From Nonlabens xylanidelens (GTDB taxonomy: Bacteria > Bacteroidota > Bacteroidia > Flavobacteriales > Flavobacteriaceae), in assembly GCF_002934445.1 (NCBI RefSeq), contig NZ_PTJE01000006.1, positions 1 to 64,000 of the forward strand: DNA of 64,000 nt. The letters run 5' to 3'. The number at the start of each line of letters is the position of its first letter. The stretch's first letter is position 1. This document shows, in pieces, positions 1 through 64,000 of the stretch. Below the pieces are notes generated by a model, which was given only the letters and a program-made list of their open reading frames with translations, searched no databases and was not told the origin of the DNA. The translations under genes and the position numbers were made by a program.

Positions 1-179
1 CTGCGGTAACAGGTCTAGTAGGTTTTCAACTAAGTGATCAAATGATGATAGGATTTGCCTATGATAGAGAGACTACAGAGTTAGGAAATGCCGTTTTTAA
101 TGACGGTAGTTATGAGCTTTTCATGAGATTTGAATTATTTAACAGCTACGATCGTATCATTACACCTCGTTTCTTCTAA
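1..179 (+). CDS. PorP/SprF family type IX secretion membrane protein, C-terminal fragment
   Basis: This is the 3' end of a gene that begins before the window; the frame is open from base 3 to the TAA at 177-179, giving 59 residues. The alternating hydrophobic beta-strand pattern and the ending SYELFMRFELFNSYDR...TPRFF are typical of PorP/SprF outer-membrane proteins, which attach cargo or adhesins to the T9SS and gliding machinery. The next gene starts 23 bp downstream on the same strand and encodes a PorE-like OmpA protein, the usual partner of sprF-type genes. The family call rests on the C-terminal strands only. Which cargo it serves cannot be told, because the upstream gene lies outside the window. 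Confidence 0.75.
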   Translation, partial: AVTGLVGFQLSDQMMIGFAYDRETTELGNAVFNDGSYELFMRFELFNSYDRIITPRFF

Positions 180-202
180 GAAAAATAAACACAGCATACA
201 TT

Positions 203-2191
203 ATGTTAAAAAAACTATCCATACTAATCATTCTTTTTGCTTTCTCTTTTGGACATGCTCAAAAGGGTAAGTTAGATAAAGGAAATGAAAAATTTAAATC
301 TTTAGCATTTATAGAAGCTCAAAAAATGTATCTTGAGATTGTAAACAATGGTTATGAAAGTGTAGAGCTCTTCCAGAAATTAGGAGATACTTACTATTTT
401 AATAACGATTATAAGAATGCTCATAAATGGTATTCTAAACTTTTTGAATACAATCAAGATACGATATCAAAAGAATACTATTTCAGGTACATACAATCAT
501 TAAAAGCAGTAGGTGATTACACTAAAGCAAATGATTTACTTGCCAAGTATAGAAGGATAAATGGCGATGATAATTATATAAAAGAATATGCTAATGATGT
601 TAATTATTTAGAATTGATAGAGTTACAATCTTACAGATTTTCTATTGTAAATGAGCCTATTAATACAAAAAGGCAAGATTTTGGAACGGCTTATTATCGA
701 GGAACAAATAAAGTAGTGTTTGCAAGTGCAAAAGACAGCTCTTCATTAGTTAGTAGAAGACATAAATGGAATGATAGACAATTCTTAGATCTTTATGAGG
801 CAGATATGGATAGCCTCACTGGAGAGTTAAGTAATGTAACTAAATTTGGTAATGGAGGAAATGAGAAGTTGAACACTAAATTCCATGAAAGTAATGCTGT
901 TTTTACAAAAGATGGACAGACCGTTTATTATTCTAGTAATAATTATTTTAATAAAAACTTTAAAAAGAGTTCAGACGATGTAAATAAGCTTAAGATATTT
1001 AGAGCTCAAAAAACGTCTGATGGTTGGGGTGATATCATAGAATTAAAAATTAATAGTGATGAGTTTTCTACAGCGCATCCTGCTTTAAACATTGATGAGT
1101 CTAGACTTTATTTTGCTAGTGATAGACCGGGAAGTAAAGTGGGTTTACAGGGTAGAGTACTTTCTGATATATGGTATGTAGATTTAAATGAAGATGATGA
1201 ACTTTCAGAGCCTGTAAATGTTGCTTCTATTAATACTGCTGGAAATGAATTGTTCCCATTTATTTCTGATAATGGGGATTTATATTTTTCTTCAACTGGA
1301 CACATGGGGCTGGGAGGTCTAGATATTTTTGTAACGCCATTAAATAAAACTTACAATAAAGAGAAAGTAACAGTTACAAATATAGGTAAGCCGGTTAATG
1401 GTCAACATGATGATTTTTCATTTATCATTAATGACAGTACTCAGATGGGATATTTTAGCTCTAACAGACCAGAAGGTAAAGGACTGGATGATATTTATAG
1501 ATTTGTACAAAATAATCCTCTGGTATGTAAAGACATCATTCAAGGTGTTGTTACCAATGAAAAAACAGGATTGTTAATGCCAGACACACAAGTTAATTTA
1601 CTAGATGCAGATAATAAAGTAATAGAGTCTGTTGTAGTAGGTAAAGACGCGGCTTATAAATTTAGTGTAAACTGTTCTAGTGATTATTCTATTAGAGCTT
1701 TAAAAGAAGGTTATTCTCCTGCTGAGGCTAACACAACTACGCCGAATACAGTGGCAACTATAGATTTACCATTACAAATAAGCAAATCTATAGATGACAG
1801 GTTAAAAGATGTGAAAGAAGGAGATGACCTTAATGATATACTAGATATCAACATGATCTACTTTGATTTTGATAAACATAATATACGTCCAGATGCTGAA
1901 TTAGAATTGCAAAAAGTATTGCGATACATGAAAGCATATCCTACAGTTAGTATAAATATACGTTCTCATACAGATAGTAGAGCGCCAGATGGATATAATA
2001 TCAAATTAAGTGATAGAAGAGCAAAATCTACTAGAGCTTATTTGATAATGAAAGGAATATCTGCAGACAGACTCACAGCTAGAGGTTATGGAGAGTTTCA
2101 GTTAGTAAATGAATGTGCAAACGGTGTAGAGTGTACTGAAGAACAGCATCAATTAAATAGACGTTCTGAATTCATAGTAACTAAAAGATAA
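203..2191 (+). CDS. OmpA-family protein with TPR, PD40 propeller and carboxypeptidase-regulatory-like domains (PorE-like)
   Basis: A signal peptide (residues 1-19, ending GHAQ) is followed by a TPR-like helical part (about 20-135), PD40/WD40-like propeller blades (about 150-440, with repeated LYFASDRPGS and YFSSTG-type strands), a carboxypeptidase-regulatory-like beta domain (about 445-525) and a C-terminal OmpA peptidoglycan-binding domain (about 550-660, with YFDFDKHNIRPDA and the NRRSEF end). This four-domain order is that of PorE, which in T9SS species binds peptidoglycan and links to the PorP/PorK/PorN complex. The length (662 aa) fits. It follows an sprF-type gene by 23 bp, so the two probably form one operon. 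It could be a paralogue dedicated to one adhesin rather than the core PorE. Confidence 0.8.
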   Translation: MLKKLSILIILFAFSFGHAQKGKLDKGNEKFKSLAFIEAQKMYLEIVNNGYESVELFQKLGDTYYFNNDYKNAHKWYSKLFEYNQDTISKEYYFRYIQSLKAVGDYTKANDLLAKYRRINGDDNYIKEYANDVNYLELIELQSYRFSIVNEPINTKRQDFGTAYYRGTNKVVFASAKDSSSLVSRRHKWNDRQFLDLYEADMDSLTGELSNVTKFGNGGNEKLNTKFHESNAVFTKDGQTVYYSSNNYFNKNFKKSSDDVNKLKIFRAQKTSDGWGDIIELKINSDEFSTAHPALNIDESRLYFASDRPGSKVGLQGRVLSDIWYVDLNEDDELSEPVNVASINTAGNELFPFISDNGDLYFSSTGHMGLGGLDIFVTPLNKTYNKEKVTVTNIGKPVNGQHDDFSFIINDSTQMGYFSSNRPEGKGLDDIYRFVQNNPLVCKDIIQGVVTNEKTGLLMPDTQVNLLDADNKVIESVVVGKDAAYKFSVNCSSDYSIRALKEGYSPAEANTTTPNTVATIDLPLQISKSIDDRLKDVKEGDDLNDILDINMIYFDFDKHNIRPDAELELQKVLRYMKAYPTVSINIRSHTDSRAPDGYNIKLSDRRAKSTRAYLIMKGISADRLTARGYGEFQLVNECANGVECTEEQHQLNRRSEFIVTKR

Positions 2192-2265
2192 AACAAACAT
2201 CATCTTAGAGTTAAACTTTAAACTTAAAAAGAAGTCTATATTAAGTTTAGAAAATCATCTATAAT

Positions 2266-2326
2266 AACTTGTGTTTAATAAGCTTGTTGGTTTATGTTTA
2301 AGAGATCAACAAGCTTATAACAAGTT
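2266..2326 (+). terminator. stem-loop downstream of the OmpA-family gene
   Basis: A perfect 12-bp inverted repeat (2278-2289 and 2307-2318, ATAAGCTTGTTG and its complement) is extended by AACTTG/CAAGTT at 2266-2271 and 2321-2326. It lies 75 bp after the stop codon. Only a weak T-run follows, so termination is plausible but not certain. Confidence 0.45.
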
Positions 2327-2358
2327 TCTTGAAAAAGAAATAGTAATTATTATCTTTA

Positions 2359-2390
2359 TTGCTATAGTTAGAATTTCAAACGTATGTTTG
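2359..2390 (+). promoter_or_regulatory. candidate promoter for the LacI-family gene
   Basis: TTG at 2359-2361 is followed after 21 bp by TATGTTTG (2383-2390), a full match to the Bacteroidota -7 consensus TAnnTTTG. A second -7-like box, TATATTTG, lies at 2400-2407 without a spaced TTG. The gene starts at 2431. Confidence 0.45.
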
Positions 2391-2430
2391 TGAATTCTAT
2401 ATATTTGATTCATTTCTAAATAAATAAAAT

Positions 2431-3450
2431 ATGATAACCCTTAAAGATCTGGCTGCCACCTTAGGAGTTTCAGTTTCGACTGTTTCTAAAGCTTTAAAGG
2501 ATAGTCCAGAAATAAGTAAAGACACGATTGCTCGTGTAAAAGAAATAGCAAAAGAGCTTAATTACAGGCCTAATACACTAGCACTTAGCCTTAAGAATAG
2601 AAAAACCAAGACTATAGGTGTTATTATTCCTGACATCTTGAATGTGTTTTTTGCACGAATACTTTACGGTATAGAGCAGGAATCTAATGTTTTAGGTTAT
2701 AATATAATTACTTGCCTTTCAAATGAATCTTTTAAGAAAGAGAACAACAGCCTTAATCTTTTAGCAAACGGTAGTGTAGATGGATTTATCATGTCTGTAG
2801 CACAAGAAACACAAACTAATGGAGAGGTAAAACACCTCAAAGACACCATTAATCAAGATGTTCCCATCGTGATGTTTGATCGTGTAGCAAATGATGTAGA
2901 CTGTGATAAGGTAATCATAGATGACTTTAATGCAGCTTTTAGAGGTACCGAGATATTAATCAAAGAAGGTCGTAAAAAAATCATTTTAGTAAATACATTA
3001 GGAGATTTAAGTGTTGGAAAACTTAGAATCTTAGGATATAAAAAAGCTTTAGAAAAACACGAGTCTTATAAAGGAGAACCTATAGTCATAGATATAGAAG
3101 ATGACAAAGCAATTCTTAATGACCAGTTAGAGAACATCATAAGGGAACACAAAGATATGGATGGTCTATTTTGTATAGATAATGTATCTGGTGTGATGTC
3201 TGTTAATATAGCACAACGTATAGGGAAAAAAGTTCCAGAAGAACTATCTGTAATAGGGTTTGCGTCAGATGATATTTCACACTTGTCCTATCCACATCTT
3301 TCTACTATTACACAACATGCTGAGGCTATAGGGCAGCAATCTGTACGTATGTTGGTTGCTCGTTTAGAAAGTAAGGAAGAGGCGATACCTACATCTACAG
3401 CTACAGTAGATTTCACCATAGAATTAAGAGGTTCAACCTTAGAAAAGTAA
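2431..3450 (+). CDS. LacI-family transcriptional regulator
   Basis: A 339-residue DNA-binding repressor/activator of the LacI/GalR family. The N-terminus has the LacI helix-turn-helix (TLKDLAATLGVSVSTVSKAL, residues 3-22), then the hinge helix region around NYRPNTLALSLKNRKT. The rest is a periplasmic-binding-protein-like sensor domain starting with TIGVIIPDI and ending with the dimer face (TITQHAEAIGQQSVRML). In Bacteroidota such regulators usually answer to a sugar and sit beside transport or glycoside-hydrolase genes. Here there is no such gene nearby: idi-queD follow and a secretion gene precedes. The ligand and targets therefore cannot be inferred. The length is normal for the family and the ATG at 2431 places the HTH correctly. 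Confidence 0.92.
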   Translation: MITLKDLAATLGVSVSTVSKALKDSPEISKDTIARVKEIAKELNYRPNTLALSLKNRKTKTIGVIIPDILNVFFARILYGIEQESNVLGYNIITCLSNESFKKENNSLNLLANGSVDGFIMSVAQETQTNGEVKHLKDTINQDVPIVMFDRVANDVDCDKVIIDDFNAAFRGTEILIKEGRKKIILVNTLGDLSVGKLRILGYKKALEKHESYKGEPIVIDIEDDKAILNDQLENIIREHKDMDGLFCIDNVSGVMSVNIAQRIGKKVPEELSVIGFASDDISHLSYPHLSTITQHAEAIGQQSVRMLVARLESKEEAIPTSTATVDFTIELRGSTLEK

Positions 3451-3489
3451 TGATATCTAGATACTGGTGTGTCCAGTAATAGATATCAT
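3451..3489 (+). terminator. stem-loop directly after the LacI-family gene
   Basis: TGATATCT and AGATATCA (3451-3458, 3481-3488) plus the inner ACTGG/CCAGT form an imperfect hairpin starting right after the stop codon. There is no T-tract. It may act as a 3'-end stabiliser, or it could be an operator-like site. Confidence 0.35.
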
Positions 3490-3546
3490 AATAAATAGAA
3501 CATTAATTCATTTTGTAATGAATAACTAGCCTTAACTACTTAGTAA

Positions 3547-4116
3547 ATGTTTAAGGAATCAAAAGGGTTTCCTTTTGTATTTTTGTTATATAAATTATTA
3601 GAAATCATAGAACAAGTAATCTTAGTAAACGAGAACGACGAGCAAATCGGTCTAATGGAAAAAATCGAAGCTCATGAAAAAGCACTATTGCATAGAGCTT
3701 TTTCTGTCTTTGTAGTAAATGATAAGAATGAAATCATGCTGCAACAGCGAGCACTAGATAAATATCACTCACCTGGTTTATGGACTAACACCTGTTGTAG
3801 CCATCAACGTGAGGGAGAATCTAATATAGAAGCTGGTAAAAGAAGGCTCATGGAAGAAATGGGTTTTGTGACCGATCTAGAAGAGCTGTTTCATTTCATC
3901 TATATAGCACCTTTTGATAATGGACTAACAGAGCATGAATTAGATCATGTGATGATAGGCCATTATAACGACGCCCCTCAAATTAATCCAGAAGAAGCAG
4001 CCGCATATAAGTGGATGACAGCACAGGCCATAAAAGAAGATATGGCACAGCAACCAGAGATTTATACCGAGTGGTTTAAAATCATTTTTGAAAAATATTA
4101 TTCCCACATTTCATGA
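3547..4116 (+). CDS. idi: isopentenyl-diphosphate delta-isomerase, type I
   Basis: This Nudix-fold enzyme interconverts isopentenyl and dimethylallyl diphosphate for isoprenoid synthesis. The catalytic cysteine motif TNTCCSHQ, the Nudix-like RRLMEEMGF segment and the glutamate motif HELDHVMIG are all present; the C-terminus is complete. The start is doubtful. Family members begin close to the residues VILVNENDEQIG, but here the only in-frame ATG upstream adds about 20 hydrophobic residues not expected in the family, and the next ATG (3655) would remove a conserved strand. A TTG at 3583 or a non-standard codon near 3604-3607 are alternatives. The stop overlaps queD by 4 bp, so the two genes are co-transcribed. 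Confidence 0.93.
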   Translation: MFKESKGFPFVFLLYKLLEIIEQVILVNENDEQIGLMEKIEAHEKALLHRAFSVFVVNDKNEIMLQQRALDKYHSPGLWTNTCCSHQREGESNIEAGKRRLMEEMGFVTDLEELFHFIYIAPFDNGLTEHELDHVMIGHYNDAPQINPEEAAAYKWMTAQAIKEDMAQQPEIYTEWFKIIFEKYYSHIS

Positions 4117-4523
4117 TATTAACTGCCTACCGAAAAGCTCATTTTAACGCAGCACATCGTTTATATCGCAAGGACTGGAGTGATGAAAAAAACGCTCAGG
4201 TTTTTGGACTATGTAGCAATAAACATTACCACGGCCACAATTATAATATTGAGGTAGGAGTGACAGGAGAGGTAGACCCAGAGACAGGTTATTTAATAGA
4301 TCTCAAAGTTCTTAAAGACATTATTAAAGAAGAGGTAGAAGACGCCTTAGATCATAAAAACCTTAACGAGCAAGTGCCAGAGTTTGCTTCCTTAAACCCA
4401 ACTGCAGAAAACATAGCATTTGTAGTTTATAATAAAATTAAAGCAAAATTAGATCCTAAATTTGATCTAGAAATTAAGCTTTATGAGACAGAGCGCAACT
4501 TTGTAGTCTATAAAGGACTGTAA
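4113..4523 (+). CDS. queD: 6-carboxy-5,6,7,8-tetrahydropterin synthase family protein (QueD/PTPS)
   Basis: A 136-residue 6-pyruvoyltetrahydropterin synthase family enzyme; in bacteria it normally converts dihydroneopterin triphosphate to carboxytetrahydropterin for queuosine. The zinc histidines are visible in HFNAAH near the N-terminus and in the YHGHNY motif; the catalytic Cys is in LCSNKHYHGHNY. The later DHKNLN and PTAENIA motifs complete the active site. The ATG overlaps the idi stop (ATGA), so it is translationally coupled to it. GTP cyclohydrolase I (folE), which makes the substrate, is encoded about 10.5 kb away. A role in biopterin-like synthesis instead of queuosine cannot be excluded. 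Confidence 0.88.
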   Translation: MILTAYRKAHFNAAHRLYRKDWSDEKNAQVFGLCSNKHYHGHNYNIEVGVTGEVDPETGYLIDLKVLKDIIKEEVEDALDHKNLNEQVPEFASLNPTAENIAFVVYNKIKAKLDPKFDLEIKLYETERNFVVYKGL

Positions 4524-4545
4524 AATATATAGATGTATTTCTGTT

Positions 4546-4563
4546 CCGCTTTCGCGAAAGCGG
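4546..4563. repeat. dispersed 16-bp palindrome, copy 1 (intergenic)
   Basis: Exact core CGCTTTCGCGAAAGCG at 4547-4562, with one further symmetrical pair. It lies 23 bp after the queD stop. It has no T-tract, so it does not look like an intrinsic terminator. It belongs to a family of 15 copies in this window. Confidence 0.9.
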
Positions 4564-4644
4564 ACTAATTATCAAGAATTTAAAAGTGAAAAAGCAGATA
4601 GTTACTATTACGATTCTATGCTATCGTGTAACTCTTTTATTCAC

Positions 4645-4652
4645 TATTTTTG
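4645..4652 (+). promoter_or_regulatory. -7 promoter element for the 87-residue protein gene
   Basis: TATTTTTG matches the Bacteroidota -7 consensus and lies 17 bp before the ATG at 4670. No clear -33 TTG is seen. Confidence 0.45.
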
Positions 4653-4669
4653 CAACAAATTAAATTATT

Positions 4670-4933
4670 ATGGCAAGTATAAAAAATCTTAAGCAAGACA
4701 TCAATTACGTATTAGGAGATATCATAGAAGCAGCACTTATCACTCAGGCATTAAGCCCAGAGAAAACTGCAGAGTCTGAAAAGATCGTTGATGATTCTAT
4801 CGAAGTATTTGACGGTTTAATCGCTAGAGTAAACGACCGCAAAGTAGAAAACCGTAAGGCTCATCTTACTGCAGTACGTTCTGACTTAGAAACTCAAGGA
4901 AAAGGACTTATCGATAGAGTTAACGCTCTATAA
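4670..4933 (+). CDS. conserved small protein of unknown function (87 aa)
   Basis: A short, charged, predicted all-helical soluble protein (starts MASIKNLKQDINYVLGD) with no signal peptide, membrane segment or cysteine. It has a good -7 box and AT-rich leader just upstream, and codon use like its neighbours, so it is very probably a real gene. I do not recognise a named family. Its 3' end overlaps the converging lipoprotein gene by 6 bp, so there is no room for a terminator between them. Confidence 0.7.
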   Translation: MASIKNLKQDINYVLGDIIEAALITQALSPEKTAESEKIVDDSIEVFDGLIARVNDRKVENRKAHLTAVRSDLETQGKGLIDRVNAL

Positions 4934-5638
4934 ATTATCCTTAGCGTTATTTATTAATTCAGACAGTTGTTTTCCATAAACAGTTGTCTGAATTTTTTTT
5001 GGCATACTTCTATACACGCTATCTAGTAAAATAGGATTTGCCTCACTAGCCTCACTTACTAGTAAATATGGGGCCACCACTTTATCATTATGTAATTGTG
5101 CATAATTAATAGCGTGTAACACCTTTTTTCTTAAGTACCTGTCATAGGCAGTATTGATAGAATCTGTCACTGCTAGAGTTCTAGTCTCATCAGTAAGAGA
5201 CATACTTCTTTTTACTAGATCGGTATAAACCACATTTAGTTTTTTACTATTTTTTAAATAAGTAGCATAAATATCTTGATTTTTAGAACCGCTAAAAGCA
5301 GCGTCGTTTACAAAATTATCCCAGGTAGAATTCATGGTCATTGTTGTGTCCTCTGCAAAGAACAAAAGACGGTCATTAAACTCAGTTCCATCCTTTACAT
5401 CTAGATGTAGGTACATGATTTCTGGTTGACTTAATGATGTTTTAAGGTAAAAATCAGATTCTCCATCAAAAACTACAGAGTCTACATTTACCAGAGTTGA
5501 ATCTTGTAAACGTTGTAAGAATATTTTTCCGACCTTAATTCCATCTACAGTTCCAGAAATAGAAAAGTTGCTAGAGTTAGAATCACTACAAGATGCTATA
5601 AGAGTAATAGCGATAAGAAGGAAGAATACTTTTTTCAT
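4928..5638 (-). CDS. DUF4369-type lipoprotein
   Basis: The 236-residue product begins with a lipoprotein signal (MKKVFFLLIAITLIASC, lipid-attached Cys17). Residues about 25-125 have the beta-rich pattern NFSISGTVDGIKVGKIFLQRL...DSVVFDGESDF typical of the DUF4369 domain, which in Bacteroidota usually precedes a thioredoxin-like TlpA/ResA domain. Here the C-terminal half is helical and has no CxxC thioredoxin motif, so it is the domain alone. Location is probably the periplasmic face of a membrane. The gene stands between a converging unknown gene and DUF819, 59 bp away on the same strand. Confidence 0.75.
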   Translation of the reverse strand: MKKVFFLLIAITLIASCSDSNSSNFSISGTVDGIKVGKIFLQRLQDSTLVNVDSVVFDGESDFYLKTSLSQPEIMYLHLDVKDGTEFNDRLLFFAEDTTMTMNSTWDNFVNDAAFSGSKNQDIYATYLKNSKKLNVVYTDLVKRSMSLTDETRTLAVTDSINTAYDRYLRKKVLHAINYAQLHNDKVVAPYLLVSEASEANPILLDSVYRSMPKKIQTTVYGKQLSELINNAKDNL

Positions 5639-5697
5639 GGTAAGTTTTTAATGGCTGCAAATATGCATTATAAGTTTTAATTATGATAATAATCCTA

Positions 5698-7026
5698 CTA
5701 TGAAGTAGCGACCATTTGCATTAAAATGGTACAACCTATAGCGCCTATCGTACCCACTACATAACCAAAAACGGCAAGCAAAACACCAACACTTGTTAAT
5801 GATGGATGAAACTCTGCCGCAACTATAGGAGCGCTGGCAGCGCCACCCACATTTGCTTGCGAGCCTACGGCTAGAAAGAAGTAAGGAGATTTGGTAAGTT
5901 TTGCCATTAAAATAAGAAGTCCTGCATGAATAGCCATCCATATAATTCCTACTAGAATAAGTAATGGATTTTCTACTATTTGAGTCAGGTCCATTTTCAT
6001 ACCTATTGTAGCTACTAGGACATAAATAAAAATACTACCTATTTTACTAGCACCTGTACCTTCATAACTTTTGGCAGGCGTAAATGACAGTCCTATACCT
6101 ATTAAAGTAGAGATAGAGATCATCCAGAAAAACTGACTAGTTAAGAAACTCAAAAAGATGTTTTTTGCAATACCATCCATGCTCTTCATTAATTCAGATA
6201 AGTAGTTTGCTCCAAAATGTGCTACTGCTACAGCACCAAAGCCTATCCCTAACATGACCATCTTATCTGTAAAAGTAGCCTCGCGCTTTACACTTTCTGT
6301 ATATTTTGAAACTCTATTTTTTAGATCTTCAATAGACTTACTATTTGCACCGAACCATTTATCTATTTTGGCAGCTTTTGCAATACCGAATAACAATATT
6401 CCCATCCATAAGTTAGCCACCACTATATCTACTAGAACCATACCTCCATATTTAGATTGGTTAAATTGATACACCTCTAACATAGCAGTTTGATTTGCGC
6501 CACCACCTATCCAGCTACCGGCAAGCGTAGAAAGGCCACGCCATGCAGCGTCAAAACCTTCTCCACCTACAGTCTCCGGAGAAAAAGAGCCAACTATTAA
6601 AATAGCGAGAGGTCCACCGATAACGATTCCTATTGTTCCAGTTAAAAACATGATTAATGCCTTAGGACCCAGATTAAATACAGCTTTTAAATCTATAGAC
6701 AGTGTCATTAACACTAACGCTGCTGGCAATAAATAGCGAGAGGCCATGAAGTATAAACTAGAACTTTCTTCTACTATTTTACCGTCTTTAACAATTTCCC
6801 AAGGCTCGCCAGAAATGACTCCTAATGAACTTAAAATAGAAGGCAATAAATAACACATCAATAAAGCTGGCACTATTTTATAAAACTTAGACCAGAATCC
6901 TTTTTCTAATGAAGAAGAATAAAAGACTAAGGCTAGACACATCATTAATAAACCAAAAACAATTTTGTCATCGGTAATCATAGGTGGTAATACCTCGATA
7001 GTAGGTTCTATAAATGAAAAAGCCAT
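5698..7026 (-). CDS. DUF819 family integral membrane protein
   Basis: A 442-residue protein with about 10-12 hydrophobic segments and the DUF819 (YjcL-like) pattern: an N-terminal hairpin (DDKIVFGLLMMCLALVFY), the conserved glycine-rich GSWIGGGANQTAM motif at about residues 170-180, and QANVGGAASAPIVAA near the C-terminus. The duplicated glycine/asparagine motifs suggest an inverted-repeat transporter fold, but the substrate is unknown. It sits between two minus-strand genes, with a dispersed palindrome in the upstream gap. Length is normal for the family. Confidence 0.85.
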   Translation of the reverse strand: MAFSFIEPTIEVLPPMITDDKIVFGLLMMCLALVFYSSSLEKGFWSKFYKIVPALLMCYLLPSILSSLGVISGEPWEIVKDGKIVEESSSLYFMASRYLLPAALVLMTLSIDLKAVFNLGPKALIMFLTGTIGIVIGGPLAILIVGSFSPETVGGEGFDAAWRGLSTLAGSWIGGGANQTAMLEVYQFNQSKYGGMVLVDIVVANLWMGILLFGIAKAAKIDKWFGANSKSIEDLKNRVSKYTESVKREATFTDKMVMLGIGFGAVAVAHFGANYLSELMKSMDGIAKNIFLSFLTSQFFWMISISTLIGIGLSFTPAKSYEGTGASKIGSIFIYVLVATIGMKMDLTQIVENPLLILVGIIWMAIHAGLLILMAKLTKSPYFFLAVGSQANVGGAASAPIVAAEFHPSLTSVGVLLAVFGYVVGTIGAIGCTILMQMVATS

Positions 7027-7085
7027 AAAATCATATTTTGAATAGCTGCAAAATACGACTTTATAAGAAGTTGTTTAGGGTAGTT

Positions 7086-7103
7086 TCGCTTTCGCGAAAG
7101 CGA
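7086..7103. repeat. dispersed 16-bp palindrome, copy 2 (intergenic)
   Basis: Exact core at 7087-7102 with one extra symmetrical pair. It lies between two minus-strand genes, 26 bp downstream of the hydrolase stop. Confidence 0.9.
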
Positions 7104-7129
7104 TATATGGAATTATTTTATATTAAAAA

Positions 7130-8080
7130 CTATTTTACAAATGCTGTAATTAGTTCTAACAGTCTTTGATTTAATGGGAAGTTGGGGTTTATGTAGCTTT
7201 TAGAAGCTTCTATCTCATCATTTCCCACGGTCTTAAGAACATGGTTCATGTTTTCTATAATCTCAAATGTAGCAGTAGGTGCGGCGTCTTTTAAAAGTTG
7301 CGCTTCGGTAGCATCTACCTGCCTATTCTTACTGCCGTTAACAATAAGAACAGGAGCAGAGATGTTTTTTAACTCTGTTGCAGGATCATATTGCATCCAT
7401 GATTTCATGAAGGGCTGCACCTGTGGACCTATAATAACATAAAGATCGCGTTCTATGTCTACTACCGGTTTTTCAGATTTCTTTACTCTTTCAAAGGTCT
7501 CTGCAGCTACCTTATCTAGACCAGGCTGTTGTTGTGCTATTTGTTGTACAATAACGTTATCAATAGATTGTCCTGCACCGTTAATGGATATAATTCCATC
7601 AACATTTTTATCTACAGCAAGCATGGCTACAAGAGATCCCTGACCGTGTCCGGCTAGATATATTTTAGAAAATCTACGGTCGTTTTTGAAAAAATAAACA
7701 GACTCTTTTGCGTCTATTATAAAATCACTGAATAATGTCTTATCACTAGGTTTGCGATTTTTTATTTGGGTTAAGATACGCTTGTCATATCTATAAGTAG
7801 CAATACCTCGAGTAAGTAAAGAATCTGCAAGTTGTAAATAAGCGTTGCTCTTTGTTCTACGTTCATTACCATTGCGATCTACAGCACCTTGATCGCCTAT
7901 GATGATGACCAGCGGTACTTTTTCATAAGTATCTGGTGTGAGTAATGTTCCTTGAATATTTTTATTAATATTTACCTCAGTAAGATCTTCGGTAGGTTTT
8001 TGTGCATTTTTTTTAGAAAAAGCATCTTGCGCTATAGTCACAAGAGGTAAAAGAAGTAAAAGGAATAATGACTTTTTCAT
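7130..8080 (-). CDS. secreted alpha/beta hydrolase-fold protein with a Gly in place of the nucleophile
   Basis: A signal peptide (residues 1-17, ending TIAQ) precedes an alpha/beta-hydrolase domain. The strand before the nucleophile elbow, KIYLAGHGQGSLVAM, has the usual GHSxG shape, but the serine position (residue 146, codon GGT at 7643-7645) is glycine. The acid (in NGSKNRQVDA) and histidine (in NMNHVLK) of a triad remain. A single A-to-G change would turn an AGT serine codon into this GGT. The protein may be inactive, use another residue, or have a binding role. The gene is single, on the minus strand, with no obvious functional neighbour. Its usual relatives are serine esterases/acyl hydrolases of the periplasm. 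Confidence 0.85.
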   Translation of the reverse strand: MKKSLFLLLLLPLVTIAQDAFSKKNAQKPTEDLTEVNINKNIQGTLLTPDTYEKVPLVIIIGDQGAVDRNGNERRTKSNAYLQLADSLLTRGIATYRYDKRILTQIKNRKPSDKTLFSDFIIDAKESVYFFKNDRRFSKIYLAGHGQGSLVAMLAVDKNVDGIISINGAGQSIDNVIVQQIAQQQPGLDKVAAETFERVKKSEKPVVDIERDLYVIIGPQVQPFMKSWMQYDPATELKNISAPVLIVNGSKNRQVDATEAQLLKDAAPTATFEIIENMNHVLKTVGNDEIEASKSYINPNFPLNQRLLELITAFVK

Positions 8081-8160
8081 GATTTGGCTGTTCTCTATTA
8101 ATAACGTCCAAATCTAGGCAATAGGTATGCCATTACATATATTCTATTAAAAAAATCTAA

Positions 8161-8460
8161 TTATCGTTTTGCAATCTTATTACCAGTACTACGCTGCATA
8201 CTACATTTAAAACGACTCATTTCTGGATCTCGCTGGGCACGGTGTTTAGTCGCACGACCTTGCACACGCTGGCGCCACATTCTAAAACTGCTTTCCTTCA
8301 TCTCACTGCGCATGATCATGATCACTTCTTTTTCTGTCACGCCGAATTGTGCCTCGATCGCATCAAATGGTGTGCGATCTTCCCAGCCCATTTCTATAAT
8401 GCGGTCTATCTGACGATCGTTTAAATTTGCTAAAATGTCTTTTGCTCTAGTTCTTGCCAT
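8161..8460 (-). CDS. TIGR03643 / DUF2805 family protein
   Basis: A 99-residue basic protein of the TIGR03643/DUF2805 family. The N-terminal part (LNDRQIDRIIEMGWEDRTPF) and the following helices (AIEAQFGVTEKEVIMIMR) look like a helix-turn-helix-type DNA-binding unit, followed by FRMWRQRVQGR. The function is not established. The length is normal. No lipoprotein or membrane signal is present. Confidence 0.85.
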   Translation of the reverse strand: MARTRAKDILANLNDRQIDRIIEMGWEDRTPFDAIEAQFGVTEKEVIMIMRSEMKESSFRMWRQRVQGRATKHRAQRDPEMSRFKCSMQRSTGNKIAKR

Positions 8461-8588
8461 AAAATTAAAGTCGTTAAAATTTCTAATAATTACAGATTGT
8501 ATTTAACTAAAAGCTGTTTTATTATCGATTTAACAGATTACAGAAATTGCCATAATTCTCGCGATGTTTTATGATGAGACTCTAATAA

Positions 8589-9212
8589 TTATTTTACCAC
8601 GTTTCTAAATGTAAGATTGATGCGTAGACCTACCTTTCTTTTAGTTTTAGCAATCTGATGTTTATAAGTATGCTGCGTTTGTTTTTCCATTATAAGCAGG
8701 CTACCATTTGCTAGAGGGAATTTAAAACGCCAGTCTTTGTTCACATTATGTTTTAGGTGAAAAAATCGTTCTTGTCCTAGACTTACAGAGGCGATAGTAG
8801 GGTTAGTGCCTAGTTCTTTTTCATTATCTGCATGCCAGCCGTTAGAATCCTGACCATTACGGTATTGATTTATGAGACATACATTAAAGGTGGTGCCGGC
8901 TGCTTGCTCCACATCTGCTTTAATCTGTTTCAATGTGTCTGTCCATGGTAATGCTTTGAATTCTATACCGCTGTATCCATAGGCGATATCTGCATCTCCA
9001 TATAATTGGGTTAATCTTGGCTCGTCATGTGTTTTACCGAATAGCTGTATTTTATTTTGTCGCCACGGTGTTTCAGTTAATAAAGTGTTTTTTAAAAGTT
9101 CCGCTTTCGCGAAAGCGTAAAAAGAACCATCATAACGCACCGATGCATCTGGAATCTCGGGAAAAGTATCTGAAAACAACTTGTTATGCATGCATATAAA
9201 AAACAGGTTCAA
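8589..9212 (-). CDS. AlkB-like alpha-ketoglutarate-dependent dioxygenase
   Basis: A 2-oxoglutarate/Fe(II) dioxygenase of the AlkB family, which removes alkyl groups from nucleic acid bases. Visible residues are the iron-binding HxD in NGWHADNE, the distal histidine in HTYKHQIAKT and the 2-oxoglutarate arginines in GLRINLTFR. The usual start is probably the second Met (residue 8, MHNKLFSD, base 9191), because the first seven residues are an uncharacteristic hydrophobic extension. Residues about 31-37 (AFAKAEL) are encoded by a copy of the dispersed palindrome. The gene is divergent from the ketosynthase gene 54 bp away. Family members act on DNA or RNA; which one is not shown. Confidence 0.88.
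   Translation of the reverse strand: MNLFFICMHNKLFSDTFPEIPDASVRYDGSFYAFAKAELLKNTLLTETPWRQNKIQLFGKTHDEPRLTQLYGDADIAYGYSGIEFKALPWTDTLKQIKADVEQAAGTTFNVCLINQYRNGQDSNGWHADNEKELGTNPTIASVSLGQERFFHLKHNVNKDWRFKFPLANGSLLIMEKQTQHTYKHQIAKTKRKVGLRINLTFRNVVK
9101..9118. repeat. dispersed 16-bp palindrome, copy 3 (inside the AlkB-like gene)
   Basis: Exact core at 9102-9117, read in the gene as Ala-Phe-Ala-Lys-Ala-Glu. Confidence 0.9.
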
Positions 9213-9266
9213 ACTAGCAAGATAATGAGACTGTCACGTATCTTGCGAAAGATTTAAAACAAATTT

Positions 9267-10274
9267 ATGTATACTTCTCGCATAGCCGGAATGGGGAAAT
9301 TTGTCCCTGAAAATGTGGTTACTAACGATGATCTTTCTAAAGTAATGGATACTAACGATGCCTGGATACAGGAACGTACTGGAATCCAAGAACGTCGTCA
9401 CATTAAGAAAGGCGATGGAAATTCTACAGCTACCATGGGTGTTAAAGCTGCAGAAATAGCTCTAGAAAGAGCAAAAATATCTAAGGACGACATTGACATG
9501 ATCGTGTTTGCAACCCTATCTCCAGATTATTATTTTCCTGGTTGTGGTGTGCAAGTACAAGAAATGATGGGTATTCATACCTGTCCAGCTCTGGATGTAA
9601 GAAACCAGTGTAGTGGTTTTATTTATGGACTGTCTGTTGCAGACCAGTTTATTAAAACAGGAATGTATAAAAATGTACTCGTAATAGGATCTGAGAATCA
9701 CAGTGGTGGTTTAGATTTTTCTACACGTGGCCGTGGTGTGACGGTAATATTTGGAGATGGAGCAGGAGCAGCAGTTCTTACCAGATCAGAAAATGAAGGT
9801 CAGGGTATCCTTTCTACCCACTTACATAGTGAGGGAAAACATGCACTAGAATTATCTCTTAAAGGACCATCTACTATGCACTGGGTCCCTCAATTAATTG
9901 AGGAGAATCCGCAAGAAGATATTCCTTATTATCCTTATATGAATGGTCAGTTTGTATTTAAAAATGCAGTGAGACGTTTTAGTGAGGTGATTATGGAAGG
10001 CCTTCAAAAAAATAATCTAGAAGTAGGTGATATAGATATGCTTGTGCCACACCAGGCTAACTTGCGTATATCTCAATTCATACAGAAGAAATTCCAATTA
10101 ACAGACGATAAAGTCTATAACAATATCCAGAAATACGGTAACACTACAGCTGCATCTATTCCTATCGCTCTTTGTGAGGCATGGGAAGAAGGTAAGGTAA
10201 AAGAGGGTGATACGGTGGTTCTTGCTGCTTTCGGTAGTGGGTTTACTTGGGGTAGTGCTATTATTAAATGGTAA
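9267..10274 (+). CDS. fabH: 3-oxoacyl-ACP synthase III family protein
   Basis: A thiolase-fold ketosynthase of the FabH type, which condenses acyl-CoA with malonyl-ACP. The catalytic triad is visible: Cys in VRNQCSGFIYG, His in LVPHQANLRI, and Asn in YGNTTAAS. The C-terminal GSGFTWGSAIIKW is also typical. The length of 335 aa is normal. It is not in the plsX-rpmF setting usual for the housekeeping fabH, so it may be a second paralogue with a different starter preference; the gene symbol should be read as the family. Just 3' of the stop a 44-bp palindrome begins. Confidence 0.88.
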   Translation: MYTSRIAGMGKFVPENVVTNDDLSKVMDTNDAWIQERTGIQERRHIKKGDGNSTATMGVKAAEIALERAKISKDDIDMIVFATLSPDYYFPGCGVQVQEMMGIHTCPALDVRNQCSGFIYGLSVADQFIKTGMYKNVLVIGSENHSGGLDFSTRGRGVTVIFGDGAGAAVLTRSENEGQGILSTHLHSEGKHALELSLKGPSTMHWVPQLIEENPQEDIPYYPYMNGQFVFKNAVRRFSEVIMEGLQKNNLEVGDIDMLVPHQANLRISQFIQKKFQLTDDKVYNNIQKYGNTTAASIPIALCEAWEEGKVKEGDTVVLAAFGSGFTWGSAIIKW

Positions 10275-10318
10275 CAACATCTATAGGTGCGGACTTAAGT
10301 CCGCACCTATAGATGTTG
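10275..10318. repeat. REP-type perfect palindrome, left copy (44 bp)
   Basis: Perfectly symmetrical about a central CTTAAG. The inner 28 bp (half-site ATAGGTGCGGACTT) are shared with the copy at 10756-10791; the outer arms differ. It begins 1 bp after the ketosynthase stop and ends 22 bp before the transposase gene. Confidence 0.9.
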
Positions 10319-10340
10319 AGCAAATTGATTATTTTTAAAG

Positions 10341-10745
10341 ATGTCCAAAAATAATCTTCAAGTTTATATTCACATTGTATTTTGTACAAAGAATCGAGGT
10401 GTGTTAATTTCTGATACAATAGAGAAAAAGTTATACCCATTTATCTGGTCTGTTATAGAAGATAATGATTGTACTCCTTTAATGATTAATGGTATGCCAG
10501 ACCATGTCCATATATTATTAAAAATGGACTCAAAAGTTTCATTATCTGATTTGATGAGATTCATTAAAGGTAAAAGCTCTAGATTCCTTAATGAGAATTA
10601 CTCGTTTTTAAACGGCTTTGAATGGCAGCGCGGCTATGGTGCGTTTTCTGTTAGCTCAAGTCAGGTATCTCAGGTCGCAGATTATGTTAAAAATCAAAAG
10701 CATCATCATGTGGAAGGTTTTATTATTGAAAATATCGAGCTTTAA
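10341..10745 (+). CDS. REP-associated tyrosine transposase (IS200/Y1 family)
   Basis: A 134-residue Y1 HUH nuclease/transposase. The metal-binding histidine pair is in PDHVHILL (His55, His57) and the probable nucleophile is Tyr115 in VADYVKNQKHHH. The N-terminal VYIHIVFCTKNR and the WQRGYGAFSVS segments are typical of this family. The length and all active-site residues look intact. It is flanked by two palindromes sharing a core, which makes the RAYT subgroup more likely than a plain IS200. A GTG/ATG choice is not an issue: ATG at 10341 gives the standard N-terminus. Confidence 0.92.
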   Translation: MSKNNLQVYIHIVFCTKNRGVLISDTIEKKLYPFIWSVIEDNDCTPLMINGMPDHVHILLKMDSKVSLSDLMRFIKGKSSRFLNENYSFLNGFEWQRGYGAFSVSSSQVSQVADYVKNQKHHHVEGFIIENIEL

Positions 10746-10755
10746 ACCATGTTTC

Positions 10756-10791
10756 ATTCATAGGTGCGGACTTAAGTCCGCACCTATGAAT
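10756..10791. repeat. REP-type perfect palindrome, right copy (36 bp)
   Basis: Perfectly symmetrical, with the same 28-bp centre as the copy at 10275-10318 but with different outer arms (ATTC/GAAT). It starts 10 bp after the transposase stop. Confidence 0.9.
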
Positions 10792-10809
10792 AGAAATGAT
10801 ATAAATACA

Positions 10810-10837
10810 AAATCCCGAGCCTGCAAGCTCGGGATTT
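10810..10837. terminator. GC-rich stem-loop after the RAYT unit
   Basis: AAATCCCGAGC and GCTCGGGATTT form an 11-bp perfect stem with a short loop. It may be a terminator or the right end structure of the mobile unit. The remaining DNA to 11046 shows no gene. Confidence 0.55.
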
Positions 10838-11046
10838 CTAAATCGTATAATAACACTAACCATTAATTATGAATTATACGATTATGTGTGTCTTTTAAAT
10901 TTAAGTCTTAAACGTAAAAGACATTAACCTTTGAATTCTTCTTTTTCAATAAAATTCAATTAACCAAATAAATCAGAAGGGTTTATCACGTCCTTCATAA
11001 TAAAAGACGATCTATTTTGTATATTGTTACATATTAAATCATAAAA

Positions 11047-11409
11047 ATGTCTAAAAAAACTCTAGTACTAGGTGCGTCACTTAAAGAAGAACGCTATTCT
11101 AACATAGCTATTTACCGATTGCGCAAGTTTAATATAGAAACTGTCGCTATAGGATTGCGTGAAGGGCTAGTAGATGACGTAAAAATTCATAAGGAACTTA
11201 TACCTTTTCAAGGGATAAATACGGTGACCCTATATTTAAATGCGCAAAGGCAACCACAATACTATGATTATATCATAAGCCTTAAACCAGAGCGTGTTAT
11301 TTTTAATCCAGGAACAGAAAATCCTGAATTCTATCAAAAGCTGACAGATCACAATATTGAACATGAAGTGGCGTGTACACTAGTTATGCTGGGGACACAT
11401 CAATACTAA
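11047..11409 (+). CDS. CoA-binding (Rossmann-fold) protein, YccU type
   Basis: A 120-residue single-domain CoA_binding_2 protein. The N-terminal KKTLVLGASLKEERYSNIAI is the nucleotide-binding glycine loop; the later strands (ETVAIGLREG, RVIFNPGTENPEFY) complete the small Rossmann fold. Members bind CoA or a nucleotide, but their cellular role is not defined. Its last 26 bp overlap the converging symporter gene. Confidence 0.85.
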   Translation: MSKKTLVLGASLKEERYSNIAIYRLRKFNIETVAIGLREGLVDDVKIHKELIPFQGINTVTLYLNAQRQPQYYDYIISLKPERVIFNPGTENPEFYQKLTDHNIEHEVACTLVMLGTHQY

Positions 11410-12862
11410 CTTTTTGATTACTAAATGCCGATGCGATTAATAAACCTAAAAAGGTGATGAAACCATTGAGCAATAGTATAAAGAAACCAAATTCAAACCC
11501 AAAGTAATAATCAGCGGCGGTGCTTAATGCATAGGCTATGAATGGCGATGCAATAGCAATAAACGGAATAAGTCTATGGTTGACTTGAAGCTTTGTCAGT
11601 ATCCCAAATCCAAATAATCCCAATAAAGGACCATAGGTATATCCAGCAAAAACAAAAAGTTTTGTAATCACACTTGCATCTTTAATGATATATTCAAAAC
11701 TCACGATGACAAGTATGAGTAGAATGGAAAAAGCAACGTGAACGAGTTTGCGCATCCAGCTTTGTTTTTTCTTATCATAGTTTTTTTCTAATCGTAATAT
11801 ATCTACAGAGAACGATGTGGTGAGTGAAGTAAGTGCGCTGTCTGCACTAGAGTATGCTGCGGCAACCAGCCCTAGAATAAAAACGAGTCCTATACCTATT
11901 CCCATGCCGCTTTGTACGGATATACAAGCAAATAAACTGTCTTTGTAGCCACCTGTTAATTCCGCTTTTGCAAAAGCGGTAAGCAAAACACCTAATCCTA
12001 AGAATAACAAGTTCACAAAAGTCAACACAATAGTAAACCAAAACATGTTTTTTTGAGCATCTTTAAGGCTGCGACAGGTCAAGTTTTTTTGCATCATATC
12101 TTGATCCAGTCCTGTCATTACAATAGCAATAAAAGCACCTGATAAAAACTGTTTAACAAAATGCTGACCACTTTTCCAGTCGTCAAAAAAGAAGATTTGC
12201 GATAAATCACTATCTGCTATAAAGCCAGTAATCTCACCGATACCATTGAGGTTAAGACTGTCTGAAATGTAGTAAATACCGACACCTACGGCTATTAACA
12301 TAAACAAAGTCTGTAGTGTGTCTGTCCAGACTATGGTTTTGATTCCAGATTTAAAAGTGTACAACCAGATAAGAATGACGGTAAGGGTAACCGTTTGCCA
12401 AAACTCCACACCCATACTTTCAAACACAAATTCTTGCAACACACCAGCAACCAGATATAATCTAAAACTAGCACCTACCACACGAGAAAGTATGAAGAAG
12501 CTAGAACCGGTAAATTGAGCAGCACTTCCATATCTATCGTTGAGGTAACTGTAAATAGAAGTGAGGTTCATTTTATAATAAAGTGGTAATAGCACAGTAC
12601 CTATGACTAAATAACCGACTACATAACCCAGTACTACTTGAAAGTAATTCATGGCACCTTCTTCTACCGCACCAGGAACTGAGATAAAGGTCACACCACT
12701 AAGCGATGCACCTATCATCCCAAAAGCGACAATAAACCAAGGCGATGATCGATTACCTCTAAAGAAAGTGGCATTATCACTTTTACGACCAACAATAAAT
12801 GAGATAGCAACAAGTACTGCAAAGTAACAAGCTATGGTAATAAGTATTTGAGTAGAAGTCAA
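11384..12862 (-). CDS. sodium:solute symporter (SSS family)
   Basis: A 492-residue inner-membrane transporter with about 13 hydrophobic helices. It has the SSS features of an early GASLSGVTFISVPG stretch, the conserved RLYLVAGVLQE region and a Na+-site segment with AAAYSSADSALTSL. The start is TTG at 12860-12862. The substrate (sugar, amino acid or organic acid) cannot be assigned from sequence. A degenerate copy of the dispersed palindrome encodes the AFAKAEL loop after the ninth or so helix. The 3' end overlaps the CoA-binding gene by 26 bp on the opposite strand. Confidence 0.88.
   Translation of the reverse strand: MTSTQILITIACYFAVLVAISFIVGRKSDNATFFRGNRSSPWFIVAFGMIGASLSGVTFISVPGAVEEGAMNYFQVVLGYVVGYLVIGTVLLPLYYKMNLTSIYSYLNDRYGSAAQFTGSSFFILSRVVGASFRLYLVAGVLQEFVFESMGVEFWQTVTLTVILIWLYTFKSGIKTIVWTDTLQTLFMLIAVGVGIYYISDSLNLNGIGEITGFIADSDLSQIFFFDDWKSGQHFVKQFLSGAFIAIVMTGLDQDMMQKNLTCRSLKDAQKNMFWFTIVLTFVNLLFLGLGVLLTAFAKAELTGGYKDSLFACISVQSGMGIGIGLVFILGLVAAAYSSADSALTSLTTSFSVDILRLEKNYDKKKQSWMRKLVHVAFSILLILVIVSFEYIIKDASVITKLFVFAGYTYGPLLGLFGFGILTKLQVNHRLIPFIAIASPFIAYALSTAADYYFGFEFGFFILLLNGFITFLGLLIASAFSNQKVSIDVSPA
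11962..11979. repeat. dispersed palindrome, copy 4 (degenerate, inside the symporter gene)
   Basis: CGCTTTTGCAAAAGCG at 11963-11978 differs from the core at two symmetric positions, so it is still a perfect palindrome. It is read as AFAKAE, as in the AlkB-like gene. Confidence 0.7.
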
Positions 12863-12947
12863 GACTTTTAATTTTTAATGCTAAGGTAAGAAGGTTCAAG
12901 TTCAAACTTAAATCTAAATCTAAATTGAAAATAAAAACTGATGTCAG

Positions 12948-13026
12948 TTCGAGCGCAGTCGAGAACGCTTATTTACGAAAATAGACTGTACGATCTAAAA
13001 AAAAAGGTTTCGACTGACGCTCAATC
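12948..13026. repeat. imperfect inverted repeat between the symporter gene and yidD
   Basis: The left arm TTCGAGCGCAGTCGAGAA (12948-12965) and right arm around 13006-13026 (containing TTTCGACTGACGCTCAA) are imperfect reverse complements, about 40 bp apart and including a nine-A run at 12997-13005. This looks like a dispersed repeat or an old terminator. I see no gene in 12863-13033. Confidence 0.5.
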
Positions 13027-13033
13027 AAATTTT

Positions 13034-13255
13034 CTAAGGCACAGGATCATAACCACTACCACCAAAAGGATGACAACTAAAAATACGCTTTAGAGCAAGC
13101 CAGCCACCTTTAAAAGCACCGTGTTTGATCAATGCTTCTTTAGAATATTGAGAACAAGTAGGAGAGTAGCGACAACTAGCAGGTGTAAAAGGTGATATCA
13201 CCGACTGATAAAATCTGATGATCAACAAAAACGGATATGCTAGTATTTTTTTCAT
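13034..13255 (-). CDS. yidD: membrane protein insertion efficiency factor YidD
   Basis: A 73-residue YidD protein: an N-terminal amphipathic/hydrophobic helix ([20 protein letters not shown]) followed by the diagnostic cysteine motif [12 protein letters not shown] and the [15 protein letters not shown] end. It helps YidC insert inner-membrane proteins. In many bacteria yidD lies between rnpA and yidC; here it lies downstream of cysS on the same strand, as is common in Flavobacteria. The gap to cysS holds a stem-loop. Confidence 0.95.
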
Positions 13256-13301
13256 AAACCTAGATAGATGTCTTAATTTCTGAAATTACTTTTTAGTTTT
13301 G

Positions 13302-13334
13302 GAGATTTTTGATTTGTTTTAAATCAAAAATCTC
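13302..13334. terminator. AT-rich stem-loop between cysS and yidD
   Basis: GAGATTTTTGATTT and its complement form a perfect 14-bp stem with a 5-nt loop just 3' of cysS. There is no strong T-tract on either side. Confidence 0.5.
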
Positions 13335-13347
13335 TAATCGTTAACCC

Positions 13348-14835
13348 TTAATCAACACTATAACTGGTCCCGTCAGCGCCATCTTTTAAAGAAATTCCAG
13401 CCGCAGCTAGTTCGTCTCTTATTTTATCACTGGTGCTCCAGTCTTTATTAGCTCTTGCCGTTGCTCTCAGGTCGATTATTAATTTCATCGCACCATCCAT
13501 TCCTTTATTAAGTGATGCGCTTCCTTCTTCTTTGGCATCCTGTAAACCTAAGACATCAAAGAAAAATGCGTTCATCGTTTCTTGAAGGTCGGCTAGATCA
13601 CTTGCTGTGATGGTTGCATTTCCATCATTGATAGAATGAATCATCTTTACTGCATCAAAAAGCTCTGCAATAAGAATGGGTGTGTTAAAATCATCATTCA
13701 TGGCAGCATAGCATTTTGCTTTCCATGAAGATAGATCTATAGAAGAGGTTTTAGATACAGGTAATTTATCCATAACCTTCATTGCTTCTGTAAGTCTGTT
13801 AAAACCTTTTTCAGCAGCAAGAATTGCGTCATTACTAAAATCTAAAATAGATCTATAATGAGCTTGCATCATGAAAAAGCGCACGACACTAGGTGCAAAT
13901 GCTTTTTGCATAAAGTCGTTTTCTCCAGTAAAAAGCTCTACCGGTAAAATGCTATTTCCGGTAGATTTAGACATTTTCTGACCGTTTAAAGTCAGCATGT
14001 TTGCGTGCATCCAGTAATTTACAGGGCTGTGGCCATGTGCGGCCTCACCTTGTGCGATTTCACACTCGTGATGTGGGAATTTAAGATCCATTCCACCACC
14101 GTGTATGTCAAATGTTTCTCCTAGGTATTTAGAACTCATTACTGTACATTCTAGGTGCCAGCCAGGAAAACCATCACCCCATGGACTAGGCCATCTCATA
14201 ATATGCTCTGGACTTGCTTTTTTCCATAAAGCAAAATCTGCTGGGTTTTCTTTATCGCTTTGAGCAGCCAGTTCACGAGAGTTGGCCATCATATCTTCTA
14301 GATTGCGACCACTTAATTTACCATACTCATGGTCTTCATTAAACTTAACAACGTTAAAATAGATAGAGCCATTTTTTTCATAGGCATATCCATTTTTCAT
14401 GATCGTTTTAATTATCTCTATTTGCTCTACTATGTGACCTGTAGCAGTAGGTTCTATACTAGGTGGGTAGGCATTAAATTGCTTCATTACCGTATGAAAG
14501 TCCAGCGTGTATTGCTGTACTACTTCCATAGGCTCTATTTTTTCTAACCTTGCTTTTTTAGAAATTTTATCTTCACCTTCATCTGCGTCATCTGTTAAGT
14601 GGCCGGCGTCTGTAATGTTACGTACATAACGTGTTTTATACCCTAAGTGTTTAAGGTATCTAAATACCATGTCAAAACTGATAAACGTACGGCAATTCCC
14701 TAAATGCACATTGCTGTAAACGGTAGGTCCACAAACGTACATTCCTATGCGACCTTCAGTAATCGATTTGAAAACCTCTTTTTCGCCTTTTATGGAATTG
14801 TAAATCCTTAATTCATTGTCTTGATAAAGCGCCAT
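13348..14835 (-). CDS. cysS: cysteinyl-tRNA synthetase
   Basis: A class I aminoacyl-tRNA synthetase charging tRNA-Cys. The HIGH-type signature is VHLGNCRT (about residue 40), the zinc ligands are the Cys in MYVCGPTVY, the Cys in WHLECTVMS and the PHHECE motif, and the KMSKS loop is [11 protein letters not shown]. The C-terminal DALR-like region is present and ends with a small acidic tail. The length of 495 aa is normal. The upstream 149-bp gap to folE contains a dispersed palindrome. Confidence 0.97.
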
Positions 14836-14870
14836 GACTTGTTTTTATGTGATGTTGATGGTGTTGATCT

Positions 14871-14886
14871 CGCTTTCGCGAAAGCG
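14871..14886. repeat. dispersed 16-bp palindrome, copy 5 (intergenic)
   Basis: Exact core between cysS and folE, about 100 bp downstream of the folE stop (minus strand). Confidence 0.9.
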
Positions 14887-14984
14887 GAATCTCAATACTA
14901 ATTATTCTCAAAAATAACCGTAAATATCTAATAGAGCTTAATTGCTAGTTTAGATTTTAAATTTATTCTAAGTAAATGGGTAAT

Positions 14985-15656
14985 TTAAAACTTGGTCTCC
15001 ATTTTAATGTAATCTAGGAATTCCCTTTTTACTTCTGGATCTTTAAATTTACCACCGAATTCTCCTGTAACGGTACTGCTCTCGATATCTCTAATACCAC
15101 GACTGTTAACACAAAGGTGTTTTGCATCTATAATACACGCTACATCTTCTGTATTCATTACTTTTTGTAATTCTCGCACGATCTGTATATTTAAACGTTC
15201 TTGAACTTGTGGACGTTTTGCATAATAATCTACGATGCGATTCATCTTAGAAAGTCCTACTACGCTACCGTTAGAAATATAGGCAACGTGAGCACGACCT
15301 ACTATAGGTAATAAATGATGCTCACATGTAGAATAAACCACTATGTCTTTTTCTACCAGCATCTCATTATACTTGTACTTGTTTTCAAAAGTACTAGCGT
15401 TAGGTTTTTTATCTGGGCGTAAACCTCCAAAAATTTCATTCACAAACATTTTTGCAACACGATTAGGTGTTCCTTTAATGCTGTCGTCTGTCATGTCCAT
15501 ACCTAGAGTTTCTAGTATACTATAGACATCTTTTTTGATAGATTCTATTTTATCAGCATCGCTTAATTCAAATGCATCTGGACGTAAAGGGGTTTGCTCG
15601 TTTGAAGAAAGGTGATCGTGATCTTCAATATTATCTAATAGGTCGTCAATTTTCAT
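14985..15656 (-). CDS. folE: GTP cyclohydrolase I
   Basis: A 223-residue homodecameric-type GTP cyclohydrolase I, which makes dihydroneopterin triphosphate, the first step of folate and the source of QueD substrate. Zinc ligands appear in STCEHHLLP (Cys, His) and in AKHLCVNSRG (Cys). The N-terminal 40 residues are a variable acidic extension. The window also carries folP and queD, so several pterin steps are close together, but they are not in one operon. Confidence 0.96.
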   Translation of the reverse strand: MKIDDLLDNIEDHDHLSSNEQTPLRPDAFELSDADKIESIKKDVYSILETLGMDMTDDSIKGTPNRVAKMFVNEIFGGLRPDKKPNASTFENKYKYNEMLVEKDIVVYSTCEHHLLPIVGRAHVAYISNGSVVGLSKMNRIVDYYAKRPQVQERLNIQIVRELQKVMNTEDVACIIDAKHLCVNSRGIRDIESSTVTGEFGGKFKDPEVKREFLDYIKMETKF

Positions 15657-15695
15657 ATAGGTACTGCAATTAATAGCGGCAATTTATTTTAAATG

Positions 15696-15703
15696 CAAAT
15701 TTA
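15696..15703 (-). promoter_or_regulatory. -7 element for folE
   Basis: On the minus strand it reads TAAATTTG, a full TAnnTTTG match, 39 bp upstream of the folE ATG. No -33 TTG is apparent. Confidence 0.4.
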
Positions 15704-15835
15704 CACATTGAAAGGCATAAGTGCATTGTTTTGTTAGATTTAGACTAAGATTAACTATGTTACGTTAAGTAATAGTTAACAATATTTCTCATATTTGTTG
15801 TTTAGAAAAAAGCCCACTCATATTCAAAACTGTAA

Positions 15836-18800
15836 ATGATGAAAAGAATCTTATTTTTTTTAATCCTAATTAGCTCTTATTTTTCTGTAGCACAGACTAA
15901 TATAAATATGCCTCAAGGTACTAATGGCGGTAATGGATTTCGTTTTGTAGGTTGTGGTTTAACGGTGTTTAATGATAGTCAGGGTAATCAAAATTACGAG
16001 ATTAATGAAGATAATATTTCTGTTTTCTGTCCTGCTATCGATACAGATAGAATGCAGTTGGATTTTTTACAGGTCGGTTTATTAGCAGGTGATGTGGTAA
16101 CTATCTATGATGGAGATTCTACAGCAGCTGCAGTATTAGGTACTATTACTGACACTACTGCAGCAGCAGGTTTGTTTCAAGCTAGTGCGGCCAACCCTAC
16201 GGGATGTCTTACAGTAAGATTTGTTTCTGATGGTTCTGGAGTGAGTTCTGGGTGGAGAGCAAGAAGAACTTGTTTTGATCCATGTCAGACTATTACCACA
16301 GCTATAACTACTACTCCAGCAATGGATGCAGATGGTATACTAAGAATATGTCAAGGTGATACGGTTACCTTTGATGGGTCTGCAACTTTTAGTGTCGATG
16401 GTACTGGTGCAACATATGAATGGGACCTAGCAAATGGTAATGGGTTAAATATGGGACAGATTCAAACAGAAACGTATACTGCACCTGGAATATATCAAAC
16501 AAGATTTATTGTTACTGATAGTAGTGGCTGTACGGATAGAGATGAGATAGATTTAATAGTTCAGGTCTCTACCGACCCTGATTTTACAGGTACCATGGCA
16601 GACGATACCGTACTGTGTTTTGGAGAGTCGACCACTCTTAGAGGAGTTGTTTCTGCTGAGGAGTTTGCTATACCAGTTTCTCCACCAGTAACAGGTTTAA
16701 CATTTTTACCTGATGGTAGCGGTGTGAGTTATGTAACATGTATTGATGTAGATTTATTTGCTCCTGGAGCATTAATTGCTAGCGCCAGCGATCTTGCGGA
16801 TATTTTTGTGAACCTAGAGCATAGTTGGGTTAATGATTTAGAAATTATTTTAACGGCACCTAATGGTACGTCTGTTATATTATTACCTAATCCTAATGGA
16901 GGAGGTGGAATTTATTTTGGTCAAGCAGTTGATGATACTTCTGGAACTCCTGGGGTGGGATTTGACTATATCTTTACGGAAAGAGCAACTGCGACACAAA
17001 CCTTACAACAGGCAATTCCTGCGGTAGGAAATGCACAACCGATACCGGCTGGAGAATATTTGCCTGAAACTGCTTTTTCTGGGTTAATTGGTTCTCCGTT
17101 AAATGGACAATGGTGTTTAACTATAACTGATAATTTAGGTGCTGATGATGGGTATATATTCTTTTGGGGTCTTAATTTCGACCCAGCGATTATTCCTTCA
17201 GAGCTTTCTTTTACACCTCTTGAGACTACTGCAGCATGGCAAGCAAATCCGGATATTGCAATGAATACAGGTAGTATCGTTACAGTGACACCTTCAATGC
17301 AGGGTTTAAACTGTTATGATTATGTGTTTACAGATAATCACGGTTGTTCTTATACAGAGCAAGTATGTATAGATGTTGTTGCTCCTATACTGTCAGGTGC
17401 ACCTAACGATATTGTTATTTGTGATCCTACTGGTTCTACCGCGGTGGTAGATTTAACGGTTAATGATGCTCCTATTTTAAATGGTCTTAGTGGTACGAAC
17501 CATGTAGTTAGTTATTTTGAAACCCCTACTGATGCAGAAAATAATACCAATTCTATCACTAACCCTACTGCTTATACCAATATATCAAACCCTCAAACTA
17601 TCTATACTAGAATTACAGAAGGAGCGAGTGGCTGTAATAATCTAGATTCTTTTGAGATAAGAATAGGGAATGTTGTTTTTACACCTGTGGATGATCTGGT
17701 TCTTTGTGATGACTCTACAAACGATGGTTTTGAAGTTTTTGATCTTACTTCTCAGTCTGCTGGGATTTTAAACGGACAAGATCCTGCAGATAATATTGTT
17801 ACTTTTCACACATCACAAGCAGATGCTGATAATAACGTAAATGCTATCGTTAATCCTGATGCTTACACAAATGTAATTTCTCCTGTAGAAACTATATATG
17901 TGAGAATAGAAAACAGTACAGATGCTACTTGTAATGCTACAGGAACATTTGATATAATTGTTGCTCCAGCACCACAAACAGTTGTTTTACAAGATCTAGA
18001 ATTATGCGATTTTGCTAATGATGGTGTAGAGCTTTTTGATTTAACGGTTAATGAACCTGTTATTATAGCAGGTCAGGCTCAAGGAACTCCGGCTGCCCCT
18101 TTAAACTATGTAATAACTTATCACACCTCTCCAGCAGATGCTTTAACTGGAGTAAATCCTATTATGAATCCTGATGCTTATGGTAATACATCTTCTCCTC
18201 AGACTATTTTTGTGAGGGTAGAAAGTGATCTTACATCAAATTGTTTTAATGCAGACATGAGTTTTGAAATAGCTCTTGTTGCTCAGCCAGTTTACAATGT
18301 AGTGGATGACATGGTAGTTTGTGATGATGTTACCAACGATGGTGTAGATATATTTGACCTTAATAGTCAAGAGGTAGGTATCCTAAATGGACAAGATCCT
18401 GCTTTATTTAATGTTGAGTTTTATGAAACTCTAGCAGACGCTCAATCGGGAACTAATGCCATAATTGATGAAGCAAATTATCAAAATACGTCTAGTCCTC
18501 AAACGATATACGTTAGAATAGTTAATAGTGTTAATTCACTTTGTGATGACAGTACAGGGTCATTTCAGTTAGTAGTAAATGCATTAGCTATCGCAAATCC
18601 TTTACCAGATGTTGAGGTGTGTGATGACTCAAGTAACGATGGTTTAGGTGGTTTTCAATTTGATGCTTATACAGCACAAGTATTGCAAGCACAAGACCCT
18701 TTAATGTTTATAGTTTCTTATCATGAATCACAAGCAGATGCTGATAGTGGAGCAAATCCATTATCTACTACATCTTATACTAATATCTCAAATCCACAAA

Positions 18801-20437
18801 CAATATATGTACGTGTTGAGAGTTTGGAAAATGTACTATGTACTGCTTCTACATCATTTGATTTAATTATCAATGAATCACCTACTATAACCAGTGCTCC
18901 AGACCTTACTTTATGTGATGATCCTAGCGGTGATGGAGTAGAGTCTTTTGATTTAACACAAAACGACGCGACTATTTTAAATGGATTAAATCCTGCAGAT
19001 TATACAATTACTTACAGTAATGCATCTGGCGCAATTACTTCGCCTTATGTAAATGTTTCTAGTCCAGAAACGATAACGGTATCGGTAGAGAATAATGTAA
19101 CAGGCTGTTCAGACACAACTACATTTGATTTAATAGTAGGCGATGTGCCAGTCACTATTCCTACTTTTTTAATAGAAGAGTGTGATGAAGATGGCGATGG
19201 CGCTGCAACATTTATCCTGAGTGAGACAACTACTCAAATAACAAATGGACAAGTAGGTACACTTGTTACATTTCACGATGCTCAAGCCGACGCGTTGTCT
19301 GGTGTGAATGCATTGAATGATGCTAGCTATGATAATACTAGTAGCCCACAAACTATTTATTATAGAATAGAATTTACGGCGACGGGCTGTTTTGCTATGG
19401 GAGATTTTACCATAGAGGCGGTAGATGCGCCTATAGCTATTGTACCTAACGCATTAGAATCTTGTGATAACGGTAATGGAACGGCTACGGTAGATGTTAG
19501 TCTGGCAAGTGCTGAGGTAACAACAGGACAAGTAGGTTCTACAGTAGTTTATTACTTAAATCAAGCAGATGCAGATAGTCAAGTAAACGGAATCACTGGA
19601 AACTTTGATTACTCTTCAGACACTACTTTAATAGTAAGAGTAGATGACGATAATACAGACTGTTTTAGTTTCACAACTCTAGATCTTATATTTAATGAAC
19701 TTCCTGCTCCTTCTTTATTAGATCAGTATGTGCTTTGTCTGGATGAAGTTGGTAATCTAGTAAATGGTCCTGTAACCTTGGATACAGGTTTAAATAATAC
19801 AGATTATTCCTTTGAGTGGTCACTAGATGGTACGGCAATAGCTGCAAGTACGGCGTCTATAGATGTGTCTGACGGTGGTGATTATGAAGTTATAGCAACT
19901 GATGTTGTTACAGGTTGTTCTAATAATGAGACGACTAATGTGCGCATCTCTAGCGTTCCAGATGTATATGATATCGATATTACTACAGATCCTTTTGATA
20001 AAGACCATCAAGTAATAGTAACTGCTGAAGGTCCAGATCAATACTGGTTTAGGCTAGATGATGGTCCTTATGTTAACAATGGTACATTTAATAATGTAGA
20101 GCCTGGACCGCATACGGTAACCATAGCAGAGAGAAGTGGTTGTGGCGAGATAGTGGTGGATATATTCGTATTCGGTTATCCAGATTATTTCACACCTAAC
20201 GCAGACGGTATTCATGACACTTGGAACATAGTAGGTGGAGATCGCTTACCAGGTACGGTTCTTTATATTTTTGATAGATATGGAAAGCTAATTAAACAAC
20301 TGGATGTAGCAGGTCCAGGATGGGATGGAAATTATAATGGCCAGCCTTTACCTAGTACAGATTATTGGTTTAAAATTGAATATGCATTTGATGGAGAGCA
20401 AAGAGAGGCTTCTGGTCACTTTGCAATGAAAAGGTAA
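15836..20437 (+). CDS. large secreted T9SS type B cargo with CUB-like, PKD, P-domain-like and eight tandem repeat domains
   Basis: A 1533-residue exported protein. A signal peptide (about 1-20, ending SVAQ) is followed by a CUB-like domain (about 25-145), a PKD-like domain (about 150-245) and a proprotein-convertase P-domain-like region (about 295-455; LEHSWVNDLEIILTAP...NGQWCLTITDN). Eight repeats of about 95-105 residues follow, each with a CDD-type Cys/Asp-rich start and an SPQTIYVRV-type strand, then an Ig-like unit, and a C-terminal gliding-motility-associated (type B sorting) domain from about 1447 (DYFTPNADGIHDTW). It is probably attached to or released from the cell surface through the T9SS. 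No catalytic motif is visible; an adhesive role is likely. Two start Met codons are adjacent; either fits. Confidence 0.9.
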   Translation: MMKRILFFLILISSYFSVAQTNINMPQGTNGGNGFRFVGCGLTVFNDSQGNQNYEINEDNISVFCPAIDTDRMQLDFLQVGLLAGDVVTIYDGDSTAAAVLGTITDTTAAAGLFQASAANPTGCLTVRFVSDGSGVSSGWRARRTCFDPCQTITTAITTTPAMDADGILRICQGDTVTFDGSATFSVDGTGATYEWDLANGNGLNMGQIQTETYTAPGIYQTRFIVTDSSGCTDRDEIDLIVQVSTDPDFTGTMADDTVLCFGESTTLRGVVSAEEFAIPVSPPVTGLTFLPDGSGVSYVTCIDVDLFAPGALIASASDLADIFVNLEHSWVNDLEIILTAPNGTSVILLPNPNGGGGIYFGQAVDDTSGTPGVGFDYIFTERATATQTLQQAIPAVGNAQPIPAGEYLPETAFSGLIGSPLNGQWCLTITDNLGADDGYIFFWGLNFDPAIIPSELSFTPLETTAAWQANPDIAMNTGSIVTVTPSMQGLNCYDYVFTDNHGCSYTEQVCIDVVAPILSGAPNDIVICDPTGSTAVVDLTVNDAPILNGLSGTNHVVSYFETPTDAENNTNSITNPTAYTNISNPQTIYTRITEGASGCNNLDSFEIRIGNVVFTPVDDLVLCDDSTNDGFEVFDLTSQSAGILNGQDPADNIVTFHTSQADADNNVNAIVNPDAYTNVISPVETIYVRIENSTDATCNATGTFDIIVAPAPQTVVLQDLELCDFANDGVELFDLTVNEPVIIAGQAQGTPAAPLNYVITYHTSPADALTGVNPIMNPDAYGNTSSPQTIFVRVESDLTSNCFNADMSFEIALVAQPVYNVVDDMVVCDDVTNDGVDIFDLNSQEVGILNGQDPALFNVEFYETLADAQSGTNAIIDEANYQNTSSPQTIYVRIVNSVNSLCDDSTGSFQLVVNALAIANPLPDVEVCDDSSNDGLGGFQFDAYTAQVLQAQDPLMFIVSYHESQADADSGANPLSTTSYTNISNPQTIYVRVESLENVLCTASTSFDLIINESPTITSAPDLTLCDDPSGDGVESFDLTQNDATILNGLNPADYTITYSNASGAITSPYVNVSSPETITVSVENNVTGCSDTTTFDLIVGDVPVTIPTFLIEECDEDGDGAATFILSETTTQITNGQVGTLVTFHDAQADALSGVNALNDASYDNTSSPQTIYYRIEFTATGCFAMGDFTIEAVDAPIAIVPNALESCDNGNGTATVDVSLASAEVTTGQVGSTVVYYLNQADADSQVNGITGNFDYSSDTTLIVRVDDDNTDCFSFTTLDLIFNELPAPSLLDQYVLCLDEVGNLVNGPVTLDTGLNNTDYSFEWSLDGTAIAASTASIDVSDGGDYEVIATDVVTGCSNNETTNVRISSVPDVYDIDITTDPFDKDHQVIVTAEGPDQYWFRLDDGPYVNNGTFNNVEPGPHTVTIAERSGCGEIVVDIFVFGYPDYFTPNADGIHDTWNIVGGDRLPGTVLYIFDRYGKLIKQLDVAGPGWDGNYNGQPLPSTDYWFKIEYAFDGEQREASGHFAMKR
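17390..19705 (+). repeat. eight tandem protein-repeat coding units in the T9SS cargo
   Basis: Translated units of about 95-105 residues recur eight times (roughly residues 519-1290). Each has a Cys-Asp-rich opening, an ILNGQDP-like helix cap, an [AS]QADA turn and an SPQTI[YF]VR strand. The nucleotide copies have diverged, so this is an old expansion. Confidence 0.85.
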
Positions 20438-20458
20438 TAAATCACTACTCATAAATAT

Positions 20459-20488
20459 AAAAAGCACATCGATTAAGATGTGCTTTTT
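20459..20488 (+). terminator. intrinsic terminator after the T9SS cargo gene
   Basis: AAAAAGCACATC and GATGTGCTTTTT form a 12-bp stem with a 6-nt loop and a T-run, 21 bp after the stop. Confidence 0.85.
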
Positions 20489-20538
20489 GCGTTTATAAAG
20501 GTCGTGTTCCAGATAAGTTATTTTTAGTTAGATATCAG

Positions 20539-20560
20539 TTCCGCTTTCGCGAAAGCGGAA
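20539..20560. repeat. dispersed palindrome, copy 6 (longest, 22 bp symmetrical)
   Basis: Core CGCTTTCGCGAAAGCG at 20542-20557 with three more symmetric pairs (TTC/GAA) outside. This is the fullest form of the motif in the window. Confidence 0.95.
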
Positions 20561-20613
20561 TTACTACCATCTTCACAATAATTAATTTACCCTATTGATG
20601 GGTTTTAATAGTT

Positions 20614-20639
20614 CTTTTTATCGTGTCTTTTTATCGTGT
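20614..20639. repeat. 13-bp tandem duplication
   Basis: CTTTTTATCGTGT occurs twice back to back, followed by a partial third copy. It is probably replication slippage. Confidence 0.8.
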
Positions 20640-20770
20640 CTTTTATATCTTCTTTGTAGTCTAATAGGTTATTACCTATACGGTGTGTTGTAAAAAGATG
20701 CTTTGATACATTGTTCTATTTCAGGTCGATTTTACGCGTTAGTATCTTTGTTTAGAGATTTTAGGTCCAT

Positions 20771-20800
20771 AAAAAAAGCATCTACTTTATAGTAGATGCT
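20771..20800 (-). terminator. intrinsic terminator of the FadL-type porin operon
   Basis: AGCATCTACT and AGTAGATGCT form a 10-bp stem with a TTAT loop; on the minus strand a T-run follows. It lies 44 bp past the porin stop. Confidence 0.85.
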
Positions 20801-20843
20801 CTGTGTGTTTTTGTGTGTCGCTATAGGAGAAGCGAGAAGCTAT

Positions 20844-22373
20844 TTATAAATTAAAACCTAAAGTTACCACAATATTATCAAGCTCATTAAGAACGCCAGC
20901 TGGTGTGTCTAGACCACTGTCAAATAATTGCTGACTGTAATCTCTTTCAGAATGGTCATAAGAAATATCTAGAATAGTTTTACCCCATGAGTAACCTAAG
21001 CCTAGACTGTAACCTGTAAGATCGTCCATGATAGCTTTATTATCATAAGGAGATTCTTCTATACGGTATCCACCTCTTAATGTCCAGTTATTTATACGGT
21101 ATTCACCACCTATTCTTACACTCGATGCTCTAGAAAGGTTGCTGTCAATAAAAGCGTTGTTGTTTACGAATAGATCGCTATCATCTGGGCTAAATTTAAG
21201 CTGGCTATAATCTCTAGAAGTGTAATCCAGGCTTAATAGTCCTTTTTTACCAAATATATAAGCGATGCTACCAGTAACGCTTCCTGGTGATCTTAATTCA
21301 TATGGAGCAAATACGTTTAAGACATTAGGTGACACAGTCGCTATTGCGCCATCATTGCTTATGGTTGTGATTTCTTGAATTTGTGTTTCTTCTATGGTGT
21401 ACCAGGTAGGTGATTCATAAGTAGCACCTATTCTTATGTTGTCGGTGACTTTACCTATCAGTCCTAGTTGAAAAGAAAATCCATTACCTTCGATAGATAA
21501 GCGGTTGTCAAATCTCACGTCGGTTATCGTAGCGTCAGTATTAGAATTTCTTTCTTCTATACTTGTAAATCTCTCTGAACTTATAATGTGAGAGTTGAGG
21601 TTGATACCTAGATTCCATTTTTTATTTAATTCAAGTGCGCCGTTAAAACTGAATTTGCTGTTGTAACCAGTTGTTTCAACCAGGTAATCTTGATTAAAAC
21701 TGCCTGTTCCAGTAGCGCTGGTGTAAACAGTGTTAGTTAAATCAGTATTTCCATTAGGGCTGTCTGTGGTAGAATTGATTAAAAAAGATTCATAACCTAA
21801 AAAGCCTTGTTGTGCTCCGAATCCTAAATCTTGTCCTAAAAAGCGATATAGATCGCTTGTTGTTTCACCTTCGGCAGTTCTAACGGTAAAATTGTCTACG
21901 GCTATGCCAGATGCATTATTTAAAAAATATTGTGATATAGAGGTAGGGCTTGTTCCTATTACTCTTAGAGAGTTGTCAAAGTTTCTAGTCGTGTCGTAAT
22001 TGAGACTCATCGCAAATTTAGTCACCGTTCTGTTTTCAGGTGTTTGAAAAACTAACACGCCACCTGCTTGATTTATATCTATGTCAGATTCATCAGAAAA
22101 TGCTGTTGTGCCAAAATAATTTGATGTGTTATCACTACCAGTAAAATTTAAAGAAACACCGGCATAATTATTTGCAAAAACTACAGAACTTGCAGGGTTA
22201 GATCCTATGGCACTAAGGTCGCCACCTAATGCTCCAAAAGCACCACTTAAACCTCTATAGCGAGCTGTTCCTTTTAAATCCTGACCTGTATAAAGCAATC
22301 CATCGCTTACAGTCTGTGCGTTACTAAAAAACGCGCTAGCAAGTAGCGCGCTTAAAATAAAAATATTTTTCAT
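20844..22373 (-). CDS. OmpP1/FadL-family outer membrane transport protein
   Basis: The open frame extends to 22421, but the signal peptide begins at the internal ATG (22371-22373), MKNIFILSALLASAFFSNAQ, so that start is chosen. The mature protein (about 490 aa) has the FadL/OmpP1 features of an early GGLSG-like stretch (RYRGLSGAFGALGGDLSAIGSNPAS) and a long series of beta-strands ending in a Phe/Leu terminus. Such barrels take up hydrophobic compounds. It is 19 bp downstream of a low-complexity lipoprotein gene on the same strand, so the two are probably co-transcribed and may form a pair. Confidence 0.9.
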   Translation of the reverse strand: MKNIFILSALLASAFFSNAQTVSDGLLYTGQDLKGTARYRGLSGAFGALGGDLSAIGSNPASSVVFANNYAGVSLNFTGSDNTSNYFGTTAFSDESDIDINQAGGVLVFQTPENRTVTKFAMSLNYDTTRNFDNSLRVIGTSPTSISQYFLNNASGIAVDNFTVRTAEGETTSDLYRFLGQDLGFGAQQGFLGYESFLINSTTDSPNGNTDLTNTVYTSATGTGSFNQDYLVETTGYNSKFSFNGALELNKKWNLGINLNSHIISSERFTSIEERNSNTDATITDVRFDNRLSIEGNGFSFQLGLIGKVTDNIRIGATYESPTWYTIEETQIQEITTISNDGAIATVSPNVLNVFAPYELRSPGSVTGSIAYIFGKKGLLSLDYTSRDYSQLKFSPDDSDLFVNNNAFIDSNLSRASSVRIGGEYRINNWTLRGGYRIEESPYDNKAIMDDLTGYSLGLGYSWGKTILDISYDHSERDYSQQLFDSGLDTPAGVLNELDNIVVTLGFNL

Positions 22374-22392
22374 TCTTAAAATGTTTTGAAAA

Positions 22393-23484
22393 TTAACCTC
22401 TTCTACCAGAAGATCTACCACTTGATCTAGAACCGCTTGAAGATCTTGAGCTAGAGCTAGATGATCTTGCTCTACTAGATGAACGGCTAGAAGATCCAGA
22501 AGATCTCATCGTTCCCGTATTACTTCTTGTAGATCTTGTAGTTCTCATTGTTCCCGTATTGCTTCTCGTAGGACTAGAGCTTCTTCTTACTGTAGAAGAA
22601 GATCTACGCGTTGTGGTACTTCTTCTTGTAGTAGTTGATCTAGAATTACTAGCTCTGGTTGAACGATTTCTGCTGTTAGTAGCGCTTCTAGTGGTAGCAG
22701 TAGAGCGACCGCTTGTAGTATTGTTTCTGCTATAAGTGGCGCTTCTTCCATTGTAAGTAGAACGACCTCTAGAGTTTAGTAATTGTCCTCTAGATCCTCG
22801 ATTAGAGTTTTGATAAGCATATCCGCTTACATTATTACGTCTGTTGTTTCTGTAATATCTATTATATCCATTACCAAAGTATCCTCCATAGTAACCGCCA
22901 TAATAATTACCGTAAAAACCATTGTATCCATAGTTGTTCCATCCATATCCGAATCTGTTACCGTAAAAACCTCCATAGCCATAATTGTTCCAACCAAATC
23001 TATTGAAACCATAGAAACCACCATTCCAGCCCCAGTTATTGTATCCAAAACCGTTTCCGTAGAAACCATTTCCCCAACCGAATCCGTTATTCCAGCCACT
23101 GCTGTAATAATTAACAGTTACCTCTGAAGGGTTAGTGCCCCATCCAGGCTCACCACCACCATAACTAGCTGTGTAGTCAGGGTCAGATTCGTTATAACTG
23201 CTTGATGAGTAGTTTTCTACATCTGTAAAAACAGCTTCTTCAGAAAAATTATTTCCATGGCTATCTGCACCTTCTTGAAATAAAGATTGATAATAAGAAG
23301 AGGAATTATCTTCATATCCTACTGGTTCAGGATTTTCTGTAGTAGTATTGTAATCGTTATCACCATAAATTCCATCATTGTATGAAACACTTTGGTAAGA
23401 ACCGCAAGAAGTGATTACAGCAGCTAGTAAAATCATTGCTGCTATGTTGTAAAAAGCAGTATTTCTTAAGTTAAGTTTTTTCAT
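22393..23484 (-). CDS. lipoprotein with Gly/Tyr/Asn-rich and Arg/Ser-rich low-complexity regions
   Basis: The frame is open to 23544, but the lipoprotein signal begins at the ATG 23482-23484 (MKKLNLRNTAFYNIAAMI, lipid-attached Cys27). About 100 residues follow of an acidic, Ser/Asn-rich segment, then about 80 residues dominated by Gly, Tyr, Phe, Trp and Asn (repeats of the NGFYGN, GWNNYGYGG type), then a strongly basic tail of Arg and Ser with a 13-residue repeat beginning RSNTGTMR. The organisation (charged head, aromatic/glycine centre, basic tail) recalls silk- or prion-like proteins. The gene sits with the FadL-type porin and proS, a neighbourhood I know from other Flavobacteria. No enzyme motif is present. 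Function is unknown. Confidence 0.85.
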   Translation of the reverse strand: MKKLNLRNTAFYNIAAMILLAAVITSCGSYQSVSYNDGIYGDNDYNTTTENPEPVGYEDNSSSYYQSLFQEGADSHGNNFSEEAVFTDVENYSSSSYNESDPDYTASYGGGEPGWGTNPSEVTVNYYSSGWNNGFGWGNGFYGNGFGYNNWGWNGGFYGFNRFGWNNYGYGGFYGNRFGYGWNNYGYNGFYGNYYGGYYGGYFGNGYNRYYRNNRRNNVSGYAYQNSNRGSRGQLLNSRGRSTYNGRSATYSRNNTTSGRSTATTRSATNSRNRSTRASNSRSTTTRRSTTTRRSSSTVRRSSSPTRSNTGTMRTTRSTRSNTGTMRSSGSSSRSSSRARSSSSSSRSSSGSRSSGRSSGRRG

Positions 23485-23592
23485 GACGTATTTATTTGAT
23501 AGCATTTGATAAAAATAAGTAGTTTTGTCAAGCATAAAAAGCAATTAACAAACTTCTAATAATAGCACAAGTTTTGTGCCAAAACAAATATT

Positions 23593-25071
23593 ATGGGCAA
23601 AAACCTTACGACTCGTAGCGAAGACTACTCTAAATGGTATAACGAATTAGTAGTTCAAGCAGATCTTGCAGAAAATAGCGCCGTAAGAGGTTGTATGGTT
23701 ATTAAGCCGTATGGTTATGCTATTTGGGAGAAAATGCAAGCAGAATTAGATCGCATGTTTAAAGAAACTGGCCATCAAAATGCTTATTTCCCATTACTAG
23801 TTCCGAAAAGTCTTTTTGAAGCAGAAGAAAAAAATGCTGAAGGATTTGCAAAAGAATGTGCTGTTGTAACACATTATAGACTGCAAAATGATCCAGATAA
23901 TCCAGGTAAGTTAAGAGTAGATCCTAATGCAAAGCTAGAAGAAGAGCTGGTAGTAAGACCTACTAGTGAGGCTATTATTTGGAATACCTACAAAGGTTGG
24001 ATCCAGTCGTATAGAGATTTACCATTGCTTATTAATCAATGGGCAAATGTTATGAGATGGGAGATGAGGACCAGATTGTTTCTCCGTACTGCAGAATTTT
24101 TATGGCAAGAAGGACATACAGCCCATGCCACTAAAAAAGAGGCTATTGCCGAGGCAGAACAAATGAATGATATCTATGCTGATTTTGCAGAGAACTTTAT
24201 GGCTATTCCAGTTATTAAAGGGTTAAAAACAGAAAGTGAACGTTTTGCTGGAGCAGATGAGACGTATTGTATTGAGGCTTTAATGCAGGATGGAAAAGCG
24301 CTACAAGCTGGGACGAGTCATTTCTTAGGTCAAAATTTTGCAAAAGCCTTTGACGTAAAGTTCACTTCTAAAGAAGGGAAGCAAGAACATGTGTGGGCAA
24401 CATCATGGGGTGTTTCTACTAGATTAATGGGCGCGCTTATCATGACGCATAGTGATGATCAAGGATTAGTACTGCCTCCTAACTTGGCACCTAATCAGGT
24501 AGTGATTGTTCCTATTTTTAAAAATGAAGAACAATTAGAGGCTATTTCAGAAGTAGTGAACGGTATTGTTAAAGAGTTAAGATCTTTAGGTGTAACCGTT
24601 AAATTTGATTCTAGAGATACTTTAAGGCCTGGAGCAAAATTTGCGCAGCATGAATTACAAGGTGTTCCTTTAAGAATTGCTATAGGTTCTAGAGATCTAG
24701 AAAATGGTACAGTAGAGCTAGCGCGTAGAGACACACTTTCTAAAGAAACTACTTCTATAGACGGAATCGCAACTAAGGTTAAAGATTTATTAGCCGAAAT
24801 ACAGCTAGCGCTTCATGATAAGGCATTGAATTATAGAGATACTCATATTACTGAAGTAAATAGTTTTGATGAGTTTAAAGAGGTTCTAGAAACTAAAGGT
24901 GGCTTTATTTCTGCACACTGGGATGGAACTATGGAGACCGAGGATAAAATAAAAGATCTTACTAAGGCAACAATTAGATGTATACCTCTAGATGCTGTAG
25001 AAGAGCCTGGAGAGTGCATGTTTACTGGGAAGAAGTCTAATAAAAGAGTGCTTTTTGCAAAGGCGTATTAA
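23593..25071 (+). CDS. proS: prolyl-tRNA synthetase (archaeal/eukaryotic-type)
   Basis: A class II synthetase of 492 residues, the short ProS type without the bacterial editing insertion. Motif 2 is visible as the [20 protein letters not shown] stretch, the proline-site region as [16 protein letters not shown], and the C-terminal anticodon-binding and zinc-like domain ends in KRVLFAKAY. The TSEAIIW segment is the substrate-binding TxE loop. It is divergent from the low-complexity lipoprotein gene. Length and start ([16 protein letters not shown]) are normal for Bacteroidota. Confidence 0.97.
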
Positions 25072-25110
25072 TTAAAATCAAAAAAAAATTGAATTTTTTT
25101 CATTTTTCTA

Positions 25111-25140
25111 TTGCGCAATTAAAAAAAGGGACTATCTTTG
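25111..25140 (+). promoter_or_regulatory. promoter for tRNA-Glu (and probably rpsT)
   Basis: TTG (25111-25113), a 19-bp spacer and TATCTTTG (25133-25140) fit the flavobacterial TTG-N17-23-TAnnTTTG consensus. The tRNA begins 27 bp downstream of the -7 box. Confidence 0.8.
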
Positions 25141-25166
25141 CAACCGCTTAAACGAGCAAACGCAAT

Positions 25167-25238
25167 GGCCCGTTCGTCTATCGGCTAGGACGCATGGTTT
25201 TCATCCATGTAAGAGGGGTTCGATTCCCCTACGGGCTA
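25167..25238 (+). tRNA. tRNA-Glu (anticodon UUC)
   Basis: A full cloverleaf can be drawn: acceptor GGCCCGT/ACGGGCT with discriminator A, D arm GTCT...GGAC, anticodon stem CATGG/CCATG around the loop TTTTCAT (anticodon TTC), and T arm AGGGG-TTCGATT-CCCCT. No CCA is encoded. A promoter lies just upstream and rpsT begins 41 bp downstream. Confidence 0.95.
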
Positions 25239-25279
25239 CAAATTAAATCGATCTATAAAAGGATCAAGTTTTACAAGAT

Positions 25280-25534
25280 ATGGCAAATCACAAAAGTGCT
25301 TTAAAAAGAATTCGTAGAAATGAAGTAGCGAGACTTAGAAATAAGTATCAGCACAAAACTACGCGTAATGCAATCAAAGCGTTAAAAGAAACAGAAGATA
25401 AGACAGCTGCTCAAAAGCTTCTTACAGAAGTAACTTCTATGCTTGATAAGCTAGCTAAGAATAATGTTATACATGCTAATAAAGCAGGTAACCTTAAATC
25501 TAAGCTTACAAAGCAAGTGAATGCTATGGCTTAA
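25280..25534 (+). CDS. rpsT: 30S ribosomal protein S20
   Basis: An 84-residue basic helical protein that binds 16S rRNA. The N-terminal MANHKSALKRIRRNEVARLRN and the C-terminal HANKAGNLKSKLTKQVNAM are diagnostic. It follows tRNA-Glu by 41 bp with no terminator between, so it probably shares the tRNA promoter. A strong terminator follows. Confidence 0.97.
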   Translation: MANHKSALKRIRRNEVARLRNKYQHKTTRNAIKALKETEDKTAAQKLLTEVTSMLDKLAKNNVIHANKAGNLKSKLTKQVNAMA

Positions 25535-25555
25535 TTGTAAAGCAACCTCATTATT

Positions 25556-25589
25556 AAAAGCCTTTCAGTTTTCTGAAAGGCTTTTTTTT
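25556..25589 (+). terminator. intrinsic terminator of rpsT
   Basis: AAAAGCCTTTCAG and CTGAAAGGCTTTT form a 13-bp stem with a TTTT loop and an eight-T tail, 22 bp after the stop. Confidence 0.92.
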
Positions 25590-25623
25590 GTGCCTTATTT
25601 TCTAGTTAAACTTTATGAAAGTT

Positions 25624-25641
25624 CCGTTTTCGCGAAAGCGA
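25624..25641. repeat. dispersed palindrome, copy 7 (one mismatch, intergenic)
   Basis: CGTTTTCGCGAAAGCG at 25625-25640, one base from the core, 35 bp beyond the rpsT terminator. Confidence 0.85.
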
Positions 25642-25963
25642 GACTAATAACCATCTATATAAATATTTCAATACTGTGATAGATGTTTTTAAAATATTGC
25701 TCTTTAATTTTTAAATAATACGATTCAGCTATTCGTCATATCGCATTGTAAAGAGAAAGTTTAAAGGCTAAGGTTCTGTCCTAGGTTTTCTACTTCTTTA
25801 CATCAAGGTTGATGCTAGTATTAAAACAAGAGATATTCATTATTTTCATAGATCTCCTTCTATAAATTCTACAAAGAATGAGCCAGCAGTTGAAAGTAAG
25901 CGTTACGTATAGTGATGCTTAATAATAGGTAGAGATATATTTAAAATTTAATATGTTCTAAAC
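25642..25963. other. gene-free gap
   Basis: About 320 bp between the rpsT region and the terminator of the next, minus-strand gene. I see no ORF of note, RNA gene or repeat. Confidence 0.55.
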
Positions 25964-25996
25964 AAAAAAAAGCCCTTACGATTTAACGCAAGGACT
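25964..25996 (-). terminator. intrinsic terminator of the sigma-factor operon
   Basis: On the minus strand AGTCCTTGCG and CGTAAGGGCT pair (with two G-U pairs) around TTAAAT, followed by a T-run. It lies 24 bp past the stop of the outer-membrane protein gene. Confidence 0.8.
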
Positions 25997-26019
25997 TTAC
26001 TGGCTAGATTTAAATAAAT

Positions 26020-27114
26020 CTATTGGAGTCTTATTCCAAAACTTACATACTGCGCGTCTACTGATCCAGATTTAAACACATTATTTAAATTCATACGACC
26101 GAAAAGGGTGTAGTTTCCATATCCTACGAAAGCATCAACCCCATAAACCCAAGGATTAGTGTCAAAAGCATTTACGGTAGTTTGTTTAATTTTGCGTCCA
26201 TTTTGTTCATATTTAAGCTTTATTCTGGAACTCATGTTAAAACCTACAAATCCTCCCATTCCAGCTTTCCATTTCCCTCTTTGATTGTAGCGTATTCTGC
26301 CGTCTTCAAATTCTTTTTTTGAAGTACCGCCAAATTCAATGTTTAAAGGAAATACTAATTGATCTTGCCTAAAAATCGCTTTGTTTGTATCAAAGCCTAT
26401 ACCAACCAGTTGAGTTTGATCTGTATTAGGAGAAAATATTCTACCTCCATTTAACTCTGTTTTATGCGATTGATATGTAATACCATAATTAAACCTCCAT
26501 TTTTGATTTTTACTGATGGCAGTTTGCCATTGATAGCCAAATGAAATGTACGTGTTGTCGTCTGCCCAGCCAAAATCATCAATACTAAGATTATCTCCTG
26601 TCATAAAATTGTATCCACTACCTGCAGTAAGACGAGATGTTGTTTTTATCTCTTTTTGATATTTTCTGCGATAATCAATATTTACACTTACGTCTACATT
26701 TTCTGGAGATACAAGTGATGTTGTTATTTTTGCGAATTCAATTTCTGCTTCTGTTTTGGTTTTATGAGCCATTATTCTATCGGCAACGTTTTGCGCATGA
26801 TTTCTTTTAAACTCCGTTGCTTTTTCCTCGGTCATTTTCCCGTTTTTAACTCTTTCGTTTATTCTTTCAATTTGTTCTTTTAGAAATGTTTTTTCATTTG
26901 AAGCGTAAATTTCATGTTCTTTCTGCAACCTGTTAATAATTAAAAGCTTGGATTTTTTCATTTCTTCATACGTTCCATCTCCAAAGTCTGCGTAGCGCAC
27001 AGCTTTTCCGTTTACAGTATCGATTTTTATTTCATAATCTTTCTTTTTTTGCGCCAGACTTGTAAAGCAAATGGTGAGTAAAACTAATGTTGATAATAGT
27101 CGGTTTGTTTTCAT
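26020..27114 (-). CDS. exported protein with a coiled-coil region and a predicted outer-membrane beta-barrel
   Basis: A 364-residue protein with a signal peptide (about 1-21, ending SLAQ), a charged helical segment (about 45-130, rich in Lys and Glu; likely a coiled coil), then alternating beta-strands (TYISFGYQWQTAI, WRFNYGITYQSH, RIKLKYEQN) ending in ...YVSFGIRLQ. That is the pattern of an outer-membrane barrel. I do not recognise a named family. It is the third gene of an operon behind an ECF sigma factor and a membrane protein, so it is likely a target or sensor output of that system. Confidence 0.7.
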   Translation of the reverse strand: MKTNRLLSTLVLLTICFTSLAQKKKDYEIKIDTVNGKAVRYADFGDGTYEEMKKSKLLIINRLQKEHEIYASNEKTFLKEQIERINERVKNGKMTEEKATEFKRNHAQNVADRIMAHKTKTEAEIEFAKITTSLVSPENVDVSVNIDYRRKYQKEIKTTSRLTAGSGYNFMTGDNLSIDDFGWADDNTYISFGYQWQTAISKNQKWRFNYGITYQSHKTELNGGRIFSPNTDQTQLVGIGFDTNKAIFRQDQLVFPLNIEFGGTSKKEFEDGRIRYNQRGKWKAGMGGFVGFNMSSRIKLKYEQNGRKIKQTTVNAFDTNPWVYGVDAFVGYGNYTLFGRMNLNNVFKSGSVDAQYVSFGIRLQ

Positions 27115-27188
27115 AATAGTGTTTTTTAGATATAAGTGTGGCTGTCCGTTGTTTATAACAGCAGTTTTTAATTTAAAAAAGGGGTTAA

Positions 27189-27950
27189 TTATTTCTTACT
27201 AATAAGTGTAAGAGCTTCGGCCTTTAGATTACCTAGTTGATTAAAGATGGCGTTATTAATCTTGTTCCTGTGGTCTGCTTCAATATCCCATTCGCTTTCT
27301 CGTACCAGTTGGTCTATATTATATTCTTTAGTTGCAATTACTGTCTTGGGAGTATTTTGCATCGCTTCATTTAAAAGCAATTCCATTTCTTCTTCGGCAG
27401 TAAGTTTCTTAGGTGTTATTTGTGCAATAGGATTAGATAATAAAGGATTGATGCTGTTGTCTTCTATAGAGGAGTTTGTTTTTATCTTCTTTACAGTTGA
27501 CTCTTCATTTACTATTTGCTTATTTACTATTGTTTTAGAAACGCTAGCAATGTGAGAAGAACTTTTTTGTTTTCTTTTTTCTGATACGGCGGTAGGAGTT
27601 GTGTTTTTGATTAATTGTTTCTCTACAGAGCTTTCTGTTTTTTCTTCAAAATCAAATTTGTTTTCTAAGGCTATATCGTTCTCCTTACCGGTTGATTCTT
27701 TAGTAGGAGTTGTGTCTTCTAAAACGATGGTGTTTTCATTACTTTCTAGTGTTATAGAATCACCATTTAAAAACGGATATAAAACTACACCTAAAATAAA
27801 AATTGCTGCAATAGCACCCAACCAATATATAAATGGTTTTTTCTTGTTCTTTTCTTCTTGATCTAATCGTGCTGCTAGTTGATCCCATGCACCAGCGCTA
27901 GGTTCTATCTCACGATTATTAAAAGAGTTTTTTATATTTTTAAGCTTCAT
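27189..27950 (-). CDS. membrane-anchored putative anti-sigma factor
   Basis: A 253-residue protein. The first about 35 residues (MKLKNIKNSFNNREIEPS...WDQLAARLDQEE) form a short cytoplasmic domain, one membrane helix follows (PFIYWLGAIAAIFILGVVLY), and the rest is a periplasmic, Ser/Thr/Lys/Glu-rich domain. The start overlaps the sigma-factor stop by 11 bp, the usual arrangement for an ECF sigma and its anti-sigma. No zinc-binding HxxxCxxC motif is seen, so it would be of a zinc-free type. The assignment rests on topology and position. Confidence 0.65.
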   Translation of the reverse strand: MKLKNIKNSFNNREIEPSAGAWDQLAARLDQEEKNKKKPFIYWLGAIAAIFILGVVLYPFLNGDSITLESNENTIVLEDTTPTKESTGKENDIALENKFDFEEKTESSVEKQLIKNTTPTAVSEKRKQKSSSHIASVSKTIVNKQIVNEESTVKKIKTNSSIEDNSINPLLSNPIAQITPKKLTAEEEMELLLNEAMQNTPKTVIATKEYNIDQLVRESEWDIEADHRNKINNAIFNQLGNLKAEALTLISKK

Positions 27951-28506
27951 AACGTTGCTTTCTTGTTTGTTGTACTTCGGCCTGTAACATTATTCTAGCC
28001 TTGCGATACTGCGTTTTACTCGTGTTCTCACTTATGTTTAAAGCCTGTGCAATTTCTTTGTGTTTAAAACCATCTACGGCATACATCATAAAGACGCTTT
28101 TGTATCCATGGGGTAAATTATCTACACATTCTTGTATAAGATCTAGTGGCAAGTCAGATTCTTCTTCGTCTATATTTTCGCAGCCTATTTTTTGCTCATC
28201 GATCTCATCCTTAAATTTAAAAGGATCTTTCTTTCTCAAGTGATCGATACATTCTCTTACCATAATCCTGCGCACCCAGCCTTCAAAGCTGCCTTGATGA
28301 GAAAAGCTGTCTAATTTTGTAAAGGTTTTAAAGAATCCATTTAACATGATTTCTTCAGCAGTCTCTACTGGCGAGATATACTGACGGCACACACTCAACA
28401 TCTTAGGTGCGTGCTTATCAAAAAGATGCTTCTGCGATTTTCTATCGCCTTGGGCAGCTTTTTGAATCAGCTTTTTCTCGTTAGTATATAGTTGTATCAC
28501 TTTCAC
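27940..28506 (-). CDS. RNA polymerase ECF sigma factor
   Basis: A 188-residue sigma-70 family ECF factor. Region 2 is visible as KAAQGDRKSQKHLFDKHAPKM...SFEGWVRRIMVRECIDHLRK, and region 4 as LPHGYKSVFMMYAVDGFKHKEIA with the helix-turn-helix ALNISENTSKTQYRKARIML. It directs transcription of a small regulon, probably cell-envelope related because the next two genes encode a membrane anti-sigma candidate and an outer-membrane protein. No autoregulatory promoter could be identified with confidence. Confidence 0.92.
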   Translation of the reverse strand: MKVIQLYTNEKKLIQKAAQGDRKSQKHLFDKHAPKMLSVCRQYISPVETAEEIMLNGFFKTFTKLDSFSHQGSFEGWVRRIMVRECIDHLRKKDPFKFKDEIDEQKIGCENIDEEESDLPLDLIQECVDNLPHGYKSVFMMYAVDGFKHKEIAQALNISENTSKTQYRKARIMLQAEVQQTRKQRYEA

Positions 28507-28591
28507 AATTTACATGCTTTCTACTTATAAAGACGAGAGTGTTTTAAAAAGGTTGTCTGGTAGTTGGAACTTTTTTATATGTTTATTGGAA

Positions 28592-28610
28592 TTCCGCTTT
28601 CGCGAAAGCG
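28592..28610. repeat. dispersed 16-bp palindrome, copy 8 (intergenic)
   Basis: Exact core at 28595-28610 in the gap between the era stop and the sigma-factor start (both minus), just past the era terminator. Confidence 0.9.
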
Positions 28611-28619
28611 TAACAAAGC

Positions 28620-28657
28620 AAAAAAAAATCCCTTACAACTATGATTGCAAGGGATTT
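28620..28657 (-). terminator. intrinsic terminator of era
   Basis: AAATCCCTTACAA and TTGCAAGGGATTT form a 13-bp near-perfect stem; on the minus strand a nine-T run follows. It lies 28 bp past the era stop. Confidence 0.9.
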
Positions 28658-28684
28658 ATTAATGAGATTGTAAAGTGTGATTTT

Positions 28685-29575
28685 TTATTTATTATCTCCT
28701 TTATAACCGAAACGTCTCAACTGTTTCTCGTTGCTACGCCAGTTTTTATTCACTTTTACATACAACTCGATATGAACTTGTTTACCGAAGAATTTTTGTA
28801 AATCTTTTCTAGCCTCTGTACCTACACGTTTAATAGCAGTTCCTTTATGGCCGATGATGATTCCCTTTTGAGTCTCACGTTCTACCATGATGACAGAGCG
28901 TATTCTGATGATTTTTTCATCTTCAAAAAACTCTTCTGTATCGATTTCTACAGAATAAGGAATTTCCTTTTTGTAATGAATCAAGATTTTCTCTCTGATG
29001 CTCTCGTTAACAAAGAAGCGTTCTGGCTTATCAGTTAAAGCATCTTTGGGGTAAAATGCAGGAGAAGCAGGTAGGGTTTCTACAATGCGAGCAAGTAATT
29101 CTGGAACACCAAAGTTTTTTAAAGCACTAATGGCAAAAATCTCTGCGTTAGGTAGTCTTTCTTTCCAGTGTTCTAGAGCTTCAGCAAGTGATTCTGGATC
29201 TCCTTGATCTATTTTATTAATAATTACAAAAACAGGAACTTCTGCAAAGGTCAATCGTTTTTCAAATGCCTCATTTTTTAATTCTTTCTCGCCTAGTTCT
29301 ACCATATAAAGAATACAGTCTGCATCTTCAAAAGCATTTTTTACAAACTCCATCATACTTTCTTGAAGCTTGTATGCTGGTTTTATAATACCTGGTGTGT
29401 CACTAATTACGGCCTGAAAATCTTCTCCGTTTACAATACCTAGAATACGGTGACGTGTAGTCTGTGCTTTTGATGTGATAATAGATAGACGTTCACCTAC
29501 CAGTGAGTTCATTAACGTACTTTTACCTACGTTAGGGTTACCTACTATGTTTACAAATCCTGCTTTATGTTCCAT
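28685..29575 (-). CDS. era: GTPase Era
   Basis: A 296-residue ribosome-assembly GTPase that binds the 3' end of 16S rRNA. G1 is GNPNVGKSTL, G3 is DTPG, and G4 is NKID. The C-terminal KH domain follows, with KGIIIGHKGTAIKRVG. Length is normal. Its ATG is only 4 nt downstream of a perfect -7 box, so the mRNA may be leaderless. Confidence 0.96.
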   Translation of the reverse strand: MEHKAGFVNIVGNPNVGKSTLMNSLVGERLSIITSKAQTTRHRILGIVNGEDFQAVISDTPGIIKPAYKLQESMMEFVKNAFEDADCILYMVELGEKELKNEAFEKRLTFAEVPVFVIINKIDQGDPESLAEALEHWKERLPNAEIFAISALKNFGVPELLARIVETLPASPAFYPKDALTDKPERFFVNESIREKILIHYKKEIPYSVEIDTEEFFEDEKIIRIRSVIMVERETQKGIIIGHKGTAIKRVGTEARKDLQKFFGKQVHIELYVKVNKNWRSNEKQLRRFGYKGDNK

Positions 29576-29579
29576 TTTG

Positions 29580-29607
29580 CAAAGATAGTCTTTAGGGAAT
29601 TATTCAA
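29580..29607 (-). promoter_or_regulatory. promoter of era, placed to give a leaderless mRNA
   Basis: On the minus strand TTG (29605-29607), a 17-bp spacer, TATCTTTG (29580-29587), then CAAA and the ATG. With transcription normally starting 4-7 nt after the -7 box, the transcript would begin at or beside the start codon. Confidence 0.75.
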
Positions 29608-29627
29608 GATTTTAATGCTGGAATTTT

Positions 29628-30263
29628 TTAGTGTTCTGGGTTTTCTATTAATTCTCTTAAGAATTGATTTTCTGTCTGTAAGGCATCGTTTTGTAGGGTT
29701 GTTATTTTTGCAATAGATGCAATAGCAGGATATCCTTTAAAGTGATAGTCTAGGTAAGTGATTTCTTTACCCTCACGATTTTGAACAGTTTCTACAGTGA
29801 AATGTTCTTTCATGATTTTTTCTGCTTTTGGATAAAAGAAGAGTTGGTCTTGTGTGGTCGTATTGAAATCTGTTAAAGCCTGGATTATTTTTTCACCAGT
29901 GGCAGCAGGTGTGCCGTCTTGATTAAATAATAAATTGTCTAAGTTATCTCCCATTTTAGAATAATCAGTTGTTTCTCCTATATGATCATGAATGCTCGTA
30001 ATAATCTCTTTTAATTGATTATCTAGGGTAGAAACTTTGTCGTGAAACTCTAAGGACTGGCTGTAAATTTGAGCATATTTATCTGGTTGTGTCATCGCTT
30101 TGTTTTCAATTTGCGACATTAAGGACAGATTAGAGGCTGTTAATGTGTCGTTATCAAGTAGTTGATTTTCTGTTACTGTAGAGAATGATTCTAGAACCTC
30201 TTTATTGTTTTTACAAGAGATGAGAGAAATCGATATGATAAGCGTAATTATAATGTTTTTCAT
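29628..30263 (-). CDS. lipoprotein resembling the N-terminal domain of GldM
   Basis: The lipoprotein signal starts at the ATG 30261-30263 (MKNIIITLIISISLISC, lipid-attached Cys17); the upstream ATG at 30276 adds only five residues. The remainder (about 195 aa) is helical and resembles the GldM N-terminal periplasmic domain: an early ESFSTVTENQLLDN segment, KYAQIYSQSLEF and the conserved YLDYHFKGYPAIASIAKIT followed by LQNDALQTENQFL. GldM is the inner-membrane T9SS motor protein with a single helix and four periplasmic domains. Here the membrane helix is replaced by a lipid anchor and the later domains are missing. The resemblance is by eye only. A T9SS or gliding link is likely but unproven. 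Confidence 0.6.
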   Translation of the reverse strand: MKNIIITLIISISLISCKNNKEVLESFSTVTENQLLDNDTLTASNLSLMSQIENKAMTQPDKYAQIYSQSLEFHDKVSTLDNQLKEIITSIHDHIGETTDYSKMGDNLDNLLFNQDGTPAATGEKIIQALTDFNTTTQDQLFFYPKAEKIMKEHFTVETVQNREGKEITYLDYHFKGYPAIASIAKITTLQNDALQTENQFLRELIENPEH

Positions 30264-30413
30264 GGGATAAAGATACAAGTTATTGATAAGTCATCGAGTG
30301 ATATGAAAAAATTATAGAACTACTGTTTAAATAGAGTTTTTTTAGTTTAAAAGTTAAATATCATAGGGATTGTTATAAAAACTATCTTAAAAATGAGATA
30401 AAGTAGTTAAACC

Positions 30414-31382
30414 ATGTTAATTAATATGGGTTGGGGTTTTTATAGTATTAGATTTGACCCTATGATATTATTACAACAAACCGAAGAAGCAGCAAAGAAT
30501 TTACCTGAATTGAAGGACAGTGGAACCTTGATATGGGGTCAACTCACTGGCTGGTATAATTCTTTTGTGCGTTTGCTACCTAATTTAGGAATAGCAATTA
30601 TAGTTCTCATCATTTCTTATTTTATATCTAAATATGTAGATAAAGGGGTGCGTAAACTTTTAGGCAATAAAGCACAAGAAAGTGTCAAAAGGCTGGCAGG
30701 TAAAGCAGTGGCCATTATCGTTGTTTTGGGTGGGATATTTATAGCTATGAGCGTATTGCAATTAAATGATGCGGTACAAGGTATAATAGCTGGTGCTGGT
30801 ATCTCTGGACTGGTAATAGGTCTAGCGTTACAAGGATCGCTTTCTAATATAATAAGTGGTATCGTACTTTCTTTCCGTAAACAGGTTAAGGTAGGTGACT
30901 GGATAGAGACTACAGATTTTTCTGGTGAGGTGATGGAAATACAGTTAGATAAGTTTATTATTAAACAGGCAGATAATAATCTAGTTCTCATACCTAATAA
31001 AACGATTATTGATAACCCCATGAAAAACTGGACGCTTACACCACGTATGAGAATTACTCTCGAGTGTGGAGTAGGTTATGAAAGTGATCTAGAGGCAGTG
31101 AAAAAACTGGCAACAGATACTATAGAGGGCATGTTTAAGCAACAAGGTAGTGAAGAGGTAGAGTTTTTCTACAATGAATTCGGTGATAGTAGTATCAACT
31201 TTATGTTGCGTTTTTGGGTAGATGCAAAAAAGGCCAAACAAAAACATATTGCTTTAAGTGATGCTGTAATAGGAATTAAGAAAGCATTTGATAAAGATGG
31301 TATTAACATACCGTTCCCAATAAGAACGTTAGAGTTTAATAATAATTTACAAATGAAAAATATTACAGATATACAGCAGTAA
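30414..31382 (+). CDS. MscS-family mechanosensitive ion channel
   Basis: A 322-residue small-conductance channel that opens on membrane tension. After an N-terminal segment come three helices: NLGIAIIVLIISYFISKYV, AVAIIVVLGGIFIAMSVL and the pore-lining helix with AGAGISGLVIGLALQGSLSNIISG. The beta domain (VKVGDWIETTDFSGEVMEIQLD, LVLIPNKTIIDNPMKNW) and the C-terminal alpha/beta domain complete the fold. The ATG at 30414 may be upstream of the true start: Met at residues 5 and 17 are alternatives. A clear terminator follows. Confidence 0.92.
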   Translation: MLINMGWGFYSIRFDPMILLQQTEEAAKNLPELKDSGTLIWGQLTGWYNSFVRLLPNLGIAIIVLIISYFISKYVDKGVRKLLGNKAQESVKRLAGKAVAIIVVLGGIFIAMSVLQLNDAVQGIIAGAGISGLVIGLALQGSLSNIISGIVLSFRKQVKVGDWIETTDFSGEVMEIQLDKFIIKQADNNLVLIPNKTIIDNPMKNWTLTPRMRITLECGVGYESDLEAVKKLATDTIEGMFKQQGSEEVEFFYNEFGDSSINFMLRFWVDAKKAKQKHIALSDAVIGIKKAFDKDGINIPFPIRTLEFNNNLQMKNITDIQQ

Positions 31383-31398
31383 TAATTTTACTAAATTT

Positions 31399-31433
31399 AA
31401 AAGCCCCAAGAGTTGATTCTTTTGGGGCTTTTT
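31399..31433 (+). terminator. intrinsic terminator of the MscS-type gene
   Basis: AAAAGCCCCAA and TTGGGGCTTTTT form a GC-rich stem with a T-run, 17 bp after the stop. Confidence 0.9.
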
Positions 31434-31463
31434 GGTTTTAAAGATTTTGTTTAAAGATCTTTT

Positions 31464-31937
31464 TTAATTTTTAGTATTGCGAGTAGAGTGCATAAGTTCT
31501 AATTTCCAGATACTATCTTTCTTTACAGCAACAACACTTTCTAACCAGCTCAGATTTCTCTCTGTAGAATCTTTAGTTATGGTAGCATAGTTGTGATAAG
31601 CGAGCCATATTTTGTTGCCATCTTGTTTTGCGCTTATACGCTCAAAATTATTGACACGTTTTGATCCATTATCTCTTTTTGCTGCCATTTTACACCAATT
31701 TGCAATGGTGTCGTTAGTCCATACTTCTCCATGTTCTAAAAGTAGAAAATCATCTGTATGGTATTTTGAAATAGCATCTGCTTGATGGTCTGACCATATA
31801 TCGTCAAATATATTCTGTATTAAAACTTCTACCTCATCTACATCTTTTGAACTGGTAGTAGATGTATCGCTAGTTTTAATTTGAACGCAGCTAGTGAAGA
31901 AGATGGTAATGATTATAGCTTTAAAGATGTTTTTCAT
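31464..31937 (-). CDS. SnoaL/NTF2-like lipoprotein
   Basis: A 157-residue lipoprotein (signal MKNIFKAIIITIFFTSC, lipid-attached Cys17). The mature part has the cone-shaped SnoaL/DUF4440 pattern: an N-terminal helix (VLIQNIFDDIWSDHQADAISKYHTDDFLL), strands with ISAKQDGNKIWLAYHNYATI, and the final WLESVVAVKKDSIWKLELMHSTR. Such domains bind small ligands or act in poorly defined ways. It lies 50 bp downstream of acs on the same strand, possibly in one transcript. Confidence 0.75.
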   Translation of the reverse strand: MKNIFKAIIITIFFTSCVQIKTSDTSTTSSKDVDEVEVLIQNIFDDIWSDHQADAISKYHTDDFLLLEHGEVWTNDTIANWCKMAAKRDNGSKRVNNFERISAKQDGNKIWLAYHNYATITKDSTERNLSWLESVVAVKKDSIWKLELMHSTRNTKN

Positions 31938-31987
31938 AATTTTTTATTTTGCACTTTAACAAGATCGATATTTAACTTGCGAGCGAT

Positions 31988-33898
31988 TTATTTAATTAAA
32001 GATCCTTTAATTAAACTTTCTACTACTTCAGGATTTATTAAAGTAGATATATCACCTAATTGATCAGATTCTTGATGTGCAATTTTCCTTAAAATACGTC
32101 TCATTATTTTACCACTACGCGTTTTAGGAAGTCCCTCGGTAAACTGTATGAGATCTAATTTTGCAATAGGTCCTATTCTAGAAGTAATCATATCATTGAT
32201 CTCTTTATAAAGATTATCTTGATTTCTCTTTTCACCAGTTTCTTTTAAAGTAATGTAACCGTAAAGCGCGTTTCCTTTAACGTCATGTGGATAACCTACT
32301 ATAGCACTTTCTGCAACTGCAGGGTGCTCGTTAATGGCATCTTCTATAGGTGCAGTTCCTAAGTTATGACCACTTACAATAATAACGTCATCTACACGAC
32401 CAGTTATTCTATAATAACCTACCGCATCTCTTAAAGCACCATCACCAGTAAAATACATATTATCATAGGCGCTGAAGTAAGTTTCTCTATAGCGGTTGTG
32501 ATCGCCATAAATCGTACGTGCCATAGATGGCCATGGGAATTTGATACACAATTTACCTTCTACTTGATTCCCTTTTATCTCTTCACGATTATCGTCCATT
32601 AATGCTAGTTGCACACCAGGTAATGGTAGTGTAGCAAATGTCGGGATAGTAGGCGTAGAGTAGGGAATAGGGCTTATCATAATACCGCCAGTCTCCGTCT
32701 GGAACCACGTGTCGGCTATAGGGCTTTTTTTCTTTCCTATATTTTCATTGTACCAGTGCCATGCCTCTTCATTAATAGGTTCTCCTACGGTACCTAATAC
32801 TTTAAGAGAGCTTAGGTCGTATTGAGAGGTAAATTCTATTTTCTCTTTGGCAAGTGCTCTAATAGCAGTAGGTGCTGTGTAAAACTGAGTTACTTTGTGT
32901 TTTTCTACTATATTCCAGAACCTGCCATAATCTGGGTAAGAAGGCACGCCTTCAAACATTACAGAGGTTGCACCATTACAAAGTGGTCCATACACGATAT
33001 AACTATGGCCTGTAATCCAGCCTATGTCTGCCGTACACCAGTACACATCGTTTTCTCTATACTGGAATACATTCTTAAAAGTATAAGCCGTGTACACCAT
33101 ATAGCCAGCTGTAGTATGCAACATGCCTTTAGGTTTACCGGTAGATCCAGAAGTGTAAAGAATAAAAAGAGGATCTTCGGCCTCCATAATCTCTACTGGG
33201 CAGTCTGCACTAGCACTTTCTAATAAAGGAGCGATCCATTGATCACGTCCTTCTTTCATTTGTACATCATTACCAGTTCTATTAACTACCAATACAGTGT
33301 CAACATCGCAATTTTCTAGTGCTTTATCCACTAGCGATTTAAGATCTATCGTTTTTTTACCTCGATAACTACCGTCACTACATATAACTAGTTTACAATC
33401 ACAATCGTTAATACGCGATGCTATTGCAGTGGCACTAAACCCAGCAAATATTACTGAGTGAACAGCGCCTATTCTTGCGCAAGCGAGTAGAGCGACCGTT
33501 AATTCTGGTATCATAGGTAAATAAATACATACTCTATCTCCTTTTTGAACACCTTGAGATTTTAAAACGTTTGCAAATTTACACACACGTTCATGTAGCT
33601 GCGTATAGGTGATGTGTTGTGCAGGCTCATTAGGATCATTTGGTTCAAAGAGAATAGCCGTTTTATTACCGCGAGTGGTAAGATGTCTGTCTAGACAATT
33701 CTCTGTAATATTGAGTTGTGCCCCATCATACCATTTTACTATAGGTGTATTAAAATCCCACTCTAGAACTTTATTCCATCGCTTGCGCCATAAAAAATGT
33801 TCTTCGGCTACTTCTTCCCAGAAATGTTCTGGATGTCTAACTGATTTTCTATATACCTGCCAGTATTCTTCTAAATGTTTTATGTGATAATTACTCAT
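31988..33898 (-). CDS. acs: acetyl-CoA synthetase
   Basis: A 636-residue AMP-forming acyl-CoA synthetase that activates acetate. The nucleotide loop is LFILYTSGSTGKPKGM, the A5 motif includes WFQTETGG, the hinge is YFTGDGALRD, and the acetylatable catalytic lysine is in LPKTRSGKIMRRIL. The N-terminal acetyl-CoA synthetase domain (about 10-70) is present. Size is normal. The gene reads away from the plus-strand envelope gene at 34036, with a 137-bp divergent gap. Confidence 0.97.
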   Translation of the reverse strand: MSNYHIKHLEEYWQVYRKSVRHPEHFWEEVAEEHFLWRKRWNKVLEWDFNTPIVKWYDGAQLNITENCLDRHLTTRGNKTAILFEPNDPNEPAQHITYTQLHERVCKFANVLKSQGVQKGDRVCIYLPMIPELTVALLACARIGAVHSVIFAGFSATAIASRINDCDCKLVICSDGSYRGKKTIDLKSLVDKALENCDVDTVLVVNRTGNDVQMKEGRDQWIAPLLESASADCPVEIMEAEDPLFILYTSGSTGKPKGMLHTTAGYMVYTAYTFKNVFQYRENDVYWCTADIGWITGHSYIVYGPLCNGATSVMFEGVPSYPDYGRFWNIVEKHKVTQFYTAPTAIRALAKEKIEFTSQYDLSSLKVLGTVGEPINEEAWHWYNENIGKKKSPIADTWFQTETGGIMISPIPYSTPTIPTFATLPLPGVQLALMDDNREEIKGNQVEGKLCIKFPWPSMARTIYGDHNRYRETYFSAYDNMYFTGDGALRDAVGYYRITGRVDDVIIVSGHNLGTAPIEDAINEHPAVAESAIVGYPHDVKGNALYGYITLKETGEKRNQDNLYKEINDMITSRIGPIAKLDLIQFTEGLPKTRSGKIMRRILRKIAHQESDQLGDISTLINPEVVESLIKGSLIK

Positions 33899-33983
33899 AG
33901 CTTTGAATTTTGGGTCATTAAAAATATGTAAAATAATTCTCGATCTAGTTCATTATAACAGTATATTATTAATCTATGTGAAA

Positions 33984-34016
33984 TTGAATCTATACATAGA
34001 ATTAGAATTACTTTTG
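33984..34016 (+). promoter_or_regulatory. promoter for the 274-residue outer-membrane protein gene
   Basis: TTG (33984-33986), a 22-bp spacer and TACTTTTG (34009-34016) match the flavobacterial consensus. The GTG start is 20 bp downstream. Confidence 0.65.
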
Positions 34017-34035
34017 TAAACTCAAAATATACGTA

Positions 34036-34860
34036 GTGAATAACCTGGTCCGCATCTTATTTTTATTGTCTGTAGTTGGTAGCGTTAATGCTCAAGATTC
34101 TTTAAACACTAATAATTCACGAGTTAAAAAAGGTGATTTTTATGTGTATTGGGGCTGGAATCTTTCTGGTTACAGTGATAGTGATATTACTTTTAAAGGA
34201 GATGGATATGATTTTACTCTAGATAATGTACAAGCATACGACAGGCAAAGTGATTTTGACCCTGGTAAATATTTAAATCCAGGATCTATTACGATACCTC
34301 AATATAACTTTAGGATAGGATATTATGTGAGAGAGAACTATAGTATATCTTTAGGTATAGATCATATGAAATATGTGGTTGCAGAGAATCAGACGGTTAA
34401 TATTAACGGTTTTATAAACGATACCAATTCCTTATATAATGGTGTCTATAATAATGAGGCTATAGTTTTAGAACCGACTTTCTTAACCTTTGAGCACACA
34501 GACGGTTTAAATTATGTGAATGTAGGGTTGAGACGTCACGACGATCTTTTTCAATACAGAAATTTTGAATTGAATACTTTATTCGGTCTAGAAACAGGGG
34601 TTTTAGTTCCTAAAACTAATACCAGATTATTAGATAAACAGCGATACGATCAGTTTCATGTTTCTGGATATGGTGTTAATGCAGTAGGTGGTATACAGTT
34701 GACCTTTTTGAAATATTTCTTTGTACAGAGTGAATTAAAAGGTGGTTATATTAATTTACCAGATGTTAGAACCACTATGGACGAGGCAGATTCTGCTAGT
34801 CAGAGTTTCTGGTTCTATCAGGTGAATATGGTTTTCGGTGCTAGATTTAAAGTATTTTAG
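34036..34860 (+). CDS. predicted outer-membrane beta-barrel protein of unknown family
   Basis: A 274-residue exported protein with a signal peptide (residues 1-19, ending SVNAQ); the start is GTG at 34036. The mature part is rich in aromatic, alternating strands (DFYVYWGWNLSGYSDSD, YNFRIGYYVRENYSISLGIDH, FELNTLFGLETGV) and ends in ...VFGARFKVF with a terminal Phe, typical of an outer-membrane barrel. The DITFKGDGYDFTL segment suggests a small porin-like family found in Bacteroidota. No substrate is known. A dispersed palindrome lies 12 bp after the stop. Confidence 0.75.
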   Translation: MNNLVRILFLLSVVGSVNAQDSLNTNNSRVKKGDFYVYWGWNLSGYSDSDITFKGDGYDFTLDNVQAYDRQSDFDPGKYLNPGSITIPQYNFRIGYYVRENYSISLGIDHMKYVVAENQTVNINGFINDTNSLYNGVYNNEAIVLEPTFLTFEHTDGLNYVNVGLRRHDDLFQYRNFELNTLFGLETGVLVPKTNTRLLDKQRYDQFHVSGYGVNAVGGIQLTFLKYFFVQSELKGGYINLPDVRTTMDEADSASQSFWFYQVNMVFGARFKVF

Positions 34861-34872
34861 ATTTATTTCTGT

Positions 34873-34891
34873 TCCGCTTTCGCGAAAGCGG
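34873..34891. repeat. dispersed 16-bp palindrome, copy 9 (intergenic)
   Basis: Exact core at 34875-34890, starting 14 bp after the stop of the barrel gene. The rest of the 280-bp gap to 35141 is AT-rich and shows no gene. Confidence 0.9.
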
Positions 34892-35140
34892 ATATCTCAA
34901 AAATATATTCTTCTTAAAAAGATCTTATCTATACAAAAAACTGAATAGATCTATATTTTTTCTTAATAAATCATAATTTTTTAACATAACTAAAAAGACT
35001 GTTTTTAGTTATAAGTGTTTGTTTATCAAGTCTATTAACAAAACACTTACATTCTTTAACAAAAGCATAGGATATTAAAAAGACTGTGGTGAAAAGTAGT
35101 TCCGTTACTTAGCCACAACAAAATAATCAAATACCCTATT

Positions 35141-36001
35141 ATGAAAAAGTCAAACTTAATTCTCGCAGTAACTGCTGCAACTATTCTTGCGAGTTGTGTA
35201 TCTAAAAAGAAATACACAGAATTAGAAGCAAACTACAACAACACAAGATCTGAATTGCAAAAAACGCAAGTAGAGAAAGAAGATCTAGAAGGTAAAATGG
35301 CGCAAATAGAAATGCGTGTAGAACGTTACAACACAAAAATAGCATCTCTTAAAACAGAAAAAGATGGTATGATGGTGAGTACTCCTAATGGAGAACTGGT
35401 ACTGTCTGAGAATAATAAAAATGCAATGCGCAAGACTCTTAAAGATGTACCTGCTTCAAAACTAGCTGGCGCAACAACTTTAAAAGATTCTTTAAATATT
35501 GCTATTGCTCATAACATCTCAAAAAACATAGGTGCACAAGACAGTGAAGATTTAAAAGTATCTATAGAAGAAACTGTAGTGATGATTAATATAGATGACA
35601 ATCTTCTTTTTAAAGACAGTAGTTATAGAGTAGGTAACGATGCAGATGATATTCTTGCACGTATCGCAAATGTGGTAAAGTCAGAACCGTCTCTAGAAAT
35701 TCTAGTAGAAGGACATACAGATAGCCGTACCGTAAAAGGCGGTAGTTATATTAAAGATAACTGGGACCTAAGTACTGAAAGAAGTGCTGCTATTGTTAGA
35801 AGATTAGAGAAGAAATTTGGTGTAGCACCAGATCAATTAATTGTTGCTGGTAGAGCAAGTTATGACCCTATAGTAGCAAATGATAATAAAGAGAATATGG
35901 CAAAAAACCGTAGAACTCAAATCGTTATCATGCCTAATCTTGATAAGTTCTTTGCTATGTTAGGTAATGATGTTGCCGTATTAAGTGAAAACGAAAAATA
36001 A
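35141..36001 (+). CDS. OmpA-family lipoprotein
   Basis: A 286-residue lipoprotein (signal MKKSNLILAVTAATILASC, lipid-attached Cys19). Residues about 25-75 form a coiled coil (ELEANYNNTRSELQKTQVEKE), and the C-terminal half is an OmpA/MotB peptidoglycan-binding domain (DDNLLFKDSSYRV...ILVEGHTDSRTV, ending MAKNRRTQIVIMP). It probably tethers the outer membrane to the cell wall. It is monocistronic with a strong terminator. A motility or T9SS role is possible but not shown by context. Confidence 0.9.
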   Translation: MKKSNLILAVTAATILASCVSKKKYTELEANYNNTRSELQKTQVEKEDLEGKMAQIEMRVERYNTKIASLKTEKDGMMVSTPNGELVLSENNKNAMRKTLKDVPASKLAGATTLKDSLNIAIAHNISKNIGAQDSEDLKVSIEETVVMINIDDNLLFKDSSYRVGNDADDILARIANVVKSEPSLEILVEGHTDSRTVKGGSYIKDNWDLSTERSAAIVRRLEKKFGVAPDQLIVAGRASYDPIVANDNKENMAKNRRTQIVIMPNLDKFFAMLGNDVAVLSENEK

Positions 36002-36025
36002 GAAGTAATTATTTCTCGATAAGTT

Positions 36026-36061
36026 AAGTCCCAATCTACCTAGTTGATTGGGACTTTTTTT
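36026..36061 (+). terminator. intrinsic terminator of the OmpA lipoprotein gene
   Basis: AAGTCCCAATC and GATTGGGACTT form an 11-bp stem with a T-run, 25 bp after the stop. Confidence 0.92.
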
Positions 36062-36230
36062 ATGCAATATATAATAATAGGACCTTTAAAATAGGAACTA
36101 GCCGGAGTTGTTTATTTAAGCTGGAGTTATGTGCATATTTTATTAATGTAGTGCTTACAGAGTCTTTAAATAGTTATTATAGCGATAATGCTGTTTCTAT
36201 TTGAGTCTGTTTTCAAAATCTAGAGCATTA

Positions 36231-36265
36231 AAAAAGGCTCTCCAATTTAATTAGAGAGCCTTTTT
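36231..36265. terminator. bidirectional-type terminator next to the M16 protease gene
   Basis: AAAAAGGCTCTC and GAGAGCCTTTTT form a 12-bp perfect stem with A- and T-runs on both sides, 20 bp past the stop of the minus-strand gene. Between 36062 and 36230 I see no feature. Confidence 0.88.
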
Positions 36266-36284
36266 ATTGTTAAAGGATTATAAC

Positions 36285-39116
36285 CTAATTGATTAAAATA
36301 GGCTTACCGTAACCTAACTTTTCTAGTTTATCAAATTGAGTTGCTTTGTCACCTACTATTAAATAGATCATATGATCTGGAGTAATATATTTTTGAGCAA
36401 GTGTTTTAATATCCTCTACGGTTAGATTTTGAACCACTTCTTGACGTTTTAAGGCATAGTCTACAGGTAAACCATCTTCATAAATATTAGATAGCATGTT
36501 TAATTTTGCCCCTTGAGATTCAAAAGATCTTGCACTTGATTTGATCATGTAGCTTTTAGTTACTTGTAGGTCTTCGTCGTTAAAGTTTTTACCGTAATTG
36601 GTTAAAATGTCTTTTACTAGGTCAGTAGATTCATAAGTAACATTTGATCTTACACCACTACTTACAGTAAATGTACCGGATAGGGGAGAACCACTATATC
36701 TAGAGCTTATCCCGTAAGTATACCCTTTTCCTTCACGTAACTGCTGTGTAAGTTGTGATGCAAATCCTCCACCGCCTAGACGATAATTTAAAACTTGTAC
36801 TTTATAAAAATCTTTATCAGTAGATGGGATTGCAGGATTACCAAAACTAAGAATCGATTGTTTTGCATTAGGTACATCATAGAAATAGACTTGAGATTTT
36901 AAAGGCTGTATCACCGTTGCTAACTTTGGAAAAACAACATCTTTCTTAGTCCATTTTTCGTTTATTTTCTCTAGAGATGCAGCTACTTTTGCTTTATTAA
37001 TATCACCTACTATTTTAAAACTAGCTAGTTGTGGGGTTAAATAGTTATTGTAATAAGTTTTTAAATCTTCTAGAGTAATGTTTTCTACGCTTTCATTAGT
37101 ACCTAGATTGTTCTGTGCTAGAATATGGTCTTTTCCATAAACTAATTTATCAAACTCATTTGCAGCTATCGCTCTAGGGCTAGCTTTTTGTTGCTGTATC
37201 TGACTAAGAGTTTGTCGTTTAATTAAATCAAATTCTTTGGCATCCCATCGTGGCTCTAATAACATCTCATAAATTAGTTTCATCACCTCATCATAATTGC
37301 GAGATAGAGAGCTAGCATTTATAGATATACTACTGCTACTGCCATAAATACTAATGTTAGCACCTAGTTGATCTATAGCTTCTTCTAGTTGAGTAGGTGT
37401 CTTGCTTGCAGTTCCTTTATTCATTAAATCTGCTAGCATATTTGAAACACCTATTTTTTTAATGTCTTCTAATAGCATACCTCCTTCTACCTCTAACTGC
37501 AATTGTACTAGAGGTACTTCATTATCTTCTATACCTAATACTTCAATACCAGAAGATAAAGTTTCTGTATAAACGTCAGGTATAGCTAGTTGAGGTGCAG
37601 GACCATACATAGGCTCTATTCTTTCAAAGCTAGATGGAGTGCGTTCATAAGTAGCAGTGATACTAGCGTCAAAGCTTTCTTCGGCACCATCTACTATTTT
37701 TTCTTCAGCTACCTGAGCAAGGGTGGATTCATTTACAGCAAGGTCTATACTTCCCTTAGGTACAAAACTGGTCATCACATAGTTTTTATCTTTTATATAA
37801 GTTTCATAAACGCGTTTTATATCTTCTACAGTAACTGCTTGCATGTTTTTAACATCTTGAGTTAAGAAACCGGCATCTCCTGCTAGAATTTCATATTGTG
37901 TAAGTTGAAATCCTTTACCTAAAACACTGGATAGACCTTTGTAAAAATCTGTTTCTTGACTTGTTTTAATACGATCTAAGTCACTTTGAGAAATACCATC
38001 TTTTTCAAATAATGCCATTGCCTTGTTTACACTAGTAAGAACGCTATCTAGATCTTTGCCATCATATGCTCTTGCTACTAGACCGAATTGTCCAGCGAGT
38101 TCTGTGGTGTAGCTGTAAGCATATGCCTGGTCTGCTACTTGATCTTTTTCTACTACAATCTTATTTAAAGGAGCTTTTTTACCATTAGAAAGGTAAGTAC
38201 CTAGAATATCTAGAGCATAAGAATCTTTGTCATAATTAGGTACTGTAGGCCATGTCATAGCCAGTCTAGGTGTTTGGGCAAAATTATCTTCAAAATACAA
38301 TTTCTTAGATTCATTTAATACAACTGGTTCTACAACAGTCTTTTCTACAGTTTTACCTCTTTTAATTTCTCCAAAGTATTTTCCAACCCATTCTAGAGCT
38401 TGCTTTTTATCAAAATCTCCAGCAATAGTTAATACCGCGTTATTAGGAGTGTACCATTCATTATAGAAATCTTTTACATCTTGTAGTGAAGCGTTTTGAA
38501 GATCTTCTAAAGAACCTATCACTTGCCAGTTATAAGGATGTCCTTCTGGATATAGATTTTTACCGATCACATATGATTCATGTCCATAAGCATTGTTATC
38601 AACACTCTGGCGTTTTTCATTTTTAACTACTTGCTTTTCTTTGGCAAGAACAGGATCAGTAACCGTGTTTATGAAATAACCTAGTTTATCAGCTTCGGCC
38701 CAGATCATTTTTTCTAATGCATCTTTTGGCACCGTCTGGAAGTAGTTAGTTACATCACGACTCGTAGAGCCGTTTGCACCAGAGCCACCTATTCTCGCGC
38801 TCATTTCATCTAGTCCACCTTTTCCTAAGTTTTCAGACTCTAGAAATAATAAATGTTCAAATAAATGTGCAAAACCTGTCTTGCCTGTTTTTTCTCTTGC
38901 GCTTCCTACGTGTGCGGTAAGTGCTACAGCAACTACAGGATCTGATTTGTCTTCATGAAAAATAACGGTTAGTCCATTTTCTAGAGTGTGTTTTTCAAAA
39001 GGTATTGAAATATCGTTAGTGACGCTTTGTTCTTCTTGAGTCTCTTGCGTGTTGTCTTTACAAGATATGAAAGCGGCTAGAAATAGTGCTGGTACTAGAA
39101 ATTTAGTTAATTTCAT
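36285..39116 (-). CDS. M16-family zinc metalloprotease lipoprotein (tandem domains)
   Basis: A 943-residue M16 peptidase with a lipoprotein signal (MKLTKFLVPALFLAAFISC, lipid-attached Cys19). The inverted zinc motif HLFEH is at residues 84-88 with the downstream glutamate region (ALEKMIWAEADKLGYF). A second M16 half from about residue 510 (TETLSSGIEVLGIEDNEVPL) lacks the zinc motif and forms the paired clamshell half. It would degrade peptides in the periplasm, at an outer or inner membrane. The gene is monocistronic, bounded by terminators on both sides. PqqL-type periplasmic proteases are the closest functional class. Confidence 0.93.
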   Translation of the reverse strand: MKLTKFLVPALFLAAFISCKDNTQETQEEQSVTNDISIPFEKHTLENGLTVIFHEDKSDPVVAVALTAHVGSAREKTGKTGFAHLFEHLLFLESENLGKGGLDEMSARIGGSGANGSTSRDVTNYFQTVPKDALEKMIWAEADKLGYFINTVTDPVLAKEKQVVKNEKRQSVDNNAYGHESYVIGKNLYPEGHPYNWQVIGSLEDLQNASLQDVKDFYNEWYTPNNAVLTIAGDFDKKQALEWVGKYFGEIKRGKTVEKTVVEPVVLNESKKLYFEDNFAQTPRLAMTWPTVPNYDKDSYALDILGTYLSNGKKAPLNKIVVEKDQVADQAYAYSYTTELAGQFGLVARAYDGKDLDSVLTSVNKAMALFEKDGISQSDLDRIKTSQETDFYKGLSSVLGKGFQLTQYEILAGDAGFLTQDVKNMQAVTVEDIKRVYETYIKDKNYVMTSFVPKGSIDLAVNESTLAQVAEEKIVDGAEESFDASITATYERTPSSFERIEPMYGPAPQLAIPDVYTETLSSGIEVLGIEDNEVPLVQLQLEVEGGMLLEDIKKIGVSNMLADLMNKGTASKTPTQLEEAIDQLGANISIYGSSSSISINASSLSRNYDEVMKLIYEMLLEPRWDAKEFDLIKRQTLSQIQQQKASPRAIAANEFDKLVYGKDHILAQNNLGTNESVENITLEDLKTYYNNYLTPQLASFKIVGDINKAKVAASLEKINEKWTKKDVVFPKLATVIQPLKSQVYFYDVPNAKQSILSFGNPAIPSTDKDFYKVQVLNYRLGGGGFASQLTQQLREGKGYTYGISSRYSGSPLSGTFTVSSGVRSNVTYESTDLVKDILTNYGKNFNDEDLQVTKSYMIKSSARSFESQGAKLNMLSNIYEDGLPVDYALKRQEVVQNLTVEDIKTLAQKYITPDHMIYLIVGDKATQFDKLEKLGYGKPILIN

Positions 39117-39204
39117 AAGTAATAGATTTGGTTCAAGTGACCAAGGTACTTATAGTAATAAATCAGCAACTGTTAAAATTAGTTAAATTCAATTATAAGG
39201 GCAT

Positions 39205-39230
39205 AAAAAAACCGCTCATAGAGCGGTTTT
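39205..39230 (-). terminator. intrinsic terminator of the DUF2383-type gene
   Basis: AAAACCGCTC and GAGCGGTTTT form a perfect 10-bp stem with an ATA loop; on the minus strand a T-run follows. Confidence 0.9.
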
Positions 39231-39247
39231 ATCAAAGTATGTGTCAT

Positions 39248-39709
39248 CTATAAGTTATGATCGTGAGCAAAATCTTCTAAAGTTTTTACTTCATTAACCG
39301 TTGCTTGGATTTCGTCTTTTTGAGCTTCTAGAACTGAAACAATAGTAGGAGGTAACTCACTTTTATGTTCTAGCACTTGATCATATTCTTCAATGGCAGA
39401 TTTTTCACCAGTCAGACATTCTTCTAGAACAGACTCGTCTTTATTAAGACTCAAGGCTGCTTTAATATTCATCCAGCCTCTGTGCATGTCTCCAGCAAAT
39501 GTACCGTCATTTTTAGGATTTTCATTCATTCCTTTCATTTCTCCAGCTAGTGCCGCTGCAAATTCTGTACGTCTTGCACCTTGTTGTGCTAGCCATCTCT
39601 TTAATTGTACATGCTCTGTAACCTCGGCAGCATTTGCATACCCACGTTGTGCATCATATGTTTTTTCTAATAAAGAGTTGAGATATTGTTCTGTTTTTAC
39701 ATTTTCCAT
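39248..39709 (-). CDS. PA2169-family four-helix-bundle protein (DUF2383)
   Basis: A 153-residue soluble ferritin-like four-helix bundle. The segments YLNSLLEKTYDAQRGYANAAE, LKRWLAQQGARRTEFAAALAGE, and SVLEECLTGEKSAIEEYDQVLE match the DUF2383/PA2169 family. Conserved Glu and His residues could bind a metal, but activity is unknown; relatives are often stress-induced. The gene is monocistronic. Confidence 0.87.
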   Translation of the reverse strand: MENVKTEQYLNSLLEKTYDAQRGYANAAEVTEHVQLKRWLAQQGARRTEFAAALAGEMKGMNENPKNDGTFAGDMHRGWMNIKAALSLNKDESVLEECLTGEKSAIEEYDQVLEHKSELPPTIVSVLEAQKDEIQATVNEVKTLEDFAHDHNL

Positions 39710-39837
39710 GGTAGTTAGTTTTTTATTAAAGATACAAATAGAAATAAGTCATTTTTCTTAAAAAACTGTGAGTTGAGAAAGGTTTAACTTCTTCAAAAAG
39801 AACGAGTAAAAGAAATCTTAACTTCATAAAAAAAAAT

Positions 39838-39871
39838 AAATCCGCATTAAATATATATTTAATGCGGATTT
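39838..39871. terminator. 34-bp perfect palindrome, likely terminator
   Basis: AAATCCGCATTAAATAT followed directly by its reverse complement. It lies 20 bp past the stop of the 196-residue minus-strand gene, with an A-rich (T-rich on the minus strand) flank. Confidence 0.8.
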
Positions 39872-39891
39872 AAAAATTAGGATAACAAAGA

Positions 39892-40482
39892 TTATTTATC
39901 TCCTTTTAATTTAGCGTACTTATTACGTTCATCTTGTAACTGTCTACCTAGTTTTTGTTCTTTTTCTATAGACTTGCGTCTTAGATCTTCTAGTTCTTCC
40001 TCGGTAGTGGCAAGTTGTTTATTTGCAGCCTTTGTAGTAGCGTTACTGTTTTTAAACCTTAAACTCATAAATACAAAAAGAAACGCGAGTAGTCCTACTA
40101 TAGACCATACTACAGTATTGTAAAAACTTTTATTAGTCTGTATGCCTAAGAAATTCATGGAATCTTTTTCAGCGTTCACATCACTTAGTTGTGTGTTGAT
40201 GCCAGCTAGTTCATTTTCTAAAGATGCAATTCTACTATCTTTAGTAACTATAGAACTCTCTAATGAGGTGATGTTTTCATTAAGTTTTTGAATGCTTTCA
40301 TTAGCATTTTTACGCAATTTATTGATGTCAGTCTCTTTAACGACTTTGTATTCTTTAAAATTATTAGACTCATCTAGCAATTGTTTAAACTGGCCGTCTA
40401 TAGAAACTGCTGTCTGATTAGAGTCTTGTGCTTGTATAGTAAAGCTTAGTGCTAGTACTAGGGTAAATAATATGTATTTCAT
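39892..40482 (-). CDS. exported coiled-coil protein with one membrane helix, rho neighbourhood
   Basis: A 196-residue protein with a signal peptide (about 1-19, ending TIQAQ), a long coiled coil (about 45-110, with heptads such as NITSLESSIVTKDSRIASLEN), one transmembrane helix (VVWSIVGLLAFLFVFMSL, about 126-143), and a basic cytoplasmic coiled coil. I recall similar proteins near rho in Bacteroidota, sometimes misannotated as a tRNA methyltransferase; no methyltransferase motif is present. Function unknown. Confidence 0.75.
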   Translation of the reverse strand: MKYILFTLVLALSFTIQAQDSNQTAVSIDGQFKQLLDESNNFKEYKVVKETDINKLRKNANESIQKLNENITSLESSIVTKDSRIASLENELAGINTQLSDVNAEKDSMNFLGIQTNKSFYNTVVWSIVGLLAFLFVFMSLRFKNSNATTKAANKQLATTEEELEDLRRKSIEKEQKLGRQLQDERNKYAKLKGDK

Positions 40483-40639
40483 TTGATAGGGTATAAAAGA
40501 GAAAACGAGATGAATCGTCGCTCATTGTGTAGTCAGGTATTTTATAATGTTAAATCTTTGTGAGAGTAATTATAACCCCTTTTCTAAAGAATTATAAGCG
40601 TCGCAATGTTAGATTTTTCTATAAGGTTTGTAGTGATTT

Positions 40640-40655
40640 CGCTTTCGCGAAAGCG
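40640..40655. repeat. dispersed 16-bp palindrome, copy 10 (intergenic)
   Basis: Exact core in the 226-bp gap, just past the rho terminator (minus strand). Confidence 0.9.
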
Positions 40656-40660
40656 AGAAT

Positions 40661-40689
40661 AAAAAATGCCCCACCGTAAAGTAGGGCAT
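40661..40689 (-). terminator. intrinsic terminator of rho
   Basis: On the minus strand ATGCCCTAC and GTGGGGCAT pair (one G-U) around a 6-nt loop, followed by a six-T run, 20 bp past the rho stop. Confidence 0.88.
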
Positions 40690-40708
40690 CATGAATTATG
40701 TTCTAGAA

Positions 40709-42454
40709 TTACTCATTCATAGTAGCAAGAAACTCTTCGTTATTGCGAGTTTGCTTCATTTTTTGAGAGATAAATTCCATAGCTTCTACAGGGTTCATGT
40801 CTGCAAGATACTTGCGTAAGATCCACATGTGTTTCATAGTCTGCTCGTCTAACAATAAGTCATCACGACGTGTAGAAGAAGAGGTAAGATCTATAGCAGG
40901 GAATACACGACGGTTAGAAATGTTTCTATCCAGTTGCAGTTCCATGTTACCGGTTCCTTTAAATTCTTCAAAGATAACTTCGTCCATTTTAGAACCAGTC
41001 TCTGTAAGAGCAGTAGCTATAATAGAAAGAGAACCACCGCCTTCTATATTACGTGCCGCACCGAAGAAACGTTTAGGCTTGTGTAACGCATTTGCATCAA
41101 CACCACCAGAAAGTACCTTACCACTAGCTGGTTGTACCGTGTTGTAGGCACGTGCTAGACGTGTTATAGAATCTAGTAAGATCACTACGTCGTGACCACA
41201 TTCTACCATACGCTTTGCTTTTTCTAGCACTATGTTTGCCACCTTTACGTGGTCGTGTGCTTCTTTGTCAAATGTAGAGGCGATTACCTCTCCATCTACA
41301 TTACGTTGCATGTCTGTTACTTCTTCTGGACGCTCATCTATTAATAAGATTAATTGATAAACCTCAGGATTATTTGCTGCTATTGCGTTTGCAATATCCT
41401 TAAGTAACATGGTTTTACCTGTTTTAGGTTGTGCCACTATCATACCACGCTGTCCTTTACCTATAGGGGCAAAAAGGTCCATGACACGAGTAGATATACT
41501 AGCGCGTCTGTCTGCTAGGTTAAATTTTTCTTCAGGGAATAATGGTGTTAAATGCTCAAAAGAAACACGATCACGTACTACTTTAGGGTCTAGACCATTA
41601 ATTTGAGATATTTTAATAAGTGGGAAATACTTTTCTCCTTCTTTAGGTGGGCGCACCATACCTAATACAGTATCACCTGTTTTAAGACCGAAAAGTCTAA
41701 TTTGAGATTGCGACACATAAATATCATCTGGACTCGCTAGATAATTATAGTCACTACTACGTAGGAAACCATAACCGTCAGGCATCATGTCTAGAACACC
41801 TTCACTCTCTATAATACCATCAAATTCAAAGTCAGGATCGCGGTAACGGTTGCGAGTGTCTTTGTTTCCTTTAGGAACATTGTTTTGAGTATTATTATTA
41901 CGTGTGCTTTTTTGACGACTGTTGTTACGGTTGTCATTTTTTGCATCGGCAGTATCTTTCTTAGAGTCTGCAGTATCTGCAGTTTTTTTAGAAGAGGTAT
42001 CTGTAGTGTCTTTTGCGGTATCGCTAGTTTCCTTAACGGTTTTCTTAGCCGTTTTTCTAGGCCTAGGTCTAGGATTAGGTTTGCTAGGGTCTTTGCGTCC
42101 TTTAAGAGTTTCTTCAGTTATTTCAAAATCTTCTTTTTCTTCAGATTTTGTTTCTTTTGTTGTTTCTTTCTTAGATACTCTAGGTTTGCGTTCCTTCTTT
42201 ACAGCAGGCTTTTTGGCAGCTGGTTTTTCCTTTACAACTTTTTCAACCTTTTCTTTAGCTTCTTCTTTTACAGGAGCTGGTGTTGTTTCAATATCTAGGC
42301 TTTTTACAACGTCTGGATTTGCTGCTTGTAGATCTAGAATTTTATAAACCAGATCTAGTTTACGTAGTTGTTTGAATTTAGGAACGTTTAATCCTTTTGC
42401 GATTTCCTGTAACTCAGGAAGTTTTTTAGATTTTAAATCAGCTATTTGAAACAT
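40709..42454 (-). CDS. rho: transcription termination factor Rho
   Basis: A 581-residue RNA-dependent ATPase helicase. The N-terminal Rho_N helix bundle ([19 protein letters not shown]) is followed by a long charged linker of about 150 residues (Lys/Thr/Asp-rich, with an Arg/Pro stretch), typical of Bacteroidota. The RNA-binding cold-shock domain follows (about residues 210-280), then the ATPase with P-loop [10 protein letters not shown], Walker [11 protein letters not shown] and the Q/R loops ([21 protein letters not shown]). It is complete. It precedes a DUF4293 gene in the divergent direction, a neighbourhood common in this phylum. Confidence 0.97.
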
Positions 42455-42598
42455 GTATCGTTATGATATATATAATTTGTTATCAGGGGGAAAATGAAAG
42501 TCTAAAACTTATCAGAAAAATTTTAAACTGCTAGATAACCTATAAAGAGTAAGTTACCTTAATAGCATTGCAATGATACATTAAAAAATTAATATCTG

Positions 42599-42630
42599 TT
42601 GTTCTTTTTGCTTGTTATGTTCTATTTTTG
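42599..42630 (+). promoter_or_regulatory. promoter for the DUF4293 gene
   Basis: TTG (42599-42601), a 21-bp spacer and TATTTTTG (42623-42630); the ATG is 24 bp downstream. Confidence 0.7.
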
Positions 42631-42654
42631 CTTTGCTTTTGAAAAATAGCAGTA

Positions 42655-43065
42655 ATGATACAACGCATACAGACCATTTATTTACTTCTAGCCGCAATAG
42701 TCTCTGGTGGACTTATTTGGGTAGTAGAGCATTTTAACGATGGAGAAGGAAATGAGTTTGTAGGTATGGATGAAAGTTTGTACTTTGGTATCTTTACAGT
42801 GAGCGCGTTAATGTCGGTAGTTGCGATGTTTTTATTTAAAAACAGACAGTTGCAAACAGTGGTTAACCGTTTAAACTTGTTATTAAACCTTTTTATACTA
42901 GGTGTTTACGTATATCGAGCGCTAATGATGTCTGGAGAAACGGCGGTTTCTGAGAAAGGCATTGGGATGTTCATTCCTATCCTATCTATCGTTTTACTTG
43001 TCTTGGCTAACAAGGCAATAAGAAAGGATGAACAGCTTGTAAAATCTGCTGATCGATTACGATAA
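42655..43065 (+). CDS. DUF4293 family membrane protein
   Basis: A 136-residue inner-membrane protein with four hydrophobic helices. The N-terminal MIQRIQTIYLLLAAIVSG is a hallmark of DUF4293. The family is restricted to Bacteroidota, often beside rho, and has no known function. A strong terminator follows. Confidence 0.9.
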   Translation: MIQRIQTIYLLLAAIVSGGLIWVVEHFNDGEGNEFVGMDESLYFGIFTVSALMSVVAMFLFKNRQLQTVVNRLNLLLNLFILGVYVYRALMMSGETAVSEKGIGMFIPILSIVLLVLANKAIRKDEQLVKSADRLR

Positions 43066-43091
43066 ACGCAATAAACTTAGTAATATTAGTG

Positions 43092-43130
43092 AAAAAACCT
43101 GCAGGGCGCCACCTTGCAGGTTTTTGTTTT
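43092..43130 (+). terminator. intrinsic terminator of the DUF4293 gene
   Basis: AAAAAACCTGCAGG and CCTTGCAGGTTTTT form a strong stem followed by T-runs. Confidence 0.88.
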
Positions 43131-43148
43131 TTAGGGTTTTATCTGTTC

Positions 43149-43164
43149 CGCTTTCGCGAAAGCG
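43149..43164. repeat. dispersed 16-bp palindrome, copy 11 (intergenic)
   Basis: Exact core, 24 bp past the T-run of the DUF4293 terminator and 100 bp before the response-regulator gene. Confidence 0.9.
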
Positions 43165-43263
43165 AATCTTAAATAAACATTTTTTAAAGAATTGTGATTC
43201 TAGATTAAAATAAACAACAAGCAATAAGTAATGTTTAATCCCTCTTTTTGCTACATTTAAAGC

Positions 43264-44016
43264 ATGATAAACGTTATAATCATTGATGACGAATCTCACG
43301 GAAGGTCATTGCTCCATAATTTATTAGAAAAAGAACTGGGCGATCAATACCAGCTTAAAGAAAGTTGCTCTTCTGTAAAAGAAGGTGTTAAGGCTATACA
43401 ACAGCATAAGGTAGATCTAGTGTTTCTAGATATTCAAATGCCAGAAGAAGACGGTTTTGAATTGTTTAATTATTTTGAGAATATAGATTTTGAAATCATC
43501 TTTGTTACTGCTTTTGATCAATATGCGATCAAAGCTTTTAAATGCAGTGCATTGCATTATTTGTTAAAACCGATAGATCCTGTGCAGCTGCATGAGGCAA
43601 TTGAGAGGTACAAAAATTCTAAGGAGAATAAAAAAGCCATACTCAAAAAATTTGACGTCTTTGCAGAGTATATAGAAGGACAACAAGAGAAAAAACGTAT
43701 TGTTTTTAATACTACTACAGGCTTTGAAGTAGTAGTTATTAAAGAACTAGTACATATTGCTGCCGAGGGTAATTACAGTCAATTATATTTTAAGGATGGT
43801 AGTAATAAGTTGGTTACTAGTTCGCTCAAGGGAATAGAAGATTGTCTGCCAGATTCTTATTTTCTTAGAATCCACCACGGACACATTATTAATTTAAACG
43901 CGGTGGAAAAATTTACTAAAACAGATCGTGAGGTTACCCTAATTAATGGGGATACTCTAAAAGTAGCAGAGCGAAAGTTGAAATTATTCTTAAGCCGCAT
44001 CAGTGAAGCAATCTAA
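43264..44016 (+). CDS. LytTR-family response regulator
   Basis: A 250-residue regulator. The receiver domain has the acidic pair in IIIDDES, the phospho-acceptor Asp in VDLVFLDIQMP (about residue 57) and the conserved Lys in YLLKPID. The C-terminal LytTR DNA-binding domain (about 145-245) includes YSQLYFKDGSN, LKGIEDCLPDSYFLRIHHGHIIN. It is translated together with a LytS-type kinase whose GTG start overlaps it by 14 bp. Target genes are not evident from position. Confidence 0.95.
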   Translation: MINVIIIDDESHGRSLLHNLLEKELGDQYQLKESCSSVKEGVKAIQQHKVDLVFLDIQMPEEDGFELFNYFENIDFEIIFVTAFDQYAIKAFKCSALHYLLKPIDPVQLHEAIERYKNSKENKKAILKKFDVFAEYIEGQQEKKRIVFNTTTGFEVVVIKELVHIAAEGNYSQLYFKDGSNKLVTSSLKGIEDCLPDSYFLRIHHGHIINLNAVEKFTKTDREVTLINGDTLKVAERKLKLFLSRISEAI

Positions 44017-46954
44017 TTTTCTGATTTTTTTACTCTTTACTATAAGTGTCTTAGGGCAAAGGCATCCATCTGTTTCTTATACAGAGCAAAATGTGTTGCC
44101 TAATAATGCGGTGCGCTGCCTTTTTAAATCGGATGACGGTGCATTGTGGATAGGTACTGATAATGGGCTAGTGCGCAAGTATAATAATCAGTTTACTACC
44201 TATTATAAAGAAGATGGACTTGCACAAAATAACATTTGGGCGGTTGCACAAAGTAAGGATCGTACCTTGTGGATAGGTAGTTATGGAAAAGGGTTATCTA
44301 CTTATAGAAAAGGTGTCATTAAGGAGTATGAGTATAATGATCAATTAGTACATCTAGAGGTGACTCAATTAATGATTCATGAATCCTATTTGTATGTAGG
44401 AACTAGTAACGGTGTCGCCATCATCAATATTAAAAATGGTAAACTGGTTAAAAACTTAAAACCTAAAATGCCTTTTGAGGATAGTTTTAGGATTCAAGAT
44501 TTTTTCTTGATAGAAAATGAGGTGTATGCAGTAAGCTATTTACAAGGGGTGTTTAAGGTTCAAGAAAATGGCGCGACCTTTAATCTGTTTCAAATTACAG
44601 ATGCAAAAGAACTTTATGCGGCACAAGTATATCGTGGACAGTTGTTTTTAAGTGGTAAAGAATTCTATAAAAAAATAAATCTAGATAGCGTTGTACAGCC
44701 AGGTGTTTATAAAAAGGCCTTAAAAATAGAAAGTTCTATCCTTTGGGATTATGAAGTGTCTGATAATTTATTTTATGCAGCGGCTTGGGGTATTTATCAA
44801 AACGATGGAGGGATTTATAAATGGGAGAACGGAAGTTTTAAGAATAAGAACAAGGATTATGGAGTGGAAAGCACGCAAGTAACTAGTTTACAATATGACC
44901 AAGAGGTAGACCGCTTATTTATAGGGACACTAGATCATGGGTTGTATGAAGTTTACTTGAATGAAACGATACGTTTTGAAAGTGTACCACACGAGAGTGT
45001 GATCGATCTAGCACATCTAGAAGAAATTAATGCTTATTTATTTAATGATGGTTTAGAAATAGGGGAGACTTCTATAAATGCATCTAGGTTTAAAGAATGG
45101 CAATCAGAATTTGTGAAAACTCATCCCGAGCAATTGCCAAAGCATAAAGACTTTTTCTATGAATTAGATTACGATACACCTGCTGCAAACATCGTTTTTT
45201 ATAGTCTCAAAACGAATAACAATGAGTTTTGGATTAATACTTCTATAGGTCTATATGTGTTCAACAAAAAGGCAGAGTTAGTTAGGTATATGCCGTTACA
45301 TACTCTAGAGTTTAATTTTACAGATTCACGTGATTTAATAGAGACTAATTTTTATCATGGCTCACGAGTTTATGATAAGTTAGAGCCGTTATCGTATACA
45401 TACTTTGATAATGTGGCCGATGTGAATAACCCTGGGCATGTGGTAGGTAGCGCACAACAAAAGGATAAAACTTATTTCACATCTATATTTAGTGGGTTGT
45501 ATGCTTATAAAAATGGTGTATTCACTTCGTATGTGAAAAATGAGTTGTGGCAAGAAAAGCGCTTGCGACACATTACTAGATTGGATAAAGATCGATTAGC
45601 GATTTCTAATGAAGATGGTGATGTTTTTATAGTGGAAGACACGATACCTATTCGTGTTAAAAAGATCAGCCGTAATTATAAACACGGTAATACTATTAAT
45701 TTTCTTAGTTCATATAAGGGTAGGCTTATAATAGGCACCTCAAAAGGTGTGGTGTTGTACAAAGATGGTGTAGAGATTTTTATAGATAAAGAACAAGGCT
45801 TAGATGATAAAGTAACCAGTTGTATGGTAAAAAATGATACTTTATTTTTAGGAAGTGGTCACGGGCTATTTAAAGTAGCGTTATTAGATGTTTTAAATAA
45901 GCCAAATAGAGTGAAAAGCTTAAAAATTATAGATTTTAAAGTGAATGGTGTAGTCCAGCAGCCATTGAGAATGAAACAGTCTAGCCTGGATTATAATCAA
46001 AACTCCATACAGTTAACACTTGCTACCAATCAACATCCATTTCCAGAAAAATTACAGTACAGTTATCGAATTAATGAGGACGAAGACTGGATTTCCATAA
46101 AAGGATCTGTAATTAATTTGCCTTATTTACAGCCTGCTTTTTATGATATTCAAGTAAAGATAGAAGACGCATCTACTGGTGCTATATTTCAAAAATCTGT
46201 AATTAATTTTATTGTTAACGATCCGTTTTATCAAAGTACTTGGTTTATAATTTTATGTTTTAGCATTGTTATAGGGATTTTATACACGTACTTCAGCTTA
46301 AAGCGAAAAGGTGCAAAACAACTGTCAGAAGAGAGAGAAGCTATTACTAAGCGTGTAGAAGAAGTGAAATTAGAGGCGCTATTATCGCAAATGAATCCGC
46401 ATTTTGTATTCAATTCACTTAATTCAGTTCAGTATTTTATTAGTAATAATGAGAACGATCGTGCAATGAAATATTTAGGGACTTTTGCAGGATTGATGAG
46501 AGCTAATTTAAATAATAGTACCAGGCAGTTTATAGCTCTAGAAGAAGAAATAGCATACTTGAAGAGCTATACTCAATTAGAAAATGCACGTTTTGACGAT
46601 CGTATTTCTATCCTTTTTAATATCGATAAAGAGCTGTCATTATCTCAAGTTAGTATTCCCAATATGGTGTTGCAGCCATTTGTCGAAAATGTATTTGTAC
46701 ATGCATTTCCATCTAGAATAGAATCTCCTAATTTAGAAATAGAATTCTCAAAAATAGATGAAGATCATTACCGTTGTGTAGTAAAGGATAATGGTATAGG
46801 AAACGCAAGCTTTACAAAAAATAAGCATCATGTTTCTAAGGGAATGCAACTTGTCCAAGAACGCTTATCATTTTTAGGATACGACCCTGAAAAAGCGCTT
46901 AGAATCCTTCATACTAGTAAAGGAACAACTATAACACTTGATTTAGAGCTGTAA
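44003..46954 (+). CDS. LytS-type sensor histidine kinase with a periplasmic two-component propeller
   Basis: A 983-residue membrane kinase; the start is GTG at 44003. A signal peptide (about 1-19) leads into a large periplasmic beta-propeller (Reg_prop repeats, ALWIGTDNGLV and TLWIGSYGKGL-like), then a Y_Y_Y domain (about 640-740), one membrane helix (WFIILCFSIVIGILYTYF, about 750-767), and a cytoplasmic LytS-type histidine kinase. The phospho-acceptor His is in QMNPHFVFNSLNS (about residue 799); the ATP lid has VVKDNGIGNAS. The partner is the overlapping LytTR regulator. The signal is unknown. It lacks the fused DNA-binding part of hybrid systems. Confidence 0.95.
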   Translation: MKQSNFLIFLLFTISVLGQRHPSVSYTEQNVLPNNAVRCLFKSDDGALWIGTDNGLVRKYNNQFTTYYKEDGLAQNNIWAVAQSKDRTLWIGSYGKGLSTYRKGVIKEYEYNDQLVHLEVTQLMIHESYLYVGTSNGVAIINIKNGKLVKNLKPKMPFEDSFRIQDFFLIENEVYAVSYLQGVFKVQENGATFNLFQITDAKELYAAQVYRGQLFLSGKEFYKKINLDSVVQPGVYKKALKIESSILWDYEVSDNLFYAAAWGIYQNDGGIYKWENGSFKNKNKDYGVESTQVTSLQYDQEVDRLFIGTLDHGLYEVYLNETIRFESVPHESVIDLAHLEEINAYLFNDGLEIGETSINASRFKEWQSEFVKTHPEQLPKHKDFFYELDYDTPAANIVFYSLKTNNNEFWINTSIGLYVFNKKAELVRYMPLHTLEFNFTDSRDLIETNFYHGSRVYDKLEPLSYTYFDNVADVNNPGHVVGSAQQKDKTYFTSIFSGLYAYKNGVFTSYVKNELWQEKRLRHITRLDKDRLAISNEDGDVFIVEDTIPIRVKKISRNYKHGNTINFLSSYKGRLIIGTSKGVVLYKDGVEIFIDKEQGLDDKVTSCMVKNDTLFLGSGHGLFKVALLDVLNKPNRVKSLKIIDFKVNGVVQQPLRMKQSSLDYNQNSIQLTLATNQHPFPEKLQYSYRINEDEDWISIKGSVINLPYLQPAFYDIQVKIEDASTGAIFQKSVINFIVNDPFYQSTWFIILCFSIVIGILYTYFSLKRKGAKQLSEEREAITKRVEEVKLEALLSQMNPHFVFNSLNSVQYFISNNENDRAMKYLGTFAGLMRANLNNSTRQFIALEEEIAYLKSYTQLENARFDDRISILFNIDKELSLSQVSIPNMVLQPFVENVFVHAFPSRIESPNLEIEFSKIDEDHYRCVVKDNGIGNASFTKNKHHVSKGMQLVQERLSFLGYDPEKALRILHTSKGTTITLDLEL

Positions 46955-47100
46955 CAGTTATTTAATAATCACCTACAGTTATGTAATGGGCTGGATTTTA
47001 TAAAACCATTAAGTTAACTTTATTTCTGTAAGATTTTTGTTGATTTCAACCTTGTGTTTTTTTAACAAGAATTGAATTACGAAAAGAGTTTTTTATTGAA

Positions 47101-47156
47101 ACACACAACCGGCCAAAACAAAAATTAGGGGTAATATTTTAAAGTTGGTTTGTGTG
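47101..47156 (+). other. possible structured RNA or operator region ahead of a terminator
   Basis: CACACAACC and GGTTTGTGTG are near-complementary across about 37 nt that contain TTAGGGGTAATATTTT. The region 46955-47157 has no ORF. It could be the 3' end of the kinase mRNA or a small RNA ending at the next hairpin. Confidence 0.3.
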
Positions 47157-47197
47157 AAAAACTGGAAGCTTTGCTTCCAGTTTTTTTTTTTTTTTTT
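47157..47197 (+). terminator. strong intrinsic terminator with a 17-T tail
   Basis: AAAAACTGGAAGC and GCTTCCAGTTTTT form a perfect 13-bp stem with a 3-nt loop; the T-run extends over 47181-47197. The 200 bp between this and the kinase stop contain no gene. Confidence 0.92.
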
Positions 47198-47208
47198 GCT
47201 TAATTCTG

Positions 47209-47697
47209 TTATCGATCTTTCTCTATAACTTCTAGATTTGAAATCTTGCCATCATTTAATTCAAAACGTAACATGGTACGTTTTTTATGAAAACCATGCA
47301 TTCCTATGGCACCAGGATTCATGTGTAAGCATTGAATCTTTTTATCCATAATTACTTTTAAAATATGGCTATGCCCACAAATAAAAACCTGCGGTGGATT
47401 TGCATAGAGCTCTTCTCGTATTTTGGGATTATACCTTCCAGGATAACCACCTATATGAGTGATCCATATATCCATCCCTTCACAATTAAATCTATTGTTT
47501 AAAGGGAACTGCATTCTTGCTTTATCGTCGTCTATATTTCCATAAACAGCACGCAGTGGTTTTAATGCAGCAATTTGATACGTAACGTTTAGATCCCCTA
47601 TATCACCAGCATGCCACACCTCGTCAGCTTGTTTTATGTATTTGATTATAAAATCATCTATATGACTGTGCGTGTCAGAAAGGAGTAATATTTTCAT
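47209..47697 (-). CDS. YfcE/MJ0936-type metallophosphoesterase
   Basis: A 162-residue calcineurin-like phosphoesterase. Metal-binding motifs are LLLSDTHSH (Asp, His), HAGDIGD, VYGNIDDD, and the C-terminal ICGHSH plus HMNPGA. Relatives hydrolyse phosphodiesters; the physiological substrate is unknown. It is divergent from truA by 88 bp. Its ATG stands 4 nt from a perfect -7 box. Confidence 0.93.
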   Translation of the reverse strand: MKILLLSDTHSHIDDFIIKYIKQADEVWHAGDIGDLNVTYQIAALKPLRAVYGNIDDDKARMQFPLNNRFNCEGMDIWITHIGGYPGRYNPKIREELYANPPQVFICGHSHILKVIMDKKIQCLHMNPGAIGMHGFHKKRTMLRFELNDGKISNLEVIEKDR

Positions 47698-47701
47698 ATT
47701 G

Positions 47702-47709
47702 CAAATTTA
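47702..47709 (-). promoter_or_regulatory. -7 element of the metallophosphoesterase gene (leaderless-type)
   Basis: On the minus strand TAAATTTG is followed by CAAT and the ATG at 47695-47697. No well-spaced TTG is seen. Confidence 0.5.
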
Positions 47710-47778
47710 ATAAGCAAATAGCTATGGTTAATTTCAATTCTCGTGTGATTTCAGAATCAATTTCAAATTCATTCCACT

Positions 47779-47786
47779 TATCTTTG
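47779..47786 (+). promoter_or_regulatory. -7 element of truA (leaderless-type)
   Basis: TATCTTTG ends at 47786, 5 nt before the ATG at 47792. The alternative GTG start at 47786 shares its first base with the last G of the box, which argues for the ATG. Confidence 0.55.
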
Positions 47787-47791
47787 TGGCG

Positions 47792-48547
47792 ATGCAAGAT
47801 AAACCACGTTATTTTATAGAATTAGCCTATGATGGTACAGCCTATCACGGCTGGCAACGACAGCCCCAAAGTATTTCTGTACAAGAGGTGCTAGAAGATG
47901 GTTTGCAAAAAATGCTGCGTGAGAAAATTGCTATTCAAGGCGCAGGAAGAACAGATGCTGGTGTGCATGCCGCATATATGGTTGCTCACTTTGTATTTGA
48001 TGGAGGTATAGATATCGAGCATTTAGTATATCGCCTTAATAGATGGTTGCCTAAGGATATAGCTGTTTACGATATAAAGCCAGTTACCGATAAAGCACAC
48101 GCACGGTTCCATGCTTATAAACGTTCTTATGAATATCATTTTCTATTGAGACCTAATCCATTTGATGTAAATCAGGCTTATGTGTTATTTAGAAAGCCAG
48201 ATTTTGAATTGATGCAAAAAGCGGCAGATATTCTTCTAGAATATAAAGATTTTGAGTGTTTCTCAAGAACTAATACCGACGTGAATACCTTCATTTGCGA
48301 CCTTACAGAAGCGCGTTTTGAATTTAAAGAACACAAGGTGATTTTTCATATCACGGCAAATAGATTTTTACGTAACATGGTAAGAGCAGTAGTAGGGACA
48401 TTGCTAGATGTAGGTTACGGTAAAAAAACGGTAGAAGACATGCATGAAATTATTGCTTCAAAAAATAGAAGCAATGCAGGAGCAAGTGCGCCGGCAGCAG
48501 GTTTATTTCTTACACAAATTCATTATCCTGAAGAGCTGTTCTTATAA
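47792..48547 (+). CDS. truA: tRNA pseudouridine synthase A
   Basis: The enzyme makes pseudouridine at positions 38-40 of tRNA. The catalytic Asp lies in GAGRTDAGVHA. The N-terminal RYFIELAYDGTAYHGWQRQP and the C-terminal RFLRNMVRAVVGTLLDVGYG are diagnostic. I chose ATG 47792 because a -7 box overlaps the GTG two codons upstream. The stop overlaps the next gene (TAATG), so truA, the small membrane protein and the ABC exporter form one operon. Confidence 0.96.
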   Translation: MQDKPRYFIELAYDGTAYHGWQRQPQSISVQEVLEDGLQKMLREKIAIQGAGRTDAGVHAAYMVAHFVFDGGIDIEHLVYRLNRWLPKDIAVYDIKPVTDKAHARFHAYKRSYEYHFLLRPNPFDVNQAYVLFRKPDFELMQKAADILLEYKDFECFSRTNTDVNTFICDLTEARFEFKEHKVIFHITANRFLRNMVRAVVGTLLDVGYGKKTVEDMHEIIASKNRSNAGASAPAAGLFLTQIHYPEELFL

Positions 48548-49008
48548 TGGGAAAAATCCTCTATAAAGAAACTCAAAAATTTAATCAGTGGTGGCTGTGG
48601 TTAATTGTTATAAGCTTGTTTCTTATTCCTATCTTACAATTTAACTGGTCAGAAGATCTTTTAGGTCAATTTACTACTGATAAAATTATCCCAAGTATTT
48701 TACCTGTTGTCATTTTGGTTTTATTTTTAACACTTAAAATGACTACGGTTATTACCGAAGATAAAATTACAGTACGCTATATTCCGTTTGTAAGAAAAGA
48801 ATTTAATTGGAGTGAATTAAGCTTTGCTCAAGTTATAGATTATGGTTTTATAGGTGGCTGGGGTATTCGATTTTGGACCTCTTATGGTACAGTTTATAAT
48901 GTAAGAGGCTCAAAAGGTCTACACATAAAAACAGCTAGTAACCAATATGTAATTGGTACACAAAAAGAAAAAGAATTACGTTCTACAATAGAACATTTAT
49001 TGAAATAA
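48547..49008 (+). CDS. small membrane protein (two helices, PH-like C-terminus)
   Basis: A 153-residue protein with two hydrophobic helices (about 15-33 and 50-70; WLWLIVISLFLIPILQF and IIPSILPVVILVLFLTL) and a hydrophilic, beta-rich C-terminal part (ITVRYIPFVRKEFNWSELSFAQV) of the kind seen in bacterial PH-like domains. I do not recognise a named family with certainty. It is coupled to truA by a TAATG overlap and lies 2 bp from the ABC transporter. Confidence 0.7.
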   Translation: MGKILYKETQKFNQWWLWLIVISLFLIPILQFNWSEDLLGQFTTDKIIPSILPVVILVLFLTLKMTTVITEDKITVRYIPFVRKEFNWSELSFAQVIDYGFIGGWGIRFWTSYGTVYNVRGSKGLHIKTASNQYVIGTQKEKELRSTIEHLLK

Positions 49009-49010
49009 AT

Positions 49011-50789
49011 ATGGCATCTACAACAGGTAATGCATTTAACATGTCTCTTTTTAGAAGACTACTTTCTTATACTAAGCCTTATAAGCTTACTTTTTACTTT
49101 GTAGCGTTAAGTGCAATTCTCATTGCAGTAGTTGCTATAGGAATGCCTTATTTAATAAAGGTTTCCATAGATGAGCATATCATACCTCGTCAGTTTGACG
49201 GTTTTACAACTGTTATAGGCATGATGACAGCCGTTCTAATTATAGACGTTTTACTACAGCTCAGCTTTATTTATTATGCAAACTGGTTGGGACAGCAGGT
49301 GATAAGAGATTTACGTGTAAAACTCTTTACTCACATGATGGGCTTTAAGATGCAGTATTTTGATAAAAGTGCTGTAGGTAAATTAGTTACTAGAGCGGTG
49401 AGTGATATAGAAACTATAGCGAGTATTTTTTCTCAAGGATTGTTTGTCATCATTTCTGATTTGTTGAAAATGGTCGTTGTTCTTGGTTTCATGGCCTATT
49501 CTAGTTGGAAACTGACCTTAATAGCGTTAATAGTCATGCCTTTTATATTGTATGCCACTCGTGTATTTCAAAAAGCTATGAAAGTTGCTTTTGAAGAAGT
49601 GCGTACTCAAGTAAGTAATTTGAACTCTTTTGTGCAAGAACGTGTTACTGGTATGAAAATCGTACAAATCTTCAATCGTGAAAAGGTAGAGTACGAGCAG
49701 TTTAAAGAGATTAATGATAAGCATAGAAATGCGTGGGTAAAAACGGTATGGTACAACTCTATTTTCTTTCCTATTGCAGAGATGGCTTCGAGTATAACAA
49801 TCGGTTTGATTGTTTATATAGGAGTAGTCATGAATCTAGGTGCAGAGGCTACAACTATGGCTGTAGAAATAGGTACTATCGTCATGTTCATTGATCTATC
49901 ACAAAAATTATTTAGACCATTGCGCCAGATAGCAGATAAGTTTAACACGCTACAAATGGGAATGGTAGCGGCAAATCGTGTTTTTGCTATTCTAGATACA
50001 GAATCTCAAATAGAAGATCAAGGAGATCTAGTGGCTGCGCATCTTAAAGGTGATATAGAGTTTAAAAATGTAGACTTTAGCTATGTAGATAACGAGCTCG
50101 TTTTAAAGAACCTTAGTTTTAAAGTTGCCTCTGGTGAGACCGTTGCCATTGTTGGTGCTACTGGTGCAGGAAAATCTACCATCATCAACCTTCTTTCTCG
50201 TTTTTATGAAATTAATAGTGGAGAGATTTTGATAGATTCCGCTTCCGCGAAAGCGTACCAGTTATCATCTCTTAGATCACAAATAGCTGTGGTGCTACAA
50301 GACGTATTCTTGTTTGCAGATACTATTTTAAATAATATCACACTACAGAATCCAGATATAACAGAAGACGATGTCATCAAGGCAGCTCAAAAAATAGGGG
50401 TGCATGATTTTATAATGACCTTGCCTAATGGTTACCATTACAATGTTAAAGAAAGAGGAGTGATGCTTAGTTCTGGACAGCGACAGTTAATAGCATTTTT
50501 AAGAGCTTATGTTTCTAACCCAAGTATCTTAATTCTAGACGAGGCAACAAGCTCTGTAGACGCATACAGCGAGCAGTTGATACAAGATGCGACAGACATT
50601 ATAACTAAAGGACGTACTTCTATAGTAATCGCTCACAGACTTGCAACCATCAAAAAAGCAGATAAAATTATCGTGATGGATGCAGGAGAAATAGTAGAAA
50701 TAGGCTCGCATAGTGAGTTACTTCAAAAAGAAAATGGTTATTACAAGAATCTTTATGAAGTGCAGTTTTTACAACAAGAAGTGGCTTAG
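49011..50789 (+). CDS. ABC transporter, fused permease and ATPase (MsbA-like exporter)
   Basis: A 592-residue half-transporter with six membrane helices (about 25-320) followed by the ATPase: Walker A GATGAGKST, Q-loop VVLQDVFLF, signature LSSGQRQ, Walker B ILILDEATS, and switch His in VIAHRLA. The substrate may be a lipid or a peptide/drug. Between Walker A and the Q-loop, residues DSASAKAY are encoded by a copy of the dispersed palindrome without changing the usual spacing. The 3' end overlaps the converging DUF3667 gene by 4 bp. Confidence 0.93.
   Translation: MASTTGNAFNMSLFRRLLSYTKPYKLTFYFVALSAILIAVVAIGMPYLIKVSIDEHIIPRQFDGFTTVIGMMTAVLIIDVLLQLSFIYYANWLGQQVIRDLRVKLFTHMMGFKMQYFDKSAVGKLVTRAVSDIETIASIFSQGLFVIISDLLKMVVVLGFMAYSSWKLTLIALIVMPFILYATRVFQKAMKVAFEEVRTQVSNLNSFVQERVTGMKIVQIFNREKVEYEQFKEINDKHRNAWVKTVWYNSIFFPIAEMASSITIGLIVYIGVVMNLGAEATTMAVEIGTIVMFIDLSQKLFRPLRQIADKFNTLQMGMVAANRVFAILDTESQIEDQGDLVAAHLKGDIEFKNVDFSYVDNELVLKNLSFKVASGETVAIVGATGAGKSTIINLLSRFYEINSGEILIDSASAKAYQLSSLRSQIAVVLQDVFLFADTILNNITLQNPDITEDDVIKAAQKIGVHDFIMTLPNGYHYNVKERGVMLSSGQRQLIAFLRAYVSNPSILILDEATSSVDAYSEQLIQDATDIITKGRTSIVIAHRLATIKKADKIIVMDAGEIVEIGSHSELLQKENGYYKNLYEVQFLQQEVA
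50240..50255. repeat. dispersed palindrome, copy 12 (one mismatch, inside the ABC exporter gene)
   Basis: CGCTTCCGCGAAAGCG; read as Ala-Ser-Ala-Lys-Ala, the same frame as in the AlkB-like gene. Confidence 0.8.
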
Positions 50790-51604
50790 ACCACACCAGT
50801 AGTTCTAAGAATAATACCTATTAATATACTCAGTATACCAAGTATAATACCTACAACTATCATAAGTGTTATACTCACTAAAACAGAGATGAGCGCTTTT
50901 AAAATTAAAGATTGATTATCCAGGTTAAAACACCTTTTGTAACAATATATAATATAAATAATCAGTAAAGGAAACCCAACAAACCCTACATACATAACTG
51001 CCTGAGGGAAAATAAGTACGGTTATAATGGTAAAAGGAGTTGTCACAATTACAGAGTGGCCATATGCATACATGTAGAAAACCATCTGTTCAGTAAAATT
51101 AAAATAGCGTTTTCCCCACAAGCTAATTCTAGCTATTAAGGCCAGAAAAGGAATAGTGAGTAATAAAAAGAATCCTTGAAAATCAAATGCGTATTTACCA
51201 AATTCTTCATTAAACTTATTGGTCATTTCCATTTGCTCAGGACTGTAATTCATTTGAGAATAAACCTCTTGTTGTGATGCTAGAATTTGATCAAAAGCTC
51301 CTGTGTTCTTTAAAACAAAAGTGTAAATACCAGTGACAAAAAGAGCTAATAATAAATATCTCATCGCATCCATATAATTAACACGACGTCCATTCATATA
51401 ACCTAATATGACAGCTTCTGGTTTCTTAAATAAGTCTATAAAAGTTCTAAAAAACTTAGTGTCTATACCCAAGTACATATCAGTAAAATCATGAGTTACC
51501 TGTTTCATGGTAATGCGATTTTCCAACCATTTTGCACCACAATGCGAACAGAAATTCTGTTCCAAGTATATCATTTGAGAGCAGTTTTTACAATTTCTTT
51601 CCAT
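50786..51604 (-). CDS. DUF3667 family zinc-ribbon membrane protein, paralogue A
   Basis: A 272-residue protein. The N-terminal zinc ribbon (Cys5, Cys8, Cys19, Cys22) is followed by an amphipathic segment (RVNYMDAMRYLLLALFV) and about five membrane helices. The conserved NGRRVNYMDA motif and the zinc ribbon identify DUF3667, whose function is unknown. This is the last of three tandem paralogues; it is closest to paralogue B. The 3' end overlaps the ABC exporter by 4 bp in the converging direction. Confidence 0.9.
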   Translation of the reverse strand: MERNCKNCSQMIYLEQNFCSHCGAKWLENRITMKQVTHDFTDMYLGIDTKFFRTFIDLFKKPEAVILGYMNGRRVNYMDAMRYLLLALFVTGIYTFVLKNTGAFDQILASQQEVYSQMNYSPEQMEMTNKFNEEFGKYAFDFQGFFLLLTIPFLALIARISLWGKRYFNFTEQMVFYMYAYGHSVIVTTPFTIITVLIFPQAVMYVGFVGFPLLIIYIIYCYKRCFNLDNQSLILKALISVLVSITLMIVVGIILGILSILIGIILRTTGVV

Positions 51605-51636
51605 AGATTTTTAACTTCTAGACGATAATAGGTTTT

Positions 51637-52479
51637 TTATTTTTGTGGTAAAAAGGCACTTAAATCATAGCCCAAAACTTTATCTGCAATAAGCAATGTT
51701 ATAATTGTTAATATTATCAATAAGAAAAAAATAAGAATCGCCATTACACTTAATACCAATACAGCAATTAGCGATTTTAAAATAGTTGTTTGAAGATCTA
51801 ACTGAAAACATTTTTTATAACAATAAGCATTGTATATAAACATTATAGGATAGGTCATGAAAGACCAATACGTAAATACTTCTGGACTTATCCACAAGAG
51901 AATTAAACTGATAGGAGTTGTTGCAATGGTAATTTGCGCAAAGGTGTATAGATAAAAAACAATTTGCTCTGTAAAATTAAAATAGCGTTTTCCCCAAAAA
52001 GTAATACGACCTATAAGCGCTAGTAATGGAATACTAGACAATGTTATTATTCCTAAATAATCAAAAATAACGTCAGATGTTTTTCTTTGAAATTCCATCA
52101 TATTTGCATCATTTCCATGACTTCCTTGCCGTGCCCAGCCACTTTGAAAATCTTGAAGGTATTGATCCAGTGCTCCAGAGCTGCGCATGATAAACATATA
52201 GATTCCTGTCACAAACAAGGCTAGTAACATGTATCTCACCGCATCCATATAGTTAACACGGCGTCCATTCATGTAGCCTAGTATGACCGCTTCTGGTTTT
52301 CTAAAAAGATCTAGAAACGTACGTACAAATTTAGTGTCTATACCTATGTACATATCGACAAAATCGTTACCTACCTGCTTCATTGTAATGCGATTTTCTA
52401 TCCATTTTGCTCCACAACCAGAGCAATGAGATTTCCCTGCATAAATAAGGTCGGCACAGTTTTTACAATTTCTTTCCAT
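51637..52479 (-). CDS. DUF3667 family zinc-ribbon membrane protein, paralogue B
   Basis: A 280-residue protein with the same zinc-ribbon cysteines at 5, 8, 19 and 22 (MERNCKNCADLIYAGKS) and the motif NGRRVNYMDAVRYMLLALFVTGIY shared almost exactly with paralogue A, then about five membrane helices. The similarity to A in both the ribbon and the first helix suggests a recent duplication. It is 32 bp upstream of A and 6 bp downstream of C. Confidence 0.9.
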   Translation of the reverse strand: MERNCKNCADLIYAGKSHCSGCGAKWIENRITMKQVGNDFVDMYIGIDTKFVRTFLDLFRKPEAVILGYMNGRRVNYMDAVRYMLLALFVTGIYMFIMRSSGALDQYLQDFQSGWARQGSHGNDANMMEFQRKTSDVIFDYLGIITLSSIPLLALIGRITFWGKRYFNFTEQIVFYLYTFAQITIATTPISLILLWISPEVFTYWSFMTYPIMFIYNAYCYKKCFQLDLQTTILKSLIAVLVLSVMAILIFFLLIILTIITLLIADKVLGYDLSAFLPQK

Positions 52480-52485
52480 AGATTT

Positions 52486-53292
52486 TTAATGAGCAGCAGC
52501 TGTATTGAGTAGGTCTGAGTTGAAGAAGAATAAGAGAGCAACTGCTATAATAATTACAATGATCATCAAAATAGCAGAGATAACGTTAAATACGATAATA
52601 GCAAGCAGTCCTTTTAAAACAGTTTGTTGTACATCTAGTTTAAAGCACCTTTTATAATACCAGGCTACTTGTAAAAAAATAAAAGGTGTCAGTGCTAGTG
52701 ATACCATTTGATAAGGAATGTCAAAACCAATCATAAGTGGCGTAGCCACAAAAGTAACTATGTTAACAAGTGCGAATACATAAACGTATAAAATCAAATG
52801 CTCTGTAAAATTGTATTTTCTAATATCTAAGAAGATTATATAACCTGATAAAGCATAGGCCGGTAAGAAAAATGTAGTAAAAGCACCTATGTAGTCATAA
52901 AAAAAATCTGTAAAATTTTCTAAGCTTTGACCGGTATTATTTTGAACATTTGTTATTTCGGCTACATTCATCCCTAAAGTGTCTGGTGCGAAATGCCTTA
53001 ATAAAAAAATTTGTAAACCTACTAGAGATAAACTGATTAAGTAAAAGTTAATGGGGTTTACATATTTCTTGCGTTGGCCACTTATATAGCCATTTATTAC
53101 ATCTTCAGGATAGCGCAGTAAACCTAAAATGGTAACTAGAAAAACATTGTCAGTTCCTAAATATCGATTAGATAACTCGGCTGTTATTTTACGAGGGGTT
53201 AATCTATATTCTACCCATTTAGAACCGCAATGCGAGCAATAATTTTGTTGCGCATAAAGTAATTTTTTACAGTTTTTACAATTACGTTCCAT
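52486..53292 (-). CDS. DUF3667 family zinc-ribbon membrane protein, paralogue C
   Basis: A 268-residue more divergent member: zinc ribbon Cys5, Cys8, Cys19, Cys22 (MERNCKNCKKLLYAQQN), then SGQRKKYVNPINFYLISLSLVG instead of the NGRRVNYMDA motif of A and B, then about five membrane helices. The start overlaps the cdaA stop by 1 bp (TAATG), so it is translationally coupled to the c-di-AMP cyclase gene. An effector or membrane partner of that pathway is possible, but this is inference from position. Confidence 0.88.
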   Translation of the reverse strand: MERNCKNCKKLLYAQQNYCSHCGSKWVEYRLTPRKITAELSNRYLGTDNVFLVTILGLLRYPEDVINGYISGQRKKYVNPINFYLISLSLVGLQIFLLRHFAPDTLGMNVAEITNVQNNTGQSLENFTDFFYDYIGAFTTFFLPAYALSGYIIFLDIRKYNFTEHLILYVYVFALVNIVTFVATPLMIGFDIPYQMVSLALTPFIFLQVAWYYKRCFKLDVQQTVLKGLLAIIVFNVISAILMIIVIIIAVALLFFFNSDLLNTAAAH

Positions 53293-54068
53293 TAAGCGAG
53301 GTGAGATTTGATTTTGGCAGCTAGTTCATCTGTGTCAGTATATGATTCAAACTCGCCTTCATGAACTAGAGATATTTGACCAGTTTCTTCACTTACTATT
53401 AATGCGATAGCACTACTTCTTTCAGTTAAACCTAAAGCCGCTCTGTGTCGCAACCCAAAACGTTGAGGTATCTTTCTGTTTTCAGATACAGGTAATATCA
53501 CTCGTGTAGCTGTAATCTTATTACCTTCTACTATCATCGCGCCATCGTGTAGCGTACTGTTCTTATAGAAAATACTTTGTATGATAGAAGAGTTTACTAA
53601 AATGTCTTGATCGTCTCCAGTGTTTTTAACAAATTCTAAAGAGCCATCTCTCTTAATACCTATTAATGCGCCAGTTTTAGTAGAGCTCATTTTTTTACAA
53701 GCTTTAACGATCTCGTCCACAACCATATGATTGTTGTCTTGTTCTTCTTGAAAAATGCGTAGTTGTTTAAAAAATCGCCTGCGAGAAGTGAATTTTGTAG
53801 AACCTAGCATTAAAAGAAAACGTCTTATTTCTTGTTGAAATACCACTATTAGAGCAACCACACCAGCACCAGTAACAGCGCCTAATGCCTGACTCAACAT
53901 TTCCATTTTCATGAAAACCGTTAATTGATAAATCAAGTAGATAATAAAAATTCCTATAAAAATATTGAGCGCTGCGGTACCTTTAACCAGGCGGTATAAG
54001 TAAAAGACCACAGCTGCGACTAGCAGTATGTCTATTAAATCTATTATTCTAAATCCAGGAAGTTCCAT
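53292..54068 (-). CDS. cdaA: diadenylate cyclase (CdaA type)
   Basis: A 258-residue membrane enzyme making cyclic di-AMP from two ATP. The N-terminus has three hydrophobic helices (LIDILLVAAVVFYLYRLV, LNIFIGIFIIYLIYQLTVF and SQALGAVTGAGVVALIVVFQ); the DisA_N domain has the LHDGAMIV and FGLRHRAALGLTE motifs (DGA and RHR). It lies 15 bp downstream of folP and 1 bp upstream of DUF3667 paralogue C. Regulators CdaR/GlmM, common partners in Firmicutes, are not beside it. Confidence 0.96.
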   Translation of the reverse strand: MELPGFRIIDLIDILLVAAVVFYLYRLVKGTAALNIFIGIFIIYLIYQLTVFMKMEMLSQALGAVTGAGVVALIVVFQQEIRRFLLMLGSTKFTSRRRFFKQLRIFQEEQDNNHMVVDEIVKACKKMSSTKTGALIGIKRDGSLEFVKNTGDDQDILVNSSIIQSIFYKNSTLHDGAMIVEGNKITATRVILPVSENRKIPQRFGLRHRAALGLTERSSAIALIVSEETGQISLVHEGEFESYTDTDELAAKIKSHLA

Positions 54069-54083
54069 GTAGCTAAAATATAA

Positions 54084-54914
54084 TTAATTTACCGTTAACT
54101 GGTTATACAACGCTATAGTTTCCATCGCTTCTTTAACATCGTGCACACGTAAAATTTTTGCGCCTTTCATTAAACACACCATGTTTAGGGCTGTTGTTCC
54201 ATTTAAAGATTCTTGTGCGGTGCTATCAAGGGTTTTGTAAATCATTGATTTACGAGATATTCCAGCTAGAATAGGTAGTCTGTGAGCTTTTAAAAGATCT
54301 AGGTCAGAGAGCAATTCAAAATTTTGTTGGGTAGATTTTGCAAAACCAAAACCTGGATCTATAATTAGGTCATTAATTCCGCAAGCTCTTGCAGCAGCAA
54401 CACGTTCAGAAAAATAACGATTTATTTCTACCACCATATTTTCATAATCGGTCATGGTTTTCATGCTTTGTGGAGTACCACGCATGTGCATCATGATGTA
54501 GGGGATTTTGGCTTTTCCCACAGTTTGTAACGTGTTTTCAGATAAAATACCAGCGCTTATATCGTTCACGATAGTCGCTCCGTGATTAATAGCCTTTTCT
54601 ATTACGCTTTCGCGAAAGCTGTCACAACTTAAACCTTTAATATCAAAACGAGCTGTTATCAAATCAAGAACTGGGAGAACTCGAGATAACTCTTCTTCTA
54701 CAGAGATGTCCGTACCATCTGGTCTGGAGCTGTAACCACCTACATCTATAAATGTAGCGCCAGCATCTAGCATGGTTTCTACTTGGTTTAAAATAGCAGC
54801 GTCATTTTTAAGCCTGCCGCCATCATAAAAAGAGTCTGGTGTGCAGTTCACAATACCCATGGTGTGAGGTGTAGAAAGGTCGATTAGTGTGCCCGTGCAA
54901 TTTATAGTCGCCAT
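54084..54914 (-). CDS. folP: dihydropteroate synthase
   Basis: A 276-residue TIM-barrel enzyme joining p-aminobenzoate to dihydropterin diphosphate. The signature GIVNCTPDSFYDGG and the pterin-binding motifs DPGFGFAKS and AGISRKSM are present. Residues DSFRESV, on the strand that normally reads D-[ST]-[FY], are encoded by a near-exact copy of the dispersed palindrome, so a conserved motif carries it. It is divergent from DUF1599-recR and is the first gene of the folP-cdaA-DUF3667 operon. Confidence 0.96.
   Translation of the reverse strand: MATINCTGTLIDLSTPHTMGIVNCTPDSFYDGGRLKNDAAILNQVETMLDAGATFIDVGGYSSRPDGTDISVEEELSRVLPVLDLITARFDIKGLSCDSFRESVIEKAINHGATIVNDISAGILSENTLQTVGKAKIPYIMMHMRGTPQSMKTMTDYENMVVEINRYFSERVAAARACGINDLIIDPGFGFAKSTQQNFELLSDLDLLKAHRLPILAGISRKSMIYKTLDSTAQESLNGTTALNMVCLMKGAKILRVHDVKEAMETIALYNQLTVN
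54605..54620. repeat. dispersed palindrome, copy 13 (one mismatch, inside folP)
   Basis: CGCTTTCGCGAAAGCT; read on the minus strand as Ser-Phe-Arg-Glu-Ser-Val, a different frame from the AFAKAE copies. Confidence 0.8.
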
Positions 54915-54969
54915 GAAATATGGTTAATTGAGTTTTAAATGCGAAATTTACGCAAAATTTATAGCCCTT

Positions 54970-55503
54970 ATGTCGCAAACTAGTCAGCAATATGATGCAG
55001 TTATCACACAATGTCGTGATTTGTTTTCTAATAAAATGAAGGATTATGGTAGTGCATGGCGCATTTTACGCTTGCCATCACTTACAGATCAGATTTTTAT
55101 TAAGGCACAGCGCATAAGAGGTCTTCAAACTCTTGCAGAAACAAAGGTGGACGAAGGCCAGGAAAGTGAATTTATAGGCATTATTAATTATTCAATAATG
55201 GCACTTATACAACTAGAAAAAGGTGTGGTAGAGCAACCAGATCTAGAACTAGAAGAGGCTGTTGCATTGTACGACCATCATGTTGCGATTACTAAACAGT
55301 TAATGATGGATAAAAACCATGATTATGGTGAGGCATGGAGAGATATGCGAGTAAGCTCTTTAACTGATTTGATTCTTCAAAAGTTATTGAGAGTAAAACA
55401 AATTGAAGATAATGAAGGTGCTACACTAGTGTCAGAAGGTATCGATGCAAATTATCAAGACATGATTAATTATGCTGTTTTTGCGATGATTCATTTATCA
55501 TGA
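54970..55503 (+). CDS. DUF1599 domain protein (duplicated motif)
   Basis: A soluble protein. I chose the ATG at 54970 ([12 protein letters not shown]); the ATG at 54928 adds 14 atypical residues and would overlap the folP promoter region. The domain is internally duplicated: [18 protein letters not shown] (first half) and [18 protein letters not shown] (second half), the DUF1599 signature. DUF1599 may be related to nucleotide-pyrophosphohydrolase folds, but function is unproven. The stop overlaps recR by 4 bp (ATGA). Confidence 0.85.
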
Positions 55504-56117
55504 ATTTTTCCTCAAAAATATTAGAAGAAGCGGTAGATCAAGTATCGCAATTACCTGGCATAGGTAAACGCACGGCATTGCGACTGGTGTTGCATTTAAT
55601 GCGCCAGCCAGAGCATAATACAGATGCGTTATCTGATGCGTTATTAAAGATGCGACACGATCTTAATTTTTGTAAAAAATGCCATAATGTAAGTGATGTA
55701 GAGATTTGTGAGATTTGTGCCAGTCACAACCGCGATCAATCCATCGTTTGTGTGGTAGAAGATATACGAGACGTCATGGCTATAGAAAACACGAGTCAGT
55801 ATCGTGGTTTGTACCATGTTTTAGGAGGTAAAATAAGTCCTATGGATGGAATAGGGCCACAAGATCTTAAAGTGAGATCACTGGTAGATCGTGTAAAAAA
55901 CGATGGCGTTACCGAGATTATCTTTGCACTAAGTCCAACCATAGAAGGAGATACTACTAACTTCTATATTTTTAAACAACTCGATGGACTAGAAGTCAAC
56001 ACTTCTACCATCGCGAGAGGAATAGCCGTAGGAGATGAGTTAGAGTTTGCCGATGAGGTAACGCTAGGAAGAAGTATCTTACATCGCGTTCCTTATGAGA
56101 ATTCATTAAAAAACTAA
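55500..56117 (+). CDS. recR: recombination mediator RecR
   Basis: A 205-residue DNA-repair protein of the RecFOR pathway. It has the N-terminal helix-hairpin-helix ([16 protein letters not shown]), the four-cysteine zinc site (FCKKCHN...ICEICAS) and a Toprim domain ([14 protein letters not shown], then the DGV/EGD part). Start ATG overlaps the DUF1599 stop, so the two are coupled; a glycosyltransferase gene follows 3 bp later. Confidence 0.96.
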
Positions 56118-56120
56118 TTC

Positions 56121-57212
56121 TTGCAATTATCCATAATCATACTTAATTATAACGCAGCAGCTTTTCTTGAGCTGTGTGTTTATAGTGTGATGCGAGCGGT
56201 TAAAAATCTAGATGCAGAGATTATTGTAGCCGATAATAATTCTACAGATCACAGCCTTGAGATGTTAGCCTCTATTTATGGTGATCGTATAAAAGTGATA
56301 GTACATAAAGAAAATCATGGTTTTTCTAAAGGGAATAACCTTGCTGTAGAACAGGCTATAGGAGAATATCTGTGCATTTTAAACCCAGATACGATAGTAG
56401 GAGAGAAGGTTTTTGAAGAGTGTTTAGCTTTCGCGAAAGCGGAACCCAAAGCAGGCTTTTTAGGAACCCAGCTTATAGATGGAACCGGCAAATATTTGCC
56501 AGAAAGTAAACGACATGTTCCTACACCTAAAGTCGCGAGACAAAAAATGCTGGGCAACGACAGTAATTATTACTTTAATGAAGTTGGTCAAAATGAAAGA
56601 GGCAAAGTAGATGTGCTAGTAGGAGCTTTTATGTTTTGTAAGAAAAGTGTTTATGAAGATTGCGGTGGTTTTGACGAGCGTTACTTTATGTATGGAGAGG
56701 ACATCGACTTAAGTTACACGGCACTTCAAAAAGGGTATGATAATTATTACCTAGGTGATCAAAAAGTGATTCATTTTAAAGGAGAAAGTACGGTGAAAGA
56801 TAAAGTCTATTTAAAAAGATTTTATGGAGCCATGGGGTTGTTTTACGATAAGTATTTTAAACAATCTACCTTAGAAAAAAAGGCAATTGACCTTTTAATA
56901 AGTAGTATGATAGTCATTAAAGGCACAAGAACGACCGAAACTGTCTTAGAAGAAAAAGAATTCATACTCGTTACCGAAGATCCTACGCTTAAAATACAAA
57001 ATGTAGTATCCTCAGCGTCTATAGAATTACTTGAATCTTGCAATACGCTGAATAAGAGTGTGCTTTGGGATTTGAGTTCTCTGAAATTTGAAGAAATGAT
57101 AAATTATATGTCTAAAAATACAGAAGGGACTTATAGATTTCTAAATCAGAATAAAACCTTCTATTTAGGCAGTGATAGCAGTAAATCACGTGGAATAATG
57201 AAAATTGTGTAA
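56121..57212 (+). CDS. family 2 glycosyltransferase
   Basis: A 363-residue GT-A enzyme, probably cell-surface-polysaccharide or lipid-linked. The start is TTG at 56121. Motifs: N-terminal LSIIILNYNAA, ILNPDTIV with the metal-binding Asp, the acceptor motif GGFDERYFMYGEDIDLSY, and a C-terminal extension without clear domains (about 230-363). Residues AFAKAEP are encoded by a dispersed palindrome with one mismatch. It follows recR by 3 bp, so it is likely in that transcript. Confidence 0.88.
   Translation: MQLSIIILNYNAAAFLELCVYSVMRAVKNLDAEIIVADNNSTDHSLEMLASIYGDRIKVIVHKENHGFSKGNNLAVEQAIGEYLCILNPDTIVGEKVFEECLAFAKAEPKAGFLGTQLIDGTGKYLPESKRHVPTPKVARQKMLGNDSNYYFNEVGQNERGKVDVLVGAFMFCKKSVYEDCGGFDERYFMYGEDIDLSYTALQKGYDNYYLGDQKVIHFKGESTVKDKVYLKRFYGAMGLFYDKYFKQSTLEKKAIDLLISSMIVIKGTRTTETVLEEKEFILVTEDPTLKIQNVVSSASIELLESCNTLNKSVLWDLSSLKFEEMINYMSKNTEGTYRFLNQNKTFYLGSDSSKSRGIMKIV
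56426..56441. repeat. dispersed palindrome, copy 14 (one mismatch, inside a glycosyltransferase gene)
   Basis: AGCTTTCGCGAAAGCG, read as Ala-Phe-Ala-Lys-Ala-Glu. Confidence 0.8.
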
Positions 57213-57284
57213 TAGATCTTTGTAAACACTGCAAAATCGATAAGTGATTCTTAAAATATTCCCATATCAATGAATAATCCGCAA

Positions 57285-57311
57285 TTGTAAACTGTTTAAT
57301 TAGTACTTTTG
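57285..57311 (+). promoter_or_regulatory. promoter for the E2 acyltransferase gene
   Basis: TTG (57285-57287), a 16-bp spacer (one short of the usual range) and TACTTTTG (57304-57311). The ATG is 35 bp downstream. Confidence 0.5.
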
Positions 57312-57346
57312 CAAAATAATTAAAACGTAATAGTACCTTATTAGTT

Positions 57347-58663
57347 ATGGCAAAATTTGAACTTAAATTACCTAAAATGGGAGAATCTGTAGCTGAGGCT
57401 ACAATAACTTCTTGGCTTAAAAATGTAGGCGACACCATAGAAATGGACGAGCCTGTTTTAGAAATAGCGACAGATAAGGTGGATAGTGAAGTGCCTAGTG
57501 AGGTAGATGGAACTCTTGTTGAGATTTTATTTCAAGTAGATGATGTGGTACAAGTAGGCCAGACTATTGCAATTATAGAAACTGACGGTGATGATAGTGG
57601 AGCGACTACCGCTGCTCCAGAAACTACTGTTACTGCACCTAAAGAGATAAAAGCTGCTGCGACTGAAGTAGAAAAGCAAATCTCTCAGGTTACAGAAAAT
57701 GTAGATTATACAGATAGTGATTCTTTTTACTCTCCACTTGTAAAGAATATCGCAAAAGAAGAAAACATATCTCTTACAGAGTTAGAAGGAATTTCTGGTA
57801 CAGGTAAAGATGGTCGTGTTACTAAAAACGACATTTTACAATATGTTGCAGATAAGAAAGCAGGTAAAACTGCTGCACCTGCAAAGACAGCGGCTCCTGT
57901 AGCTGCTGCGGTTTCTAAACCAGCTGCAAAGGCTGCTCCAGTATCTGTAAATGGAGAAGATGAAATTATTGAAATGTCACGTATGGGTAAACTGATTGCT
58001 CATCACATGGTGGCATCAGTACAAACTAGTGCGCACGTTCAAAGTTTTATTGAGTGTGATGTGACTAATATCTGGAACTGGAGAAAGAAACATAAAGATG
58101 GTTTTAAACAAAGAGAAGGTGAGAACCTGACCTTTACACCTATTTTTATGGAAGCAGTTGCACAAGCTTTAAAAGAATTCCCGATGATGAATATCGCGCT
58201 AGATGGTGATAAAATCATTAAGCGTAAAAATATAAATCTAGGTATGGCTGCTGCTTTACCAGATGGTAATTTAATTGTACCTGTTATAAAAAATGCAGAC
58301 CAATTAAATCTAGTAGGTATGGCAAAGTCGGTAAACGACCTAGCTAACAGGGCTAGAAATGCAAAATTAAAACCAGACGATACTCAAGGCGGTACGTATA
58401 CGGTAACTAATGTAGGTACTTTTGGATCTGTGTTAGGAACACCTATTATCAATCAGCCACAAGTAGGTATTCTTGCTCTAGGTGCGATAAGAAAAGTGCC
58501 TGCTGTTGTTGAAACACCAGAAGGTGACTTTATCGGTATAAGAATGAAAATGTTCTTATCTCATAGTTACGATCATAGAGTAGTAAATGGTGCGTTAGGT
58601 GGACAGTTTGTTCAACGTGTGGCACAATTGCTAGAAGCGTTTGATGTAAATCGTACGGTTTAA
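57347..58663 (+). CDS. 2-oxoacid dehydrogenase E2 component (dihydrolipoamide acyltransferase)
   Basis: A 438-residue E2 protein. The single lipoyl domain (residues 1-80) has the lipoylation Lys in ATDKVDSEV; a peripheral-subunit-binding domain follows (about 125-165, SPLVKNIAKEENISLTELEGISG), an Ala/Lys/Pro-rich linker, then the catalytic domain with LSHSYDHRVVNGALGG. It may serve the branched-chain or a 2-oxoglutarate-type complex; the E1 and E3 genes are not beside it, so the substrate is not decided. A hairpin terminator follows. Confidence 0.93.
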   Translation: MAKFELKLPKMGESVAEATITSWLKNVGDTIEMDEPVLEIATDKVDSEVPSEVDGTLVEILFQVDDVVQVGQTIAIIETDGDDSGATTAAPETTVTAPKEIKAAATEVEKQISQVTENVDYTDSDSFYSPLVKNIAKEENISLTELEGISGTGKDGRVTKNDILQYVADKKAGKTAAPAKTAAPVAAAVSKPAAKAAPVSVNGEDEIIEMSRMGKLIAHHMVASVQTSAHVQSFIECDVTNIWNWRKKHKDGFKQREGENLTFTPIFMEAVAQALKEFPMMNIALDGDKIIKRKNINLGMAAALPDGNLIVPVIKNADQLNLVGMAKSVNDLANRARNAKLKPDDTQGGTYTVTNVGTFGSVLGTPIINQPQVGILALGAIRKVPAVVETPEGDFIGIRMKMFLSHSYDHRVVNGALGGQFVQRVAQLLEAFDVNRTV

Positions 58664-58686
58664 TTTTAAGCTGTTGTATTAAAAGT

Positions 58687-58717
58687 AAAAGCCAGTTCTT
58701 ATGAACTGGTTTTTTTT
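58687..58717 (+). terminator. intrinsic terminator of the E2 gene
   Basis: AAAAGCCAGTTC and GAACTGGTTTTT pair around TTAT, with a T-run. The same hairpin recurs at 59525-59554, flanking the next gene. Confidence 0.9.
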
Positions 58718-58832
58718 GTTTTAAGAATATGATTGGATGTTGTTTTGATCGGCGGCAATAATTTGATTCATATTTTGTTTTATATTCATCAATATTTATG
58801 CTTTGTTAAACAGTGTACAGCTATTTAAGACT

Positions 58833-59504
58833 ATGAGGAAAATCGTGTTAACAATTGTTGCTAATTTAGTTTTTATCTCAATGTTAGCGCAAGTAGAGAT
58901 TAACTTGAGAGATGCGAGAAATTTATCGCTAGATGATAGGGCTGAATCTACTTATTTTAAAGATACTTTTAATGATCTTGATAAATTTGTAGGAGAGTGG
59001 ACTCTAGAAATTGGTAATAAAAAACTGGAAGTTTCTATTCAAAAATTAATCAGAGTTCCAGAAATTAGAATGCTAAGAATTGATGATGGGCTACAACATT
59101 ATCAAGATCTTATAAGTGTGAATTATAAGTTATATGAGAATAATCAGTTGATCATCAATTATAATTCTTCAGATTATCAATTTTTAACAATTCAAAGTAA
59201 TGATTTTGTTGATTATAGAATTCCTAATGGACCAAGAACATCTAATATTTTAAATCATATATTTTTATCATATTATGAACCTACTTCAGATGGTAGTTGC
59301 CTTCGATCAATAGCAACAAATCTGCAACTAACTTATCAAGATGTACCATCTACTGATAGTCAAGGTAATGCTACAACGGGAGAGTTGTTCTGGCGAATAG
59401 AAAGTGAAAGACAAATTGCTTTTAATAATGGTTGTGATGATGGAAACGCTTCGGATACTGGTCCTCTAAGAAATTTAAGCGAGGTGACATTAATAAGAGA
59501 TTAA
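58833..59504 (+). CDS. exported protein of a DUF6705-like type
   Basis: A secreted or lipid-free periplasmic protein. The open frame reaches 58803 but the signal peptide (MRKIVLTIVANLVFISMLAQ) starts at 58833, so that ATG is chosen. The mature part has FNDLDKFVGEWTLEIGNKKLEVSI and later strands that look like the DUF6705 lipocalin-like fold known from Flavobacteria; the resemblance is by eye. It is flanked by two near-identical terminator hairpins. No neighbour suggests a function. Confidence 0.65.
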   Translation: MRKIVLTIVANLVFISMLAQVEINLRDARNLSLDDRAESTYFKDTFNDLDKFVGEWTLEIGNKKLEVSIQKLIRVPEIRMLRIDDGLQHYQDLISVNYKLYENNQLIINYNSSDYQFLTIQSNDFVDYRIPNGPRTSNILNHIFLSYYEPTSDGSCLRSIATNLQLTYQDVPSTDSQGNATTGELFWRIESERQIAFNNGCDDGNASDTGPLRNLSEVTLIRD

Positions 59505-59524
59505 TTGAGCTCAAATTATAATTT

Positions 59525-59554
59525 AAAGCCAGTTCTTATGAACTGGCTTTTTTT
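59525..59554 (+). terminator. intrinsic terminator of the DUF6705-like gene
   Basis: AAAGCCAGTTC and GAACTGGCTTT around TTAT with a seven-T run; nearly the same sequence as the terminator at 58687-58717. Confidence 0.9.
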
Positions 59555-59570
59555 GTTTTAATATTATTGT

Positions 59571-59828
59571 ATGAATAAGTTTTTTAAAACTTCGGCTTTG
59601 CTATGGTTGCCATTTTTATTCTTGCTTCTCTATTTGAGTTCGCAAATCGCTAAAATATTGGAGTTTATATTAATAGCTTTCTTTTTATTTAGTTGGGTTT
59701 TAGGGGTGTTTGGTGTTATTCTGGTTTTTTCAAATTGGCAACGTTATAAGAGTATACTTTTTTTTAGTGTGTTTTTTATTTTAATGCCTTTCGTAGTGAT
59801 TCTTTATTTTGTATCTCAATTACATTAA
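59571..59828 (+). CDS. small three-helix membrane protein (85 aa)
   Basis: Almost entirely hydrophobic, with three predicted membrane helices (about 8-28, 30-52, and 60-82) and a basic loop (NWQRYKS). It lies 17 bp past the terminator. I do not recognise the family; it could be real but has little independent support. Confidence 0.45.
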   Translation: MNKFFKTSALLWLPFLFLLLYLSSQIAKILEFILIAFFLFSWVLGVFGVILVFSNWQRYKSILFFSVFFILMPFVVILYFVSQLH

Positions 59829-59877
59829 CAAGAATACGATTAAGCGATTCTCAGACAGCAATTCTAATTAAACCTCT

Positions 59878-59885
59878 TACCTTTG
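59878..59885 (+). promoter_or_regulatory. -7 element of the 94-residue protein gene (leaderless-type)
   Basis: TACCTTTG, then CTGC and the ATG at 59890. No TTG is seen at the usual distance. Confidence 0.5.
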
Positions 59886-59889
59886 CTGC

Positions 59890-60174
59890 ATGGAAAAAGA
59901 TCTTTACTTACAGCAAATAGATTATTTTAAGGGAGCACAAGTTTTACATTACTTTGAATTTGTAGAGCCTCAAGAAATTAAAGACGAATATTTTGCTGTG
60001 CATGAAATTCATGCCGTAGTAATTTGTGATTATGAAGGAGAAGAAACTATGTTATTCTATTTAGATGATGGTCTAGAAGTAGCTTTAGAATTTGAATGTG
60101 TAATCCCTAAACAAGCTAAAGAACAAACAGCTCAGGATTTTGCTGGTATAGACATTCAGTGGAAAAATAAATAA
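59890..60174 (+). CDS. small acidic soluble protein of unknown function (94 aa)
   Basis: An acidic protein (starts MEKDLYLQQIDYFKGAQVLHY) without signal or membrane segment. A full -7 box lies 4 nt before the ATG, the composition fits coding DNA, and a strong terminator follows, so it is very probably a gene. No family recognised. Confidence 0.7.
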   Translation: MEKDLYLQQIDYFKGAQVLHYFEFVEPQEIKDEYFAVHEIHAVVICDYEGEETMLFYLDDGLEVALEFECVIPKQAKEQTAQDFAGIDIQWKNK

Positions 60175-60202
60175 AGTAAATTCCAACTAGAATTTTATAA
60201 AA

Positions 60203-60243
60203 AAAAAGGCTCTAAATATCAATTTGATATTTAGAGCCTTTTT
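60203..60243. terminator. bidirectional terminator
   Basis: A perfect 20-bp inverted repeat (beginning AAAAAGGCTCTAAATATC) around a single central T, with A- and T-runs on both sides. It serves the 94-residue gene and possibly the glycosyltransferase from the other side; about 120 bp to 60366 holds no gene. Confidence 0.9.
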
Positions 60244-60366
60244 AGATTCACTCAAAACCCCTAAGGTCCAAAAAAAACTCAATCAAGTTTTCTTTTTTTG
60301 TAATGTACCATAAGTCTCTGTTTTACCTTGACGATTTATTTAAAATCGGTAACCTTATTTTTAATC

Positions 60367-61512
60367 CTATCCGATGTTAAGATAGTGTTGTTGATATGCT
60401 CGCGCTATTTTAATACTGTCGTGATGGTCTAGAATATGTTTTCTAGCGGCCTTTCCCATTTCTAGAATATTTTGTGGGTTATCAATGAGAAGAGATAATT
60501 GATTCACTAAATAATCGACATCTGGTCTAGCATCCATAACAGGAACAGAGGCTAGATCATGCGCTTTTAAATAGATAGAACTACCGCCAGAAAAAACGAC
60601 TTTTCCCTGCGCCATAGCTTCTAGCGCATTGTAGCCTTGGTCATAACACAATACTTGATCTAGTAAAATATGAGCGTTTTTATATTTGGTAATATATTCT
60701 TGATAGGGTAGACTTACTGCTATCGTAATAAACACTTTATTACCGTATTTCTTCTTTATAATTTCTAGCGCTTCTTCAAAATAGTTGATTCCCTTTTTCC
60801 AATAATTACCTCTGTTGATTCCCATAAATATTTGAATTTGTGAGAGATCTGTATTTAATTCTAATTGAAATTTTGAATGGTTTATAGCTGCAGGAATTAT
60901 AGCTGTTGCCTTATCCTGCTGTTTTAAAGCCATCGCATAATCTACATTACTAGGTATTATTTTTTGAGACGCTTCTAGTACTTTATAATAATTATCTCGG
61001 TAACCGTTACCTAGATATTTATACGTGTGAAACAATTGCTGTTTTTGAAGATGTCCTCTGTGTACCGAGTCTAAAATATTGTAACCCTCATGTTCTTCTG
61101 TAAGAAATCGGGCATATTCGTAGTCGTCACCACAGGCTATTAAAAAGGACTTTTGATTATTTTTAATTAGAAAATCTAGCATGATACGTTCTACAGCCGG
61201 CTCGCACCCAAAAGGGTTGGAATTGATAAACTGTACGATATCGTAGTTTTTTAGATGGTTCTCGCTTTCGCGAAAGCGTGCTAATTTCAATCTATCTTCT
61301 AGGTTATAGCCTGTCAGTTTCCACCAGCCTACTTTTATTTTGCGATGTAGCCAGCTTTGTTCAAAATACGTACTACCTATTTCTATATCTACAGGGAAAC
61401 GCTTAAAACCATCACCATCGCCCACAATGTTTACTTCATGACCTAGCTGTTGCAGACCATGTTTTAAGGAATTATGAAAACCACTGTATTCACCTACGAG
61501 CAATATGCGCAT
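60367..61512 (-). CDS. glycosyltransferase family 4-like protein
   Basis: The frame is open to 61551, but the GT-B N-terminus MRILLVGEYSGFHNSLKHG begins at the ATG 61510-61512. The protein is about 381 residues. It has a GT-B-like arrangement: N-terminal LKHGLQQLGHEVNIVG and a C-terminal nucleotide-sugar segment with ILLDQVLCYDQGYNALEAMAQGKVVFSGG, typical of GT4. It probably belongs to the surface-polysaccharide region to its right. Residues RFRESEN are encoded by an exact dispersed palindrome. The gene is divergent from the next glycosyltransferase. Confidence 0.82.
   Translation of the reverse strand: MRILLVGEYSGFHNSLKHGLQQLGHEVNIVGDGDGFKRFPVDIEIGSTYFEQSWLHRKIKVGWWKLTGYNLEDRLKLARFRESENHLKNYDIVQFINSNPFGCEPAVERIMLDFLIKNNQKSFLIACGDDYEYARFLTEEHEGYNILDSVHRGHLQKQQLFHTYKYLGNGYRDNYYKVLEASQKIIPSNVDYAMALKQQDKATAIIPAAINHSKFQLELNTDLSQIQIFMGINRGNYWKKGINYFEEALEIIKKKYGNKVFITIAVSLPYQEYITKYKNAHILLDQVLCYDQGYNALEAMAQGKVVFSGGSSIYLKAHDLASVPVMDARPDVDYLVNQLSLLIDNPQNILEMGKAARKHILDHHDSIKIARAYQQHYLNIG
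61263..61278. repeat. dispersed 16-bp palindrome, copy 15 (inside a glycosyltransferase gene)
   Basis: Exact core, read on the minus strand as Arg-Phe-Arg-Glu-Ser, the frame also used in folP. Confidence 0.9.
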
Positions 61513-61519
61513 ATAGAAG

Positions 61520-61527
61520 TATATTTG
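61520..61527 (+). promoter_or_regulatory. -7 element of the plus-strand glycosyltransferase gene
   Basis: TATATTTG, 17 bp before the TTG start at 61544. No clear -33 element. Confidence 0.35.
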
Positions 61528-61543
61528 AGGTAAAGATAAGCAC

Positions 61544-62395
61544 TTGAGCAATTACACATCAGATGACCTAGAAATTTGTATCGCTACTATGAATAGGAGT
61601 GATTTATCATTTCTGGAATTGATGTTTCAGTGCTCTTTATCAGAAATTAAACATCAGATTATTATTGTAAATCAGTCTAAGACGGCTGTGTTAAAATCTG
61701 AATATTCTAACATCCGTATTTTTAATGATTGTGAGTTTGGGCTTTCTAGAAGTAGAAATCTTGCTTTAAGGAATTGTAACGGTGCGTTTGCATGGATTTT
61801 AGATGACGATGTGCAGGTATTGCAGGAATCAATAAGTGTGATAGTTGATAAATTGAATGCTTACAAAAATTCTAGTCTGTTAGTTTTTAAGATATTAACT
61901 CCTAAAGGAGCGGATAAAAGAGTGTACTCTAAAAAAGATAAATTAGCGACTACTAAAAAAGAGTTGTTTCATATTCATTCTATTGAAATGATTTTCAATA
62001 CAGCTATTTGGAGAGATAAGAATTTTAGATTTGATACTAGATTTGGCTTAGGGTCACAATTTAAGATGGGAGAGGAGTATGTACTTAGTCAAGAAATTAT
62101 ATCCCAAAAATGTGCTATTATGCTTGTTCCAGAGGCTGTGGTTGTTCATGCTGAGATAAGTACAGCAAATGATCCATCATCTAATGAAGTTATCTATGCT
62201 CGTGGGGCTATTGCAGCACATGAAAATTTAAAGATCGTAGGTTTAATACAGCTCAAGTACATATTCTTCTTATTTAGAAAAGGTTATATAAAACAGTTTA
62301 GTGATTTACGTGATAGTTATAGACTTTTTAAAAAAGGTGTAAATGATTATATTAACAGTCTTGAAAGATATTCCAAGAATGATGTGAAACAATAG
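61544..62395 (+). CDS. family 2 glycosyltransferase
   Basis: A 283-residue GT-A protein; the start is TTG at 61544. The N-terminal LEICIATMNRSDLSFLELMF, the metal/nucleotide motif AWILDDDVQVLQ, and a GLGSQFKMGEEYVLSQE segment that places the acceptor acid, support this. It is a single-domain enzyme. It is followed 12 bp later by an FdtA-like cupin, which suggests a deoxy-amino-sugar polysaccharide pathway. Confidence 0.82.
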   Translation: MSNYTSDDLEICIATMNRSDLSFLELMFQCSLSEIKHQIIIVNQSKTAVLKSEYSNIRIFNDCEFGLSRSRNLALRNCNGAFAWILDDDVQVLQESISVIVDKLNAYKNSSLLVFKILTPKGADKRVYSKKDKLATTKKELFHIHSIEMIFNTAIWRDKNFRFDTRFGLGSQFKMGEEYVLSQEIISQKCAIMLVPEAVVVHAEISTANDPSSNEVIYARGAIAAHENLKIVGLIQLKYIFFLFRKGYIKQFSDLRDSYRLFKKGVNDYINSLERYSKNDVKQ

Positions 62396-62407
62396 TATAT
62401 TTGATTT

Positions 62408-62809
62408 ATGGATTATAAGATTATAGACATTCCTAAAATTACAGACCCTCGTGGTAATCTCGCAGTGCTAGAAAAAGATACGATTCCTTATAAAATAGAA
62501 CGTGTTTATTATTTGTACGACGTGCCTAGTGATTCCCATCGCGGTGGTCATGCACATAAAGAATGTCTAGAATTATTAATCGCTGTATCTGGTAGTTTTA
62601 CGGTAGAATTAGATAACGGTAAAGTAAAAGAAACAATAACTTTAAATAAACCAGATAAAGGTTTATTAATATCTACCATGGTATGGCGTGAGCTTGCCGA
62701 CTTCTCTAGTGGTGCGATGTGCTTGGTTCTTGCTTCTCATGAATTTGAAGAGTCCGATTACATAAGAGATAAAGAAGATTTCTATCTAGCGACCGGTTCT
62801 AATTCTTAA
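62408..62809 (+). CDS. fdtA: FdtA/QdtA-type sugar 3,4-ketoisomerase (WxcM-like cupin)
   Basis: A 133-residue cupin. The pattern DPRGNLAVLEKDTIPYKIERVYYLYDVPS, the catalytic-site RGGHAHKECLELL, and VWRELADFSSGAMCLVLAS match dTDP-4-keto-6-deoxyglucose 3,4-isomerases, which lead to dTDP-Fuc3NAc or Qui3NAc. The matching aminotransferase and acetylase are not in the window and may lie beyond the right edge. The symbol is by family. The 3' end overlaps the next, converging gene by 24 bp. Confidence 0.85.
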   Translation: MDYKIIDIPKITDPRGNLAVLEKDTIPYKIERVYYLYDVPSDSHRGGHAHKECLELLIAVSGSFTVELDNGKVKETITLNKPDKGLLISTMVWRELADFSSGAMCLVLASHEFEESDYIRDKEDFYLATGSNS

Positions 62810-63724
62810 TCCAGAATTAGATAGTCTGTGATGTATTCTCTTTAATAATTTTAATTGCCAGCTACTTAACTTGAGTAACTTTTGTTGTTTTGCTGTTAAG
62901 TTAGAAAATTCCATTTTACTAACTAATTGTTGAGCTTCTACTTTTTGATTTGCTATAATCAATTCTATGGCAAGTGCATATCTATTGATGTCTAGAAATT
63001 TCTTTAAGCCTTTATGTTGGGATGTGAACTTTTCATAGATATCAAAATCAGTATAAGTTCTGGTTTCTAAATTTATGAGATGAGATCTGTTTACTGCTGT
63101 TTCATCTTTTATGACAGTAACTGTAGGGTTAAATGCGATCTTTTCGTGTAAAGCTAGTTGTACATAAAAATCGATATCTTCAGAATGTGTTATCTCTTCA
63201 TTATAAAGTGAGGTAATGCTAGTTTTAAACCCAAAACTGGAAGAGAACAATATAGAATTAAGATAGTTGTAGATAAAGAAATCATCTAGTTCTCTAGAAG
63301 TATCAGTTTCTAAATTAGAGAATAGAGTTGCTTCAAATGTAGTAGCGCTTTTCCTTATTTTATAGTTGTTAGCAAACACCGTAGCGTTAGGAAACTTTAA
63401 AATGTTTTTAGTTAGTTCTTCTACATGGTTCGTTTCCCAATAATCGTCTGCATCTAGAAATAGGATGCAATCGTAATTGTTAGATTTTGCATAAGAGATG
63501 CCTTTGTTTCTAGCGTTGCTTACTCCTTGATTATCTTGTGATATGATCATGACAGCATCACTCTCAAACTCGCTTGCAATGGATAAACTATCGTCTGTAG
63601 AGCCATCGTTGATTATTAATAAATCAGTCACAACGGTTTGTGATAGAACAGATGTAATAGCTCTTTCTATAGCAGCTTCTTTATTGTAAAGCGGTATAAT
63701 AGTTAAGAATCTATGGTCCATCAT
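62786..63724 (-). CDS. family 2 glycosyltransferase
   Basis: A 312-residue GT2 enzyme. The N-terminal FLTIIPLYNKEAAIERAITSV, the IINDGSTDDS and FLDADDYW motifs and the HSEDIDFYVQLAL acceptor site are typical; the C-terminal about 90 residues are helical. The start overlaps the upstream gene's stop by 4 bp (ATGA), so the two are translationally coupled. It probably adds a sugar in the surface-polysaccharide pathway. Confidence 0.9.
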   Translation of the reverse strand: MMDHRFLTIIPLYNKEAAIERAITSVLSQTVVTDLLIINDGSTDDSLSIASEFESDAVMIISQDNQGVSNARNKGISYAKSNNYDCILFLDADDYWETNHVEELTKNILKFPNATVFANNYKIRKSATTFEATLFSNLETDTSRELDDFFIYNYLNSILFSSSFGFKTSITSLYNEEITHSEDIDFYVQLALHEKIAFNPTVTVIKDETAVNRSHLINLETRTYTDFDIYEKFTSQHKGLKKFLDINRYALAIELIIANQKVEAQQLVSKMEFSNLTAKQQKLLKLSSWQLKLLKRIHHRLSNSGLRIRTGR

Positions 63725-64000
63725 CTACTTATTCTTGAGTAAACTCCCTTAATAATTAAGAGAAGCGTTTTTAAAACAGAATTTCTATTCCTAGCATTTT
63801 TGTAATACAGTTTAAAAATATGTTTTCTAAAAGTATGATCTTTTTTAACAGCGCTGTATCCGCCATCGCTAAAATAGGCGATATCTCTATCGATGAATCT
63901 ATGTTTTATGGTTTTATGAAAGAACCATTCCATATTGTGTGCCCAGTCTGCATGTACATGGTAGGATAAGTCATAGAAGCCAACAAGGTCAAAAACGTTT
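63721..64000 (-). CDS. family 2 glycosyltransferase, C-terminal part (runs off the right edge)
   Basis: The reading frame is open from the stop at 63721 to the window edge without interruption, giving residues ...NVFDLVGFYDLSYHVHADWAHN and then the MEWFFHKTIKHRFIDRDIAYF stretch. The ADW and the FHK...HRFID...AYFSDGG pattern is what I know from the C-terminal part of GT2 enzymes. The 5' end lies outside the window; the ATG at 63931-63933 is internal. The 4-bp overlap with the next gene makes this an operon. Confidence 0.8.
   Translation of the reverse strand, partial: NVFDLVGFYDLSYHVHADWAHNMEWFFHKTIKHRFIDRDIAYFSDGGYSAVKKDHTFRKHIFKLYYKNARNRNSVLKTLLLIIKGVYSRISR

Follow-up and report, generated by a model that had tools for sequence, protein, structure and literature searches.

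Genome-wide self-recognition sequences are known from few lineages, and known uptake systems use a pilus machine. The uptake sequences of Pasteurellaceae (USS) and Neisseriaceae (DUS) share several traits with the motif described here, CGCTTTCGCGAAAGCG of Nonlabens xylanidelens: hundreds to thousands of copies, location both in and between genes and an intergenic excess. The motif differs from them in being a perfect 16-bp palindrome that is flanked on either side, in its spacing (about one copy per 4 kb versus about one per 1 kb) and in its host, a member of the Bacteroidota without a general pilus-type ATPase. Excerpts of PMC1939737 describe known uptake sequences as not palindromic and report that they are evenly spaced, one author considering this spacing not even enough for compaction. 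AT-rich flanking segments form part of the Haemophilus uptake motif (excerpt of PMC7811141).

HIP1 of cyanobacteria (GCGATCGC) is likewise a highly iterated perfect palindrome whose mismatches favour the outer bases, near-misses being concentrated at the first and last base (excerpt of PMC4390886); the motif is twice as long, has symmetric flanks and shows no excess of inner sub-words. Chi, the signal of RecBCD/AddAB, numbers 1,008 sites in 4.64 Mb of E. coli (excerpt of PMC1939737). The density of the motif is similar and its G/T-rich sequence lies on the strand that would carry RecA, but it is palindromic, long and regularly spaced. Finally, parS, Noc, MatP and SlmA sites are palindromic chromosome sites with tens of copies confined to regions. 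Compared with these and with matS, the motif has hundreds of copies, evenly spread and not confined to part of the chromosome.

Copies of the palindrome and their flanks

In the window, i.e. the whole stretch of 64,000 nucleotides analysed, the motif was found 15 times (10 exact, four one-mismatch and one two-mismatch copies; Table 1), as against a mean of 0.05 and a maximum of 1 in 100 dinucleotide shuffles. The coordinates and mismatch classes claimed in an earlier note were exact for every copy. Independent gene calls reproduced its split into nine intergenic and six genic copies, with the 3' end of at least one gene facing every intergenic copy. The genome-wide count that it had suggested as a check gave 579 exact copies, far above the control (reversed sequence, 0).

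Table 1 Copies of the palindrome in the window, with one example of the full element (positions are those of the window)
Feature	Position	Context	Other species
exact copy	4547..4562	intergenic, 3' of PTPS-family gene	aligned and exact in G013 and G002
exact copy	7087..7102	intergenic, between two minus-strand genes	kept in 7/9 aligned species, lost in G009 and G005
exact copy	9102..9117	5' part of 2OG-Fe(II) oxygenase gene	kept in 12/12 aligned species
two symmetric mismatches	11963..11978	inside sodium:solute symporter gene	exact in 6 other species, 3 mismatches in G013, lost in 5
exact copy	14871..14886	intergenic, cysS / GTP cyclohydrolase I gene	kept in 9/9 aligned species
full element, core plus 30 bp each side	14841..14916	flank profile of 217 copies	
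exact copy	20542..20557	intergenic, convergent genes	aligned in G013
one-mismatch copy	25625..25640	intergenic	
exact copy	28595..28610	intergenic, adjoins gene with GTPase and KH domains (presumably Era-like)	
exact copy	34875..34890	intergenic	
exact copy	40640..40655	intergenic, adjoins rho	
exact copy	43149..43164	intergenic	
one-mismatch copy	50240..50255	inside ABC transporter gene	
one-mismatch copy	54605..54620	inside pterin-binding enzyme gene	
one-mismatch copy	56426..56441	inside glycosyltransferase family 2 gene	exact in 5 aligned species, lost in G008 and G020
exact copy	61263..61278	inside gene with weak glycosyltransferase match (below cut-off)	

Copies are all-or-none, with a sharp mismatch spectrum: among 220 copies in 864 kb, 158 were exact, followed by 44, 15 and 3 with increasing mismatches, and then by chance level. 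Most near-misses (28/44) affected the first or last base of the palindrome.

Symmetric C-poor flanks extend about 30 bp on either side of the core and are common to genic (115) and intergenic (98) copies; this consensus is statistical, individual copies not matching it at every position. Whichever strand is read, the stretch on the 5' side of the core has little C and is rich in G and T. The 15 window copies had seemed one-sided (TTC on the left), but an oriented motif was dropped because the flanks proved symmetric in 464 kb. An extended hairpin, suggested by the complementary look of the G/T-rich left and A/C-rich right flanks, was also rejected, since pairing copy by copy scored 921 versus 965 with shuffled partners.

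Spacing, placement and conservation

Over 864 kb, copies were spaced by 3.9 kb on average with a CV of 0.46, compared with 0.98 for random placement, and the largest gap was 9.8 kb; the window gave a mean of 4,051 bp and a CV of 0.41. Spacing was even with both tails cut in Nonlabens and in genome G242. Genome G226 has the motif, spaced without clear regularity (CV 0.80). C1 held 10-15 copies per 50 kb throughout 600 kb, and a 40-copy subset was uniform along the single-contig genome G020 (KS p=0.27). The earlier note had listed nucleoid organisation, uptake, repair and segregation as candidate functions; this uniformity disfavours a role confined to ori or ter.

Within 188 copies, 99 were genic and 89 intergenic for a coding fraction of 86-89%, i.e. 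an intergenic excess with no tie to gene ends. That intergenic copies always lie 3' of a stop codon, as the earlier note had it, holds for the nine in the window but is a small-sample effect, since 22 of the 89 intergenic copies in 864 kb lie between divergent genes where length alone predicts 23.2; tandem, divergent and convergent gaps showed no preference.

Copy positions, whose conservation between species had also been proposed as a check, were kept in 38 of 47 aligned cases across 11 species, against 2,090 of 4,645 (45%) for control 16-mers. Unaligned gaps gave further cases: that of the 20542 copy was occupied in 8/8 further species having both anchors, and that of the 7087 copy held no copy in G017 and G020. 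The cysS / GTP cyclohydrolase I gap of G242 has a copy at another spot (L211:3218), while that of G226 has none. At the 11963 copy, the one locus considered in this respect, the alignment of species that lack it spans 15-20 bases and shows no unit-sized gap. In one species pair, identity dropped slightly away from copies, from 0.92 to 0.89 (15 copies), which is too weak to demonstrate recombination hotspots from that pair. A recognition site for a putative DNA-binding protein, as initially suggested, fits an element with such symmetry, whose genic and intergenic copies resemble each other and for the most part hold their position between species.

Taxonomic range and presence in phages

All 22 other Nonlabens genomes searched were rich in the motif (180-737 copies). 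Only two of 235 other Flavobacteriaceae genera sampled were motif-rich (3/236 including Nonlabens), and a phylum-wide draw of 394 other genomes included no rich one. Copies were clustered in the seven low-copy genomes inspected. The earlier note's mention of similar motifs in other Flavobacteria was borne out, in this sample, by two further rich genera and by low-copy genomes. In islands of genera otherwise without the motif, 21/46 copies were exact versus 158/220 in Nonlabens, as if upkeep depended on the host. Our literature search yielded no report of the 16-mer, and papers with the 10-mer were, by title, not on such bacteria; titles and abstract openings mentioned no such motif in Flavobacteria, nor competence or uptake sequences in Nonlabens.

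In 23 phage contigs, the motif reached 0.13 copies/kb versus 0.20 on the chromosome (about 65% of chromosomal density). Among 35 loci with a related capsid, five near-identical ones have 3-4 copies and the other 30 none, distant relatives of one such phage being without the motif; phage P12024S has no copy with up to three mismatches in 35 kb. An excerpt of PMC2397512 reports few DUS in transferred regions of Neisseria, in contrast with the many copies held by phage contigs here. The phage/chromosome ratio is near that of Haemophilus uptake cores in the temperate phages HP1 and HP2 (17 found versus 25.9 and 25.2 expected), so that presence in phages was abandoned as an argument against an uptake sequence.

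Possible roles of the element

We tentatively favour a DNA self-recognition sequence working like the uptake sequences of Haemophilus and Neisseria. The palindrome would be the core of a symmetric element of about 50-76 bp by which Nonlabens and two further genera label their DNA as 'own', and which a putative dimeric protein would read in double-stranded form. As the likeliest outcome, fragments with the element would be preferred during import and/or homologous recombination between kin. With an advantage for fragments that bear a perfect copy, copies could multiply and keep their perfection; another one near an existing copy would add little, which may explain the few neighbours under 1 kb, the lack of long empty stretches and the spacing of about 4 kb. 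ComEC, the inner-membrane DNA channel, was present in 6/6 motif-rich genomes, but its family also gave matches in 10/14 control genomes, so that its presence says little. The PilB/PilT/GspE-type ATPase (PF00437) was over cut-off in only one of six motif-rich genomes, the other five being without it; the pilus machine of known uptake systems is therefore not general among them. Spacing and conservation would fit an intracellular role too. A perfect, near-regular palindrome also found in phages of marine Flavobacteria would offer a new system for studying the reason for such sequences, be it uptake, repair, chromosome shape or pure drive. It could serve as a marker for tracing DNA that originated in Nonlabens or similar bacteria and moved elsewhere, and a 60-bp duplex of the element as bait for the putative DNA-binding protein.

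Less likely, though possible, is a function in nucleoid or chromosome organisation, in which an abundant dimeric protein would bind about one site per 4 kb and space loops or domains over the entire chromosome, resident prophages conforming. Such a protein would account for the even spacing with both tails cut, the uniform distribution along one chromosome, the wide symmetric footprint and the presence of the motif in some phage contigs while P12024S has none. Nevertheless, hundreds of redundant sites should drift, yet 158/220 are perfect; richness in only 3/236 sampled genera is odd for a core chromosome function, and no regional bias was seen.

A Chi-like recombination or repair signal acting in both directions appears slightly more doubtful. 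Resection that starts from a break would change mode on reaching the palindrome, and RecA would be loaded immediately 5' of it on the 3'-ended strand, in the C-poor and G/T-rich sequence found there on both strands; RecA shows a base-triplet preference for G/T-rich DNA. A 3-base rhythm with one common phase was detected there in Nonlabens intergenic copies (p=0.037), in G242 (p=0.015, or 0.044 for intergenic copies alone) and, more weakly, in G226 (p=0.055, or 0.37 for its 7 intergenic copies alone), although these p-values are modest and ignore neighbour correlation. An AddB-sized PDDEXK_1 protein occurred in 12/12 genomes tested, equally in the six motif-poor ones, and a second, AddA-sized one in 9/12 (absent from G000, G002 and G009); size and domain suggest that they are AddAB. 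Known Chi sites are short and non-palindromic, unlike this palindrome with symmetric flanks, and those in one 50-kb piece of E. coli K-12 are irregular (14 sites, CV 1.18).

An unlikely further reading would make one palindromic element a two-way self-tag of Nonlabens DNA. A dimeric protein would bind it, RecA would be loaded at the 3-base-phased C-poor G/T tract 5' on each strand, and the site would protect own and resident phage DNA from degradation and direct exchange between kin. If true, the Bacteroidota would, to our knowledge, gain their first self-recognition signal of this genome-wide kind, which would also be the first to be palindromic.

A HIP1-like origin, in which a DNA methyltransferase and repair linked to it would leave the motif as a by-product, seems very improbable. 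High iteration and near-misses at the outer bases recall HIP1, but outside the element its inner words show no excess (TCGCGA 56 versus 84 and TTCGCGAA 0 versus 8.8 expected from base composition), and 14 positions plus flanks far exceed the length of a methyltransferase site.

A terminator or RNA hairpin at 3' ends is scarcely credible as a general role: the 8-bp self-complementary core, the 3' location of the 9/9 intergenic window copies and the z values below -2 of two copies (-2.5 and -2.1, the other four -0.5 to -1.4) when six intergenic ones were folded as RNA together with 30 bp of flank per side are outweighed by the genic copies (99/188), the indifference to gap type, the flanks that do not pair copy by copy and are T-rich before and A-rich after the core, the reverse of a terminator, and the lack of overlap between the 18 terminator-like sites of window positions 1-20000 and the five copies there. 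The only Rfam match in the window was a tRNA. A REP or mobile palindrome fits poorly as well, such repeats being mostly extragenic, and the earlier note's view holds that copies lack a T-tract and that a terminator or a mobile repeat is a poor fit.

The half-site CTTTCG was scarce outside the element (23 versus 159 expected from base composition). Its avoidance was not retained as linked to the motif, because TTCG is generally scarce throughout the genus Nonlabens and this accounts for it; in the other two motif-rich genera the TTCG shortage is mild.

Abundance and taxonomic range of the palindrome

A mismatch-tolerant scan of the window returned precisely the 15 positions that the earlier note had listed for the 16-bp palindrome, in the same classes (ten exact copies, four with one mismatch and one with two), compared with 0.05 copies in the shuffled window. 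The excess over chance claimed there extends to the whole N. xylanidelens genome (3.28 Mb, 21 contigs), in which we counted 579 exact 16-mers against 0 of the reversed control, as well as 664 copies of the inner 14-mer. It also extends to the relatives, since all 22 other Nonlabens genomes searched carry 180-737 exact copies; comparable counts were found in 0 of the 16 genomes of other genera or families in the same search.

The prolyl-tRNA synthetase encoded in the window shares 91 % identity with its counterpart in a Nonlabens dokdonensis isolate, on which basis we use the name Nonlabens for the genomes sorted into the window's genus. The inner 12-mer occurs 720 times in the genome of this isolate. 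In a family survey based on this word (299 genomes, 236 genera), the only rich genomes were three Nonlabens and those of two further genera, G226 (445 copies) and G242 (917); 73 others had 1-21 copies and 221 had none. A second sample (30 genomes with named loci out of 80) gave 720 copies in Nonlabens and 0-8 in the other 29 genomes. In a phylum-wide survey (395 genomes, 14-mer), N. xylanidelens was the sole rich genome, 21 others having 1-6 copies.

Form, spacing and candidate roles

Spacing, flanks and mismatches were analysed on 864 kb of N. xylanidelens (26 % of the genome), with genes predicted by our own hexamer gene caller and not taken from curated annotation. The spectrum comprised 158 exact copies and 44, 15 and 3 with one, two and three mismatches, followed by a chance tail (13, 71 and 553); 28 of the 44 single mismatches affected an outermost base. 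Symmetrised flanks of 217 copies were enriched in T (0.77 at -3, 0.74 at -9, 0.61 at -12) and G (0.38 at -14, 0.39 at -15) and poor in C (0.02-0.10 in 15 of the 16 positions from -3 to -18), with a weaker bias extending to -30. Flank G/T content followed a 3-base rhythm of common phase, with permutation p values of 0.037 for the intergenic copies of Nonlabens, 0.033 for other Nonlabens (not independent), 0.015 for G242 (0.044 for intergenic copies alone) and 0.055 for G226 (0.37 for its 7 intergenic copies). Flank profiles were alike for genic (115) and intergenic (98) copies. The element is wide, symmetric and alike inside and outside genes, a form that suggests recognition on double-stranded DNA by a putative dimer.

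Of 188 exact 14-mers, 99 fell within genes and 89 between them; as 86-89 % of the sequence is coding, this is a roughly sevenfold intergenic excess. Intergenic copies followed length expectation in tandem (55; 53.0 expected), divergent (22; 23.2) and convergent (12; 12.8) regions. Mean spacing was 3,861 bp with a CV of 0.46, compared with a mean of 0.98 and a minimum of 0.80 in 1,000 random placements (1.02 and 0.80 when the placements reproduced the intergenic excess). Gaps below 1 kb made up 2.3 % versus 23 % expected, and none exceeded 9.8 kb. Spacing was clearly regular in Nonlabens and in G242 (54 copies in 180 kb, CV 0.56, random minimum 0.68), but not in G226 (36 copies in 200 kb, largest gap 21.9 kb), whose CV of 0.80 is one that random placement also gives (mean 0.96, minimum 0.63). 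A 40-copy subset was uniform along a single-contig Nonlabens genome (G020), and one 55-kb stretch of higher G+C in another was poor in exact copies.

We tentatively read the palindrome as a self-recognition sequence in gene exchange, working like the uptake sequences of Haemophilus and Neisseria, a reading we hold possible rather than probable. If a second copy on one transferred fragment brought nothing, regular spacing would result; in Neisseria, DUS spacing corresponds to the conversion-fragment length, according to an excerpt of PMC2397512. For Haemophilus, other authors have taken evenly spaced uptake sequences to point to replication, repair or compaction (excerpt of PMC1939737), so that spacing does not decide function. 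Chromosome organisation is, to us, a less likely but serious alternative. An all-or-none mismatch spectrum would be difficult to maintain if hundreds of redundant copies were each under weak selection, but would be expected from biased uptake or conversion. Palindromy counts against uptake, as does the rarity of a PilB/PilT/GspE-type ATPase, over the cut-off in one of six motif-rich genomes; ComEC was found in all six. A two-way recombination signal, also a serious alternative, is in our view slightly less likely still than chromosome organisation. An AddB-sized PDDEXK_1 protein is encoded in 12 of 12 genomes, motif-rich and motif-poor alike.

Conservation, islands and phages

All 15 window copies were in place in G013, a Nonlabens about 91 % identical, a comparison that says little because control 16-mers were kept almost as often (1,104 of 1,211). 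In 11 further Nonlabens, whose aligned parts are 68-77 % identical, we examined positional conservation between species, a check that the earlier note had proposed for the intergenic copies: of 47 copies that could be aligned, 38 were present (contiguous site, ≤3 mismatches) versus 2,090 of 4,645 nearby control 16-mers, the 47 cases representing eight window copies in related species, hence not independent, and copies in unaligned gaps being left out. The nine losses concerned copies 11963 (five), 7087 (two) and 56426 (two). At the 20542 locus, a copy lay within the unaligned gap in 8 of 8 further species with both anchors; the gap at 7087 contained none in the Nonlabens G017 and G020. The cysS-GTP cyclohydrolase gap held a copy at a different position in G242 and none in G226.

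Stretches from seven low-copy genomes, picked because of clustered copies, contained 46 copies (≤3 mismatches), 21 of them exact. In three loci (L109, L111 and L114, from Winogradskyella ursingii, G114 and G251), 5 of 5 scanned proteins were metal-resistance proteins (RND efflux, multicopper oxidase, P-type ATPase). In these islands, belonging to genera otherwise without the motif, copies were clustered and partly decayed. A copy pair exactly 933 bp apart was common to six genomes and lay inside a TolC-like efflux gene in those compared; in our reading, its first copy may code for part of the signal peptide. As this pair is shared, motif islands have probably been transferred between genera, the closest parallel being Neisseria ICEs identified through atypical DUS distribution, one possibly Kingella-derived (excerpt of PMC7371117).

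The exact 16-mer was found in 41 IMG/VR stretches on 30 contigs. The contigs include several phages, at least one of them apparently temperate, judging from scanned proteins such as a portal, an HK97-type capsid, a prohead protease and a tape measure (L187), a Mu-type portal and a terminase (L189) and an integrase (L174). Seven records with locus G+C >50 % had one 14-mer each; the remaining 23 had 68 in 517 kb, i.e. 0.13 per kb or 65 % of the chromosomal 0.20, a density biased upward by the choice of copy-bearing records and by near-duplicates among them. The yardstick was Haemophilus, whose genome length we take to be 1.83 Mb. With 1,465 chromosomal uptake cores (excerpt of PMC7811141), this length predicts 25.9 and 25.2 cores in phages HP1 and HP2, versus 17 observed in each. 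Among 35 related-capsid loci, five (99-100 % identical) had 3-4 copies each, and those at 46-58 % (24) and 21-29 % (6) identity had none. The Nonlabens phage P12024S, presumably lytic (integrase absent from the 57 features listed), had no copy with ≤3 mismatches in 35,000 bases.

Accompanying observations

No Rfam match reached the gathering score in the window besides the tRNA-Glu.

Coordinates of features observed alongside the palindrome
Feature	Location	Remarks
tRNA-Glu gene	window 25167-25239	Rfam match at gathering score
Copy-poor stretch of Nonlabens G004 (L216-L218)	G004:C4:298001-353000	G+C 0.37-0.42; RHS-repeat, SbcC-like and secretin proteins encoded
Type II secretion/pilus-type ATPase	G000:C8:126205-127296 (N. 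xylanidelens)	one full-length match; absent from five other motif-rich genomes

Outside the palindrome, which itself contains TTCGCGAA, Nonlabens strongly avoids TTCG/CGAA in all three codon phases: the 4-mer stood at 0.38 of Markov expectation in the window and 864 kb and at 0.50 in intergenic sequence. In six motif-bearing phage loci it reached 0.43. It was not avoided in 79 loci of other Flavobacteriaceae and Bacteroidota MAGs (0.98) or in 24 related phage loci without the motif (0.90). TCCG, CCCG and TTGG were likewise low in Nonlabens. In G242 (L126-L128, L219-L224), CATG was almost completely avoided (0.11 of expectation), as might be expected for a restriction site.
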